A DNA stretch of 64,000 nucleotides from Heterotrichella gracilis (taxonomy: Eukaryota; Sar; Xanthophyceae; Tribonematales; Xanthonemataceae), in the NCBI GenBank assembly GCA_032358255.1, contig JAULBX010027938.1:124001-188000 (forward strand). Direction: 5' to 3'. Below, piece after piece: positions 1 to 64,000 of this stretch (positions are counted from its first letter, which is position 1; each line of letters opens with the position of its first letter). A model generated the notes under the pieces. The model was given only the letters and a program-made list of their open reading frames with translations, had not been told where the DNA came from and made no database searches. The position numbers were made by a program, and so were the translations under genes.

Positions 1-1257
1 ACACCAAGGAGACCAGCACATGCAAGATGCCAGAGACAAGCAAAAAGATGCCGAGGACCTTGTTCTTGGCACCCACCCAAGAGTCTGTGCCGAGAACGAT
101 GTACTTTTCACCCTTGAAGTTGTATGTGTTGAACCGGTTTTGCACGTTGATCACTACTTGCGAGCCCTTCGCCAAGGGCCCCTCTATCCTTCCCCATGCT
201 TTCCTGAAGTTTGGCCGAGAAGCAACCCGCATCCACACCATGAAGTGCTGTGCTTGGTTGAGGGGAGCCACTGTTGTGTTCCCACCTCGTGTCCAGTCGA
301 AGCCAGGGCTATAGCTGTTGTAGTTGACAGGCAGCACATCTCCGTACAATTTGCTGCTGTCAGAACTCCATGCAATGCTTGAAGAGTCGATGGCCACTGG
401 GCTGGACTGCCCATCTTGGACCAATGAAAAGCTAAACGAGTCATTGAACTGCGACCAGGCAATGAGGCCACACGGCAGGATGATTTCTGTATCTGTTCCT
501 TGCTGTGGGCTGCACTGTGAACCACCAGCAGCTGTCTGGTCGTGCCACTGGGTGCTGTCATAGCTCCTCGTGTACCTGTACAAGAGGAGGGGGGCACATC
601 AACCACCGCTCTGTGCAACAACAGGCGCAGCTATGGGTGGCAAGTCAAGCTGTTTCTTACGCACCTCCGAATGCTCTGGTAGAACATTGTGAGTTCGTAG
701 TAGACGTACAGCTGCACCACACACAAAAAGGCGGTTAGGAACAAGCCCGGGTGCCAACCCACAGGCTGCCAATCACATGCACCAACCCATCCCAAAGACA
801 TCCATGGTGCCCACCAACAGGCGCAAACCATCCCACATGCAACCCAGGTCCCAGCCAACTGGTGCCAAGCCACTCAATAGCGTGCACCCCCCACCCCCCA
901 CGCCCCCATCCAGCCTGTACTTACAGGGCCATCCAAATCTTGGTCAATGTCCACGGTCACCGTGACAGGGATGCCGCTGCCCCCTTGTACAAGCAACAAG
1001 TCCTGTGACTCTTGTTCGCTTGCTGCGCCGAATTCCCCCGCGTTGTCGTAGCGCACTTTGTACTGTATCACATTGTTTTGAGCTGCTGTGATGGCTGCCC
1101 CAAGTGCTACCAAAATACACCCCAAGGTGAGGGTGTATATCAGCGCACTGTTGGCAGTCAGGATGGGAGCCCAGCCCTTCAACTCCTGTCGCATGAGGCG
1201 TAGCGTCCACCTATGCCTTTTCGGCTTTTCCGTGTCGCTTTCTGCTTGGTCTGCCAT
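1..1257 (-). CDS. CDC50/LEM3 (ALIS) family P4-ATPase flippase subunit, 3' end cut by window edge
   Basis: Beta subunit of phospholipid flippases: it partners a P4-ATPase, escorts it out of the ER and supports aminophospholipid transport. Three exons read right to left: 1257-925, 711-665 and 575-1, with GTAAGT and GTGCGT donors and matching phases. The start at 1257 opens a short basic cytosolic tail (MADQAESD...); an in-frame ATG lies at 1323. Visible family features are a first membrane segment around residues 35-60, the YDN motif, the YVYYEL...FYQSIRR block across exons 1-2, ILPCGLIAWSQFND, the HFMVWMRVA...FRKAWGRI block, and NRFNTY...GTDSWVGAKN leading into the second membrane segment, where the window ends. 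About 318 codons are present, nearly the family's full length (about 340). It is divergent from the translocator gene. Family assignment is secure; the partner ATPase is not visible. Confidence 0.93.
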
Positions 1258-2850
1258 TGTATGACCTGACCCAACTTGGGACGACCTTCCAATGCGGTGT
1301 ATGCTGCTGCTGGCCAGCCACACTTTCTACCCACAGTGCAATATTGCGCTCGAATACACCTCTGGAGCTGAGATCAACAGGTTACTAGGTTGGTGTCTGG
1401 CGATTTAAACAGGACTTGGTGGACCTCTGCCTAACAACATGTGGGTTGTCCGTTGATAGCTGGCAAATTGCAGCACGTTGGCACACAAAGCAGCAAAATC
1501 CAAGGCAGGACCAAAGTGTTATCTGGTGTATTCGTAACCTATCAGTCAAAGCTTATAAGCACCAATTGGGCACATTGGAACATGGCAAGGTCAAGACCTC
1601 CTCGTGACCTACCTGAATATGATATTCCCCAATTTAAAACATGCAGAGGAGCTCCTCGAGCAGCTACAAGCTACAAGCTATCAGCCTTTCAGTGATCCAG
1701 ACTCCTTGTATGCCTGACACGAACGTGCAAGCTTCCATAGACCCCGCGGGACTAGCTTGCCTCACAAGTTGATCCTCCTCTTATGCCCCAATTCTAATAT
1801 GTGATCAGCCTGCTGCGATCTTTCCTGTCCTCAAGCCCGATCACAGCCCAAGGTGCCGTCCATCCTTTTCATGCCAGTGTACAGCGGTGCTTGCTTGTGC
1901 AGCGCCCTAGTTCCTGCAAGGCGAACCAACCATGATCTAACCAGTCACTGTCACTAGCTCGCCCACAACAGCAAACTTGCTCCTTAATTGGACAACGATT
2001 CGCCTGCAGACACAATACAACGTGCGTACAGGTGCGGTAGCTTGTGGACAACAATTCGCACGACCTGCCACTTTAGGGACTTGGGCAGTGTTGGGGTTCA
2101 TGAGTAAGCAGGCAGCTTCTGACCAGTGCAAACCTCCTTGCCCACCCCTGCTGGTGCTGCTTGAGGCTGTGTGGCAGGAGGTTTGTTGACTGACCCAGCG
2201 GTTGTTTCGCACTAAGTTCTTTCCAAGCCACCCAGTACATTCTCAGACTCTTCTCAGGTTGTTGGTCACTGCTAGTGGCATGGGTACACCTGTGACCCTA
2301 CCTTAGGTCTCTCCCTCCCTGGTTGCCCAGCTGTCAACAACTCGTTCCTTGTGCAGTCTACCGGACATGTTGTATGAAACCTGCATGGGGGTTTGCGTCT
2401 GTGCAGGGGGCTTCTGCAAGTGTGTCAGCCTCAGCCTCACTAGAGCAGCTGGTCAATGCTGACGCCGAAGGCAGGGGCTACGCCTGCCCTCACCGGGGAC
2501 CCATCTGAAACACAAGGGTTGTTAGGTGCGCATGGGGTAGGACAGGCAAGCCGGCCACATAGAAAAAATAGCCGAACAGCCTTGCATACATTGATCAGTG
2601 GAATCGTACACTATGGCGCCAGGCAGGTCTTTCCTGACACTGCTGCAGTGTCTGAACCTTGCACAGCTGACGATCCTAAACAGAGTGATTTGAATGTCTC
2701 GTGACCCTGGTGCTTTCAAGTTCTCCAAGCCGACTGTGCTGGCTCCTCAAGGGAGGTGCATAGGGTTTAGGGTTTCAAGTTTGAAAGTATCATGGACCTG
2801 TGGGTGTTGATCTCCAAACCTGCTGTGCTGTGGCAGGCTCCGCTGGGGAT
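1258..2850. other. Intergenic region between divergent CDC50 and translocator genes
   Basis: About 1.6 kb between two divergent genes, presumably holding both promoters. I see no coding exon with splice support. A short telomere-like tract (about two TTTAGGG units) lies at 2760-2775, just before the translocator. An upstream non-coding exon for that gene cannot be excluded, because an AG preceded by a pyrimidine/GT-rich run lies shortly before its ATG. Confidence 0.5.
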
Positions 2851-4700
2851 ATGTTGAAGGACAGGAGCAGCGGGCGCCTGCAGAAAGATGGGGCCGAGTC
2901 TGAGTTGGAAACCGAGCCAGTGCGGACGATGAAGGTCAAGGCGCCCAGCGGGGTGATGAAGGTCATACTTGCAGTGCTGGCCAGCGGGGGGTGGATGACG
3001 GTGTCCAGTGCGCTCATCCTGCTCAACAGGCAGCTGCTAGTGGAGCACAAATTCAACTACCCGATGGCGCTCTCGGGGCTGGGCATGCTTTTCAGCTCTG
3101 TGGCCAGTTTCATCTGCTGCCGGGTACGTCTGCTGGCGTTTTTACCTGAAGGAGAGAATTTCTGTGGATTTGCCGGCTCAAAATTCAAGGCCAGGATGAT
3201 AATCTTGCCTGGACCTGGGATGTACTGAGCATGGATCACTGACTGGTCATGGAGTAGTCGCAGCAACTCCCCAAGCCATGATGTGCATTGGCTGACAGGC
3301 TGTGCATGGGTGCAGGTGTTGAAAGTGGTAGAAGCCAAGAAGGTGGTGACCATGCGGTTCTACATCACCCGGATCATGCCCATCGGGCTGTTCATGGCGC
3401 TGACGCTGTTCTTTGGCAACCTGGTGTACCTGTACCTCACAGTGTCCTTCATCCAAATGCTGAAGGTGAGCGCTGCATGCATGATTATGCTGTAGACCTG
3501 GTAGAGATGATTGGTCACTCTGCACCCTAGTTGAATCTGTGCATCTGCAAGTTTGTCAATACTGAGTGCATTTCCAGCCACGCTAAATGTCTGTGTTGAA
3601 TTTTGCAGGCATTCACGCCAATCATCACCATGCTGGCGTTGTTTGTGGCTGGGTTGGAATCACCTTCACGGAGCCTAATCAGTGCAATCGCACTGATTGC
3701 TGCGGGGACTGCAGTGGCTTCATATGGCGAGCTGAACCTGTCAATAATGGGCATCACCATAATGATGTTGAGCGAGACATTTGAGTCGATACGCTTGGTC
3801 ATGACGCAAATCCTGCTGGTCGGGCTGAAGTTCCATCCAAGTAAGTGTGGGATAATTGGCCTCGTATATACAAAATGATACTCACAAGGAAGGGATCACA
3901 GCTGGCGACATGCAGGTTTGCTGCACTGCACCTGCACCAGCATCATGACAGTGGTAGCTGTGGCTAAAGAAAAAACCCGGTGGTGCAGTTGACTAGGTTT
4001 GGCAACCCACCACAATCCTGCCTGGATGGCACAGCGTATGTGCTCACATGCAGCCTTGTTAACAAAGTGGTGTGTGTTGCAGTTGAGGGCCTGATGTACC
4101 TGGCACCCGCATGCTCCTTCTGGCTCATCATCGGCTGTGGGTGCATGGAGTTCAGGCGCATGCTAGAGAATGGCGCGTTCTTGAACATTGCGGCAAACCC
4201 GTGGCTGTACCTTGCTGCAGCTGCCATGGGCTTTGGCGTTAACAGCTTGGCGTATATTGTCATTCTGACAGCCAGCTCACTCACTCTCAAGGTAGGGTTA
4301 TTTTATTGCATAAGCCTTTGCTTGGCTTGAAGCCTGACTTGGTCATCATTGTGTGCATGCGCCTGCTCCTTATGCTTATGCATGGAGCTGAACCTGCACA
4401 CCATCATTGTGGGTGAAGATGGAGGTTGATGCAGTCGGTGGCAGCATGTGCATGCCAGGCTTGCCAGGTGCCTGGTTCACTTGCCAAGGGGGTGATTACC
4501 TTTTGCCACAGGTGTTGGCTACAGTGAAGAATGCTCTGGTGGTGTGGCTGGGCATCATTTTCCTCAGCGAGCAGGTCACACCTCTGCAAGGGTTTGGGTA
4601 TGCGGTGAGCATCGGTGGCTTCGTAGTGTATAACCACATCAAGATGAGGCAAATAGCGCAGACTGCGGTGGAGAAGTCTGAGAGCAATGGCAAGGTTTAA
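2851..4700 (+). CDS. Triose-phosphate-translocator-like (TPT/nucleotide-sugar, DMT superfamily) transporter
   Basis: Multi-pass membrane carrier of the plant sugar-phosphate/phosphate translocator group; substrate unknown. Five exons: 2851-3123, 3316-3465, 3609-3840, 4083-4291 and 4512-4700, all GT-AG with consistent phases, giving 350 residues. The start is the first ATG in frame (MLKDRSS...); the reading frame extends a little upstream without an ATG. After a charged cytosolic tail come about ten hydrophobic segments. Typical family sequences are SSALILLNRQLL in the first helix, FGNLVYLYLTVSFIQMLK, the FTPIITMLALF segment starting exon 3, SLTLKVLATVKNALVV spanning exons 4-5 and a final GYAVSIGGFVVYNHIK helix. 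The protein ends in a short hydrophilic tail without a KKxx signal. Against plastid forms, the N-terminus looks too short for a transit peptide, so a Golgi/ER endomembrane location is more likely (inference). Confidence 0.9.
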
Positions 4701-5691
4701 GGGCATTCAATTTTAGTGGCTTGGAGCACAGCTCTATTTATAACATATGCTCAGCTTTGGGGCTTTGAGACTAGTCATTGTGGGCATCATTTATGAGCGT
4801 ACATTTCAGATTCAGGCGGCATTGATAGTATTCCACTTTGACCCAACCGCGTCTGTGAAGGCGAATCGCTAACAGCCGCAGGGCCTGAGTCACTCCATTG
4901 TGGGGATGGGTGCAGTCCGGGGCCAATTGGTACTAGACCTTCAACAAACTGCCAGTGGACGTGAAGCAGGCATTACTGTTGAACGTAGACATAAGTATGG
5001 TACAGTACGAGTACTGCAGTCGTTGGCATGTATTTTTGTTAAAGAACACTAGCTTTTCTTTTGTGCGAGCAATCAGCTCGCATCTCTAACCGTCACAACA
5101 ATGTTCTCTTGCAATTGTTACTGCCAGGCATTGATTTACTAAAACAAACTGCACTGGATCCATTGATGCAACACAATGATTGCCATATACTGCACCGTAA
5201 GAACGCAGTTGGGCAACCATGTTCTAACTTACTACCCTAGGCTAGTCTGCAGAAAGTTTGCCTTCTTGCTACTGTCAGTGATATCATAAGCCTGCGCAAT
5301 CTACAGTGCCACCAATTTTAGCATGCGTGGGCCACACATGTACGTTGTCAAGGCGCCAACTACTCGTATGACACATTGTGATATATATATATTTCCAAAC
5401 TGGGGAAACGTACATGGAAACATAAAACATTAACTGGAAAAGGAGGGCTAAATAGCAATAAAGAGCACCTGTTGGGCCACAATGGCACAGCATGCTAACT
5501 CTCCAGTTACTGGAGCACAACAATATTGCCTACCAGTTGCCCCGAGCAGCAGCGTTGGAGTCTGGACAATATTCCAAGTTATAGGATACAATCCCACTCA
5601 TCTTCACAATCCATTGCAAACAAACGCAAGCAGTGGAGCCTCAGAGGTGTCCCCTTGCGCATACTGCTGTTTAACACCCCTGCCCACATCC
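4701..5691. other. Intergenic region between convergent translocator and RING-CH genes
   Basis: About 1 kb of AT-richer sequence holding the 3' ends of two convergent genes. No exon with plausible splice sites or family similarity was seen on either strand; the short open frames here lack coding character. Confidence 0.5.
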
Positions 5692-8240
5692 CTACTTCCC
5701 CGCTGTAGTGACCCCCATGCCTGCCTGCCCAACACCCATGCTGCACCCACATATGCTGGCCATGTTGCACGCTAGCGTGCAGGCATCGCCGTAGTGGATC
5801 GGGGTCATGTTATCTGAGCATGCGCCGCTGTGCTGATGGGCAACCTCAAGGGCTGTGCTGGCGATTGAGAGGCAAGGGGCACTAAGCTGACCAACCGCAC
5901 CGCGCCATCCCTGCTAGGCGGGTGCCCCCCTTGCTCCATGGTCTGTGGCAATAACCAACACATTCAAACACCGTGATTGAATGCGTGGCACACTGAATAG
6001 CATCCTGCATGTGCTTTGATGGGCATGCACGCGTGTCCATGCATGTAGTGTGCATGTGCTTTGATGGGCAGAGGCATCAATGGCGACATGCGACACCTGT
6101 CAGCCAGATAGGTAAGCTACCAGTCGATGCATGGCGCCCACCAGTTGCCACAGCAACCCAGAGTGTGGCAATGCACTGACATAAATCTCGGAGGCTTAAA
6201 AAGCACGGCAGTACCACATTGTACCCAACGGAAAGTTGCCACGTGACTAAAGGCGTGGTCTGCACCAGCGGCCGATGCGTACTCGCGCCATGCAGGCAAT
6301 GGGTCAAGCGCACTCACCCACAGCAGCGTGGCCAGATCGCGCTCCAAATCATGCTCCCGATCGTGCTGCTCCCGCCTTGCATGCACCGCCCCCATCAGGC
6401 GCAGCACCCCGTAGATTGGCAGCACCACCACTACCACACGCAGCAGCAACCACACCATGAGAGCAGACTCAGCGGCAGTCTCCGCACTCTCTTCTTCCGC
6501 CTCATCCTATGCAACAGGCACCAGCATGTTCAGTGTGCTGAGCGCAGCTGATTTTTGATATTTGTGGTGCAGAGAGACGTCGCTCTACACAATACTAAAA
6601 TTAACTGGATGGCGATCAATCCTGGTGCATTTGACATAAAACGGTGTACTGTACAGAAGTGTACATTTGTAAAACAAAACAATATATACTCTATTTGCAG
6701 ATACCCAGCACATATCTGATCAAATACGTATGCCGCAGCTGGCTGCCGTGCCTTACCTGCCAGGCTGTTGCCATTGCTGTTGAGTTGCCCGACAGATCAC
6801 CCATCCCTGCCGCGCTTGGTGGGTCAGGCAGCATATCAAACAGCTGGTGCAGGATGAGCATGCACAGGAAAACCAGCAGCGAGGTCAGGCACCAGGCTGT
6901 GCCAATCTGCTGGGGGTGGCCATCCATGGTGCCGTCATCACTGTCAACCTCCTGCTGCAAGCGCAAGCTCAGTGTCAGTGGCAATATAGCCGGATAGCGG
7001 CACGTGCACTGAGTGAGTTGGCAGATTCAGCCACGAAATGTACATGCCGTTGATAAGCTTGGGTACTTGGCCATGGCGCGGCTGGGGCTGTTATACTGCT
7101 TGCATAGCATGGCCTGCATAGCATGGCCTGCACCCCACTCCGCAACACAGTTGCACCACATGCAGGAAGGGCTGATGCATGGGTCGGTGCACATGCAGCA
7201 CGTACCTGTCGTATCTGTGCGGTGATGGCCCCCGTGTGCGGGTCCGTGGTGAGCACCAACCCTTGCAGGGTTCGCACAGGCCTGCCCAACGGCGGCTCAG
7301 CTGGCCTGGGGGGTGGGGTTGTGTACTCGCCCTGGAACTGCTGCTTGCAAATCTCACACTGCAGGTTGCCCTTCTCGTTGATCCACTGCTGGACGCAGGA
7401 GGCATGGGCGTGCTGCACCAACGCCAGTCGGTGTCAGTTGTGTGTTGAGCGCGTGCATGCATACGTTTCCTCGAGTTGAGGGCAGTAGGCAATGGGCCAG
7501 TCGGTACAGCAATGAGATGAGGCCAAAAGGCAAGGCTTGTGCACGTTCTTACCTGCATGCTTCCCGCGCATGCACAGGGCTTGGCCAACAGCTCGGCCTT
7601 GTCCTCTTCTAGACAGATGCGGCATATTGCTGTGTCAAGTTTGTCCGACTGTGACCTAGTTGGAGTTGATGCAGAGCTATCTGTGCTCAAAGGCGCCTCC
7701 TTAGCGTCGCTTGCCTCACGATCCACTAGAAGGGGGCTCTGCAAGGGGGGCAACACAGACATAACCACCATGACACAGGGATGGAAAGTGAACTATTGGG
7801 TCACAGCACCAGTGCATGACCAAGTAAATCAATTGTCAAGAGGACTACTGCTGTGGGAACAGACAGCTGCAGAAAGAGCTACCGTAGTTCCACACAGCGA
7901 AAGCTGGAAGCCAGTGCCACGATTGGCTTCCACGCTCACCTGCTCAGAAGCTCCAACTTCTGCACTTGTTTCAATAGCAGAGCCTCTATCGCTCACAGGT
8001 TCCATATCGACCACCTTCTCGTACCCTGCGAAGGACGTTAAGAACAGTTTCGAGAAGAAACCTGGTGTGCCTGCAAGAATCGTTCCCCGTGCCCACCTCC
8101 CAACTTGCAGGAGGGGGTTTGCAGAGGGTCCATGGGTTCGTTGCCACGGGCATTCTAGCCTTAAAATTGGGACAACAGCACCCACTGCTATCTGCAAACG
8201 CACTGCTGAGCTCACCTCGTAATGCATCCACCTCAGCCAT
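5692..8240 (-). CDS. RING-CH (MARCH-type) membrane E3 ubiquitin ligase
   Basis: Predicted ubiquitin ligase of plant MARCH/DUF3675 type, anchored in an endomembrane. Exons right to left: 8240-8216, 8025-7940, 7738-7553, 7412-7206, 6954-6757 and 6506-6318, all GT-AG with agreeing phases (297 codons). The RINGv domain spans exons 3-4: CRIC, KPCACAGSMQ, HAHASCVQQW and CEIC give the C4HC3 ligand set, followed by the QQFQGEYTTPPP tail typical of plant members. Two hydrophobic helices follow, in exon 5 (LTSLLVFLCMLILHQL) and exon 6 (MVWLLLRVVVVVLPIYGV). The last exon is uncertain: an in-phase open stretch at 5910-5692 with a good acceptor would add 73 codons and a stop but matches no family sequence. 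The acidic N-terminal exons look disordered. It shares a divergent promoter region with the kinase gene. Confidence 0.88.
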
Positions 8241-9522
8241 GATGGCACCGTGTGACTGCTGTCGTAGCCTGGGACTAGGTTACTATCTCCTCAAGATGCG
8301 AGACGGTGACAAGCTAAATGCCACTTCTGTTTTCAGTGCTGAAGTCACATATCGTTTCGATGGAACACGCTGCAAGCTGTTCTTCTACCTTCCAAGGAAC
8401 CCTTGTGTAGTCAGTGCTGTGAACCCAACCCACTTCGGTGCGTCCACTACACCAAGGGTTGCCAGCGCACCTTCACGACGTACCCCAAGTGCAGAAGAAT
8501 GGAGGGTTTCTGAGCGTCGAGGTGCGAGATAGTTGTTATAGCCCATCAAGCGAGGTCTCGAGTTCTATAGCCCAGCTGGCTTCCTCCCCCCGTTGGCGTT
8601 TTAGCAGTTTTACCACACCTTTGGAAGGATCCTCCCCCCATTCTTGCAGGACTTCTGCAAAACGTTTAGTAGTTGTGTTTGTAGTTGTTGTTGTAGTCCC
8701 AGCACAAAGAACGCGTCCTAAACTGCCTGAGAGCAGACTCAAGTCCCCAATAATCTCAACCGTGCAGGCAGCTGTCCAAACTTCCAAGTGTGACTCCACC
8801 CACCGCGCAATCCTTGCTGGATCTCCAAGATAAAGGTAGAGGTCGATGTTGAGCCCTCGCTAGGATGCTGGCACTTGTCGACCTCTGCTAGCCTGTTACT
8901 GCACTAGCTGTACCCTACAACCCATAAACCTTTGTCCGTCCCAACGTAGTTGTCCATCTGGTCTTGCATGCCTGTCAGCCTCGCGCTGCAGCGGCTCCAT
9001 TGTGCCCCACGATACCGACTAAAGCTTGGAACTTTTGTGCGTAGAGGTACTATGTTGTTATAGGCTGTTGTTGCGGGGCTCTTTGTTCTGGTCGGTTGTG
9101 CCATGCGTCCCTACGGCTGACGTCATCTTATGCCAGCCTGTTACCTACCGTTGTGAACAGCGTACTGGGCAGTAGGACCATTTGAAACTCTCTTACCCTC
9201 CGTTCGTAGCCTGTGGTCCGTTGCGCCTTGCCTTGACCTCATCCAATGTTGGGGTGGTCGGTTGGAAACTAGGGGTATCTGCATAATATGCATGCATGCA
9301 TATGCCCAAACAAACTTGCTCTGTAACGAGGTTATCGTATCTACTGCTGTGTCTAAACGACTTGATTAAGAGACTGTGCACGCTTTGCAAAGATTAAGCC
9401 TTGTTGCTACCTATATGTTGCCCTCTGCTAGCTGGACACGCTACTTGCATTGGTAATATTCACAACATGGAGCAACCACCTTGCAGGAGAAAGCCTTGAG
9501 TTGTGGTTGAGACGCTGCAGCC
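8241..9522. other. Intergenic region between divergent RING-CH and kinase genes
   Basis: About 1.3 kb, probably bidirectional promoter sequence. It contains a short GTT/GTAGTT-rich run near 8665-8700 and a TGCATGCATGCA palindrome near 9290. No supported coding exon. Confidence 0.5.
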
Positions 9523-12500
9523 ATGGGGGACGAAAGCGCTGTTGTCACCGACACATCGGTGGCAGCGTCACTGAAGACCACCATCTCGATGGCCGAGAAG
9601 GTGCCAGGGCCAGAGCGAGCCAAGCTGCTTGATAAAAAGTACTTGAGGAAGACCTTCCGCGAGAAGTGCTACCTGGTCCCCAAGGACTTCAAGGTCGAGG
9701 ATGGCTACAAGCTGTCAGACAACCTGTTTGTGGGAAAGAAGCTGGGGGGCGGAATGCAGGTGCAGTTTGCATAACGCCAACCACCGACCCCCACCGCTCC
9801 ACCTCTGCACTCTTCCCTACATGCTGCCACTCCAGTGCGCACCCCACTTCCTCTTGTTCGGAGCACGCTTGCTTCTCATGGTGAAACCCGTTCAGTGGCA
9901 AGCGCCCTCTGGCTGACTGCTCTGCCTGGCTGCAGGGCGGTGTGTATGACTTGCTGGATGGCGAGGGCAACAAGTCGCCCTGGGTCCTGAAAGTGAGCAA
10001 CCCCGGGGCGGTGCTGGGGGATTTGGAGAAGGAGTGGGCAGTGGGCATGGCGCTAGACCTACTGCAGGACCCCGAAACAGGCAAAATCCCTGGGTTCATG
10101 AAGACCGGCGCCTGCTTGCGGACAGACGACAAAAACCGCACCTTTCGAGGTGCGCTCAAATGTTGCATGTCGGGCCAGCAGCGCATCACGCACTTGCAGC
10201 ATCGTTTGTCATCAGGTTGGCAGATTCGGGCAGCAGCCCTTACATCCGTGTGTTTTATGTTCTGCAAACAAGACTCAGTGTGGGTTGAAGTTGTCAACAC
10301 AACTGCACGTTCCTACATGCTGTTGGAGCGGAAGGAAGTGAATGACACTCTGAGTCAACGTTAGTTTGGTACATCTGTTTCCCGCACTAGCGCCAGATTG
10401 GTTGTCAACCCCTTGTGCAAGCAGGCACCACCTGGCACTGCGTGGACCATCCTTTAACGTTACACGTTTCCAAATGTGGTTCCATGTGCCAGGCATGCTG
10501 CTGGAGCGCATCACCGGGAGGGAGGTGAACGACACCCTCAAGGCGCCCGACTTCCACGACATGGAGTATGTGCGCGACTTCCTGTTCCAGACTTTTGCGG
10601 GACTCATGCGGGCGCAGGAGCTGCTGGGGTTCCACCATGCAGACTGTCGCCTAGTGAATGTGATGGACCACTTTCCTGATTATCCAGACAAATCAGTGCG
10701 TGGGCTGGAACTGAGTTAGCCACTACTGGAACGCGCATGGATCAGCCCTGTGCACCGTTTTTTGCATGGCTGTGGTGTTTTGGAGACCAGCTGTGGGCCA
10801 TCCTGTAATTGCAATTGTAATTGTAGCCTTGTTCCTGCCGTTGCAATTGTGGCCTAGCTCCTGTAATTGTGAATGTACTTATAGCCTTGCCCCTGTCAGC
10901 GTCACTGTGTTCCTGTACTTGGAAGTGTGGCCTTGTTTCTGTGATTGCAATCGTAATTGTAGCCGCGACTCCTGGGCCAAACGTTTTTGCGACCTCGCCT
11001 GCAGACGAGGGAGTTCAAGATCATCGACTTCGGCCTGGCCCAGCTGCTGGACACAGAGTCCTCCGCCATCAAGAAGTTTGGCAGGATGATGAAGAAGCAG
11101 GCCACTGCGGCCAAGAGCCTGGGCAAGGTGTTCATGCACCCCAAGCAGGCAGCCAACGCCACGCTGGACAAGGGCTACAGGTGGGTGTGGTTGATGGGCA
11201 AGGACGCATGTACCAGGGTTTTAAGGTCACAACTTCAGCCCTGGGGATTAGTTGGATGCAGTTGCCTAAACCGGGGAGAGGTTGGAGGTGGGTTGGTGGG
11301 GCATCATTGAACCTGGGCAAGGTGTTCATGCACCCCCAAGCAGGCAGCCATTGCTACGCTGGACAAGGGCTACGGGTGGGCGGCGCGGTGGGCTCTTTGT
11401 GGGGGTCAGGCCGTTTTTTTAGGAGGCTTGCCTGACGAGGGCGGAGGTTTGCTGGGGTAAACCTGTTTTTGAGTTAGCGACCCGGTGGAGGCTGGTTGGC
11501 CCAACCAATGGAAAGTCAAGGGTGGGTCGGTGGGGCACCATGTTGCATGATGCAAAATGCAAGGCAGATTGAGCGCTGGCACACATTGCCATGGCTGGGT
11601 ATGGGATTTAGCACGAGCTTGCCCCAGTATTCAACCATCAACTTGCAGAGGTTCCCATGGGTAGGACATCCTCAAGCCCAAGCCACTGCATATTCCTGAC
11701 ATCAGCATCAAACACCGGATCTATAGGCACCACCCATGTAACTGCCTGCCTGCTTGTGTGGGCCCCCTCCAATTTAAAGCAGTAACAACCAACGCTTTTC
11801 TCCCTCAGGCTGTACTGGATCTCCAAGGGCGATGTGTTCCACCTGCTGTGGTCGCTGCTCAAGGTGATTGACGGTCTGGTGTGGTGCGAGGACGACAGGG
11901 AGTCGGTGGAGGGGCTGGTGGAGCTAGTCAAATACGTGACAGGTAAAGCTTTAAACCCAAACCTAAATCCAAATGTGAGCTTATAACACGAGAGAGGTGG
12001 AGCTGGTCAAATACGCGACAGGTGATGGACAACTAGGAGCACATGCGCCAATGCTTGTTATCAGCGGCTTGGTGGTGGTGTGCTTGGTGGGCCAGAATCC
12101 AGCCACCATGCCAAGGGGCACATCACGAGTCTGGACAAATGCATATTGGACATCCTCCATGCACCCGTGCTCTGGGGTATGGGGTCAGCAGTTTGGCCGT
12201 GGTGATAATTCCGTACTCGACTTTGCAGGGGTCAAGGTTCGGACCTACTTTGGGCCCCGGGGGCCGGATGGCAAGGCGCAGGTGCCCGATGTGAAGGGGT
12301 GTGGGCACGTGTTCTACCGCAAGGACTCAGCTGTGCTGTACGGCATGAGGCGCTTCAGGATAAGGTGCGGCCTGAGAGTAGCACTCCAATCTCATCCTGA
12401 GATCCCAATTTAAGCCTGCATATCAGCAAGGGGAAATGGCATACTTTTTTTGCTGGCAACAGAGCCGTGCAGACAAGCAGTTGTGTAGGCAGGCAGTGAA

Positions 12501-13172
12501 TGCAAATAGCTTCTGAGAGACTTTTTCCATGCTGGAGACTTTTTTCATGCTGGCTGGAGTGTAATCTTGCAGCAATTCGTGGTTTTTTGGAAGGTAAGCA
12601 TCCTGCTGGCATCTTGGCATTACAGCAGTTTGGTGAAAGGTGCTTTGAAGGCTTATGAATTCAGCTGGCATGGCGGCTTGTGTATGTTAGCTTTGGGGGC
12701 CTGGAGGTGAGGAGGATGACAGCATCTTGTTGAGGAAGGTGTCCACACAGGCACTGTTCCTGAGGGTGACATATTGAGGCACATTTGTGGGCTGCAGGGT
12801 TTCTTGAGCACACCAACTGCTTTGCAATTAAGGCCCTGGACTTCGCGTCCTAATATGTAATTATATGCTTTGTTACATCTTATTTTTATGCTTTTGTACT
12901 TGTTATTATGTTCCCTTCTTTTAATATTACTGACCACCATTTGCGGTCATGGCTGCAGGCTGCAGGGCTTCCTAAGCCCGCCCATGCACACCAACTGCTC
13001 CGCCCAGAAGGCCCTGGACTTCAAGTTCTTCGACCCGCTGCGCTCCCAGCTGCCCACCTTTGACGTCACATACGACGACGACGACGATGATGACGAGGAC
13101 AGCAGCACAGCCGAAACAGCCTCACAGGCACCAACCATCCCCACACAACCCGTGCAGCAGGCTGCAGCTTGA
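9523..13172 (+). CDS. Atypical protein kinase with HAD in place of HRD and acidic C-terminus
   Basis: Kinase-fold protein of 437 residues; family not recognised, although compact CK1/VRK-like kinases are the closest in style. Seven exons: 9523-9759, 9936-10149, 10493-10695, 11005-11180, 11809-11942, 12229-12364 and 12959-13172, with consistent phases. Visible kinase landmarks are a glycine loop KKLGGGMQGGVYDL across the exon 1-2 join, the VAIK-like WVLKV, a following EKEW glutamate, the catalytic loop HADCRLVN (HRD replaced by HAD, the usual lysine by arginine, the Mg-binding asparagine kept) and an intact DFG in IIDFGLAQ. The downstream half is helical, and the last exon ends in a poly-aspartate run and a Ser/Thr/Gln-rich tail. 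Catalytic Asp, Asn and DFG survive, so activity is possible. Introns 2, 4, 5 and 6 hold echoes of neighbouring exons (listed separately). The ATG at 9523 opens the only long frame. Confidence 0.82.
10315..10353 (+). repeat. Echo of kinase exon 3 start in intron 2
   Basis: A degenerate copy of the beginning of exon 3 (the MLLERxxGREVNDTL coding segment at 10493 onward) lies 177 bp upstream inside the intron. It lacks the ITGR codons and runs to a stop soon after. It was probably made by tandem duplication. Confidence 0.75.
11312..11380 (+). repeat. Echo of kinase exon 4 end in intron 4
   Basis: About 68 bp closely matching the 3' end of exon 4 and its donor (11118-11186), with few differences, lies 194 bp downstream of the original. 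It still carries a GGTGGG-like donor region. Confidence 0.9.
11994..12024 (+). repeat. Echo of kinase exon 5 end in intron 5
   Basis: About 28 bp repeats the exon 5 end and donor (VELVKYVTG codons, 11917-11944) with two or three changes, about 79 bp downstream. Confidence 0.8.
12789..12849 (+). repeat. Echo of kinase exon 7 start in intron 6
   Basis: A diverged copy of the exon 7 acceptor and first 60 bases (true exon from 12959) lies about 170 bp upstream, with small deletions and a stop in the exon frame. The GCTGCAGGG acceptor context is conserved. Confidence 0.82.
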
Positions 13173-14790
13173 GGGCGCAATGTCGCGGGGATGCACGCCT
13201 TGTGTGTGGGGCTCTGGGGATGGAACGGAGGGGGGATGTGAGCCTTATGTGTGGGGCTCTGGGGATGGGACAGTGGACAGCGGCCCAGCGGATGCGGTTG
13301 GGGCTGCAGCCTTGTTCCCTTCAAACCTAAACAATGGCACAGCGGGCTTGTGTGCAATGGGAGAGGCTTTGGAGGTGAGATGGAGGAGACAGCAACGCAG
13401 ACCGCAGGCAGCAGCTGTGCGCAAATAGGATGAATGGAGGACAGCTGTGTCGAGCATCGAGCCGTGGAGAGGGGCACAGCCTGTGGGACAGCTGGGGTTG
13501 GCGGGGGTTCGATGGTTGGCGGGACACCATTCACGGATTCGGACAATGTCTAAACTGGTGTGCACACCCACTTGCGGCGTGCGGCATGGGTGCTGGGGCT
13601 TTCCTGGTGGTCAGGGATGTTATGAGGGGTGGGGAGCAAGGGGAGGGAGGGAGATGGCAGGCGTGTGGGTGTGGTGTGCCCATGGCATTTCAGCGTGCCA
13701 TGGGCACTTCAGGTTTGATTTGCGCAGCACTTTGATTAATCTTTTGGATCAGCATGATGCCCAGTCACAGTCTAGGGCATTTTAGGCGGAACCTGTGCTG
13801 CATGTCCATTGCCATTTGATACAGGATGCAATGCGAATTGTAGTGTACCCAGCACATCCCCTCGTGACAGCCAGGCACCGCATGGCTTGAATGTTGAAGC
13901 CCAGGCTGCAGCAGGGAGAATCTGATCTTGGGTGTGTTTCCCTTTAGCTTATGAGGAACGCTTATACTGATGGGTTCCGAGTCGGGTTTCTTTTTGTCCT
14001 TTCTTTTTCGAGACTGCATGACTTGGCAAGGGGGTTGAAGTTACTGGTACTTTGCTGACCACTTCAAAGCTATCGGCATGCCCCTCGGTGTCCGTTGACA
14101 TGTCTGCATGCTGCTGCGTGAATGAGAATTTAGACGACCAAACCACTTGAGGCTAGGGCTGTCAGTCAGTGAGTCAGTGATCAGACCAGCCTTTGCAACG
14201 TCCGTAGGTAATCTGTGTTGATGAGAACAGTCCGGTGGAATCCCTAACATGGCATTGGATTTGCCCAATAGTACTTTTAAGTTACCGTGCCATGGTCCAT
14301 ACGAAAATGCAACCAAAGTGGCCGATAGTTTACAAATATTTTGCCTAGCCTCGAGGCTGTCCCTTTTGCACGACGACATTGTAATAACCCGAGAACGTAG
14401 CGCATCCCTGCTTAACGTGGACGTACGGCGCTGGGGGTGGGACTCAACCCTTTGTCATCGCGAGAACTCATAATATGTTATAATGAAATGCACTGATTGC
14501 ATTGCAATGCACCAAAATTGGCTTCGATGACAATCCGACGATCTGCAGATTTACAGTACTTGCTATCTCAACCCTCATGACGGTATGACCCTGCAGCCAC
14601 TTCCTGCGGGCAAAAGGTGACGTAGCAGTGTGCCCCCTCCTGACCAAACTCATTTAACAATCACATCACCCCGAATTGGATCTGGAGATTGCAGCACGCC
14701 TTGATTGCCTCTACCCTATCAGTCAGCACATTGCAAGCTATTCATCATGCAAACATTTACATGAATTTGCATTGACGCCCTGGCTGGCCG
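13173..14790. other. Intergenic region between convergent kinase and TRM61 genes
   Basis: About 1.6 kb of 3' flanks. Just past the kinase stop, a 20-odd-bp TGTGTGGGGCTCTGGGGAT unit occurs twice (about 13200-13268). The TRM61 3' echo lies at 14591-14650. No supported exon was found; several open frames here are composition artefacts. Confidence 0.5.
14591..14650 (-). repeat. Echo of TRM61 final exon in its 3' flank
   Basis: A degenerate copy of the end of the last TRM61 exon (RGHTGYLTFARR coding segment, 14796-14860) lies about 205 bp beyond the original, past the stop codon. Translated it still resembles RRGHTA..FARRK. This echo is outside any intron of the gene model. Confidence 0.8.
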
Positions 14791-17531
<2,741 letters not shown>

Positions 17532-18229
17532 CGTGCGACGCCTGGCCCCTGTAGAGACCGAACGTAAAGCAAGCCGCCCACAAAAAGCTAGGTGGCTAAG
17601 AGAAAACCGGTGGAGTGCAACCTTTCAAGGGCTTGATATACACACAGGATCTCCCGAGTATACTTTGATTGTTGGCACCTTGCTGGGCAACGTATCACTG
17701 ACGTACTCGCTGAGCCCAACAAAAGTTACCCACGTGCATGCCGCATTCCAATCAGCTGAACCACCTAAGAGGCCGATGCATGCAGCACATTTACCACAGC
17801 GATAACACCACCAGTTGCATATAGTTCGTGCGTTATGGCCCATACGTATGCACAACGCTGCGTCTTGGTTGCAGCAAATAGACCTGGAGTTGCAAGTTCC
17901 ACAGTGGCCGCGCCCAGTGCCGGCTGCGACTTGCACCCAGCAATATCTTTCGCTGGCATACACACCAGTAGACGCACTCGTCTGCGTATCCTCATTTTCT
18001 AGTTTGATCCTGCCTCATAACTGCAGTTTGTATTACCGCCCATCATTGAACCATCGACTCAGCAGCCTTTGGATAGTGCATGCATAAACCTCCTGCCAGG
18101 AGGGGCACCACAAGCTGTGTGACGTCGCCTTTTGTGGCTGACTGCATCGCGCATCTAATCCCCACTTGGGATCCAATCAACCCCTCCATCACAGCCACAC
18201 ACCGCCATTAAGGAGGCATCCCTGGGGTC
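17532..18229. other. Divergent promoter region TRM61 / GluRS
   Basis: About 700 bp between the start codons of two translation-related genes transcribed away from each other. No supported coding exon; regulatory elements cannot be named from sequence alone. Confidence 0.5.
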
Positions 18230-21200
18230 ATGGTGAAGCCCACGGTGCCTGTCCTGACCTATCAGGATAGGACCCCTCCCTTCGCTGCGCTTGCCACTGC
18301 GGCCCTGATATCAGCAGCCATCGAGACCAAGCCAGACTCCAAACTGGCCAAAGATGCGCCCCCTACCCTGGTGCTCCCTACAGGGTGGGTGCCAGTGTAG
18401 TTTCACAAAACATGCATGCTGTTTGGTGGTATTGAACGCTATTGATAGCTGTGGTATGTCCCTGCATAAGGCAGTATCCTCCCTTGCCGCTGCCTAGCCT
18501 TAATGCTTCCTACAGGGTATGGTGGCACAATGGTTTCAAGTATGTATGCTGTTGAGTGGTGCGGTGGTATGTCCCTGCTAATAAGTAGTATCTCCCTCGC
18601 TGTTTATCCCAGGGATGAGTTCTCTGGGACCGCGCACATCCTGCGCTACTTGGCCAGGAGCAGTGCCTCGACAACCCTGTATGGTACCGATGCCATCTCT
18701 GCTGGGCAGGTGTGTGCAGGGTTCCTGGCAACCCTTAGCAGCACAGCAGCATAACAGCTAGCGTGGCGCATGCCAGCGCGCACAGCTTGCTTTAGGGTGT
18801 AGGGTGTAGGGTGAACAGCAAGCGTTGCACCAGCGTGCGCCACTTGGTTTAGGGTTTAGGGTTCAGGGTGAGCAGCCAATCTTCACAAATCTGACCCTCG
18901 ACCATAAACCCTCACCCACCGCAGGTGGACCAGTGGCTTTGCAACCCTAAACCCTAAACCCTCACTCACTGCAGGTTGACCAGTGGCTGGAGTTTGCCCC
19001 CTCCCTCGTGGCTGGCGCCACGCTGGAGGCTGCCTGCACCATCATCAACCAGTACCTGTCCATGCGCACCTACCTGGCTGGCTACTCCCTGACCATCGCA
19101 GACATCGCCTGCTGGGGGCAGTTGCAAGGTAGGTCCTCGCTTGCATTGTGATCACTGTGACCATCTGTGCACCAGGCATCCTGCAGGGGCATACCAGGGG
19201 CAACAGCACAGTGACACAGCGCAGTGGCATCAGGGGTGAACTGAATGCACCAACTTAATTCTACGTTTTTTGTATAGCTACCATATAACTTACGGTGTAG
19301 CTTACGGTGGTGTATCAGTATACAGATACACTGGCATCTGAATCTGGCACCTGACCCCCAGGCACCCCTCAATGGGACAAGCTGAAGAAATCAGGCGGCT
19401 TCCCCCACCTGCTGCGCTGGTATGACCACTGCAACACCGACCCCACACTCACCGAGGTGGCGGAGCAGCACAGCACAAGGCGGAAGCCAGCCAAGCCGGA
19501 TGCCACTGCTGCCGGCGCCCCTGCGCAGAACGGCAAGGGAGGAGGAAGTAAGTTACCCTCCGGGGTGTGAAGACGGTTGCCGTGTGTACCAAGCAGCAAG
19601 GGAACGAACTCCAATAAATACAAATCCGGCTTTGCTGGCCGAGAAGTGATTCATAAATTCTTTAGAAATTACAGCATATATACCTGGACAAGGTCACAAT
19701 TGATGATGCATCATTCATCATTCAAGGGTCACACATGCATCGGCCACCATTCAGCGTTAAGATCTGTCCACCCATGCTCGGGCTGGCACCTGTGGCGAGG
19801 GATGTGTAAGGGTGTAGGGTTTGTCCCAAATTTGGGTAGAATTGGGTCTACGTGATCCATGATTCCTTGGCGCATGGCTCAAACCCTACCCATGTACATG
19901 CAGACACCGGCTCCTTTGATATCGACCTGCCGGGTGCCTCAGAGAGCACTGTGGTCACCCGCTTCCCACCAGAACCCTGCTTGCACAATAACCACTCAAT
20001 GTCTCAATATCCTACAGGTTGTAGAATACAAGTTTAGGGGATTAAACTGACTTTTGTGGGGTATGATTCCTTGGCGCATGGCTAAAGCCGCATCCCTGTA
20101 CCTGCAGACACCGGCTCCTTTGACATCGACCTACCGGGTGCATCAGAGGGCACTGCGGTCACCCGATTCCCACCCGAGCCCTTTGGCTACCTGCACACCG
20201 TGCGCTCAGTAGATACGGGTTTAGGGTTTAGGTGATTCACCTCGAGTGTCTGTGAAGTACAATCCTTGGCGCATGGCTGAAACCCAATCCCTGAACCCGC
20301 AGACACCGGTTCCTTTGACATCGACCTACCGGGGGCCTCAGAGGGCACTGTGGTGACCCGCTTCCCACCCGAGCCCTCCGGCTACCTGCACATCGGCCAT
20401 GCCAAGGCCGCGCTGCTGAACCAATACTTTGCCAACATGTACAAGGGCACGCTCATTGTGCGATTCGATGACACCAACCCCAGCAAGGTGAGACGGGAAC
20501 GCGGGTGCACTAAACCTTAAAGGGATCTGGTTTTCCGTGCGGCAGAGCAGACATGCGGTTGCAGGTGCCAGCACCACAGCCGCCCACATCCACCCACCCC
20601 CCATCCCTCACAGGAGAAGGACGCATTTGTTGAGAACATCCTGTCGGACATTGCCAGCCTGAGTGACCTAAAATCAAACCAAAACCCTAACCCAAATACC
20701 CTCTAAACCCCAAAAACCCAATCCCACAGGAGAAGGACGAGTTTGTTGAGAACATCCTGTCGGACATCGCCAGCCTGGGCATCAAGTACGACCGCCTGAC
20801 CTACACTTCGGACTACTTCCCGCAAATGATGGACCTGGCTGAGCGCCTGATCAAGGCTGGACACCTGTACGCGGATGACACGCCGGTGGACCAGATGCGC
20901 GAGGTGAGCTAAACCCTAAACCCTAAACCTGATGCGGGAGGGGGAGGAATGGCAAGTGTTAATGATCCCTCCCCTCTTCCCCCCCCCCCACCCACTCTCA
21001 CAAGCTAATGTACCCACTACTGTGCACGCCCACCCAACCCCCACCCTTAAATAGGAGCGCGTGCATGGCAGCAAGTCAGCCTGTTGCAACCCACCCTGCA
21101 CTCCACACCCCACCTGCGCAGAGGCACAAGAACAGCCCTTGCATTTCTGTTCAGCGCCTCTCCACCCCGCACCCACCACCTTACCACCCCACCCTCCACA

Positions 21201-24200
21201 GGAGCGCATGCACGGCATTGAGTCCGCACGCCGCGGCCGCCCCGCTGAGGAGAGCCTGGCCATCTGGAAGGAGATGGTTGCAGGCACTGAGGAGGGGCTC
21301 AAGAACTGCCTGCGATTCAGGATGGACATGCAGGTGGGTCGAGAAATAATGCAATAAAGTTGCGAATCATGCGACTGGTCTCTTTACCATCAGATATGAC
21401 TATTGCATTGTGCTGGACAACCCAGGTGCTTATCGCCTGACAAGGCGCTGCATGTGCCTGATGCCTACCGCTGGTATAACTTAAAGAGCTAGTCAATTAA
21501 TTTTTATGATATGTATTTTTAAACATTTTCCAATGCTATAGCCTGGCTTTTCATCCTTCAGTGTAATCTTCTATTTCTCTATTACGTTCATGATCATTGT
21601 TGTTCACTTGCATCTGTTCGTGCAGGCCCCCAACAAGGCCCTGCGCGACCCCGTGGCTTACCGCTGCAACCTGGTGCACCACTGGCGCACGGGGCTCAAG
21701 TACAAGGTGTACCCCACATACGACTGCGCATGCCCCTTTGTGGACTCCACTGAGGGGGTCACACACGCGCTGCGGACCTCGGAGTACAAGGACAGGGAGG
21801 TAAGATATGGGAGGGAGGGAGGGGAAGAAAGGTAACGCATGCGCTGCATCTCTGAGTGCATGAGCAGGGAGGCGCAATATGGTAGGGGGCGAGGGGAGGG
21901 GGGGGGCGGGAGGGGATGACGCACACGCTGCGCACCTTTGGTGCAAGGACAAGGAGGTGCGGTGTGGGTATGGGGTGGGTATGGGGTGGGTGGGTTGTCG
22001 CACGCAAGCTTTTGATTATTGTTACTATTATTTTGTTACTCTAATGGCATCCCATGTGGCCCGACCATTATCAAAATTCTCCCACAAAGCAAGGGCGTTT
22101 GTATCGTATCTTCAGATTCCTCCCCTCCAGCTCAGCAGCATCGCATCCCCGCCTAATTCCCTGATGTCCTCCCCTGCAGGCCCAGTACTACCAGATCCTT
22201 GAGATGCAGCAGTCCGTGTGGCCGGGCCTGCCCAAGGTGCACCTGTGGGACTTCTCGCGCCTGTCCTTCGTGTACACGGTGCTCTCCAAGCGCAAGCTGA
22301 CCTGGTTCGTGGAGACGGGGAGGGTGCCGGGGTGGGACGACCCGCGCTTCCCCACTGTCCAGGGCATGCTGCGCAGGGGGCTGCAGCTGGAGGCGCTCAA
22401 GGAGTTCATCCTGTCGCAGGGCGCCTCCAAGAACGTCACCCTGCAGGTAGGAAATTGGGCCCGCCTCCGCCCCACCCACAGACACCCCCACCAGTGCTTC
22501 GCTAAAGTTACGAAACCTTGGATGCCTGATATAAAAGGATTTATTCTGTAATCTGATAAATGGTGAAAATGGATCAACAAGTGCATCATCGTAATTTAAA
22601 ATAAAACTGTACGTTAAACACAATGTTTCATGCACCCTGCAGGAGTGGGACAAGATCTGGACCATCAACAAGCGCATCATCGACCCCGTGTGCCCCCGCC
22701 ACACAGCCATTGAGGTGGCTGGCAGGGTGCACATGCACATTACAAATGGGCCCCAGGACCCCGAGGTGGTCATCTGCCCACGCCACAAGAAGTACCCCCC
22801 GGCGGGCAACAAGGCCACCACGCGCAGCCAGGTGGGGGTAGGGGGTGGGTGGGTGGAAGTGTGGAGCAGTCTTGAGAGGGGCGGGTGGGGCTAAAGACGT
22901 GACGCTGGTTAGGGTTTGGGTGGTAGTGTTGCAAGGCTGTATCTTTCATTCATCATGTAGTAGATGGTGCATGTGGGATTTACTGTGAGATTTTGTTCAT
23001 GAATCTGATGTGCGTGGTCAAATAATACAGGTGTATGTGTTTCTGATGACGGCTGGGAATGCCTTTCTAATTTGTTTGTTTGTATTTCTGACTCGAGTAT
23101 TGCCATGCTTCAGGACATCTGGCTGGAGCAGACTGATGCGCAGGCTGTGACTGAGGGGGAGGAGGTCACGCTCATGGACTGGGGGAACTGCTTCGTACGG
23201 GTACGCACACTTAAGGGGGGGAAATTCCTAAAAATAAAGTTCACAATGTTTGAAGGGGAGGCGGTTATGCTCATGGACAGCAGGAACTGCTTCATATGGA
23301 TACGCATAAATAAGGGAGGAAACTACATAAAATAAAAAATAGTTGGTCTTCGTGTCTAAAGATACTTGCAGGCGTGAAGTGGAGTGAATTCATGACGTCG
23401 CGCTGTGCTAGTTGCAAAACAGAGCTGGAAGGGGAAAGCCTTGCTAGTCATTGCTCCTACTAAGCTAGTCACCAGCACTTTTGACTGCCGCTCACACCCA
23501 CGACCCACCCGCAAAAAATCACGCGTGATGAGCAGGGCGTGGTGACTGCCCTGGAGGGCGAGCTGCACCTGGAGGGTCTCTCGCCTAATCCCAAAGCCCT
23601 AAACCCAGCCACTCCCTTCCACATGCACCATCACGCTCTTGTCCCGCCCACAGAAACATGCATCTCCTAAACCCACATACCTGAACACCCCCGCCTCTCC
23701 CGCAGAAAGTCACGTGCGACCCTAATCCTGCATACCTTACCCCCCTCCCGCCTGTCTCGCAGAATATCAGCCGCGACGAGCACGGCGTGGTGACAGCCCT
23801 GGAGGGCAAGCTGCACCTGGAGGGTTCCGTGAAGACCACAAAGCTCAAGCTGACGTGGCTGTCCTCCGCTGCCGAGCTGGTTGACCTGGTGCTGGTTGAC
23901 CTGGGCTACCTCATCACCAAGCCCAAGCTGGAGGAGGGGGACGAGTTTGAGGACTTTGTCAACCCGCAGTCGGTGGGTGGTGGCGGGTGACGGGGTTAGG
24001 TGATGGTGGGATGGTGAAGGGTGACGTGATATTGTATATCCCATATTTTCAGAATAATAGAAAATGCACTGTTTCGGTGCAGCGTTTTGAGGCCTATACC
24101 ATGGGCGACGCCAACATGCGCACCGTGCTGAAGGCTGCACCATTGGAATGTATATGAAGTATTTACACTAATGGCATTTTTGAAAATTTACCAGTTTTAA

Positions 24201-24405
24201 GACTATGTTTTTTCTGTTGCAGCGCTTTGAGACCCTGGCGGTGGGCGACGCCAACATGCGCACCCTTCAGAAGGGCGACATCATACAGCTGGAGAGGAAG
24301 GGCTACTACATAGTGGATCAGCAGCAGGTCAGGCCATCCAAGCCACTGGTGCTGCTCAACATACCCGATGGACGCACCAAGACCTCAGCGACCCCCGCCA
24401 AGTGA
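18230..24405 (+). CDS. Cytosolic glutamyl-tRNA synthetase with GST-like N-terminal domain
   Basis: Charges tRNA-Glu; eukaryotic cytosolic class I form, 730 residues. Thirteen exons: 18230-18384, 18613-18709, 18975-19128, 19362-19547, 20303-20487, 20730-20903, 21202-21333, 21626-21799, 22180-22446, 22643-22831, 23114-23200, 23763-23972 and 24223-24405; every phase agrees. Residues 1-170 form a GST-like module ([25 protein letters not shown]), then a Lys/Ala/Gly linker. The catalytic domain shows [19 protein letters not shown] (HIGH), [10 protein letters not shown], the [14 protein letters not shown]...EGVTHALRT block and the KMSKS equivalent VLSKRKL. The C-terminal half is the GlnRS-like anticodon-binding beta-barrel ([37 protein letters not shown]). 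Nearly every intron holds echoes of adjacent exons, often bordered by TTTAGGG-like tracts. The start ATG is not preceded by a transit peptide, supporting a cytosolic role. Confidence 0.96.
18370..18612 (+). repeat. Tandem duplication of GluRS intron 1 with exon 1 edge
   Basis: Two diverged copies with a 131 bp period: the exon 1 end with its donor and the whole intron body (18372-18492) is repeated at 18503-18612. Shared landmarks are CTACAGGGT, the ATGCTGTT segment, TGGTATGTCCCTGC and CCTC.CTTGC/CCTCGCTG before the acceptor. The intron therefore consists almost entirely of its own duplication. Confidence 0.82.
18910..18940 (+). repeat. Echo of GluRS exon 3 start in intron 2
   Basis: Acceptor plus the first 17 or so bases of exon 3 (VDQWL codons) occur 50 bp upstream of the true exon. 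The copies are separated by three CCCTAAA-type telomere units. Confidence 0.85.
18940..18962 (+). repeat. Interstitial telomere-like (CCCTAAA)n tract
   Basis: About three units of the plant-type repeat lie exactly between an echo acceptor and the true acceptor of GluRS exon 3. A TTTAGGG-strand tract also occurs at about 18845-18865 in the same intron. Confidence 0.85.
19860..19989 (+). repeat. First echo of GluRS exon 5 start in intron 4
   Basis: About 130 bp comprising some 40 bp of intron (CCTTGGCGCATGGCT landmark), a CAG acceptor at 19903 and about 80 bases of exon 5 coding sequence, which degrades before the HIGH motif. Same unit as 20063-20208 and the true exon at 20303; spacing 204 bp then 195 bp. 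Confidence 0.95.
20063..20208 (+). repeat. Second echo of GluRS exon 5 start in intron 4
   Basis: As the first echo but longer and closer to the functional exon: the acceptor is at 20107 and the frame stays open through PPEPFGYLH, where the true exon has IGHAK and this copy has TVRS. It then runs into TTTAGGG repeats (20218-20232) and a stop. Confidence 0.95.
20604..20670 (+). repeat. Echo of GluRS exon 6 start in intron 5
   Basis: Acceptor plus about 55 bases of exon 6 ([16 protein letters not shown], one residue differing) lie 116 bp upstream of the true exon, followed by AAACCCTAA-like sequence. Confidence 0.93.
21050..21078 (+). repeat. Echo of GluRS exon 7 start in intron 6
   Basis: A short diverged copy of the ERMHGIES start lies about 149 bp upstream of exon 7; its acceptor is degraded (ATAG). 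Confidence 0.6.
21830..21962 (+). repeat. Two echoes of GluRS exon 8 end in intron 8
   Basis: Degenerate copies at about 21834-21890 and 21913-21962 repeat the exon 8 end ([13 protein letters not shown]) with its donor and the GGGAGGG-rich intron start. The better copy is 153 bp from the original. Confidence 0.75.
22566..22592 (+). repeat. Possible echo of GluRS exon 10 in intron 9
   Basis: About 25 bp resembling the INKRIID codons of exon 10 lie some 100 bp upstream. It is short and diverged, so chance is possible. Confidence 0.45.
23243..23322 (+). repeat. Echo of GluRS exon 11 end in intron 11
   Basis: About 75 bp repeats the [16 protein letters not shown] end, its donor and the first intron bases with moderate divergence, about 103 bp downstream. 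The GTACGC donor has become ATACGC. Confidence 0.85.
23506..23722 (+). repeat. Echoes of GluRS exon 12 start in intron 11
   Basis: The copy at 23506-23578 covers the acceptor region and about 60 bases of exon 12 ([18 protein letters not shown]), 245 bp upstream of the true exon. A third short trace of the same acceptor edge (CCCGCAGAAAGTCACG) is at 23697-23722. Confidence 0.85.
24070..24138 (+). repeat. Echo of GluRS exon 13 start in intron 12
   Basis: A copy of the acceptor plus about 55 bases of exon 13 ([15 protein letters not shown]) lies 141 bp upstream of the functional copy. Confidence 0.9.
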
Positions 24406-25735
24406 AGGGCTCTGCTGGGGTATTGGGGGTTGGCTGTGCTACCTGGGTCACCTTGTGGCATGCGCATGGCAGCGGCCGGCCATTGGGGGGCTTGGTGCCC
24501 AGGTCACCTCGTGGCATGGGTATGGCGGAATGGGTATCGTAGTGGGCGCAGTGGCTGCTGCATGAGGGACCAGTTGGCGCTGGCAGCAGACCAGGGCCAT
24601 CCAAGCATGAAGATGGGCGTACAAGAACTGCAGCAGTGCACCACTCGTGAAGGGTTTGCTGACAGCAACACTGTATCAGAGACTGTGCTGGCCTGTCGGT
24701 GACACAGGGCTTCCAAAGGTTGGCAAGTTGCTATCTGTACTGTACATTGCGGCGGGGTTATGTACGGCGTTTATCGCATCCAGTGGCCTGCAGGTTGTGC
24801 GTAATTAGAATTTATTTGTGACGTTGCAGCCCATTGAGTTTGGTGCAGTGTAGCTTGCATCGATGATCACTGTCGTTGCAACATGCATGCACAATTTCAC
24901 TTTGTGCAGCAGCGGATGCGGCAGGTATTGCAGATGCTAGCAAGGGGGGAAGCTTCATGAATCTTAAATGCATTATCACTTTGCACAACGATTATCCCCC
25001 AAGGGACTTTCCTGCAGCGCTCAAGCTTCTGGCTTCAGTGGTGTGGGAAAATTGCACTAGCTCTTCAAAGATCATCTCCCCTTCCGAAAAATGATTCAAA
25101 ACATTGCCAGGGCACATTATCCATGGTGGATGGTGGCGGTGACTCCCCGACGAGTCAGATGTGCCAGCAACCTCCACACGAACAGCCGCCTACCGGCATG
25201 AACCAATGGTACCCTAAATTAAAATCAGCGCCGGTTCAGGATAGGATTTCCAGCGCCGGTTCAGGAGGCGCGTTTGCAGGACTTGTTCACTGTTTTCCCA
25301 CTGATGCCTGCCACACTGCTCATCATTGGGAGCCGCAATGGTAAATTGAAGTAATTAGCAAAAATGCTAATTATGTACAAGTGACATCTGATGTTTTACA
25401 GTGAAAGCAGAGGCAGGTCTTCCAGTCTTGCGTGAGCAGCTTGGTTCTGGATACGCTCAGCCACTGACAGCCGTGTACTAGCGCTGTAGCTACGCCCGTC
25501 TGGCTACGCAACTGGTTGGTCACCAACCAGCGGGCAGGCACAGTGGTGCCCGGCCGCATGCGGCACTGCTCTCACAGCAACAATCCACTAGTTCAATAAC
25601 TTGCCCTACTCGTATGAAGTACTGTCAAAACTTCCATGCATGTTTGTGAAGGAGCCTGCACTAGGCACCTTTACTCGCTGCAGCTGCCCGACCGGGTCAC
25701 TCTATAACCAGTACATTACCTAAACATGCAAAAAA
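24406..25735. other. Intergenic region between convergent GluRS and FHA genes
   Basis: About 1.3 kb of 3' flanks. A 14-bp CAGCGCCGGTTCAGGA-type unit occurs twice near 25228-25266, and a run with CCAATGG/CACTGG-like words follows GluRS. No supported exon. Confidence 0.5.
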
Positions 25736-26242
25736 TCAATAGAAGCCAGCAGCAGGATCGGGGTTGTGGTGGCTCGATTGGTATGCAGCTGCCTGGTCAT
25801 CAATGTTGCCCTCGTCGCTTGTGTAATCCCGATGCGCAGCATCATTGAACCCAGCTCCCTCCGTCCGCCTTTTCTTTGCTGCACGCTTCTTTACAGGCGC
25901 CTTTGGCAGCAGGAAGTGAAAGTCCTTGTCACCAATCTGCATAGCGTCCTGGGACTTGAGCGCCAGAGGTGGGGAGGATGGGGTGTACAGCACGCCTTCC
26001 ACAAGTACCCCGTTCTTGCCCAGCACGTGCAGCTCGAAGCTCCCGGTCTCAAAGTTGTAGTTGATGGTTGCGTGTTGCCTGGAGATGTTCATGTTGTCAC
26101 CCAATACCACGTCCAGGGCTGTGCTCTTGCTGCGCCTGCCCAGCACCACATCGTACTTTTTGATGTAGTACTCCATATGGTCCCCCGACAGCTTTGCGAA
26201 ACCGCATTTCTGTATCCTCGGGTCGTCAGGCGCCACTGGCAT
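25736..26242 (-). CDS. Single-exon FHA-domain protein
   Basis: Phosphothreonine-binding adaptor of 168 residues with no intron, the only intronless gene of the window. The FHA domain (about residues 15-110) shows the defining residues: GRRS at the start of the fold, SRQHATI for the phosphopeptide loop and LGKNGVLVEG for the second loop. The N-terminal FAKLSG...YYIKKYDVVLGRRS resembles the FHA module of plant FHA2 and fungal Fhl1-type transcription regulators (established family resemblance, not tested here). A basic KKRAAKKRR stretch after the domain may be a nuclear signal (inference). The tail is short and acidic/Gln-rich. The start at 26242 immediately precedes the conserved region. It is divergent from the zinc-finger gene and convergent with GluRS. 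Confidence 0.9.
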   Translation of the reverse strand: MPVAPDDPRIQKCGFAKLSGDHMEYYIKKYDVVLGRRSKSTALDVVLGDNMNISRQHATINYNFETGSFELHVLGKNGVLVEGVLYTPSSPPLALKSQDAMQIGDKDFHFLLPKAPVKKRAAKKRRTEGAGFNDAAHRDYTSDEGNIDDQAAAYQSSHHNPDPAAGFY

Positions 26243-27259
26243 CGCGTGTTGTCACCAGTGGGCACCAGCAACGGGCGGTAGCTCAGGATGCGTGATTGGC
26301 CTGATGCGCATATGCATGCATATGCCCCACAACAGGTTGATGGAGCAGAGCCAATAGCAGCGTGGGAGCCGGTACGTCAAGACGTGGCTAGGCAAGGAAC
26401 AACTGGGTAGTAGGAGATACAGCCAAGCCAATAACAGTCAGTGCATCAGAAAATGTGGAACCAGGTGTGTTGCCGGTGTTGTCAACAAGTAGTGCAATGT
26501 GCCCACAACAGGTTTGCGGAGATAAGGGAAACGGTATGTGCGCAGCACGACTACAGGCGGGTTGCGGCTCACACACTGCTTCGAGACTACAGAGATTGCT
26601 CACAAGTTGTGCAGCCCTATCAAACTGCAGCCCGCTGCAGCAGGTGCAGGTTTGCGAGGCGAACGACGTAATGCTGGGTCTTTTCCGCCACACAAAGTGC
26701 GGGTCCAAATTAAAAGCTGCAGGGGGTCCACCTTTAATGCACATTTCGCGATTGCCGAATGCCACGTCGTAGCCACGTCAGCATAGATCGTGTAAAGTTC
26801 ACCTCCCATCGCTTTATCCACAGGCAGTTTGCTGCCAAAGTGGTGCCACATCGGCAAGGCTTGTGGATGCCATGCGTCAAAACAAAAGGGCCATAAAAGC
26901 GCTCTGCGGTACACCCGGGTCACAAGGGGGGTAAAACCATACCAGATATGGTCGCCTTGGTGCCCTCCACTCCTCACGCCGATAATCATCGTTGATAGTT
27001 CTGCACAAGAGAAGCAACGCCTTCGCAACCTCCACCCTCCGCCACTTGCTCTGCTGCCCTCGAGGTCGTAACGCGTGTAAAAGGGAGGCGGGGCGTTCCA
27101 CAGATATGCAGTGTGGATAGCACAGCTGGACGAGCGTACAACGGTTGCGCTGGATAGGGAACGGATACAGCAACCAGGGTTGCCCCAATCTTCTGGGGAA
27201 GCAGCAGTACAGGCTAGTAGGGAACTGTGGTAGGTCAGCTTGCCGCTGGCCGACCCAAG
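26243..27259. other. Divergent promoter region FHA / zinc-finger gene
   Basis: About 1 kb. It contains a GCATATGCATGCATATGCCCC palindrome near 26308-26326 that also occurs near 9287-9306 upstream of the kinase. A long antisense open frame covers this region but lacks coding support. Confidence 0.5.
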
Positions 27260-29510
27260 ATGCCTCAAACCAAGGACCAGGGCAAGGTGGTCAAGGCGGC
27301 CTCTGGGGACAAGGACCAGGACAGGTTTTACTGCCCATACCCGGGCTGCAACCGGAGCTTTGCCGAGCTGTGGCGCCTCAAGGTGCACTATCGCGCCCCT
27401 GCTGACGTCCGGGGCTCGGGGAAGGAGCGGGGGCACGGCACGGAGCTGTGGTTCTGCCCAAAGTGCTCGAAGGAGCTCAAACCTGGCAAGCATCACGTCG
27501 GGTGCTCAGCAGGGCGGAGTGCCCCTCGCGCGGCTGCCAAACGCCAGCGAACGGTGAGTGGTGGGCTGTGGGCTGTTTCCAAAGCCTCGATACCTACCAA
27601 ACCTGGTGTGCAATGCACATTGGTGGTGTTTTTGCCCACCAGCCTGGGTGGAATGCTTTCCTAATGTGTGTGACACCATCCCCGTTTGGCAGCCTGCAAC
27701 CCCACGCCCACTGCTGCATTTGGCCCTGGTTTGGTGCAAATACTTTGTATCAGGGGAAAGCTGTTGCCTTTGGCCCCAATGCGTCGCTTGCAACAACACT
27801 ACCTCTTCCGAGACGAGGGCGTGCATTCGACACCCACCTCGACGCTCGTGGTGCTTTGTGTAACGGTGTATGCCTGCCTCCTGCAGGCACAACCTGACGG
27901 CACCACAGAAGGAGAAGAGTTGTTCGGGGAGGGGCTGGAAGAGGTCTTCCTGGGGACACGGTTTGACGCCTTCGAGCCAGGGACGTCTGGCAGGTAATTG
28001 CCCTTCCACCCTTCTCTGCACACTCCCAATGCTGTGTGGTTTCTTACACCTGCTGCCCTTGTTGCCACAGACAACCTTGTACTTTCCTTGCAGAGAAACG
28101 ACATCAACTGACCCTGTGGGTTGGCTTGCAGGCCTGAGGACAATGGGGAGCTGCTTTTCACAAACCAGCTGCTGCAGCCACAGTTCACTGGGGTTTCCCT
28201 GCAAAACCCTCAGCCCGTCCACCACGCGTCCCTCCCCTCGCACCTGATGCAGCCCATGGCTGGCTTTCAAGACCCAGGGACCAGCTACACGTTCCCTGAG
28301 CCTGCCAGTGAACCAGGGTTTGCGCCCTCGTCGCCCCCAACCCAAGTGCCCTCCCCTCCCCCGCTGCCGCCAGACTTCGACAAGAAGTTCAAGTCCACAG
28401 CAGGCTTCCTGTTTGACTTTGACCAGTTCGATGCCAGCAAGCGGGACGACGGCCACGCCTTGCACGCGCCTGCGGTGACAGTCACGTCTGCCATGAACCC
28501 CAAGGATGTCAACTACCCCTCGGACGACTACATCATGCAGATCCTGTTTGGCAGCGACTCAGACCCCTGCCCCCGCAGAATCACTGCGCACTTGCACCAG
28601 TGGCCCAGCAGCATTTTTGACAACCCCTTGGAGCCGTGGAGCGAGGGGCTGAACGGCTCTGCAGACCTCCCCGACATGGGTGTGGGGGGCCACGTGGAGA
28701 CAGCACAGTCCAGGGCAGACGGCCAGCTCCCAATCCCTGCCCTGCCTGTCTCAGTTGCCCAGCCGCAGCCAGCCTTGACCCTGGCTAACAACCACTACGC
28801 ACAGCCTTCATACGGCAGCGGGGCAAAGGTGGGCGCGCCCTCGGCCTCACCTGGAGCAGGCGGGCAGGGGTCCAGCGGGATGTCTATGCACCGGGGATAT
28901 GGCCAGGCTGCGGGGGGGTGCTCGGGGCAGCAAGAGAACTTACAGAGTCTGCAGGTCAACGGCTTCATGAACAGGCACCTCCAAAATGGCATGGTAAGGA
29001 TGTTTCTGCAAGCTCTTTTTCTATAAGCTCTTGTTTTTGTGAGTTCCTTTTGTTATTCCTGTCCATTTGTGGGGGGGGGACCATGCGGGTGTTTGTTGCG
29101 TCCTGTCAGGGGTGTTAATATATAACCCAGGAACTTCCTGGTTTATATATTAACACCCCTGGTCCTGTGACAGTCAAGCTTGACGGCCCAGGTCGCTGAC
29201 ACACAGTGATCTGTCTCGTTGCAGTCTGACAAGCAAGCCTGCAAAGGCGCAGCCAACGGGTATGAAGTCGACAAGCTGCTTGGCTGGTCCTTCTCAACTG
29301 CTGCTGCGCAAGCTGTGGACGATGACTTTGCCAGGTAGGATACTGGGGAGTGCCTTGTGCGCATTCCACTGTACAAGGTCATCTTGTATTCCTACTGAGC
29401 ACCACCAAGCAACTGCCAAGACTGGCAACATAAGCTTGGCAAAGCGCACGTGTATGCACCATATTCTGACAGGTGCTCTCTATTGCTGCAGATTTTTGGA
29501 TGGGCCATAA
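27260..29510 (+). CDS. C2H2-type zinc-finger protein, probable transcription regulator
   Basis: Unrecognised 463-residue protein with one clear zinc-finger region near the N-terminus: FYCPYPGCNRSF..LWRLKVHYR, then FCPKCSKELKPGKHHVGC, giving two Cys pairs and several His ligands around residues 22-80. Five exons: 27260-27553, 27887-27993, 28132-28993, 29225-29334 and 29492-29510, with consistent phases. The large central exon (287 codons) is Pro/Ser/Gln/Gly-rich and acidic, like a transactivation region, with a conserved-looking SDDYIMQILFGSD patch. The last exon encodes only five residues and the stop. Intron 3 carries a near-perfect hairpin element. Function as a DNA-binding regulator is inferred from composition and the finger only. 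No echoes are seen in its introns. Confidence 0.8.
29108..29160. mobile_element. MITE-like perfect hairpin in intron 3 of the zinc-finger gene
   Basis: Arms of about 20 bp (AGGGGTGTTAATATATAACC against its inverted complement) enclose a loop that is itself palindromic (CAGGAA/TTCCTG). A 7-bp direct repeat GTCCTGT flanks it at 29100-29106 and 29162-29168, like a target-site duplication. It has no coding capacity and could be a tiny non-autonomous DNA element or a cruciform-forming sequence. Confidence 0.6.
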
Positions 29511-30711
29511 GGTGGCCAGCTATCAGCAGGCACCCTGGGGAACCACCGCTGTTCAGTTCTTTGCTGGCTGCGCACAAAGCCGGAGCTTGGTAGCAACGGG
29601 AGGCTTTGTCCAGTCACGCCAACGCATGCCGCTAAATACCTGTAGCCGGTCCTTCTACTAGTAAGCTGCTAACCTGTTGCAACAGGCGGTTGGGTACAGT
29701 ATTCTCGGGGTGTGCCCTTGACGCGAGCCCAGTCTGGGGTGATGGGTACATATGACAAGTCTTTCTCGGAGTGCGCAGTGCACTCCCCGATCCAGTTGCA
29801 CGTGGGTGTGCACCAGTCTGGCGACTGCTGGTGTGCACCACTGCCCTGGTATGCGTACCGTGGCAGGATGAGAAGATCATTACTAGGGGGGGTCATCTTT
29901 AATGACCAGGGTGTTTTTTTGCTGCCTCGATGCGAGCACGTGTGTGAAATTAAGAGCCCGCACTGCATTGTTGGTAGTGCGTTGCTGTTATGAGAGGCTG
30001 CTCCAGAGGGCAGAGCAGCGGGCTGGTTTGAGCTTCACGACTGTTGCTCCAAGCCATGTGTGCTGACACGGTTTTCATCCTGTTTTTGCTCACACAATTA
30101 GTATTTCTTACGTTTGACGAGTCCACTAGGGAGGCATTGCAGCTCACGGACCCACACCATGTGCAATGCCCACAAAGCTTGCAACTTGCAGTCTGGTTTA
30201 TCGTTCTGCCTCGTACTATGGTGCTCATCCTTCCTTTTTTAGCTGCATAAATACATAGGGATTATCGAGGCAGCAGCTGTGCAGTCCATATGCCTGTGGT
30301 GAAGGCACTGCAATTTGCGATATCTCAACTGCTATCATTGGACCCGTGCAACACAGTCACCATCTGTTGCATGATTTTCCAGCTTCATATGTCAAACGGG
30401 GCACGTTGCCACCAGTGTTTGCAGGATTTGGTCTTCTTTTGTTGAGCAGTGCTATGTGGGCGCTGGGGAGTGGGATATGGAACTTATTTGCACCATTCGC
30501 AGCGTGTGGTCTGTCACGTATTGGCTTGCTTGTCAGATAGTCCCTCACGTTTGACTGTCTATTCAATGTGGATTGAACATAGTTGGTAACCACTAGCAGA
30601 TCGAGTACTCTGCTGGTGCAGTACATTAGCTCATCGGACCTTGCTATCCTGTTTGCACTTCCACTGCCTGGTTGGCGCTAGGCTGTAAGTTGTGGCACAT
30701 CCACCTGTACT
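29511..30711. other. Intergenic region between convergent zinc-finger and MgtE genes
   Basis: About 1.2 kb of AT-richer sequence. A 93-codon open frame at 29712-29993 (GTG start) has no recognisable motif, and I do not call it. Confidence 0.45.
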
Positions 30712-33700
30712 CTACAAGTTGAGAAGCCACGTGCCAATGGCAAAGTAGATGATCAGCCCACTGCTGTCAATAATGGTCGCCATGAGGGGTGCACTGGTGA
30801 CCGCTGGGTTGAACCTGCAAGCAGTAATTGCAGTTCAATGGGTTATCAGGCAACCCAGCTAGTGCCAGCTGAGCTACATTTTGAAGACACAAACTAACCA
30901 ACTCCAGTCACCATCCCGGATAGCGCCCAGAGGAAAACTTACCCTAGGGGAAAACTTACCCTAGCCTTGAGGCACGCACGCAATAAACGGCAGGTCAAGC
31001 AGCTAAACGTGAGCCTGTGTGGCGTGGCAATGGTCAATATAACTGCAATATGTTGTGCTCGCCAGAGTATTGCAGCGTGATTGACCGTCTGTCAAGCGAG
31101 TTCTGCTGACCAGATGCATGCACGCATATTGGACCGACCAAGGAATGTGAGGCGTTCAACCTGACTTCCGCAATATTACCCAGGGACCCACCTGCCACCT
31201 GCAAACATCCCACCAAACGTTTACAGTCGTACGTTGGTGAATTATCAATACTCACCGTACATACTACTGTTCATCGTTGGGTGGGTGGGCAGATGCATGC
31301 ATATTAACCAGTTTGAACCATCTCACCGTGCTTTTAGTGTTGTTCGTATCGTTCAATAAATTGGGGTTTGCCATGAGCAACCCAAGCCCCCGCAAACCAA
31401 GGTGAGTACCAAGGTGGGCCGGGTCATCGGGGGTTGCTGGCAGATATATATGCATCTGATGCATGCATCCAACCAACCAGCTTCTTCTAGTTGTAAAACC
31501 TCTCAATTTCTATCCTGGACTGGTGTTGCTGCTTCAGTTGCACCTTTCTTTCAGGTTGGACACTGGATCACTCTGCCGCGAGGGACCACCACCTGACCAA
31601 CAGTCCCACCATCGCTCCCTTTTGTGGACCCTGGGGAGAACTGGCAACTTGGCGATGGGCAATCCACCAAAGCGTAGTCAACTGGTTATTGGTACATACA
31701 TATGTCACTGTGATATATGCCTTGTCCTGTGCCGGCCCATGCCTAGCAGCTCCTGTTTCTGTGCAGCAGCTGCCATCTTGCACTTGCCATGGTGCTCCAC
31801 AAGCGCTGCCCAAGATGAGGTAATGCGTTGTATATTATATGTGGTCCTCTGATGGGCCACGGTGCCAGTTATTGGTATATTAGATGAGCGCCAAGTTTGG
31901 GCCTGCAGTAAAGTAGAGCGGTGCCTACTGGCTCGGTGGGCAGCCGGAGCGAGGTGCATGCAGACATGCCGGATGCATTTTGAGCGCGTCTTGCACACCA
32001 GCTGTTCCCACCAAGAACAGCCACCAGGCTGCACTACAGGACATGCTGTGGCATGCAGCATGACACAGCACACCTTGCAGTCAGGTGCATTGGCTTGGCT
32101 GACTTACCTGTGCAACTATGTAAGGGCTTGGCTGCTTGTGGAGGGAGCTGTTGTTTGATACCTGCGCTCGGGCTAAGCCAACCACCCCCTGTGCTGCTAG
32201 GTTTGTGTACAAGTCTCCAGGCCCAACCAAATTATCTAGCCAGCAGAATCATGACCGGACAAAGTATCAGCAGACTTTGCCAACTGCAGCGGAAGCTGCT
32301 GTTGCATATGACTGGCTGGCGCACAAGCTGCAGATCCCAGTAGGTTGTGTTGCCTGTGGAACCCAGGGGCTGCAATTGGATGCATGCCTTCGCCTGGACA
32401 CTGTTGGTGGCCATGTACCCGTATGAGCTGCAAAAGCCATGTGGCTGCCATAATGTAACATAGTAGTGATATGGAGCTGGCTCCTCAGGTGCAAGCCAGA
32501 GGGGTGGGCACCATCGCAGATCATCTAAGTTACACAGATTTGGAGAATATGCATGTACACAATGGTTGGATGTCTGCCCTGGGCGTGTGGCAAAGGGTAT
32601 TATTGGCCACAGCGTTTGATTGCACAACATGGCCCAAATCCACATGGTATGAAGCAAGCCACCACCCTGACGCGACCAAAAAGTTGCAATACAAAGTTTA
32701 CAATAAATGCAATGGTGTTTGGGTTCATAGGGTGCCGACACGCTCCAGCTAGTTATGTACAAGATCTTTGTTTTCCATTGGCACTATGGCACCCGATTGC
32801 GTTATTTATCCCAGGGGCCAGAACGGAACTTCCCTGCAGCAATTGGGAAGGTGCATGCTGACAACGCAGCCCAAGCCTTGGTGGTGGAGGTACATGAGCA
32901 ATGGGTGTTTGGGTTGACCCAAAGCCCTCTGCAGACCCTCACACACCCTCACCACCCATTACCCTGCACGCAGGTGGCCCAGAAGGAGATTCGATCATCT
33001 TCAGCTCGTGAGCAGGCAGCCAAGTTCGCACTGGGTCAAGCCGAGGGTGAGCACCAGGCCCGAAAGCGGGCACTGGAGGACTACGAGAGGGAGGCGAGGC
33101 GGTTGGGGGCAGACAATGCAAGGTTGGAGGATGCGCTGCATTGTTTGGAGGGGGAGCTAGGGCAGCGGGCTCGAACAGGGGCAGCAGAAAAGCGCGCAAC
33201 ACTGGCGGAGGAGCGCGCGGCACATGCAGAGGGGGAGGCAGGCCGTCTGGCTGGGGAGAATGCATGCATCAAAAGGCTGAGCTGCAGCCGGTCAAAGGTG
33301 GGAGCGTGCAGAGGGTGTGTGGGTGTGCAAATGTCTTTCCAGGGACAAGTGCATTGGGAGGTCACCTGGCGTGGGTTTGCATGATGGACTGGAGGGCAGC
33401 ATGGACAAAACTGTCCTGTCCAGTGGCGGTTGAAAATTGTTTCTGTCATTAAATGAATTTATTTGAAACCCTAACATCCGGACAAAAACCCTAAAAAATA
33501 AATTCATTTCTGATGTGTGCAGCTCACAAAAAGCGTAAAAAATAAAATCATATCTGCTTTGTTGTAAGTCTGATTATTGGGTGATTTTATTGCGGTGGAA
33601 CGTGATGCCCAGGCATATTGAGCATGCTGCATTCCGCCGCAGTGCATGTTCCAAACGGCCCAATGCACTCCAAAGGGCAATAGCATGGAACAGCAGCAGG

Positions 33701-36700
33701 CGTTGCAATGCATGTCTGCGACCACGCCATGCTCATGCCATGCCATGCCATGCCATTGCGCATCTGAAAGTTTTCCCTGTGACCTTTGCATGCTTCCCAC
33801 CTTAAGTTGTTTACACCCAGGCATTCACATTGCAATCCATCCCCTTGGCCCAGGACCACTCCCGGGAGCTGCAGCGCAAGCTTGAGCTCAAGGAGGGCGA
33901 GGCGGAGGAGGCGCTGCATGAGGCGCTCGCCACAGTGAGGACCAGGCGATCGTGATGGCGTGAGGTTCAGGACATTAGCCCATAGCACTTACTGTGGCGG
34001 TGTACAGTATGATATGGTATAGGGCCATCAATGTGTTTCAGTGTGGACGTGGGTTTTTGAGAGTGGGTACTTGAGACTCCACGCTCCACTAGGGTTGTCA
34101 TAGTATTATGTTGTGTCACCTGGTCCTAGCAGAATACCATTTACGTGGACTTTTCAGGTTTTCAAACGTTCAACTGCACTAGCATTGTTGCTCGGCCTTG
34201 TGAGTTTGCCACAGCTTCAGCTAGCCCGAGGGCACCTGGCCAGCATGAATGTGAACTTTGTTGCTTGAGATTAAAGCTTGGGCATATATCCCTTGCAGCA
34301 CAAGCATAATGTTTTTTTGGTCAATGTCTTAAGATCTTGTGAGGGCTGCTAGGGCGCCACTGGTTATGCCCTTGTGTATGGTTCCCCGTGTGGTTTGAAC
34401 CAAATGGGCCATGTGGCCGGGGGGGCAGGTTACCACTGGTGGAAACTGTGCACAACAGACTAGGTACCGTGGGACAACTAGAATCCCATATTACTTTTTG
34501 TTGGCTCATGAGCTGCAGTGAAAAGCAGTGACCCCTTGCTTCAGGCCAATGTAATTGCGTGCAAATTGTATTGAACGGAGTGATACCCAGCTGGAATTGA
34601 AGGATGGTTATAACAACTGGCAATCGTTTCAAAACTGCAACTGTCAAGGTTGGATCATTTACTTGCAAACATAATTGAAGGTGGATGGCAGGGCTTGCAT
34701 CGCAGTGCTGGCAAGGGCTTGGTATATCTTGACACCAACCTCAGCTGTATACGTATCCTGTCCCCATCAATAGTATTACCATTAACTAGGATTCTGGTAG
34801 GGTCCTCAGATCTTGTTCCCAAGTTGCCTCAAATAGCAATCGGAGAACGCAATTGTTGGCTATCGATGCTGCTAGGTTTCACTTGTTTGCAAATACCTGG
34901 TGGGTGACGAGTTGGCAGTGGAACCCGTTTGACTGGTGGCATCTGCCGATGGCAAAGTAATACTATATGATGAGCCCATGCCACAGTAATGTGTGTTGCC
35001 ATGTACAGTTCATGTCAAGGCTGCATTACTTGACTGTGCAGACAGCTAATGCCTAGCCCATGACATTATTATGATGTCCATGCCATGTAATGACAGTTAG
35101 TTGGTAATAATGAAGTCAGCATGCTAATCCTGGACGCGATTTGTGCTCTGATTATGTTAGATTATGACAAGATGATGACTTTTAGCCATGAGATCATTAT
35201 TGAATAGGGAAACTTTCCCTATCACGGTGAGAATCAATTATTAGGGTTTATAAAGTGATTAGGGTTGACATGCAGCTGTCCCATGCTGTATGCCATGACA
35301 TGTGGCATGCTGTATGCCATGACATGTGGCACATTGTGGCAGCCATTGAGCTGAACAGTCGCGGAGTTTCTAGCCTTGCGTGGTGGTGCCACACCCACTG
35401 CTATCAACTAGGGAGACCTTGATGAGCTGGAGCACTGTCAGCGGCACCATGCTCCAAAACCATTGTGTCAAGCCATGTGTTCTGCAGGTGCACTTTTGGT
35501 TCTGAGCCTGGTGTGGCAAGGTATCTATGATACCAAATTGGATGCGGTGTGATAGCTGGAGGCTGCCAGCGGTAAATTTATTATCACCATACTGGCATGG
35601 AAAAGGCGGTGCTAAAAGATACCTCCTGCTGGAAAATTGCCCGGGGCAAAGCATAAACGGGCAATTATATTATCACGTAAAAGCTCGATCCTTGTGTGAA
35701 TCCAAAATCAGCAATGTGCATTCCTAAATCACCGCATGATATCATACACCGTCGACGTCAGATTCTATTTAACTCCTGTTAATAGTCAAACTCAGACAAA
35801 ATCATAAAAGCATCACCTGGCCTAATATTGTTACTGTTCACGTCAAATGACTGATCAAGATCGTCAAAATTCATAGCATCATACAGACATCAAAATTTTG
35901 CCATTTGCAAATTGTTACTGATGTACCTAGCCAGACTGTGGCCAGATCCACTGCCTGTTCACAGCATCCCACTTTGGCGGCTCACCCCTGTAGAGCACCA
36001 CGCTGTGTAGCCATTTTGAGGCTTCCGGTCCGGTCACATCCTTCATGTCGCCGTGATCAGCGGCACTGTTGAAACTGACATACACAGCCTTGGTGGTGTC
36101 ATTTCTCTTCCCTGGAGGATACCACCGAGCATGAAAACTATTGCAATGTTTCCTGGGGGTTACATCGGCAGAGACTGGCCCAACACCCTCCACCACTGCC
36201 ATCGCACGAAGGTCATCTGTAATATTAGCTTCCCGTCTCTTCTGGTTGTGCGGTCTCCCTGCAAATTGTTGGCAAACAGATACGGTGTAAGAGTTAAATT
36301 GGCCAAACAGATAATTTGGGCAAAAAGAGAATTAATTTGTTTGACAGACTTAAACTGAAGTCTGCACGCGCTTTTAGAATCTATCACGCTCGGGGTTGTT
36401 ACAATTGATTGCAAGCCATTCCCCAGCAACCAAATGCGCATCATGCGGATATATGTGATATGCTCTTCATCTGAAGTGGGAAGACCATGAAAACACTTAC
36501 TTTTTGTACCATGGTCATTGGCACGTCTGGCTCGAATCTGCTCCGCTGTCATGCCTGCAAGATCTGCCAACTTGTCGCCCTTCAGAAAAACATTGCCCTT
36601 CAAACCAATGGCTGCTGCTTGTTTCTCCTGCTTGCTCCTGCCCCCTTTGACACCTGCGGTAGGGGGTTATCAATGGCACAGCCAGGGAATAAACAGCTCA

Positions 36701-39700
36701 CCAGCCCTGCCAGCTTTCACTGGGCATGTAGCAAGGTGACAACTTGAAGTTGAGTGAGGATTTGCGATATCACACAGTTATAATAAATTTACAAGCAGTA
36801 CTACTTCACTGCAGTGCTGGTGAATTTGTTTGCAATCGGCAAAATGCTGACATTGGCATTATAGTACTGGGGACAGTGTACCAATCGGGATGACAATCAA
36901 CTTCATAACAGTGTCACCACTTTGTCAGCAAATTTGGAACTCACATATGGCATGTCTGATGCAACTGTGTGCCCAGCCAAGCGCATACATCTCGCCACCA
37001 TCAGCATGGGCAATGGTTGGATCTGCCAACGCCTGCTTGATCCCCTCCTGCGGTAATGGAGATGAGTAGCAATTCATTGATCAAGTTGACGATCCATTAA
37101 TGTAGCAGCATGTTCAGGGTTGGGCAAGCACCCACCGTGTACACTCGTAGCCAGGGCTTCAGTTCCTCAAGGAGTGGCTGCTGTGCAGCCTCTGATAGTC
37201 TCATTTGCCTGATGATCTGCATGTGTCAAGGCATGAGCAATGTGCATTCCTCCCTGCAAAAACATTTTTTAGCTTGTAAAATTGTACAATTTCAGGCATA
37301 CAAGGTCTAGGCTGCATGACTTGCAACACAATAACGCCATTATATATGCAAACCTACTTGTAAGTGTCTGGGAGGTTGGGTGCGGCGGTTGCCATGAACG
37401 ACTCTGTCGCGCTCTGGTACGCCCCGTACATCAGGGCAGCCCTGGTGTCGCAATCTGAGTCATTTGGGAAGGGGATGCTGCGGTCACCTTCTTGAAGGCC
37501 GTTGGCCTCACTTGCAGCCCTGCAGCACATGCGATTGACCTTGGTTTAACAATTGGTTCAGGGGATGCAACATCCGCTGACTGAGGTGGATGGATTGGCA
37601 TCCTTTAAAATTGGTGCTACTTACCTCTTCTGCAGCAGTACCACGTCCTCCATGGCTTTCTTGCTCATTGATGCCATTATTACCGGGACGTGGAGATGCC
37701 CAGTTACTGGACCAGGCTCAGCTCTTACTACTGCTGTCACTTTGGTTCTGTCTGTGGTCTGAGCAGAATTCCATTCATCAATAGCTTGCCTGATGCGCGT
37801 GACAGTGGCAGGTACCAATGTACCATTCTTGGGGAAATGCGCCCTCGTCCAGGTTATGTGCAGATTGTGCCATTTGGTATCAGAGTCTGGTATACTTCTG
37901 CTTCCTCCAAGTACGCTGCAAATTTGGGAAGTCAGGTTTGCAAATGCATGACAGCAAGAAGCAGTTGAGAGCGTACACATGATCAATCACCTTTTGCAAG
38001 AAGATAGCTATCTGGAGACAGGTAGAATCCCATATCATTGCTGGGAATGCCTAGTCTCCGTTTTCCTGCTTCTCCCCTTGCAAGAAATGTTCTAGAAGCT
38101 CTGGTGGGCAATCTGTAGGAACACAACAGCCTACTGTGAGTCACCCTAGCAAGGGTTTGAATGCCACCTGCTGGTATGCAAGCCAAGGAACTGATGAGCT
38201 ATATCATATCTCAAATTGTTGCATAATGATTATTGTCAATAACGTGACCAATGTGTCCATACAAATGGTAATGCAATCACAGAGAGCGCGTTTCAGGGTG
38301 AGCCTTACCCAGGTGTGCATCGGAGAAGGTGTCAGAGGCAACACTGACACCATGCCTCCCTTTCTTGCGCGATGCAACTCTGGCACATACTGGCCTGGCT
38401 GAAGCCGCCTGCATGAGGTTTCAGCTGTGTTGCAATCATTTACTGCTGCAGCAGTCTATGCACTGCAATAGAGTAGGCACTGACACTGAGAACGTGCTTA
38501 TAGTGCACCACATGTTTCAGTGAATCACATGCATATACAGGCAGCTGCCAAACCACATCCACCAGCCCCAAACGCTGGTCACTTTAATTTACCTGGTGAT
38601 CGACATCATCATCGTCCTCTGTGTCCTCGTTGTAGGTGAAAGCAAGCTCCTCCAGCACGCTCTTGTAGACAGGGGTTGGTGCGGCTGCATGTGCCTGCAT
38701 GAAGTTGGAGCCATGTTGCCAACATTGTCTGCGGCTGGGCTTGTGCACTGTTAAAATAGTGGGCGGGGAAACCGACATTGAAAATGTGCTTGCAATGCAC
38801 CACATATGTCTGTTAATCACGTGCATGTGCAGGCAGTTGCCAAACGACACCCACCATGCCCCAATTGCTGGTCACTTGAATTTACCTGGTAATCAACATC
38901 ATTATCGTCTTCTGTGTTTTCGTTGTAATTGCCAGCAAGCTTTTGCCGCACGCTCCTGTTGGCAGGGGTTGGCAATGCTGCATGCACCTGCATGAGGTTG
39001 CAGCTTGTCGCGATATAGGTTACACGCTGCACAGGCTCTACATGGGCATATGCAAAGGCTTCCGCGAATAATTTGAACAATGGGAGGTCGTAAGTAGTTA
39101 CCAAGTCAGTAATACTATGGCATATCGGTGGGGAAATCTAGGTAAACACACAAACTGCAGTTTGAATGTAGCCGTTTATTGCTTGCATACCTGAGCAGCC
39201 CTGTCCTGCTCTGCATCCGCACCGCGCCTGGTGGCCATGACAGGTTGGTTGTCGATGACCTTCAGCACACCTCTAGTGGCTGGTTGTACAGCTGTGGCAT
39301 TTTCTTTCTCGTAGACAGGCGTGTCCTCTGGCCCTACGGTAGTTGGAGCACAACAGTCAGTCAGGCGTACGAACCAAATGCACGCTCCATACAGACACCA
39401 TCAAATCCGTCCAAAACGTAATGCATGACAAGATTTGGACAGGGCACCCATTTGGAATTGACAGGCCTCTGGGGGCAAGGGCATTAACAGGCAGCCAGAG
39501 AGACTCAGGACGATGCAAAACAGGACGTACCGGATCGATCATCCTGGTTCATACTGGCAGTCCTGGTGGACAGATGGCAACCGTTGTCGTCTGTCATAGT
39601 CCTCAGCCTAGTTTCTGGATGTCAGCAGTTGTGAAGAGTAGGTTAGCAGACCCACCATGAAACAGGATTGACAAATGAGCCATGAACATAGACCATGGGG

Positions 39701-41816
39701 GCTCAATGATGTGGTACCATAGGACTCTGAGATATGTGATGAAACATAACAGCAAAATGCACCACCAGGCTACTGTTACATGCATTAGGGGCCTAGGGTC
39801 TTGCACTGGGTCACACATGCAATACAGCACCCCCACAACTGATAATGCTAAAAACAGCCATTGCACAATCCACAAGTTTTGCTTGAACGTACATACCGCC
39901 CCAAGTGACAAAACGTTGCCAAACCTGTATAGTTACTGTAACAGCTACCAACGTTAAACCATGAGTCAGCTGAAGCAGAGTCTGACGAAGGCTGAATCTA
40001 TATTGCCTAGCAGTTCGTCAGAATCACGCTGTGAGGCCAGACTGCGCAGCTAGCCTAGCCAGTAGCTGCTAAAAACCGTTTGCCAGCGTTGGCAGTGTCG
40101 ATATCAGCTACTGAGTCTTTTCACCAAAAGTCACTGTGAAAGTGGAGTGTGCACAACAGCAGCGAGCCTCAGTCTGAGAATAGCAGACTTTGGGAAGCTT
40201 TAGGGCTCGTGAGACTACCACACTTCGTGCACGGTTTTGGCCGACTATGTTTAGGCTTCGTGCTTTGCAGCCCTTTCACGAAATCCGATGGGCCATGCAG
40301 CCCCACGAGCAATTACATCCCCGCTTTAGCAGAATCAATTATAATATTATTTAATAGAAAATAAACAATATTATACTATATGTATGGATTTGCTCAAACC
40401 ACATTACAGAGGAACACGAAGGACTGGTGGTCAATGCTATCAATTTCTCATGCTAACTTTGGTATTTGCTCCCTGCTTACCACTTGCATGGAGCCATCCG
40501 GTAAATTAGTGGAAGCTGACTAATATATTGAAGTATACTTCCAATGGATTGGCGTGTGTAGACACACGGGTGGTGTTCTCCCAACTAGTGGTGTCTACAT
40601 TGTAAAGTGGGAGTTGTCATGAGCGGCGCACTGGTGACCGCTGGGTTGAACCTGCAAGCACTGTTGCAGTTAAGAGGGAAGCGCCTTGCTGACAGTAGGG
40701 GCAGTAGCGCGCCAAGCAAGTTTGCCCACACTGACACAACCTGCAAGTTGAAACATTGGACTGGTTAGCTACTAGCTCATCGTCCTGCCACGCCTCCCTG
40801 CTTTTTGCCAAAGGGGGTACATGACCTTACCGGCAGCGAGATAGCCACAGTCAGGCCCACCATCATGCTAACTCCGCTCCACAGCATGCAGCACGCAAAA
40901 ACCACGGCCCCAAGGGCGGTCCCTGCAAAACAGAACCGCAAGAACGACTGCAGTTCCACTTCCCACTTATAGCAAAGATACAGCAGCTCCACCCATACCA
41001 GTTATCAATCCCACGCAGCTCTCCTTCAGCAGGACAACGATGAACTCAGAGGGCCTAACCTGGCCAAGAGCCAGCGCCCTGAACAGCACCAGCCCCGACT
41101 CAGTTGACATATTTGCACGGTGTGATGTACCTGGTTGTTACTGTAAATGGCAATACTGCTATGCAGCATTGCACACCTTGTGCAAGGTCGTTGCATTAAG
41201 CTAGAGGTGAACATGGCACAAGTGGGAGCTGAAATGGCGTGACCCTCACCTGATGATAGTGGCATTTGACTGGGAGCCGGTGTTTCCTCCGTGACCGATA
41301 AGGAGAGGTACAAAATAGGAAAGCTCCACTGACTGTTTCAGTAGCTCCACGTACGCCTCAACCACACCCGCAGCACACATGAGCCCAGCAAGGAATAACA
41401 GCAGCCACGCAAATCTGGAGTGAACAAGGAGAAACACTCCCTCTCGCCTGAGTAGATGCCAGAAGGTTTTTAGAGCCTTGACTGACACAAGGCACTTGAA
41501 TGTGCAGGTGCAGCAAGTTTGGGTTCCATTTGGTGTATGCAGGCCAGTGTACACACTAGGCAAAGGAACAACATTACACCTCAACTAGCTTGAAGCAGGA
41601 GAACCTCCAGTATTGAGGTATTTTTGGCTAGTGTTTTCCTTGTGTGTGCTAGCTTACTAGTCCACTGAGCTATTAGCTGTTGCATTGCCAGGGCGGTGAC
41701 GGGGTATGCACTTGCAAGTCTTACCTATAGTTCCCCTCATCCTTTACTTCTCCAGAGTCACTCTCTCTGGCACTTTTGTTTTTTCCTGATACGCTGACTG
41801 TGGCTGTTGCAGTCAT
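30712..41816 (-). CDS. MgtE-type divalent-cation (Mg2+) transporter, with distant last exon
   Basis: Membrane protein with one MgtE transport domain (SLC41/MgtE family), about 195 residues. Exons right to left: 41816-41725, 41414-41250, 41078-40999, 40922-40831, 40740-40685, then 30814-30712; phases agree and the total is in frame. A short hydrophilic N-terminus (MTATATVSVSGK...) precedes the domain, so the regulatory CBS/N domains of bacterial MgtE are absent. Family motifs are VPLLIGHGGNTGSQSNATIIRALALGQV, LLKESCVGLITG, and NPAVTSAPLMATIIDSSGLIIYF in the last exon. A truncated copy of this exon lies only about 30 bp after exon 5 (40612-40651) but loses the final helix. The intact copy is 9.9 kb away, so the last intron would span two other genes. 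The donor of exon 5 is best read as GC (GCAAG/GCGC). The alternative is a local truncated end with the distant exon a relic. Confidence 0.8.
31373..33955 (+). CDS. AP2-like domain plus coiled-coil protein
   Basis: Exons supported by splice sites and phase: 32201-32339, 32815-32889, 32974-33297 and 33854-33955 (stop). The first two resemble the second half of an AP2/ERF DNA-binding domain: PTAAEAAVAYDWLAHKLQIP followed across the splice by GPERNFPAAIG, as in AARAYD...LRGP..NFP of AP2 proteins. The beta-sheet half is poorly preserved or lies in an exon I could not fix. The rest is a strongly charged Ala/Glu/Arg/Leu coiled coil of about 140 residues. A plausible first exon at 31373-31401 (MSNPSPRKPR, GTGAGT donor) and a middle exon ending near 31819 (phase 2) would connect, but these joins are tentative. 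It lies inside the long MgtE intron on the opposite strand. Function as a DNA-binding regulator is inference. Confidence 0.55.
34950..35025 (-). pseudogene. Degenerate third copy of the MgtE last exon
   Basis: The segment resembles the 3' part of the intact last exon (30712-30790): a GGCAAAGTA word, ATGATGAGCCCA against ATGATCAGCCCA, and a trailing GCCATG, with indels between. Flanking CTGGTGGGTG/CTGGTTGGCG similarity extends the match beyond the exon. It is too decayed to code. Confidence 0.4.
35282..35329. repeat. 24-bp perfect tandem repeat, two copies
   Basis: The unit CATGCTGTATGCCATGACAT plus GTGG occurs twice head to tail in non-coding sequence. Each unit contains a partial palindrome around CATGACATG. 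Confidence 0.9.
35927..39597 (-). CDS. Unrecognised 11-exon protein-coding gene
   Basis: Protein of roughly 500 residues matching no family I know. Exons right to left: 39597-39531, 39333-39191, 38987-38886, 38694-38593, 38408-38309, about 38112-37991, 37886-37625, 37519-37358, 37208-37136, 37047-36945, 36653-36501 and 36258-35927; the two exons at 38.6-39.0 kb are duplicates counted as one slot. Phases agree everywhere except the join between 38309 and 38112, so a donor, acceptor or small exon there is misread. The N-terminal part is hydrophilic with acidic EDTEDDDDVD patches, the middle is basic, and the C-terminal half looks globular (DTRAALMYGAYQSATESF, EMYALGWAHSCIRHAI, KAVYVSFNSAADHGDMKD, ASKWLHSVVLYRGEPPKW). 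No membrane segment or signal peptide. It lies within the long MgtE intron on the same strand. Consistent phases over nine joins argue strongly for a real gene. Confidence 0.75.
38593..38987 (-). repeat. Duplicated intact exon (34 codons) in the unrecognised gene
   Basis: Two exons, 38987-38886 and 38694-38593, are both exactly 102 bp, phase 0 at both ends, with intact acceptors and GTAAAT donors. They encode related peptides (HAALPTPANRSVRQKLAGNYNENTEDD-type and HAAAPTPVYKSVLEELAFTY-type). Flanking intron sequence is duplicated too, with a period of 293 bp. They could both be included or be mutually exclusive. Confidence 0.85.
39598..40611. other. Stretch upstream of the unrecognised gene, inside the MgtE long intron
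   Basis: About 1 kb without a supported exon. A 102-codon hydrophobic open frame at 39911-39603 (-) overlaps the promoter of the unrecognised gene and is not called. An inverted repeat (TGTAGACACAC against GTGGTGTCTACA) at about 40556-40601 adjoins the truncated MgtE exon. Confidence 0.45.
40612..40651 (-). pseudogene. Truncated copy of the MgtE last exon next to exon 5
   Basis: The acceptor and about 40 bases (FNPAVTSAPLM) match the intact exon at 30814 almost perfectly. After the methionine codon the sequence diverges into TTPTLQCRHH and a stop at about 40585. The short intron stretch before the acceptor is also shared with the distant copy (AACTGCAA...TGCTTGCAG). Confidence 0.88.
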
Positions 41817-42619
41817 CGTTCAATTGGGTTGGGTGACCTTGTCAGTACTGAATTGGAATGGAGTTGTGTATGACCTCGGGAGTGTTTTGCGGAGGAGGTA
41901 ACTCAAACAGATTCCAGGTTATCAAACCCCGATACGCTAACCATCAGATACCTGCCAGTTAAGTAAAGCTAGGGAACTGGTGATGTCCAGAGTACTCTTT
42001 CTAGCGGCATTGCAGCATGCCACATTTGCACCGATGCCACGGCCCTATGGCAACCAGCTTGAGACACCAAATCAAACTTTTCTGCTTATCACCGATTGGA
42101 ACTCCCACCTCTAACTGGAACAATGGTGTTATGAGCTGTTCCGAGCATTGGGCATTGCAGTGCACGTTTCCCCCCCTGCCAGGGGCCCCGCCGGTCCAAT
42201 ATACCTCCCACCAAAAAGTGAACACGTCCAATCTTTTAAGCATGGGTCTTTCGGAGACCCTGAAGCAAACCGTCACTATTCGGTTTGTGTCGACTTCCTG
42301 CATGCGAAAGTTTTGCACCAGCCCACTTGGCACCTGATGGCAGTTTTACATAATGCATGCAAGACATTAATTTAGCGAACCTGTGGTGTTGAGGTATCGG
42401 CGCAAAATTGTGGGATGTTGCAAAAGACATTACCGTACGTTCTACCATAATGCATGCATATAGTGCTTCAGAGTCGCCCAGTTGAGGTCTAGGTGCTGTA
42501 TTGTTGGACTTCACTAGGGGACACCACTTGTAGGTCCTCATGTACGTCAGATCCAAGCACACGCCCCGTCGACTGTGCACACCACAGACCTACCAGGCAC
42601 ACAGCTAGCCTTCCAGCCA
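41817..42619. other. Divergent promoter region MgtE / MED18
   Basis: About 800 bp between divergent start codons. No exon seen; open frames in 42000-42580 on both strands lack coding character. Confidence 0.45.
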
Positions 42620-42781
42620 ATGGATGACGAGCTCAGGCGATCGCTGCTGGTGCTGCTGTTTGTGGCGTGCTTTCTATTCCTTTCTATGGCAACACTTGCA
42701 ATCATGAAGACCGTGGCAGAACTCCTGGACAAAGCAGGCCTCATGGCACTCAACGCAGAACCTGGGCAGTGGCTGAATTGA
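42620..42781 (+). CDS. Possible 53-residue single-pass membrane protein upstream of MED18
   Basis: Open frame MDDELRRSLLVLLFVACFLF... with an acidic/basic N-terminus, one strong hydrophobic helix (about residues 8-29), then an amphipathic helix (KTVAELLDKAGLMAL). The codon pattern looks protein-like, and the ATG lies in a reasonable context (CCAATGG). It ends 98 bp before the MED18 start on the same strand, so it could be a separate short gene, an upstream ORF in the MED18 leader or a chance frame. No family recognised. Confidence 0.4.
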   Translation: MDDELRRSLLVLLFVACFLFLSMATLAIMKTVAELLDKAGLMALNAEPGQWLN

Positions 42782-42879
42782 CAGTGCTGGTGCCCTTAAC
42801 CACATCGCTTCAAGCAGTGCCCAGCAAGAGCCCTAGCCTACCGGGCACAGGCTGTTTACTCCACCAACAGCTCAAGAGG

Positions 42880-44399
42880 ATGGAGTGCAAAGTAGTAGCA
42901 GTGGTGCCGTCCGACAAGGCACCAGACCTGCAGGAGCTGTTCAAGGGCCTCTCGGGGTTCACTCCCGACAGCTTCAGGTCCCGGGTGCTGCTGATGAGGT
43001 CCAGCCAGGGAGGCAGCAACCCCATGGAGCTGCAACTGACGCAGCACCTGGAGGGAGGCAACCTACAGCCGGGGTTTGTGGGCACCAACAGGTGAAACCC
43101 ACCTGCGACATAATCATTGCTTTCATGGGATCCTGTAGTCACTTGACTGAAAGTGCCCCGCGCCGGTACACAGCCCAATAGGCTGCATTCCACACTTAAG
43201 AGTGTGGCAAGCCCTGGTTCCCAGTGGCATGTACACGCACCAAGATGGGCAGTATTGACAGAGGCTTGCAGGGCCTGGCACTGGCAGCGGTGTTGTGCAC
43301 AACTTGAGCGCATGGCGTGTGGCCACTGTTGGTGTGTGCGTCCCACCTGGGCACCCCATGTAGCTGCAACTGCATACTCCCAGTGGACCTCCTGCAGGCC
43401 TACCCTTAAACTATACGGGTAATTGACCTACGAGCTTCCCTGTGCAGGTGGGTGGTCCGGCAAGAGGGCATGCCTCTGAGGGGCAAGGGCGCACAGGACC
43501 TCTTCACCACAGTCAGGGCGGTGCAAGAGGCCAGCGTGGAGGGGCCCAACCCTGTGAAGTTCTGGCAGGCGCTAGGGTTCAGGGCGGAGCACGAGACCCT
43601 ACGGCAGGGCACGACGTACTTCATCACCCGAGGGAAGCACAAGATTCGGGTAAGCTGGGGCAGCGCGGGTTGCGGCTTGTGGGAATGCATGGAGCATGGC
43701 CAGTGCTGGTGGATGCATCCCTCGTTTGCCACGCTTGTTGCTGTAATTGTAATTGTAATTGCTGCTCCAAGTCCCCCTCTAATATGTGTTACTGCTTGTC
43801 GAACACGTGGTGTTTCACCACCATTCAAACGTTGGGTCATTCCTTGTAGGTATCACTGTTCACTTTGGGCCAAGCTGTGGCGGCTGGTGGCCAGCAGAGT
43901 GTGGCGGATGTGTCCCCGGGATTCCAAATACTGGAGGTGTCGGGCATGGCGGGGGATGGGTCCCACGCCGATCTGTCAACTGCAATCGGTGAGTCCCTGA
44001 CAATGCAGCTAGCTGTTTCATGCAATTTGCATGGCCCAGGAGAGTGATTCATGTGGCTAGTGCATTTTAAAATTTACAGCCAGCTGCTCTTTGCCAAACA
44101 TGCCTTGTGCCAGTCAACCCTGACTTGGCACTGCTTCCACCAACTCCACCCTATTTTGCGTCCACGTTGCAGCATAAAGCAAGATCATGCAGCCGTGTTA
44201 CATACATAATTAGTGAAAATGTGTTTTCAATGTGCTTTTTCCACGTGCTGTTTCCCTCCTAGTTGTTTCTTAGTTTTTAATTTTTAGCTGTCGATAATTA
44301 GCTGGCCGCAACAGGCTCATGGAATGCGAAACCCTGTGTGCAGGTGCCTTCTGCAAGTCTCACCTGTCCAAGTTTGAAGTGCGGAAGACCGCCAAGTGA
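42880..44399 (+). CDS. MED18: Mediator complex subunit 18 (MED18)
   Basis: Head-module subunit of Mediator, which links transcription factors to RNA polymerase II. Four exons: 42880-43091, 43448-43649, 43850-43988 and 44344-44399, with agreeing phases and 202 residues. The start MECKVVAVVPSDKAPDLQELFKGLSG corresponds to MECVVQGI...LEILL.GLCG of plant MED18. Further matches are RWVVRQEGMPLRGKGAQ, FWQALGFRAEHETLRQGTTYFI and DVSPGFQILEVSGMA near the C-terminus. It is shorter than the plant protein at the end. Introns are ordinary and echo-free. Intron 2 contains a short (TAATTG)n-like run near 43745. Confidence 0.92.
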
Positions 44400-45787
44400 C
44401 CAAGGGAGGGACACCAATGGTCCATCATGTGGCAACATCACTAGAAAACCAATTACTGAGCATTGGGTGTGTTTCTTCCTCAATAAGGGAGGACAAAGGG
44501 ATTGCTCTCAGATAACCTACATGCATTATTATATCTGCGACCATATTTTTTCATCTGGGACAACGTCCTGGCGCGCTGTGCAATCAGCTGGGGGTTGCGT
44601 GCGCGTTGTCCTTTAAAGTTTGCTGCAAACTGTTCGTTCAATTATATAGCACCTGGCAAATTTTGTACCCGTCCTGGTGTCCAACTTGTGTGATGGGTCG
44701 AGACACAAATCCTGCTAGTAGCACTGCATGCATGTCCTAGAAAATATAGGAGCAGCTTCACCAGCAATTGTCGAGGTAGGACACATGCCATGCGTACCAT
44801 TTAATCTGGTAGACTACCTAGTCACTATACGGTATGCAATATTGTATACGTATATTGCGAAGGAGGAGGAACTCCAGTGGCATGCGCTGAACGGCATATC
44901 ATGCTCTCAATGACATGACCATGCTAGCCTAGCTTTGCTGTAACTCTCATGGACATTTCTCGACTGGTTACAGCAAAATGGTGGCATTGGCCGGCCCAAG
45001 GCTGCCCAGTGATGTACTTGTTGGCAATCATTATGCGGACCTTGCTGTTGAGATCATGAACATCTCAAAATCATTGAAGTGGCAAGTGTCATCTATGCAT
45101 GATCACCGAGACATCAAACTTCGGTCACCTTTAGCGAGATGATCATGACAGCACAGGAGTCACGTGAGTCAAAAATTGTGGCCTACCTTTTCGCAGCTGC
45201 TGCAGCGGTCCACGCTGCGTGAGACGTCTTGAAAGAATCTCGCAAAAGTCATGAACCCACCTCAGACTGGTCCCGCACCGAAAATTCAGAAATCCGTCAT
45301 ATATTCTTGACAGGAGTCTTTGACTGTGTACTAGTTAACAACATCGCAATGTGAGGAACACATGTAGACACACTCAATAAGTTGACTGCGTTCTGCGTTA
45401 CAAAGGAAATGTCATGTTTTAAAAGCAATTTACCTAACAATTTACAACATATGATTTACTTGCAGTACCTAATGTTAGTTGCTGGCATTCCCCTGGTGTA
45501 GGTGACGCACACCCTTGACACACGCACATCACCAATGTAACCCTCAGAGAGTCTATAGCTATGACCAGTGGTTGTGAAGCCTCTGTATTGATCCCATTGA
45601 ACATCAAAAATGTGCATACTCTTCCCCAGTACGCATTCTGCCCCGTAACCTACCCCCCTACCTATCCAAGACACCCCACAATCTACCCATGTACCCATCC
45701 CCTACCCGCACCGCCGTCCCCTCCCCCTCCCCTCCCCTCAGGTTTGGAGTCTAATCCCCACCCCCCTACACCCGCTCCTCGCCCCAC
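44400..45787. other. Intergenic region between convergent MED18 and RAP genes
   Basis: About 1.4 kb of AT-rich sequence carrying the two 3' ends. No supported exon. A pyrimidine-rich CCCCTCCCC run near 45715-45780 borders the RAP stop codon. Confidence 0.5.
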
Positions 45788-48700
45788 CTACGGCACATGC
45801 AAATCCTGGTACCCTTCTCCCCCCTCGCCCCCCTCCGCCCGCCCAGCCCCCACCTCCTCCAGCATCTCCAACATGAACTCATGCTTCTCCAGGCTGGACT
45901 CCAGCGCCCGCCACTCCACCACCCCCACCGGCGCCACGCGGCAGCGCCTGTGCTGCATGAGGCGCATGTGGCATAGCGTGGGGCCCCGCAGCTGCACATC
46001 GCCCAGGGTGAAAGGGTCCTCCCACATCACAAGGATCACGCGCTTCATGCCTGCAATTAAAAAAGGAGCAGGGGTTTCAAATGATAAATTTGACTACTAT
46101 TCAAGGAACTGTAATGTGCGGCCCTGTAGGTGAAGGGTCCTCCCACACCACAAGGATCACGCGCTTCATGCCTGCATGTATGAGGAATATAATGTGGCTA
46201 TCAAATGATATATTTAGGGGAAATCCAGGGAAATGTAATCTGCGGCCCTTTAGGGTGAAGGGGTCCTCCCACATCACAAGGATCACGCGCTTCATGCCTA
46301 CAGATGAGGAAATGAAACATTGATTACCATAAACTTCTGCGCGTGCCATTGCAAAACATTCATCAAGAAGCAAGGTTTGCAAGTACTGTTTTCCGGAACC
46401 GTTATAAACAGAAATCTGTGAATATGTAATCGATTTAATCAAACCTGTGGCCCTTCCGCCATTTTCCATTATTTCAGGATGCCTCTTGTTTCCCTGCCCC
46501 CAATAGGTGTCCCCACAGCCAATAATCTTCTGGCACCCTCCCACCACCCACCTCCCGGCTCCTGCCCCACCTCGATCAGAATGCCCAAATATCCCCCTGA
46601 ACCCCCCCACCACCACCCACCTCCCTGATCCTGCCCCCCCTCGATCAGAATGCCCATGCACCCCGCGGTGTCCCGCCCCTCCATGGCCTTGCCGCGCAGC
46701 CCCAGGCTGGCCAGGCAGTCGATGATGTCGGAGCGAACCGCAGTCAGCTCGGCGCGGTGGCGTGCACTCATGCGCTCTGTGTTGAGCACCCGGCCCAGGC
46801 GCACCCACCACAGCCTGCAGGGGAGTTGGGTGTGGTCAGCGACGATGAAGGTAACACCTTTGAAGGTGCGTCCGTTTGAAGATGGGGATGTCAATAGCGG
46901 TCTATACACACGGAGAGCGGCAATTACCTGTCTGAGGACGGGGATGGGGGATGGGCAGCATGGAATAATATTTCCCGCGCACGGTGATCTTTGGAAGTAT
47001 GATGAATGCGCGTAGTTCATGCACTTGCCGTTGACCACCCGACCAGGCACACCCACCATACCCTACATGACGAGGGTGGCTTCTACATTACCCTCCCCGA
47101 TCCCTGGTGACATGAAGTTTACCAGTAGTGCCCACAGGCCATGCATCATGTACATGAAGTATATATGAGGCTTGTAGCGGTGTTTGAGGCACGATGCATG
47201 GAGTAAGAATATGAACACTAATGCACTTGTCACGCCTCAGAGAATCAGGCTGTGACATAGCTATACCTCTCTGAGGCGCAACAAGCACAAGAGTATTCTT
47301 AAATTCATTCCATGCATCATGCCTCACACACACACTCTGCCAGCCTCATATTATACAACATGGTTGCTCTTGATGCAGAAATGCCTTTGTGCACCAGCGT
47401 TCCTCGCGTTTCTTAAAGCCAGGGCGATGCACATGCCGTGCATAGACCCTAGCCAAACCCTAGTCAAAACCCTTACTTTGGCAGCTGCAGCCCGCAGTGG
47501 GACTCGAAGCTCGCCAGGCGCGCCGCCACCGCTAGCTCCCAGATTGTGCATGCATGAACCCTAACCAAACCCTAACTAAAACCCTCGCAAACCCTAGTCA
47601 AAACCCTTACTTTGGTAGCTGCAGCCCGCAGTGGGACTCAAAGCTCGCCAGGCGCGCCACCACCGCCAGCTCCCAGATTTGTGTGGTGCATAACCCTAGC
47701 CAAACCCTAGCCAAACCCTAATCAAAACCCTTACTTTGGCAGCTGCAGCTCGCAGTAGGACTCGAAGCTGGCCAGGCGCGCCGCCACCGCCAGCTGCCAG
47801 ATCTGCTGCGGCTTAAGCGTCAGCTGCACGTCGTAGCGCTGGAGCTTGTTGATGAGCAAGGGGAACAAGGGGTGCTGGTACTGCTGGAACACGCACAGGG
47901 ACCAGAAGGCGTCCACGCATCCCGACAGCTGCCTGCGAGGGGTGGGGGGTGGGACCAGTAGGGAAGGGGTTGGATGAGACAAGAGTCGAGGATACCAAGG
48001 CGAAGGGAGCATCACTGTAAGGGCCGCACCGTACTTAATTGACATTGATGATCAACAGGGGGTATGGAGTGTGTGGGTACTGCTGGACCACACACCCAGG
48101 CCCACACAGCACTCATTTGCTTGATACCCCGCGTGCAATACCATTGCGTTCACCACACCCACCCACCCCATCCACTCACTTTGTGGACACCACCGCCTGC
48201 ATGGTCCCCGCATTGACCTGCAGCGCATGCAGCAGCGGCAGCGGGGTAACCCCCAGCGACGCACATGCCCACAGGATGTTGGTGATCTCAAAGCCCTTGA
48301 GCTGGTCCACCTTCTCACTCACGGAGCACACCAGCGTAGCCACTAGGGTTTCGGGGTACAGGTGCATTTGGGCGAGGCCCTGCAGGAAGGAAAACAGGTA
48401 CCGTCAGTACTCGTTTTAGGGTTTTGAGTAAGGGTTTCGGGGTACAGGTGCATTTGGGCGAGGCCCTGCGGGGAGGGAAACAAGTAGGCAAGGTACTTAT
48501 TTTAGGGTTTAGGGTTCAGGGTTTAGGGGTACAAGGTGCATTTGGGCAAGGCCCTGCGGGGAGGAAAGCAGGTAGGTCAGGTACTGGGTTTAGGGTTAGG
48601 GTTTAGTGTTTAGGAGTACAGGTGCATTTGAGCGAGGCCCTGCTGGGGTCACCAGACAGGTCAGTACTGTATATAGTTCAAGCTCAAAAGTGGAACCAAT

Positions 48701-51700
48701 GTGGGTGCAAGCACAAGGCTGGCACCCCCACCCCCCCACCACCTCACCTCACCACCACCTCATCCCCCCACACCAACACCACCCCCACCAGCATCCCATG
48801 CTTCCAGCACATGCTCCAACCACCCACCTTGAGCACCATGGCAGAGTCCTGGGGCCCCATGTCCCCCCCCGCCCGCTGCTGCAGCTCCTCGCACAGGGTG
48901 GCTGCAAAGTCCAGGCTGGCGCCCGGCTGCCTGTCCAGCTCAGCGAATGCCCACACCATGGTTGCCAGCTGGCGCACCTCAAACAGCTGGGGGTTGTTGG
49001 TGACCCGGAGGGACACAGTTTCGATGAGGCCTCGGGCGAAGGCGGCGGGGTGGTGCAGCCTGCGGGGCAATAGCAAAACGCATTAGGCTTAGAGGTTTAA
49101 TTGGTTTGGTGGATTTGGGTTTGCGACCAACTATTGTGCTAGTATGTGGGAACGGTGATTGATTGGAGCCCGGGGATGCGACAGGGTGATTATGAAAAAT
49201 GGTGGTGCAGCCTGCGGGCAACGCAGACAATGTTAGGGTTCTATAACGACAAGCTAATGTGCTGGCATGTGAAGGACATGGCTCTAAGCGAGTGGGTTTC
49301 AGACAAGAGCTGATGACTAATGATGTTTTTTCTAGTTGAACTGATAAGGAAATATAACACTTGGTATAAATCAATAGTCAGGGTAAAAGTACTGTTTTCA
49401 CATTGGTTGGCTCAGCTCCACTGGCTGAAGCTCATGTGCCCTTGCATGCAACGCCTCCGAAAGCCCATCAAACCATTTTCAATTTAAAAACAATCCATTT
49501 ACGGTAATTCATTCAACAAACATCCACGGATGAAAGGAAAACATTATGGCTTTACGGCTTTCAATCCAACCACCCCCACTTACTTCCCGTACGCCCACAT
49601 CAGCTGGCTGAGCTCCATGGGCTTGAGCTCATGCGCCCTGGCATGCACCTCATCAGACAGCCGGTCAAACAGGGCCGGGGGGTAGTGGCCCAGCGTGGCA
49701 AAGGCAAACGCCAGGTTGGCCAGCTCCTGACCCTTGAATAGGGTAATGGTGGTGCGGCAGCGCTGCGCGGCGGCGTCCAGGAGGGGCGTGGGGGGGCCAA
49801 AGTTGAGCTTGGCAAATGCCCACAGCAGGTTGGCTATGTGCTGGGGCTCAAAGTCGTCAAGCTTGTCCAGGGCGGATTGCGCGCTGGCATTGAGGAGCGC
49901 CACGGGCCTGGGAAAGGGGGTGGACGGGTGTGAGGCGCATTGGCGGCGATGTGAGAGGGGGTGGAAGGTGAATGAGACAAGGTGGCGGTGACAGCAGAGG
50001 GATGTAATTCAGCAACGCCTGTGTGACCATTGTACCACGAACGAAAATCAGATAACCCCTCTACAAACCTTCCATCACACCCACCAAAAAACCTGGCAAG
50101 CTGCCGCCCGCGCCGTGTTCCACAACGCCTGCAGGTCGCACTTGTCCACCACCTAAACCTTAAACCCTCACCTGAACCCTAGCGTGCTGAACGCCCACAC
50201 AATGTTGGACAGCGCCTGGGGATCGCACTTATCCACAACCTCGCTCGCGCTCGCAGCCGCATCCTTCAACCACAGATTGCTCGGCCGGTGCCCCAGCTTA
50301 ACCAGCGCCCACAGTATATTGGACAGCGACTGTGCGGCCAGGTTCCCTAGTCGGGGTTTCAGGTTGGCGGTGACCACGTCTAGGGTTTCTGCGGGGGGTT
50401 TCCAGTCCAGCTTGGCGGTGGCCCACAGGACTGTGGCGAGGGACTTTCCGTCGTACCGCGCCACCTGGCTGTGGAGCTGCAGGTGGATTTGGTCCAGCAG
50501 CGCGTGCGGGTAGAAGCTGAGCTTGGCGCATGACCACGCCACCTGCGGGTGTGTGGGTAGGGTTTAGGGTTTAGGGTTCACGGCTTATGGTGTGTAGCTG
50601 TGAGTGGATCTGGTCCAGGAGGGGTAGAAGCTGAGCTTGGCGCATGACCACACCACCTGCGGCCCCACCCGGGTGGGTGCAGGGCAGGGTTTAGGGTAAT
50701 GCGGGTTGGATGGTGTTCAGCTGAAAGGTGCATGAATGGGTGAATGAATGAATGAATGAAAGGTGACTGAATACATATTCCAATGACAATCTCCAATGGA
50801 AATCACACGAATCCATGGGCCAACCAACCAGCGCCATGCAGGGCTGGTAAAACGACAATCCAACTCTTGTGACAAGGATGGTGAGAGCAAATGGTAGAGA
50901 TACCCACCCTTGCTATCTGCTCCGGAGTGAAACTATCAATCTGCTGCAGCACCAAATCGGCCGCCGTCTGGTTTTCCATTCTTTTTAGTTATGAATTCTC
51001 CTAATATTCACTAACGCAATATTTCATGTGTGATGATGCACCACAACAGCCCACCTGTGGGTGGCAGGCTTTAGTGGCATTTGTTTAGAGGCATGTGACA
51101 AGGGGACCCACCCTTGCTATCTGCTCCGGAGTGAAGTTATCTATCTGCTGTAAGACCGAATCAGCCGCAGTCTGCAGCAGCAGCGGCGAGCGGGGCCCGT
51201 AGCGCGCAAAGGTGGTTAGGGTAATTGACAGCGCGTTAGGGTTGAGCGTCTGCAGGCGGCGCGAGTACCACACTTCTGAGGCCTCCAGCAGGGCCTTCGG
51301 CTCCATATTGATTATTGAGTAGGAAGTCATGAGCCTGCACATGCAAAGGACGGTGTCAGGGATTTGTGCATCGTGGCTGTGACTATCTGTACTAAAACAG
51401 AGTGATATGTCCCAAGTGTGTCCCACGCATACTTCATCCTGCTGCCTGGTTTCTTTTCCTTCATAATTCTCGACTCTCCCATGAAAGCACTCCCAGGGGT
51501 GGGACTCAAGTTATGGGTTACAATCCACTTGACGCAATTGTGCATGGCTGCCTATAAACAGCTTTGCAAGTAGAACACCTGCCCCCTCCTTTGTCCACTG
51601 TGGTGCCCCTGCTTATTTCCACCCACATGGTCCCGCAGGTGCGATGCCGCAGGTTGATGATGGCATTATGTGCCCAGCATCCACAAAGGACGGTGAGGAC

Positions 51701-54700
51701 CACACGGCGTGTTGCAACTACTAGGACCTGTGCATGCATATCAGTTAATGCAAGGCCTTGAACCCACCTCAAGATATCCTGGGACTGAAAGCTATCCACC
51801 GTGGCAGCTGCCTGGGAAGCCAGCGCCTCAAATAGGCCCTCGGGCTGGTACCCGTATTTGGAGTACGCTCGGGCCACATTTGCGAGGTCCCGCGGCTGCA
51901 ATTTGGCCACATTTTCCACCAGGGGCCCCGCCAGGCTGACATATAGGCCCTCCTCGAAGTAGTCCAGCCGGGAGAAGTACCACAGCAGGGTGGCTAGGGT
52001 TTTGGGGCTTGCGTTGCGGCGCCACTGCATGCAGGTGGCTGCGAGCTGCGACAGGGCAGCGGTGCCTGCAAGGGGAGGGGTATTAGGGTTCAGGATTTCG
52101 GGTTTAGGGCTTAGGGTTTTGGGCTGGTATTGCAGCGCTACTGCATGCATGTGGCGGCAACCTGGGACAGGGCAGCGAAGCCTGCAGGAGTAGGGTATTA
52201 GGGTTTAGGTTGATAGCTGAGGGTTAGGGTTCAGGGTAAAGCAGATCGCCAGGAGGCAAAGCCGAACGGGGGGGCAATGAGACGGAGCCAAAGGGGGCAT
52301 GACAGCAGCAGCACGAGAGACCTCTGCAAGGGTTTGGTAGGGTTTGCTAGGGTTGTGTGTCGTGCCTGGGTGCAACTCCAGTGGCTGGAATGCCGCCATG
52401 AGCAGTACCAGCTCCTCTGCTCCCAGCTGGAAGTAGTCCTCCCTTGCCTGCATGACAGGGGTGATGGCGGCCACCAGCTGCTTGGGGGAGTGGCCCGCCT
52501 TGGCGAATCCCCACAGCAGCCTGGACCACAGGAAGGCCATGGGTAAGCACAGGTGGCGGGGCGGGGGCAACAGCTAAAAAACCTCCTACGAAAAGCATAT
52601 CCCCAGGCATATCCACTTCAAACTCTTACTAAGGTATGAGCTGCTATCATGTTGCCAGCATGGGACGTGGGGGAGCAAAGGTGGGAAAAACGCACTACCA
52701 CTAGAATTCCTTCTCCAATATGCTACTGCACTTTCGCTGCAGTACCGGTGCATGCACGCACCGCACAACGTCCTTGATCCCCATCTGCCCTGCCTGGCCA
52801 ACCACCAGCGGCTCCGCCAGCTCAGCGACGTCCCTTGCGCTGTGGTCAAGCACTCCAAAGGCCCACAGCAGCGTAGCCACGTCAGGGGCATGCACACCAA
52901 GCGGGTGGGCATGCGCATGCGTCCCCACTACCACCCCCTCTCCTTCCGATCCCCCGCCACTAGTGTTGGTGGTGGTGGTGGAGGTGGTGTCGGCATCCAA
53001 AAGCACCTCCAGCGCTGCATCGTGGAGGTGGTCCAGGAGGGGGCGGTGGGGGAGGCCCAGGGTGGCGGCCGCCCACGCGCCTCGCACGATTGGCTGCAGG
53101 GCGCATGGCAACAGTCTTGAGCTTGGTGATAGGGAAATACTATTCATAATTAGTTGCCATGCGAGAGCCTGGCGAGCAAGACGTTCACCGGCTCTGGAGC
53201 TGGATTAATTCGTGTTTCAAAATGGTGTGAAAGACTGCGATGAGCCTATCCATCCCACGTGTTGGACCAGCCATCATGTCAAGTGCACAACGCACGGAAT
53301 GCTCAAAGCCAAATGTATAGCGCTCACTTCAGGATGCGGTGATGTCAATCTGATGGGCATGGTCCAATCCGCACGTTGGGTGGATAATACAAAATCAATG
53401 TACAATAATTACATTTTTTATAATGCCAGTAAGTATAATGCCAGTAAGTATAATTACATTTTTTATAATGCCAGCAGAATCCCCTATCCTGGTATTTGAC
53501 GCACCATGAGGCTCCCGCCGCTGCCCACGCCCCCCGCATTGGCCGCAATCCAATCCACCAGCTGCGCTGACGGGGCAAGCTGCAGCCTGGCCAGCTGATA
53601 CAACACCTCCAGTGCAGCCTGCGCATCCGGCACCCTGCAAACCCCGGCACCGGCTTCACCACCCTCCCCTGTACCGCTCTCCCCATCAGGAACCCAGCCA
53701 AGCCCAACATTGGCTTCACCTCCCTCCCCTATACTACTCGTCCCCCCTGTGTCTGTGTATAAGTCTGTGGCTGTGGCAGTGGTTGACCCTATGGCTGTGG
53801 CTGTGCCAGTGGCTGTGGCTGTGGCTGCGACCGCAGCTTGCAGTTCGGCGCTTGGGCTGTGGTGCAGGTGTGCCAGGGAGGACAGCGCCGCCGAGAGCGT
53901 TGCCCAGGGGACGCTGTGGTCGTGTATGGCTGCCACCAGGCCTTGGTCCACCGCTGCAATCAGCACTGCTGGGCTGTGGTTGAGGGCGGCACACGACCTG
54001 TGGTGGCAGGGGAGATTAATGAGTGATGAATGACAGTGATAAGTGATCGCGTCACAACCCTAAACCCTAAACAGTGATGGTGGGACACGACTTTGGCCCC
54101 CTGTGGCGGCAGGGGACCCTGTGCCGGGGGAGAGTGATACTTGCACCCTCAGCAGTACGACTCCTTTAGTTTTAGTGGCGCTTAGTTCCTTGGGCCACAA
54201 CTAAGGTTGCAACGCCAGGTGCCAGCGCCTCGCCCACACCTTCCAAAGGTGTGATGGTGAGGGGTGGGGGTGGCATGCAGTTCAGCACTGGCGATGCAAA
54301 TGGCGATGCAATCGACGATGCAATTGCTTGTGCCTGCATGCCTGCCAACGTGGTTTTGCGCAAGACAATTCACAGCAGTTGAGGGCAACATATCAGCAGC
54401 ACTAGCAGTACACCCCATGCGAGCGGGATGCAGCAATGAACCCAACATGTGGGACGACAACTACCTAACCGGTATCCAACGCACTGTTGTAAGGGTACAA
54501 GTCAAGGTGCTTCACACAGGGTGCCAATTGCACACACCCTTGTTCAACAAGCACGCTGAGTGCGCTATATTGAGTGCGCTCTTATGGAAGTGGAAGCAAG
54601 CAAGCTAGTGCAAACTCACCCTAGTATGGCTACCAGCTCACTCCAGCACAGCTCGCCCAGGTGGTGGTGGAGCTCCCCCTCCAGCTCCCCAAGGGTGTTT

Positions 54701-55137
54701 CGAAGCTGCCAGGGCTGCTCCTGCAGCAGCGCAGCGTACCTCTGGGCAAGCTCGTGCCCCACCTTGCTGGGTGTGGGGGCATTGAAGCCCACTCGCTGCT
54801 GCTCATGGGCCTCGTTTGTAGCTGTCCGAGGCACAGATACCTGCTGACGGGGCGGCAACTCGTCGCGGTGTAACGCATGGGCGGTGGGGTGTTCATCGTG
54901 GGGATGCTGGAGCTCAACCACCGCTGTGTCTGCGGCCCGGTCCCTGGCATTGGCGAGCAATGGCCTGCCCGTCACATCCACCCTGCCTCTGGGTCGGAGG
55001 AGGCCCTGTTGGCGAAGCCTGCGGGGCCTCGGTGCCCCACAGGCCTGTTTGGAGTGGCTGGTTGCCTGTTTCCGCCACGATTGTCCCTCGCAGCACGCGG
55101 CATTGGTTACGGAAACATGGCTGGTGCTCGTGGCCAT
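45788..55137 (-). CDS. RAP-domain, OPR/FASTK-like helical-repeat protein, probably organellar RNA-binding
   Basis: Predicted plastid or mitochondrial RNA maturation/translation factor of 1266 residues. Thirteen exons right to left: 55137-54620, 53997-53505, 53093-52762, 52520-52366, 52065-51768, 51334-51112, 50542-50172, 49907-49584, 49059-48828, 48379-48180, 47932-47735, 46814-46621 and 46050-45788; all phases agree. The Ser/Ala/Arg-rich start (MATSTSHVSVTNAACC...) looks like a transit peptide. From about residue 280 there are repeated helical units of the type QELANLAFAFATLGHYPP, IANLLWAFAKLNF, LSNILWALVKLGHRP, LANVARAYSKYGY and ATLLWYFSRLDY, typical of algal RAP/OPR proteins. The C-terminus is a RAP domain (MKRVILVMWEDPF...GVVEWRALESSLEKHEFMLEML). 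Exon 2 has an Ala/Thr low-complexity insert. Exon 4 probably uses a GC donor. Almost all introns carry exon echoes. Confidence 0.93.
46050..46303 (-). repeat. Tandem triplication of RAP exon 13 start with its intron
   Basis: Copies of the exon 13 acceptor edge (MKRVILVMWEDPFT codons) at 46114-46176 and 46235-46303 precede the true exon at 46050, with about 125 bp period. The intervening intron pieces (TCAAATGATA..ATTT, ..GGAA..GTAAT.TGCGGCC) are duplicated as well. Confidence 0.93.
46541..46586 (-). repeat. Echo of RAP exon 12 end in intron 12
   Basis: A copy of the MGILIEGGQDQGG end with its GTGGGTGG donor lies about 80 bp downstream in gene direction, with a few substitutions. Confidence 0.85.
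47461..47680 (-). repeat. Two echoes of RAP exon 11 end, separated by telomere-like tracts
   Basis: About 85-bp copies at 47461-47545 and 47595-47680 repeat the exon 11 end (LAVAARLASFESYCELQLPK), donor and following intron with high identity. Periods are about 124 and 133 bp. Between copies lie AACCCTAACCAAACCCTAA-type runs, degenerate telomere repeats. Confidence 0.95.
48430..48645 (-). repeat. Three echoes of RAP exon 10 start in intron 9
   Basis: Copies of the exon 10 start (GLAQMHLYP coding edge with CCCTGCAG-type acceptor) at about 48439-48468, 48525-48555 and 48612-48642, evenly spaced at 85-87 bp from the true edge at 48379. TTTAGGG-type sequence lies between copies. Confidence 0.95.
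49200..49224 (-). repeat. Echo of RAP exon 9 start in intron 8
   Basis: Acceptor edge and first bases (LHHP codons) repeated about 150 bp upstream in gene direction. Short but nearly identical over 22 bp. Confidence 0.75.
49405..49454 (-). repeat. Echo of RAP exon 8 end in intron 8
   Basis: A diverged copy of the VHARAHELKPMELSQL coding stretch lies 197 bp downstream of the original; the donor itself is not clearly retained. Confidence 0.78.
50120..50154 (-). repeat. Echo of RAP exon 7 3' region in intron 7
   Basis: A short copy of the EVVDKCDPQAL coding stretch, about 88 bp past the original, followed by AAACCCTCAC-like sequence. Confidence 0.7.
50592..50662 (-). repeat. Echo of RAP exon 7 start in intron 6
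   Basis: About 65 bp repeats the acceptor and start of exon 7 (VAWSCAKLSFYP...DQIHLQL) with one deletion, 114 bp upstream. A TTTAGGGTTTAGGG tract lies between the copies at about 50560-50578. Confidence 0.92.
50899..50971 (-). repeat. Echo of RAP exon 6 end in intron 6
   Basis: About 70 bp repeats the exon 6 end (DSVLQQIDNFTPEQIAR) and donor with scattered substitutions, 204 bp downstream in gene direction. Confidence 0.93.
52112..52200 (-). repeat. Echo of RAP exon 5 start in intron 4
   Basis: A copy of the acceptor and first 60 or so bases of exon 5 (TAALSQLAATCMQWRRN), 117 bp upstream; the boundary between copies contains TTTAGGGCTTAGGG-like repeats. Confidence 0.92.
53407..53474 (-). 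repeat. AT-rich direct repeats in RAP intron 2
   Basis: A 23-bp unit ending TATAATGCCAG occurs at 53407-53429 and 53452-53474, with further TATAATGCCAGTAAG copies between. Its origin is unclear, and it does not match neighbouring exons. Confidence 0.8.
54057..54118 (-). repeat. Telomere-like tract and echo of RAP exon 2 start in intron 1
   Basis: AACCCTAAACCCTAAAC at 54057-54072 is followed by a degenerate copy of the exon 2 acceptor edge (GGCACACGACCTGTGG-like) at about 54083-54118, about 94 bp upstream of the true edge. Confidence 0.65.
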
Positions 55138-56000
55138 GCTGCGCCTTTCAGCCTCGGCCTCTCACCTGCTGCTACGCAGCGGAAGGCAAACCCTGTACAA
55201 CATATATATAACCTATAAAGAATAAAACTACCAAAGATCTCGGGAGGAAGCAGTACTCCCGGCAGGTTCGTCAAGCTTAATGGCTTGACGGCCACACATG
55301 CCGCTGCTACCAAATGGACACGTGTGCCACCAACTGCACGAGATCTGGACTACTGGGCAGCACCGTACCGACCTAACCAAGAGTGATGCTCCGCTGTGGG
55401 AGTCGAGGTTGGTTTTGGGCAACGTCCTTTGGGCTCTGCCCCAGGTTTGGCTCGTTTGCTCCACCCCGTGGCAGTGTCTTATTGTACTTTGGAAGGCCAC
55501 TGGCACCTGCACTTTGGCCATAAAACCACATGCCAAGACTGTTCTGCAGTACAGTTGAGTTGGTCCCAGATGGGTCTTTGACTACAGCACTGTAACTTGA
55601 GCATTGAAAAGCACGCCCACCCATCCCTTGCCCCACTCCACCAAGCAGTCGCCCACTTGCTGCCACAACCCACCAGGTACTGACAGGCACAAAGTCCAAC
55701 CACACCCCACAGGGTTTTCGGACCTATAACCCGTCAGTGCGGTGTGCCTTGCTCTTACCGACAACCCGTGTACATGCACCGAGTGTGTGACATCCAACTC
55801 CTGCATAATTACACGTCAGCTGCACCACTAGGCATAAATGGCCCGCATATGCATGAGTTATGCCGAGACCCCTGTTCTCGCCACACGCCTGGAAACCCCT
55901 CTTCCCTCACACATTACGACTGCCGTGTGTGGTCTCTTGCAGCGCATCACACTCCCCTGCGCCTGGAACCGCCCCACAGGCTGGCGTCTGTGGCAGTGGC
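55138..56000. other. Divergent promoter region RAP / PAN3
   Basis: About 860 bp between divergent starts. The PAN3 frame is open upstream of the chosen ATG back to about 55860, so part may be 5' leader or an alternative N-terminus. No other exon supported. Confidence 0.45.
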
Positions 56001-59000
56001 ATGACCGATGTGAAGGGCAGGCAGGCGAGCGCTGCTGGCACCTCCGAAGGGTCCAAAGGGTCTTCAACCTTCAAGGTCAGCGCGGTCCCTTTCGTGCCCA
56101 GCAGCGCCGCAGCCCCCAAGCCCCCCTCCATACAGGGCGCAGTCAACGCGAAGGCTTTCGTGCCGGGTGCCGTGCACAAGAGCGCAAGTGCGAGTGTGCT
56201 CAACAGCGCAGCGGCCAATGCAGCGCCCTTCGTCCCCGGCTCAGGTGACAGAACGCATTCAGCGCCCGCGCATCTCAAAGCTAGTAGCATGGGACCCCAT
56301 TGGCGCATGCATGCATTAGTGGTTGGTGAGGGGTACGCGTTCCAGCAATACAGGGTGGTCAATAGTCTGCACTGCATGCCTTTGCGCCAGCCAGGACTGT
56401 CCTGACACTGCTGTTACCGCCTCGCACAAAGCAAGGCAGCACTACACTTCCATGTGTTCTCTCTGTGCGCCCTTTTGGTGCACTTCCCACTGGCTGGTGG
56501 TTCACGTGCAGGGGCAAGCTCCAGTCAGTCCGCCGCCTCACGAGCCGTAGCAGGCATCTCAGCCGCTGCAGCACCCTTTGTCCCTCGCGGGAACGATGCA
56601 CCAGCGAGAGGTGCGCCCCGCACCCTAGACTAGGGTCCTTGTACCAACCCAACCCAGTTGTCAGGGAACCCTCCTCGCCACGCTTCAAGGTTTTCACCCA
56701 AAGCCCTGTGTTTTACCATGAAGCGCATGGATGTACTATTCTGTCGGTGTCACTAGTTCAATGGTTTGCACCTGTGGTTCGGAAGGTCGTCCAAGTAAGT
56801 GGGTAACCCCGCCATCTGCTCCTGTTATATGCACCTTGCGCGCAGTACCACGCCCCTGGTCCAAACCCTAAAGCAAACCCTAAAACCCCTTGCTCTGCAT
56901 TCCAGGTCGGGGCAGAGGCCGGGGCGTGGCTGCCGCCTCTGCCACTGCGCCAGGCGCAGCCGCAGCCGCCAAGGGGGACCACCACCTCCCAGATGGGGAT
57001 GACCTGCTGGGGATGACTGCGCACGATGGGTCCCCAACAAAGCAGGCAGCGGAGGCAGCCATGGGCTTTTTCTCACGCTCCGCCACACCCACGTCGCCCT
57101 CGGGGTAAGGAGCCCCCCCCCTTTGGCTGAGCGGAAAACTGTATGCGGAAAACCCATGGATCTACCTTTCATCCCCGCATGCAGTTAATTGCATCCTTAA
57201 ATTTCTTTACCTGCAACCCCTCCAAAAAACAAGGCTAGCAGCCAGCCTCGTAATGGCCCCGGGGAGGTCCTGTCATTGCTTGTACCATATCTTACTGCTG
57301 ACCTTGGGGTATTGCTGGAATGCATCTCGGTGTTTGACTAACCGCACGCATACACACTCACACCCTTGCAGTCGGAAGCCGGTCCCCGCATACGGGCGGG
57401 GATCCCCCCGCACGCGCGGCGCACCCCTTGTGCCGGCCTACGCCTCCCGGGGACGGGGACGGGGATTTGAGCGGGGACGGGGGCGGGCGCGGGGGCATTT
57501 CACCGGCTACAGTGGATCTACATTGGGGGGCATGGGGTTTGGGGGCCCGCCCATGGGGGCCCACCTGCCGCCGGGCCGCACGCAGCTGTCGTCGTTTTTT
57601 GTCGCGGAGCGCGTGCGCCAGGAGCTGCAGCAGAAGAGCTACTTGACGCAGGCGCAGGTGGGTGGCATGATGGTGGGTGGAGGGAGGGTGGGAGGGGGAT
57701 TGGGTAGGAAATTGGGGTGGCATGAGGATGGAGCATCTTTGATTGGTGGCAGCACCTTTGATTGGCATGATGCAGCGAAACCCTACTGAATGGCTTCGCC
57801 AAACCCTACATATCAACCAGGTCAACCGAAAACCCTACCCTCAACCCTCACCTCGTGCAGGTGAACCCTGAGACCGACGGCGACCAGGGCCTGCCCGACA
57901 TGATCCAGCAGTACCACACGCTGTACGCTCTTGAGGACCTGAGTGGGGCTGAGGAGAGCCCCAGCCAGGCATTTGGCATCCGCACATCGGTGGTGAAGGG
58001 AATCAGCGCGCAGGACGGGCACGCGTATGCGCTGCGGCGGATAGATGGGCGCCAGGTGGGTGTGGGGAGGGTGAGGATTCTTGGACTCTTGGAAACACGG
58101 ATATTGTCCTGTTCACATTAAATAATAATTGTATTCGATTACTTTCGTCAGTCAATTACTTCTAATTTAATTGGTTTCTCCATCCCCCTTTCCAGGTGAT
58201 CCCAACCGGCGAGCTGCTCCAGGCCGCCCTGGACACCGTGGACGCCTGAAAAGTAATAAATATATATGTCAAATTTTCGGAGACAGAAATCATCCATCCA
58301 TCCCCGCAGGTGATCCCCACCGGCGAGCTGCTCCAGGCGGCCCTTGACACTGTGGACGCCTGGTCTGCCGTGGCTGCGCACCCGGGGGTGGTGCCCCTGC
58401 GTGGCGCATTTGTGAGCCACGAGGTTGATGGCAATGCATCGCTGTTCATGGTGTACGACTACGTGGCGGGCGCGGTAAGAATAAACACCGAATTTACAAA
58501 ACCTATCTATTTTGCATCATGGCCACACCCTCGAGGTGTAGTTCCAATGGTGCCCACGCATAATCCATCTACTCATACGCATAGGTGGATGCGACTCAAC
58601 GTGCATAGAAGTTGTGTCAATCTACATTCAAATGCTTTTAAACCCTAAAACCCTTAAATATGGGGGCGAATGAAAGACAATTGTCATCTCACACACCCAC
58701 CCCTACCCCGCAGCTGACGCTGGAGCAGGCGCACGTCAACCCCACCACCTCGGCCGCCGGCCTGTCCCGCAACCCGCCCTCTGAGGACCAGCTGTGGTCC
58801 TACCTGGTCCAACTCACCGCTGTGTTGAGGGTGGTGCACAGTGCGGGGCTGGCCCTGCGCCCCTCCTGCCTGCTCCCTAGCAAGGTGCTGGTGAGCAGCG
58901 CGGGGAGGGTCAAGGTGGGGTGCTGCGGTCTGGTGGAGGCTCTGCATGCGGACGCGGTGGGGAGGGAGGACGGGGCGCAGGCGCAGCGGGAAGACCTGGC

Positions 59001-60641
59001 GGTGCGTGGGTGGGGTTGATGTAGGGCTTCTAAGGTGGTGGTGTTAAGGGTTTTACAGGACTTGGTTTGGGCTGCATACAGACACGGTGGGGAGGGAGGA
59101 TGGCGCGCAGGCGCACCGGAAGATGTGGCGGTGCGGGGCCTGTGGGTGGTCATATGGTGCATGTGGTCTTGGGTACACGTCACCCGCATGCCAGTGTGAC
59201 TCTGTTGCCCCTAAATGCCACCCACTCAACACCACCCCGCTTTATGTTCCCACATGCTTGCTCACCCACACACATGCACCCATCCACATCCGCCCCTTGT
59301 ACCCCTTGCTTGTACCCCCCCGGGCCTATGCCAGCAACCTAAACCCTGAACCCTATTTCTTCAGGGTGTGGGTGGTCTGCTGCTCACCCTTGCTTGTGCC
59401 AGCAACGGCGTCATCCCCAACCTTGACTACCTGGCAGCGCACTTCTCGCCTGACCTTGTGCGCACAGTGGCGACGCTGCTGGGGAGCGCGGAAGGTGCGG
59501 GGGTTAGTATATAGATTGTTTTGTTGTGGTACAGTATTTTATTTCACCGGTAATGAAAGGGTGGACACCATGGCAGGGGATGTAGTACTAAAAAAAACCA
59601 AATAATAAAAAACTCCTTTGTACTGTTCATTGCCAGGGAACGCCAAGGAAGAAGATTGAGTGTAAAGATTCAACTCAAACCCACCGTTTTTAATTAATCC
59701 GCCCCCCCCTTTTCCGCAGGCGGGGTTCTGGGGAGCTGGCGGGCGCTCCAGTCTGCGCTGGGCGACCGCGTGCTGAATGAAGTTGACACCATGACCGCAT
59801 ACTCAGAGGGTGTGCTGGGTGAGCTGTCCAAGGAGGCGGACAACGGGAGGGTGCTGCGGCTGCTGGTGCGGCTGGGCACCATTGTGGAGCGGCCGGAGGG
59901 GGATATGGACCAGCAGTGGGCAGAGACGGGGGACAGGTGGGTTGCGGTGGGGATTTGGCTGGCGTGTTGTGTAGTCATGGCTGTTTTGGCATGGTGTGGA
60001 AGTGCTACTGTCAGTGGGATTTGCACTTGGGTCGTGGTGGGTACAACGGGAGGTGCTGCGGCTGCTGGTGCGGATGGACACCTTTGTGGAGCGGCCGGAG
60101 GTGGATATGGACCAACAGTGGGCGGAGACGGGGGACAGGTGGGTTGCGATGGGGGGGTTGGAATGTGTGTTGTGTAATAGTGGCTATTGTGACATGGGGA
60201 GTGGGAGTGCCACTGTCAGTGGGAAGTTGCATGTACGTACTGGTGGGTACAAGGAGAGGGTGCAGCGGCTGCTTGTGCCGCTGGGTAACCCCTATCCATG
60301 CAGTGCCAAACAGGCCTGTCCTGACACCGCCTGTCCCAATTCTGAATTTCCTCTTACCCTGCCAAAACCCCAGGTACCTCCTCAAGCTCTTCCACGACTT
60401 CCTGTTCCACCAGACCGGCGAGGACGGGGCGCCCATGCTGGACTGGGGCCTCCTCATGGAGGCGCTGAACAAGCTTGATGCAGGGGTGCCCGAGAAGATC
60501 CTGCTGCTCAGCCGGGACGAGCAGTCCATGCTGGTGGTGTCCTACGGGGACGTCAAGCGCTGCATCGAGCGGTGTTACGGGGAGCTGACCGCGCGCGCGG
60601 CGCGCATAAAGGCGGGGGTGCGCATGGAGCGGCACCGGTGA
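56001..60641 (+). CDS. PAN3: PAN3, regulatory subunit of the PAN2-PAN3 poly(A) nuclease
   Basis: Dimeric adaptor that recruits the PAN2 deadenylase to mRNA; 696 residues. Ten exons: 56001-56244, 56512-56610, 56906-57104, 57372-57657, 57861-58055, 58310-58474, 58714-59001, 59365-59494, 59720-59936 and 60374-60641, with agreeing phases and total. The N-terminal part has repeated PAM2-like motifs (FKVSAVPFVPSS, VNAKAFVPGA, NAAPFVPGS, ISAAAAPFVPRG) for poly(A)-binding protein, then Arg/Gly-rich GRGRGRG and RGRGRGFERGRG patches. The classical N-terminal CCCH finger is not seen. The pseudokinase follows (QQYHTLYALED, ALRRIDGRQV, FMVYDYVAGALTLEQ; no HRD or DFG), then the coiled linker and the diagnostic C-terminal knob YLLKLFHDFLFHQTGEDGAPMLDWG...LNKLDAGVPEKILLLSRDEQSMLVVSY. 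The ATG chosen is the last before the first PAM2-like motif. Introns 5, 7 and 9 hold echoes. Confidence 0.93.
58189..58250 (+). repeat. Echo of PAN3 exon 6 start in intron 5
   Basis: Acceptor and 50 bases (VIPTGELLQAALDTVDA) are copied almost perfectly 116 bp upstream, ending in an in-frame stop directly after DA. The copy's splice acceptor (TTCCAG) looks usable. Confidence 0.96.
59069..59139 (+). repeat. Echo of PAN3 exon 7 end in intron 7
   Basis: About 65 bp repeats the exon 7 end (HADAVGREDGAQAQREDLA) and its GTGCG donor, 130 bp downstream. Confidence 0.92.
60045..60285 (+). repeat. Two echoes of PAN3 exon 9 end in intron 9
   Basis: A 105-bp copy (60045-60150) of the VLRLLVRLGTIVERPEGDMDQQWAETGDR end with donor and intron start lies 202 bp downstream. 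A partial third copy of its beginning is at 60239-60285, 207 bp further. The intron body between copies is repeated too, so this is a tandem array of about 205-bp units. Confidence 0.95.
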
Positions 60642-62243
60642 CATGCGCCCCGTGGGGAGGTGGGTGGAGGGCATGGTGGTGTGCGGCGGTTGGCGCAGTG
60701 GAGTGAGACCTTGCTGCTGAGCGGTTGATGGTGGTGTCGTAACAGGGCGATGTCAGGTGTTGCTATTGGGGGCTGTGCGGACGTTGGGGTCGCGCGTGGA
60801 TTGTCATTGGTGATATACACGCTGGCGAAGGGTGTGGGTGGAGGCTTGGTGAATGGCCTTGGTTGTCCAAAGGGCGTGGGCTACACGGGGCAGCTGTGCT
60901 GTACATTTCGGAGTGCAACATGTTGGGAATATGTTTTTGGTGGTGGAGATTGGAACGTTGGCGTGCGTTTTTGGCGATCACTTGGCATGTGCTGATGTTC
61001 CACTGGGTAGATGTGCTTATTCCAGGTACTAGAGGATAGCAGGTTTTTGCATCTGGACTTGTGAAAGGTCGTGCCGTCGTTGAGATATTGCTTGCAGTGC
61101 TAAAGCACCCTGGTATTTTGCCTTCAGCGGTTTTTGCTTCAGCTTTGTACTACAGTATAGGACTTCCACCAGCAGTCGTGCTTTTTTTGCCGTTGAAAGG
61201 TGTTGTGTGACAAGTATTGATTCCCTTACAACGCATAGTTACCTTTGATACCTAGCATTGCTGGCACATTGCTACACTGCCCGCAAGCGTGACTGTGAAA
61301 GTGAATACAGCAACCAGATACTGACGGAAGAACCTTGCATGATTTTCAGTTGTTAGCCTATACCAGTGCTGCTGCTTCCCTTGTTGGTTCCGTTTCCATT
61401 GCTGTGCATTTGGCATGCATGCATCCTGCATTGGTATGACACACATGCATGCATGAGCCACATGCACGGCAACGTTGTCAGTATTTTGTAACGCAGAACC
61501 ATCTACCAGTACGGGCACTCAAAGCCTGGTGTGCAGACACGTCGCGTGGGAATGCCAGAAGGCTATGTGGTAGACCTTGAGTACGGGGGTTGGTAAACCG
61601 ACCCACCTGCAAGTGCATACATATTGCAATCTATTGCTGGACCGAAACTTGTTGCTGGCACCAGGAGTACGATTTTAAAGGACGAGTTTTCAGGCCGCTC
61701 GTTTGCTGTTACAAAGTGCCTTTCCCTTCACCGTGCTCCCCTCTATCCTTGTCGTCGCATTCCAACCCTAATCTTGGCGCCCGGATTCCAGCATCCAGGT
61801 AGGAAGGGTTTTAACCACGTGCACTAAGGGCATGCGTGGTTTTGAAGTACTACTGGACCCGTTGTTACCGGGATAGTGCTGCATCGTCGTCACTCGTGGT
61901 GCACCTTGCAAGTTGTGCGCCCACCCGTGACATCAGCTGCATGCATCTCAGTGGGCGAAACTAGCGAACACCAGCGAAAGCTCTGGCAAGCAACCGTCAC
62001 ACACTAGTAGATCTACACAGACAACATGCTTCGCTCGTTATTGTCCTTCCATTGGACTTGCATCCGCATCCCCCACGATGTAGCACGTTTTTTATTCCTT
62101 TGCACGTTTTTCTTGGCATGCAGGTTGTTGCTCAGCAGGGATCGTCTGCCAAAGCTGCCTGCTATACAACCTTATGCACGATACCTTCCATAAACCCATT
62201 GAAACTTTTGCGAACGGTACAGGTGTGACGGCCCAGCACCAAG
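60642..62243. other. Intergenic region PAN3 to secreted-protein gene
   Basis: About 1.6 kb with the PAN3 3' flank and the promoter of the next gene. TGCATGCATGCA-type palindromes cluster at 61413-61455. No supported exon. Confidence 0.5.
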
Positions 62244-63491
62244 ATGCAGTCACCTCGCTTGGTACCCACCTTGGCATGCGCCTTGCTCCTGGCAGCATGC
62301 GGGGGGGCATGGGCCCAAACCGTGGGCATACAGACCGTCACAAAGACGTACCGCAAGTTCACATCGGAGGACGATGACCCAGCCTGGGTGGATGGCAAAG
62401 ATACGCTTTCCGACCTTGGATACAACATGACGTCAGTTGAAGTGGGCCCTCCAGGAAAGCTGGTGACCTTCCTATCCACCCCCTACGGCAGGATGAGCAT
62501 CCTGGGCCTTCCACCCCTGTTCTCGGCAGATTTCTCTTCGGACTACGGCATCCAGACGGTGTGGCCCTACTGCAAGTCCAAGGAGGAGTGCCCCATGTTC
62601 ACCCAAAAGGTACTTACCCTAGTCGGGTTCAGTGGCGTCTAACCCTCCACCTCACAAGCATTCCTGTTGCCACTCTTGTTGTGTTATTGTAGTGCGTTGA
62701 CAGCAACAGCTTTTGCGCCAGCATGGTGGAAAACTTGTGGAGAGCTTGTGGAGGACTAGCTTAGCAACTTGTGGAGAGCTTGTGGAGAGCACGCTTGAGG
62801 CACAACTGTGCGAGGTTGACCCTAGCCTAGGGTTTAGGGTAAGCGCAATTTGGCACACTGTTACCTCACCAAGGGTTTGGAGACAGTGTGCCCACCTGGC
62901 TTACAGTCGAGATTACAAGCGTACCCCTGATGAGATGCATTGATTGATATTGGCCATCCGCCATGTACTTTCGGGTATGCGTGGTTCCTTGCGTGCATAC
63001 CCCGCCACTACTTGCCTGCCAAGTGGGGCATACAAACCTCTGTCCAACACGTTGCAACTGCCCTCTGATGCAACCTACATCACCCTCTTTTCTCGCAGAC
63101 CAACACCCTGGCAGCATCCCCAATCACCGTGCTGCTCCCCAGCGGGGTGTCCGCCATCGACTTCTACACAGACATCGCCATAGACTGCGAGTCGGTCCTC
63201 TCCATCACAGCGGTCTGCAGCGCCACCGCCCAACCAGGCAGCGTCAACATCACCACCAGCCTGGAATCCATTTGTGGGTCGCCTAAGGTGGGCTCCTACT
63301 ATGGGTTCTACAACCCCTCGGGAGCGATTTCCAGGGTAACGATTAAGTGTGGGAGCCCCTTCCCTCGGTGCCTGGGGCTGATGCGGCTGGGTGTGTTGCC
63401 TGGGCAGGAGGTGGCAGGGGGGGAGTTGGATATGGATGCAGAGGTGCAGGCGGCTCTGGAGGCTGCAGGGGCGGAAATCGCAGCGGCTTGA
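62244..63491 (+). CDS. Secreted protein of unknown family
   Basis: Two exons, 62244-62609 and 63099-63491 (phase 0 join, GTACTT donor, TCTCGCAG acceptor), giving 252 residues. A clear signal peptide opens the protein: MQSPRLVPTLACALLLAACG followed by GAWAQ, with likely cleavage after AWA. The mature part is Ser/Thr/Pro-rich and probably beta-sheet, with cysteines spaced through both exons (WPYCKSKEECPMF, AIDCES, AVCSAT, SICGSP, IKCGSPFPRC) that could form disulfides, and NMT/NIT/NPS-type sequences of which NMT and NIT are N-glycosylation sequons. The tail (ELDMDAEVQAALEAAGAE) is acidic and helical. I do not recognise the family; an extracellular or cell-wall role is inference. The 3' end of the CDS is duplicated downstream. 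A TGTAA word, the usual green-algal polyadenylation signal, lies at about 63890. Confidence 0.8.
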
Positions 63492-63579
63492 AGGTCCAAA
63501 TGGGCATTCCCCGCAATATTTTTTGGCAGCAATCCTGCGAAGTTGGTGTGAACAGCCGAGCGCCTACATTTTGACCTTG

Positions 63580-63697
63580 AGACTGATGCGCCTGGGTGTG
63601 ATCCGTGGGCAGGAGCTGGCAGGGGGGGAGTTGGACATGGATGCAGAGGTGCAGGCGGCCCTGGAGGCGGCTGGGCAGAAATCACAGTGGCTTGAAG
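63580..63697 (+). repeat. Echo of the secreted-protein CDS end in its 3' flank
   Basis: About 115 bp repeats the coding end (LMRLGVLPGQEVAGGELDMDAEVQAALEAAG) and the stop region at high identity, 205 bp downstream, beyond the stop codon. Confidence 0.95.
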
Positions 63698-64000
63698 CTC
63701 CACTGGCAGATGGATATTATAGGAGCACCAGTATTGCATTTTTCTGTGAAACCAGTGTTGCATTTTTCTGTTTGTTTTTGTCTGTATTGCATGCCCATGT
63801 TGGCAGGTTGCTATAGTGCATTTTGTGAGAAATCCCGGGCAACTTTGCACTGCCGGATGAATTCCTTTCACACTAAGCGCGTTTACATCTGTAATTTGTG
63901 ATGAAAGCAATTGGCAATATGTCCTTTGCAACGGCAGCAGGGTAGCAGACATGCACCAGGTGCATACACTACATATATTTGTTATTTGATTGTGCACAGG
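63698..64000. other. 3' flank of the secreted-protein gene
   Basis: AT-richer sequence with a short GCATTTTTCTGT duplication (63737-63772). No coding exon recognised before the window edge. Confidence 0.45.

Follow-up and report, generated by a model that had tools for sequence, protein, structure and literature searches.

Exon edges, together with their splice sites, have been duplicated locally and in direct orientation in the 64,000-bp stretch of DNA analysed here (the window). The duplicates are anchored at exon edges with no case confined to intergenic DNA, they decay roughly neutrally and they have lengthened the introns that hold them; in half of the pairs, telomere-type repeats with a preferred polarity lie between the copies. 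These echoes are probably non-functional scars of recurrent local duplication of exon-intron junctions during the repair of broken or stalled DNA, in which filler was added and introns were lengthened. A break, or a fork restarting slightly upstream, would be the origin and would leave two direct copies of the exon edge with its splice site. Between them additional DNA would be inserted, often a telomere-type repeat that telomerase could add to the exposed 3' end. The copy that preserves a continuous reading frame would stay in use, and the other would turn intronic and decay neutrally. Some loci with two copies would expand to head-to-tail arrays of three to four copies, and the net outcome would be longer introns. 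The order of these events is a proposal.

Local, direct duplication of exon edges

Gene models were obtained with an in-house splice-aware gene finder followed by manual correction, giving 13 genes and 65 introns; intergenic DNA makes up 26,670 of the 64,000 bp. Eight of the 10 proteins submitted to Pfam (of the 13 modelled) had a match, namely CDC50, TPT, kinase (below the cut-off), GCD14/TRM61, GluRS, FAST_1, Pan3 and FHA, and the zinc-finger and secreted proteins had none. FAST_1 was the match of the gene product called RAP, a label taken from the earlier note on this DNA; the RAP domain itself had no Pfam match in this protein. RAP/FAST-type repeat proteins are common in green algae, which together with the plant-type TTTAGGG motifs points to a probably green-algal source. 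Two of the 65 modelled introns have a GC donor (RAP exon 3 and exon 1 of the 42.6-kb gene) and are less sure, and the RING-CH model, whose acceptor is about 2 bp off and whose frame is not clean, contributed junctions only. An antisense reading of PAN3 by the finder was removed by hand, as were five copies that it had initially called in-frame exons (two in GluRS, one in RAP, two in PAN3), which is a caution for annotators. Rfam and tRNA scans of the 64-kb window gave no match. Relatives of PAN3 and GluRS sought in viral contigs, and of GluRS in prokaryote genomes, were not confirmed, and the pattern of telomere motif plus acceptor was found in no viral contig; the RAP region (8 kb) had no match among plasmids, and six distant archaeal matches of TRM61 in prokaryote genomes were left unused.

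The echoing of exon edges in introns, which the earlier note had claimed, is real, with own-exon matches above chance in own versus control introns. We ran the comparison of own with other exons that it had proposed. At a score of at least 35, matches were found in 24 of 130 own comparisons, in none of 7,496 other-gene comparisons and in none of 130 own reverse-complement controls. At a score of at least 25, there were 29 own matches in 130 versus 1.27 expected from the other-gene controls (73/7,496), and 4 in 130 for the own reverse complement. An annotation-free self-comparison of the window at E<=10 gave 45 direct versus 2 inverted matches within 600 bp and no direct matches at 600-1,200 bp, so that direct copies adjoin their originals as in the Rogers model. 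These 45 local direct repeats comprised 35 exon plus intron, one exon plus 3' flank, three exon plus exon and six intron-only pairs, and none that was wholly intergenic. A strict self-search returned 28 near direct matches versus 2 inverted ones, both palindromes, and beyond 5 kb only 3 direct and no inverted matches.

The pair list used below (n=39) keeps two intron-only pairs (18448, 18753), splits merged array matches and adds three pairs found by eye (10311, 18894, 21046). It omits the kinase intron 3 minisatellite (three matches), one 21-bp intron match, a whole-exon duplication (two matches), one exon-exon match and the 3' flank pair of the secreted-protein gene. By this list, echoes occur in 25 of 42 introns of five genes versus 1 of 23 introns elsewhere. 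The five genes are GluRS (9/12), RAP (8/11), kinase (4/6), PAN3 (3/8) and TRM61 (1/5); the remaining intron with an echo, a 20-bp match, is one of four in the 42.6-kb gene, and the six other intron-bearing genes in the window had echoes in none of 19 introns, which counts against the repair explanation and bears on the genome-wide habit raised in the earlier note. The earlier estimate of about 35-40 places is right if copies are counted, but 26 of the 65 introns carry one, and the description of echoes in nearly every intron of a gene suits GluRS and RAP, suits the kinase less well and does not suit PAN3 or TRM61. A PAN3 copy described as almost perfect turned out to be 92% identical over the exon part (49/53; copy at about 58.2 kb); exon 5 of the present models is probably the exon numbered 6 in the earlier note. 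Representative coordinates are collected in Table 1.

Table 1. Exon edges and their copies, with positions in the window.
Feature	Position	Strand	Period, identity and remarks
Kinase exon 4 end + donor (11115-11185), intron 4 copy (11309-11380)	11115..11380	+	period 194; 91.7%; copy with 1-bp frameshift
Kinase exon 5 end + donor, intron 5 copy	11917..12023	+	period 79; 92.9%
Kinase exon 7 start, intron 6 copy (12797-12844)	12797..13022	+	period 169-178; 12808-12844 84%, extended by eye
TRM61 exon 5 end (15509-15548), intron 5 copy (15334-15373)	15334..15548	-	90%; telomere-type motif between
GluRS intron 2: TTTAGGG (18846-18863), exon 3 start copy (~18894-18938), CCCTAAA (18943-18962), exon 3 from 18975	18846..18988	+	
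GluRS intron 4: acceptor + exon 5 start copies at 19859 and 20063, used one at 20303	19859..20395	+	units ~204 bp with telomere-type motif; 80-87% overall, 89-90% in exon part
GluRS exon 6 start (20717-20777), copy (20599-20661)	20599..20777	+	90%; CCCTAA-rich filler between
GluRS exon 8 end + donor, two intron 8 copies	21752..21958	+	periods 74, 79
GluRS exon 11 end + donor, intron 11 copy	23152..23336	+	period 99; intron part copied too
GluRS exon 12 start, intron 11 copy	23510..23825	+	period 248; filler with CCCTAAA
GluRS exon 13 start, intron 12 copy	24078..24274	+	period 140
RAP exon 12 start, two upstream intron 11 copies	46005..46302	-	periods 122-123; exon part 98%
RAP exon 11 end + donor, copy	46541..46656	-	period 69
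RAP exon 11 start, intron 10 copy	46768..47067	-	period 249
RAP exon 10 end + donor with TTTAGGG-type tail, two more copies	47446..47805	-	periods 123, 135
RAP exon 9 start, three upstream copies	48344..48646	-	period 86-87; CCCTAAA-type repeat; copies stop at exonic AAACCCTAG
RAP exon 7 end, old intron 7 copy	49399..49670	-	period 197; 77%
RAP exon 6 end, old intron 6 copy	50105..50241	-	period 87; TTTAGG-type filler
RAP exon 6 start, upstream copy	50470..50662	-	period 114-121; CCCTAAA filler 50558-50578
RAP exon 5 end + donor, intron 5 copy	50902..51174	-	period 204
RAP exon 4 start, upstream copy	51995..52209	-	period 117; CCCTAA filler; copy stops at exonic AAACCCTAG
PAN3 exon 5 start, intron 4 copy	58179..58362	+	period 114-118
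PAN3 exon 6 end + donor, intron 6 copy	58942..59138	+	period 129-130
PAN3 exon 8 end + donor + intron, one full and one partial extra copy	59840..60284	+	period 203-206
Secreted-protein gene end (63378-63498), 3' flank copy (63583-63702)	63378..63702	+	period 205; 88.4%

Three other sources were considered and rejected. Templated insertion in random orientation does not fit the direct excess in both self-searches. Introners or other intronic transposable elements would form a dispersed family, and none was seen in the other-gene comparisons at a score of at least 35. Homology between protein repeats in the RAP gene does not apply to echoes that are own-exon specific and also present in the kinase, GluRS and PAN3.

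Tandem arrays, spacers and decay of the copies

Head-to-tail duplication fits the arrays in GluRS intron 4, RAP introns 8, 10 and 11 and PAN3 intron 8, and in most arrays the unit equals the period, exon and intron parts both being duplicated. For the other pairs we simulated the intron part that the copies should share. With divergence set to that seen in the exon part (16%), the observed intron partner lay below the 5% point of the simulation in 16 of 16 pairs, and at higher divergences in 14 of 16 (25%) and 10 of 16 (35%). The 16 pairs are an 18-pair set minus two with spacers of <=22 bp, and one of them, GluRS donor 8, sits in a three-copy locus. A combined test on the 18 pairs showed some residual intron similarity (p=0.005), with three pairs below 0.05, and the spacer between copies is mostly non-homologous to the intron beyond the copy. 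The earlier note had interpreted the echoes as tandem duplications running through the splice junction. It is borne out that exon edges and their splice sites were duplicated locally, directly and repeatedly, over a range of ages and with added intron length, but plain tandem duplication that includes the intron fits the multi-copy arrays and is not supported for these 16 pairs.

Neutral tandem duplication of the ordinary kind, its breakpoints falling at random, is a possible but doubtful source of the whole pattern. Exon echoes would then stand out without any special mechanism, because selection spares only intronic or junction-crossing duplications, and the copies of exons under constraint remain recognisable longest. 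Such duplication accounts for the direct orientation, the decay, the multi-copy arrays and the residual intron similarity of the combined test. Given repeat periods near 120-200 bp and an intron length of about 225 bp, most survivors would, by our own arithmetic, cross a junction, and the potato duplication described in PMC4974935 offers a precedent for tandem duplication across a boundary. However, none of the 45 matches was intergenic on both sides, although simulated intergenic duplicates were detected in 60, 60, 54 and 47 of 60 cases at 16, 20, 25 and 30% divergence (baseline 2/60). Neutral duplication at the intron rate would lead one to expect about 50 intergenic cases, a figure whose certainty is overstated by clustering by gene. 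The missing intron partner at 16% divergence also counts against it, and it fails to predict the telomere-type filler and its polarity. Under duplication during repair, transcription may be the cause of the genic bias.

Decay was counted in 31 exon-copy pairs. Mismatches at codon positions 1, 2 and 3 numbered 50/581, 46/580 and 110/573 (8.6, 7.9 and 19.2%), a ratio of positions 1+2 to position 3 of 0.43, slightly under the ~0.57 that we calculate for a fully free copy; the decay is roughly neutral, and some copies may be under weak constraint. A net frameshift was present in 11 of 31 copies and a stop in 4 of 31 as printed. The GluRS protein read from the exon bodies aligned to solved GluRS (residues 199-720) with no insertions at any of the eight exon junctions in that span, which were positioned on the alignment by eye. 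We rejected selection acting on the exonic portion of the copies, because its sign is inconsistent: the exon part is more similar in RAP intron 8 and the intron part in RAP intron 10.

If the copies were functional, as alternative or mutually exclusive exons or as tandem acceptors or donors for regulated splicing, then constraint on both members of a pair would be expected. Many short copies are indeed still open, five passed as in-frame exons with the gene finder, and the window contains one true whole-exon duplication (38593-38694 / 38886-38987). The codon-position rates are far from constraint on both copies, however, and together with the frameshifts, the stops and the GluRS alignment they make a functional role very improbable. 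An assembly or sequencing artefact is scarcely credible. Assembly duplication is unlikely because the exon parts of the copies diverge by 0-24%, in a graded manner and with indels; an artefact would presumably yield near-identical copies and ignore exon edges.

Telomere-type repeats and their polarity

Telomere-type filler did not figure in the earlier account of the echoes. The window contains 205 TTTAGGG/CCCTAAA 8-mers versus 9.7 in shuffles, and 171 of the 205 are in introns. The motif is plant-type and may not be the host's own telomere repeat; TTTAGGG-type repeats are described at scaffold ends in a dinoflagellate too (PMC7789003). Within the same five genes, telomere-type bases make up 7.0% of echo-array intron versus 1.7% of other intron (rotation p=0.0027). 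Counted per intron, in the five echo-rich genes only and on a closely similar list of also 39 pairs, echo and motif are weakly associated (15/25 versus 5/17, p=0.066). Among the 30 pairs scored for a motif between copies, 16 have a telomere-type repeat there, so that direct repeats flank foreign or filler sequence as in Daphnia-type introns. Telomerase is a plausible source of this filler; the other 14 pairs lack such a motif, and telomerase therefore cannot explain everything.

CCCTAAA tends towards acceptors and TTTAGGG towards donors (21 introns, p=0.008). Exceptions with CCCTAAA near the donor are kinase intron 4, TRM61 intron 3, GluRS intron 6 and RAP intron 3, and TTTAGGG lies near the acceptor in GluRS intron 4. 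One rather unlikely elaboration of repair would be that transcribed junctions are recurrent sites of breakage or fork collapse, where telomerase or reverse-copied telomeric RNA caps the ends and rejoining duplicates the exon edge. The donor side would then receive TTTAGGG and the acceptor side CCCTAAA, introns would grow as healed 'chromosome ends' face to face, and the polarity of the intronic repeats would be their record. The clearest picture of this arrangement is GluRS intron 2, where a pair of TTTAGGG blocks precedes a pair of CCCTAAA blocks, and the clearest exception is GluRS intron 4. The polarity could instead stem from selection on splicing.

It is also conceivable, though unlikely, that introns first held interstitial telomere-type repeats, in the role of pyrimidine-rich or branch-point-like sequence or of a telo-box, and that slippage or unequal exchange between intronic and exonic motifs then duplicated the stretch between them. 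This would fit the occurrence of the telomere-type motif inside the repeated unit of arrays and the placement of CCCTAAA on the acceptor side, where pyrimidine richness of the strand is useful. It would also fit the position of two of the five exonic telomere 8-mers, in RAP exons 4 and 9, no more than 3 bp from where an echo ends on its exon side (binomial p=0.009, for a test chosen after the data were seen). Yet an exonic motif is found at only 2 of 31 echo ends, and the 14 pairs that lack a motif between copies also speak against it. Such an origin overlaps partly with the break-repair explanation.

Intron growth and related systems

Introns with copies have a median length of 359.5 bp versus 225 bp for those without (p=2.5e-5), and when the repeat periods are subtracted from echo-bearing introns their median falls to 180 bp, which supports a contribution of the edge copies to intron length. 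We speak of intron growth rather than demonstrated gain because no new intron position is shown. The lengthening of introns and the origin of new intron sequence have long been at issue, and live examples are few. The 39 pairs listed for this single 64-kb window (two intron-only, several short) have exon-part identities of 76-100%, and their filler and polarity are still legible. If the pattern were genome-wide, duplication events at splice junctions could be dated, ordered and counted, and a role of telomerase could be tested.

The ingredients are known singly; in the literature searched we found no report of the combination. Tandem genomic duplication, the Rogers model, is described as a source of new introns, the classical starting point being an AGGT repeat (PMC3443670, PMC4974935), and in the potato RdRp example the duplicated segment spans an exon-intron boundary, most of the splice signals being taken over from the parent junction (PMC4974935). 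The echoes resemble the cases described there in the direct duplication of gene DNA and differ in that many events fall in few genes and lengthen existing introns, often with filler. In new introns of Daphnia, direct repeats at the ends or inside are described as traces of staggered breaks and proposed to lengthen young introns (PMC4202315); the repeats given there are 4-17 bp, whereas our copies are 18 to ~200 bp and include the exon edge. In mammals, short interstitial telomere repeats are described as inserted at breaks, sometimes with added sequence, target duplication or head-to-head repeats (PMC7215372). The figures given there include duplication alone at 3 of 66 horse loci, with deletion and addition as well at 2 more, and an intron share of 31% for human loci, consistent with random spread; in contrast, the 8-mers here are mainly intronic and concentrated in duplicated exon edges. 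Fill-in at 3' overhangs by CST-guided Pol alpha-primase is described as giving small tandem duplications, and CST also acts at telomeres (PMC8355091); the assays there were of breaks induced in cells of human and mouse, and are described without mention of telomere filler or introns. Direct repeats near splice sites have likewise been read as traces of insertion or break repair (PMC11782384), but those described are 4-30 bp and pair the two borders of one intron, whereas here an exon edge recurs within its own intron.

Gene models and exon-edge copies

The DNA of the window is eukaryotic and nuclear, with genes interrupted by spliceosomal introns. Using a simple splice-aware gene finder trained on the window, followed by hand correction, we modelled 13 genes and 65 introns, amounting to ~16,690 bp of exon, 20,640 bp of intron and 26,670 bp of intergenic sequence. 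Introns were bounded by GT-AG in 63 of 65 cases and by GC-AG in two, which are less certain. Ten of the 13 proteins were submitted to Pfam and eight found a match, that of the kinase only below the curated cut-off. Residues 199 to 720 of the GluRS protein aligned to a solved GluRS (543 bits). The small insertions in the alignment spared all eight exon junctions within this range, which supports our choice of the exon copy that is used.

The earlier note had described echoes, that is partial duplicates of an exon edge and its splice site lying in the gene's own intron or 3' flank. We compared every exon edge, at a length of up to 150 nt, with its own intron, and the introns of other genes served as control. 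At a score of at least 35, 24 of 130 edges matched their own intron, as against 0 of 7,496 controls and 0 of 130 own reverse complements, so that the copies are real. At a score of at least 25 there were 29 own matches where 1.27 were expected, and 4 of 130 for the reverse complements. An annotation-free comparison of the window with itself gave 45 direct matches no more than 600 bp apart, none at 600-1,200 bp, and two inverted matches in the shorter band. Thirty-six of the direct matches joined an exon edge to an intron or 3' flank, six were intron-only, three were exon-exon, and none was purely intergenic. A stricter self-search returned 28 direct matches within 500 bp, none between 500 and 5,000 bp, and two inverted matches, both palindromes.

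Distribution and decay of the copies

Echo pairs were curated by hand, on partly hand-made gene models, in this one window. Copies were found in 26 of 65 introns, comprising 25 of 42 in the kinase, TRM61, GluRS, RAP and PAN3 genes and 1 of 23 elsewhere (p=1e-5), and both intron sides were affected: a donor copy holds an exon end with its GT, an acceptor copy an AG with the exon start behind it. Introns with copies were longer (median 359.5 bp, versus 225 bp without; p=2.5e-5); once the repeat periods, which make up 5,573 bp of the 20,642 bp of intron, were subtracted, the difference was slightly reversed (180 versus 225 bp, p=0.019).

Across 31 exon-copy pairs, mismatches at codon positions 1, 2 and 3 were 8.6, 7.9 and 19.2% (50/581, 46/580 and 110/573). 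This is close to the pattern of a free copy facing a constrained exon, with one branch of change at positions 1 and 2 and nearly two at position 3, and the copies thus appear to decay roughly neutrally. The observed codon-position ratio of 0.43 is somewhat under our own rough expectation of 0.57, which leaves room for weak constraint on some copies. A net frameshift was present in 11 of the 31 copies and a stop in the printed reading in four; together with the codon-position mismatches, these rule out the copies, as a class, as alternative exons. Exon-part identity between original and copy ranged from 76 to 100%, so that the duplications are likely of several ages.

Arrays, filler and neutral duplication

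The earlier note attributed the echoes to tandem duplication running through the splice junction. This fits the head-to-tail arrays of GluRS introns 4 and 8, RAP introns 8, 10 and 11 and PAN3 intron 8, whose units clearly have intron sequence in common, except in GluRS intron 8 (48-70%) and the oldest units. Most single copies have a different architecture. If the duplicated unit equalled the period (the distance from original to copy), the sequence between the copies should match the sequence beyond the copy. In 18 pairs this match was weak (combined p=0.005), falling below 0.05 in only three. In simulations of 16 of these pairs (two with very short spacers were omitted, and the three-copy locus at GluRS donor 8, where the test is less fair, was included), every pair scored below the 5% point of expectation when the divergence was set to that of the exon parts (16%), as did 14 pairs at 25% divergence and 10 at 35%. 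BLAST homology in the 16 pairs stopped 0-13 bp past the exon end, in three cases inside the exon; in a few pairs, that of RAP exon 6 among them, weak traces of longer homology were visible by eye. Later rearrangement may alternatively have removed the intron partners that tandem duplication would have left. As they stand, the non-array pairs look like [edge]-filler-[edge], a structure that repair of a staggered break, or fork restart, with filler would produce.

The filler, meaning the sequence between two copies, is frequently telomere-type. The window held 205 8-mers of TTTAGGG/CCCTAAA arrays, versus 9.7 in shuffles, with 171 in introns, 29 intergenic and five exonic; two of the exonic ones lay no more than 3 bp from where an echo ends (p=0.009, in a test chosen post hoc). 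The motif covered 7.0% of intron bases in echo arrays and 9.5% of the intron bases between copies. Coverage fell to 1.7% in the remaining intron sequence of the five echo-rich genes, and was 0.2-0.3% in the other introns, in exons and in intergenic DNA (rotation test for enrichment in echo arrays, p=0.0027). It lay between the copies in 16 of 30 pairs and was absent from 14. By intron, it occurred in 15 of 26 with copies versus 6 of 39 without (p=0.0009); within the five echo-rich genes alone the association was weak, at 15 of 25 versus 5 of 17 (p=0.066).

The strongest rival explanation is that the echoes are ordinary neutral tandem duplication, and it explains much. Two observations speak against it, the architecture with filler between the copies and the presence of telomere repeats. 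Moreover, intergenic DNA exceeds all introns combined, yet no match was intergenic on both sides; one copy was located in a 3' flank. Simulated intergenic duplicates were recovered in 60/60 trials at 16% divergence, declining to 47/60 at 30%, over a baseline of 2/60. Fifty intergenic events would be expected assuming independence, although the actual events cluster by gene and so are not independent.

Tandem duplication is a described route of intron gain (review PMC3443670), and a potato case (PMC4974935) is reported in which, as here, the duplication crosses a boundary. Other papers report break-repair repeats of 4-17 bp in young Daphnia introns (PMC4202315), 4-30-bp direct repeats at the borders of introns (PMC11782384), the insertion of telomere repeats at breaks, where 3 of 66 horse loci showed duplication alone and two more showed it in combination (PMC7215372), and small tandem duplications aided by a complex also active at telomeres (PMC8355091). 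Among the matches listed in full-text searches that covered only a minority of subscription journals, no title or abstract start described exon-edge duplications with telomere filler.

Polarity of the telomere repeats

In gene sense, the ratio of CCCTAAA to TTTAGGG clusters rose along the intron, from 4:7 in the first third through 6:4 in the second to 14:1 in the third (p=0.008 with orientation flipped per intron, 21 introns; test framed post hoc). GluRS intron 2 reads TTTAGGG, TTTAGGG, CCCTAAA, CCCTAAA from donor to acceptor. If telomerase had extended the two 3' ends at an intronic break, the order seen as the main trend would be expected. A splicing filter could yield the same trend, TTTAG being acceptor-like and CCCTAAA pyrimidine-rich, as we infer from the motifs. 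Against the trend, kinase intron 4, TRM61 intron 3, GluRS intron 6 and RAP intron 3 had CCCTAAA near the donor, and GluRS intron 4 had TTTAGGG near the acceptor.

Further features of the window
Position	Strand	Location	Observation
2761-2775		~80 bp upstream of the TPT-family transporter start codon	TTTAGGG block
10803-10964		Kinase intron 3	Minisatellite-like TTGTAATTGTAGCC repeats, among the few intron-only local repeats
18975-19547		GluRS	GST_C-like domain (Pfam) at the N-terminal side of the catalytic domain, residues 106-163
24.4-45 kb			No echoes besides a weak one at 43.0 kb and the exon duplication at 38.6-39.0 kb
29107-29161		Zinc-finger gene model, intron 3	55-bp near-perfect palindrome (94.5%)
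33466-33495, 35241-35266		Stretches without a curated gene model	Telomere-type motif clusters
38593-38694 / 38886-38987	-		Whole exon and its introns tandemly duplicated, period 286, 77% identity; both copies open and in frame, both exons kept
47153-47362		RAP intron 10	Imperfect palindrome of ~210 bp, 72% self-complementary, MITE-like hairpin
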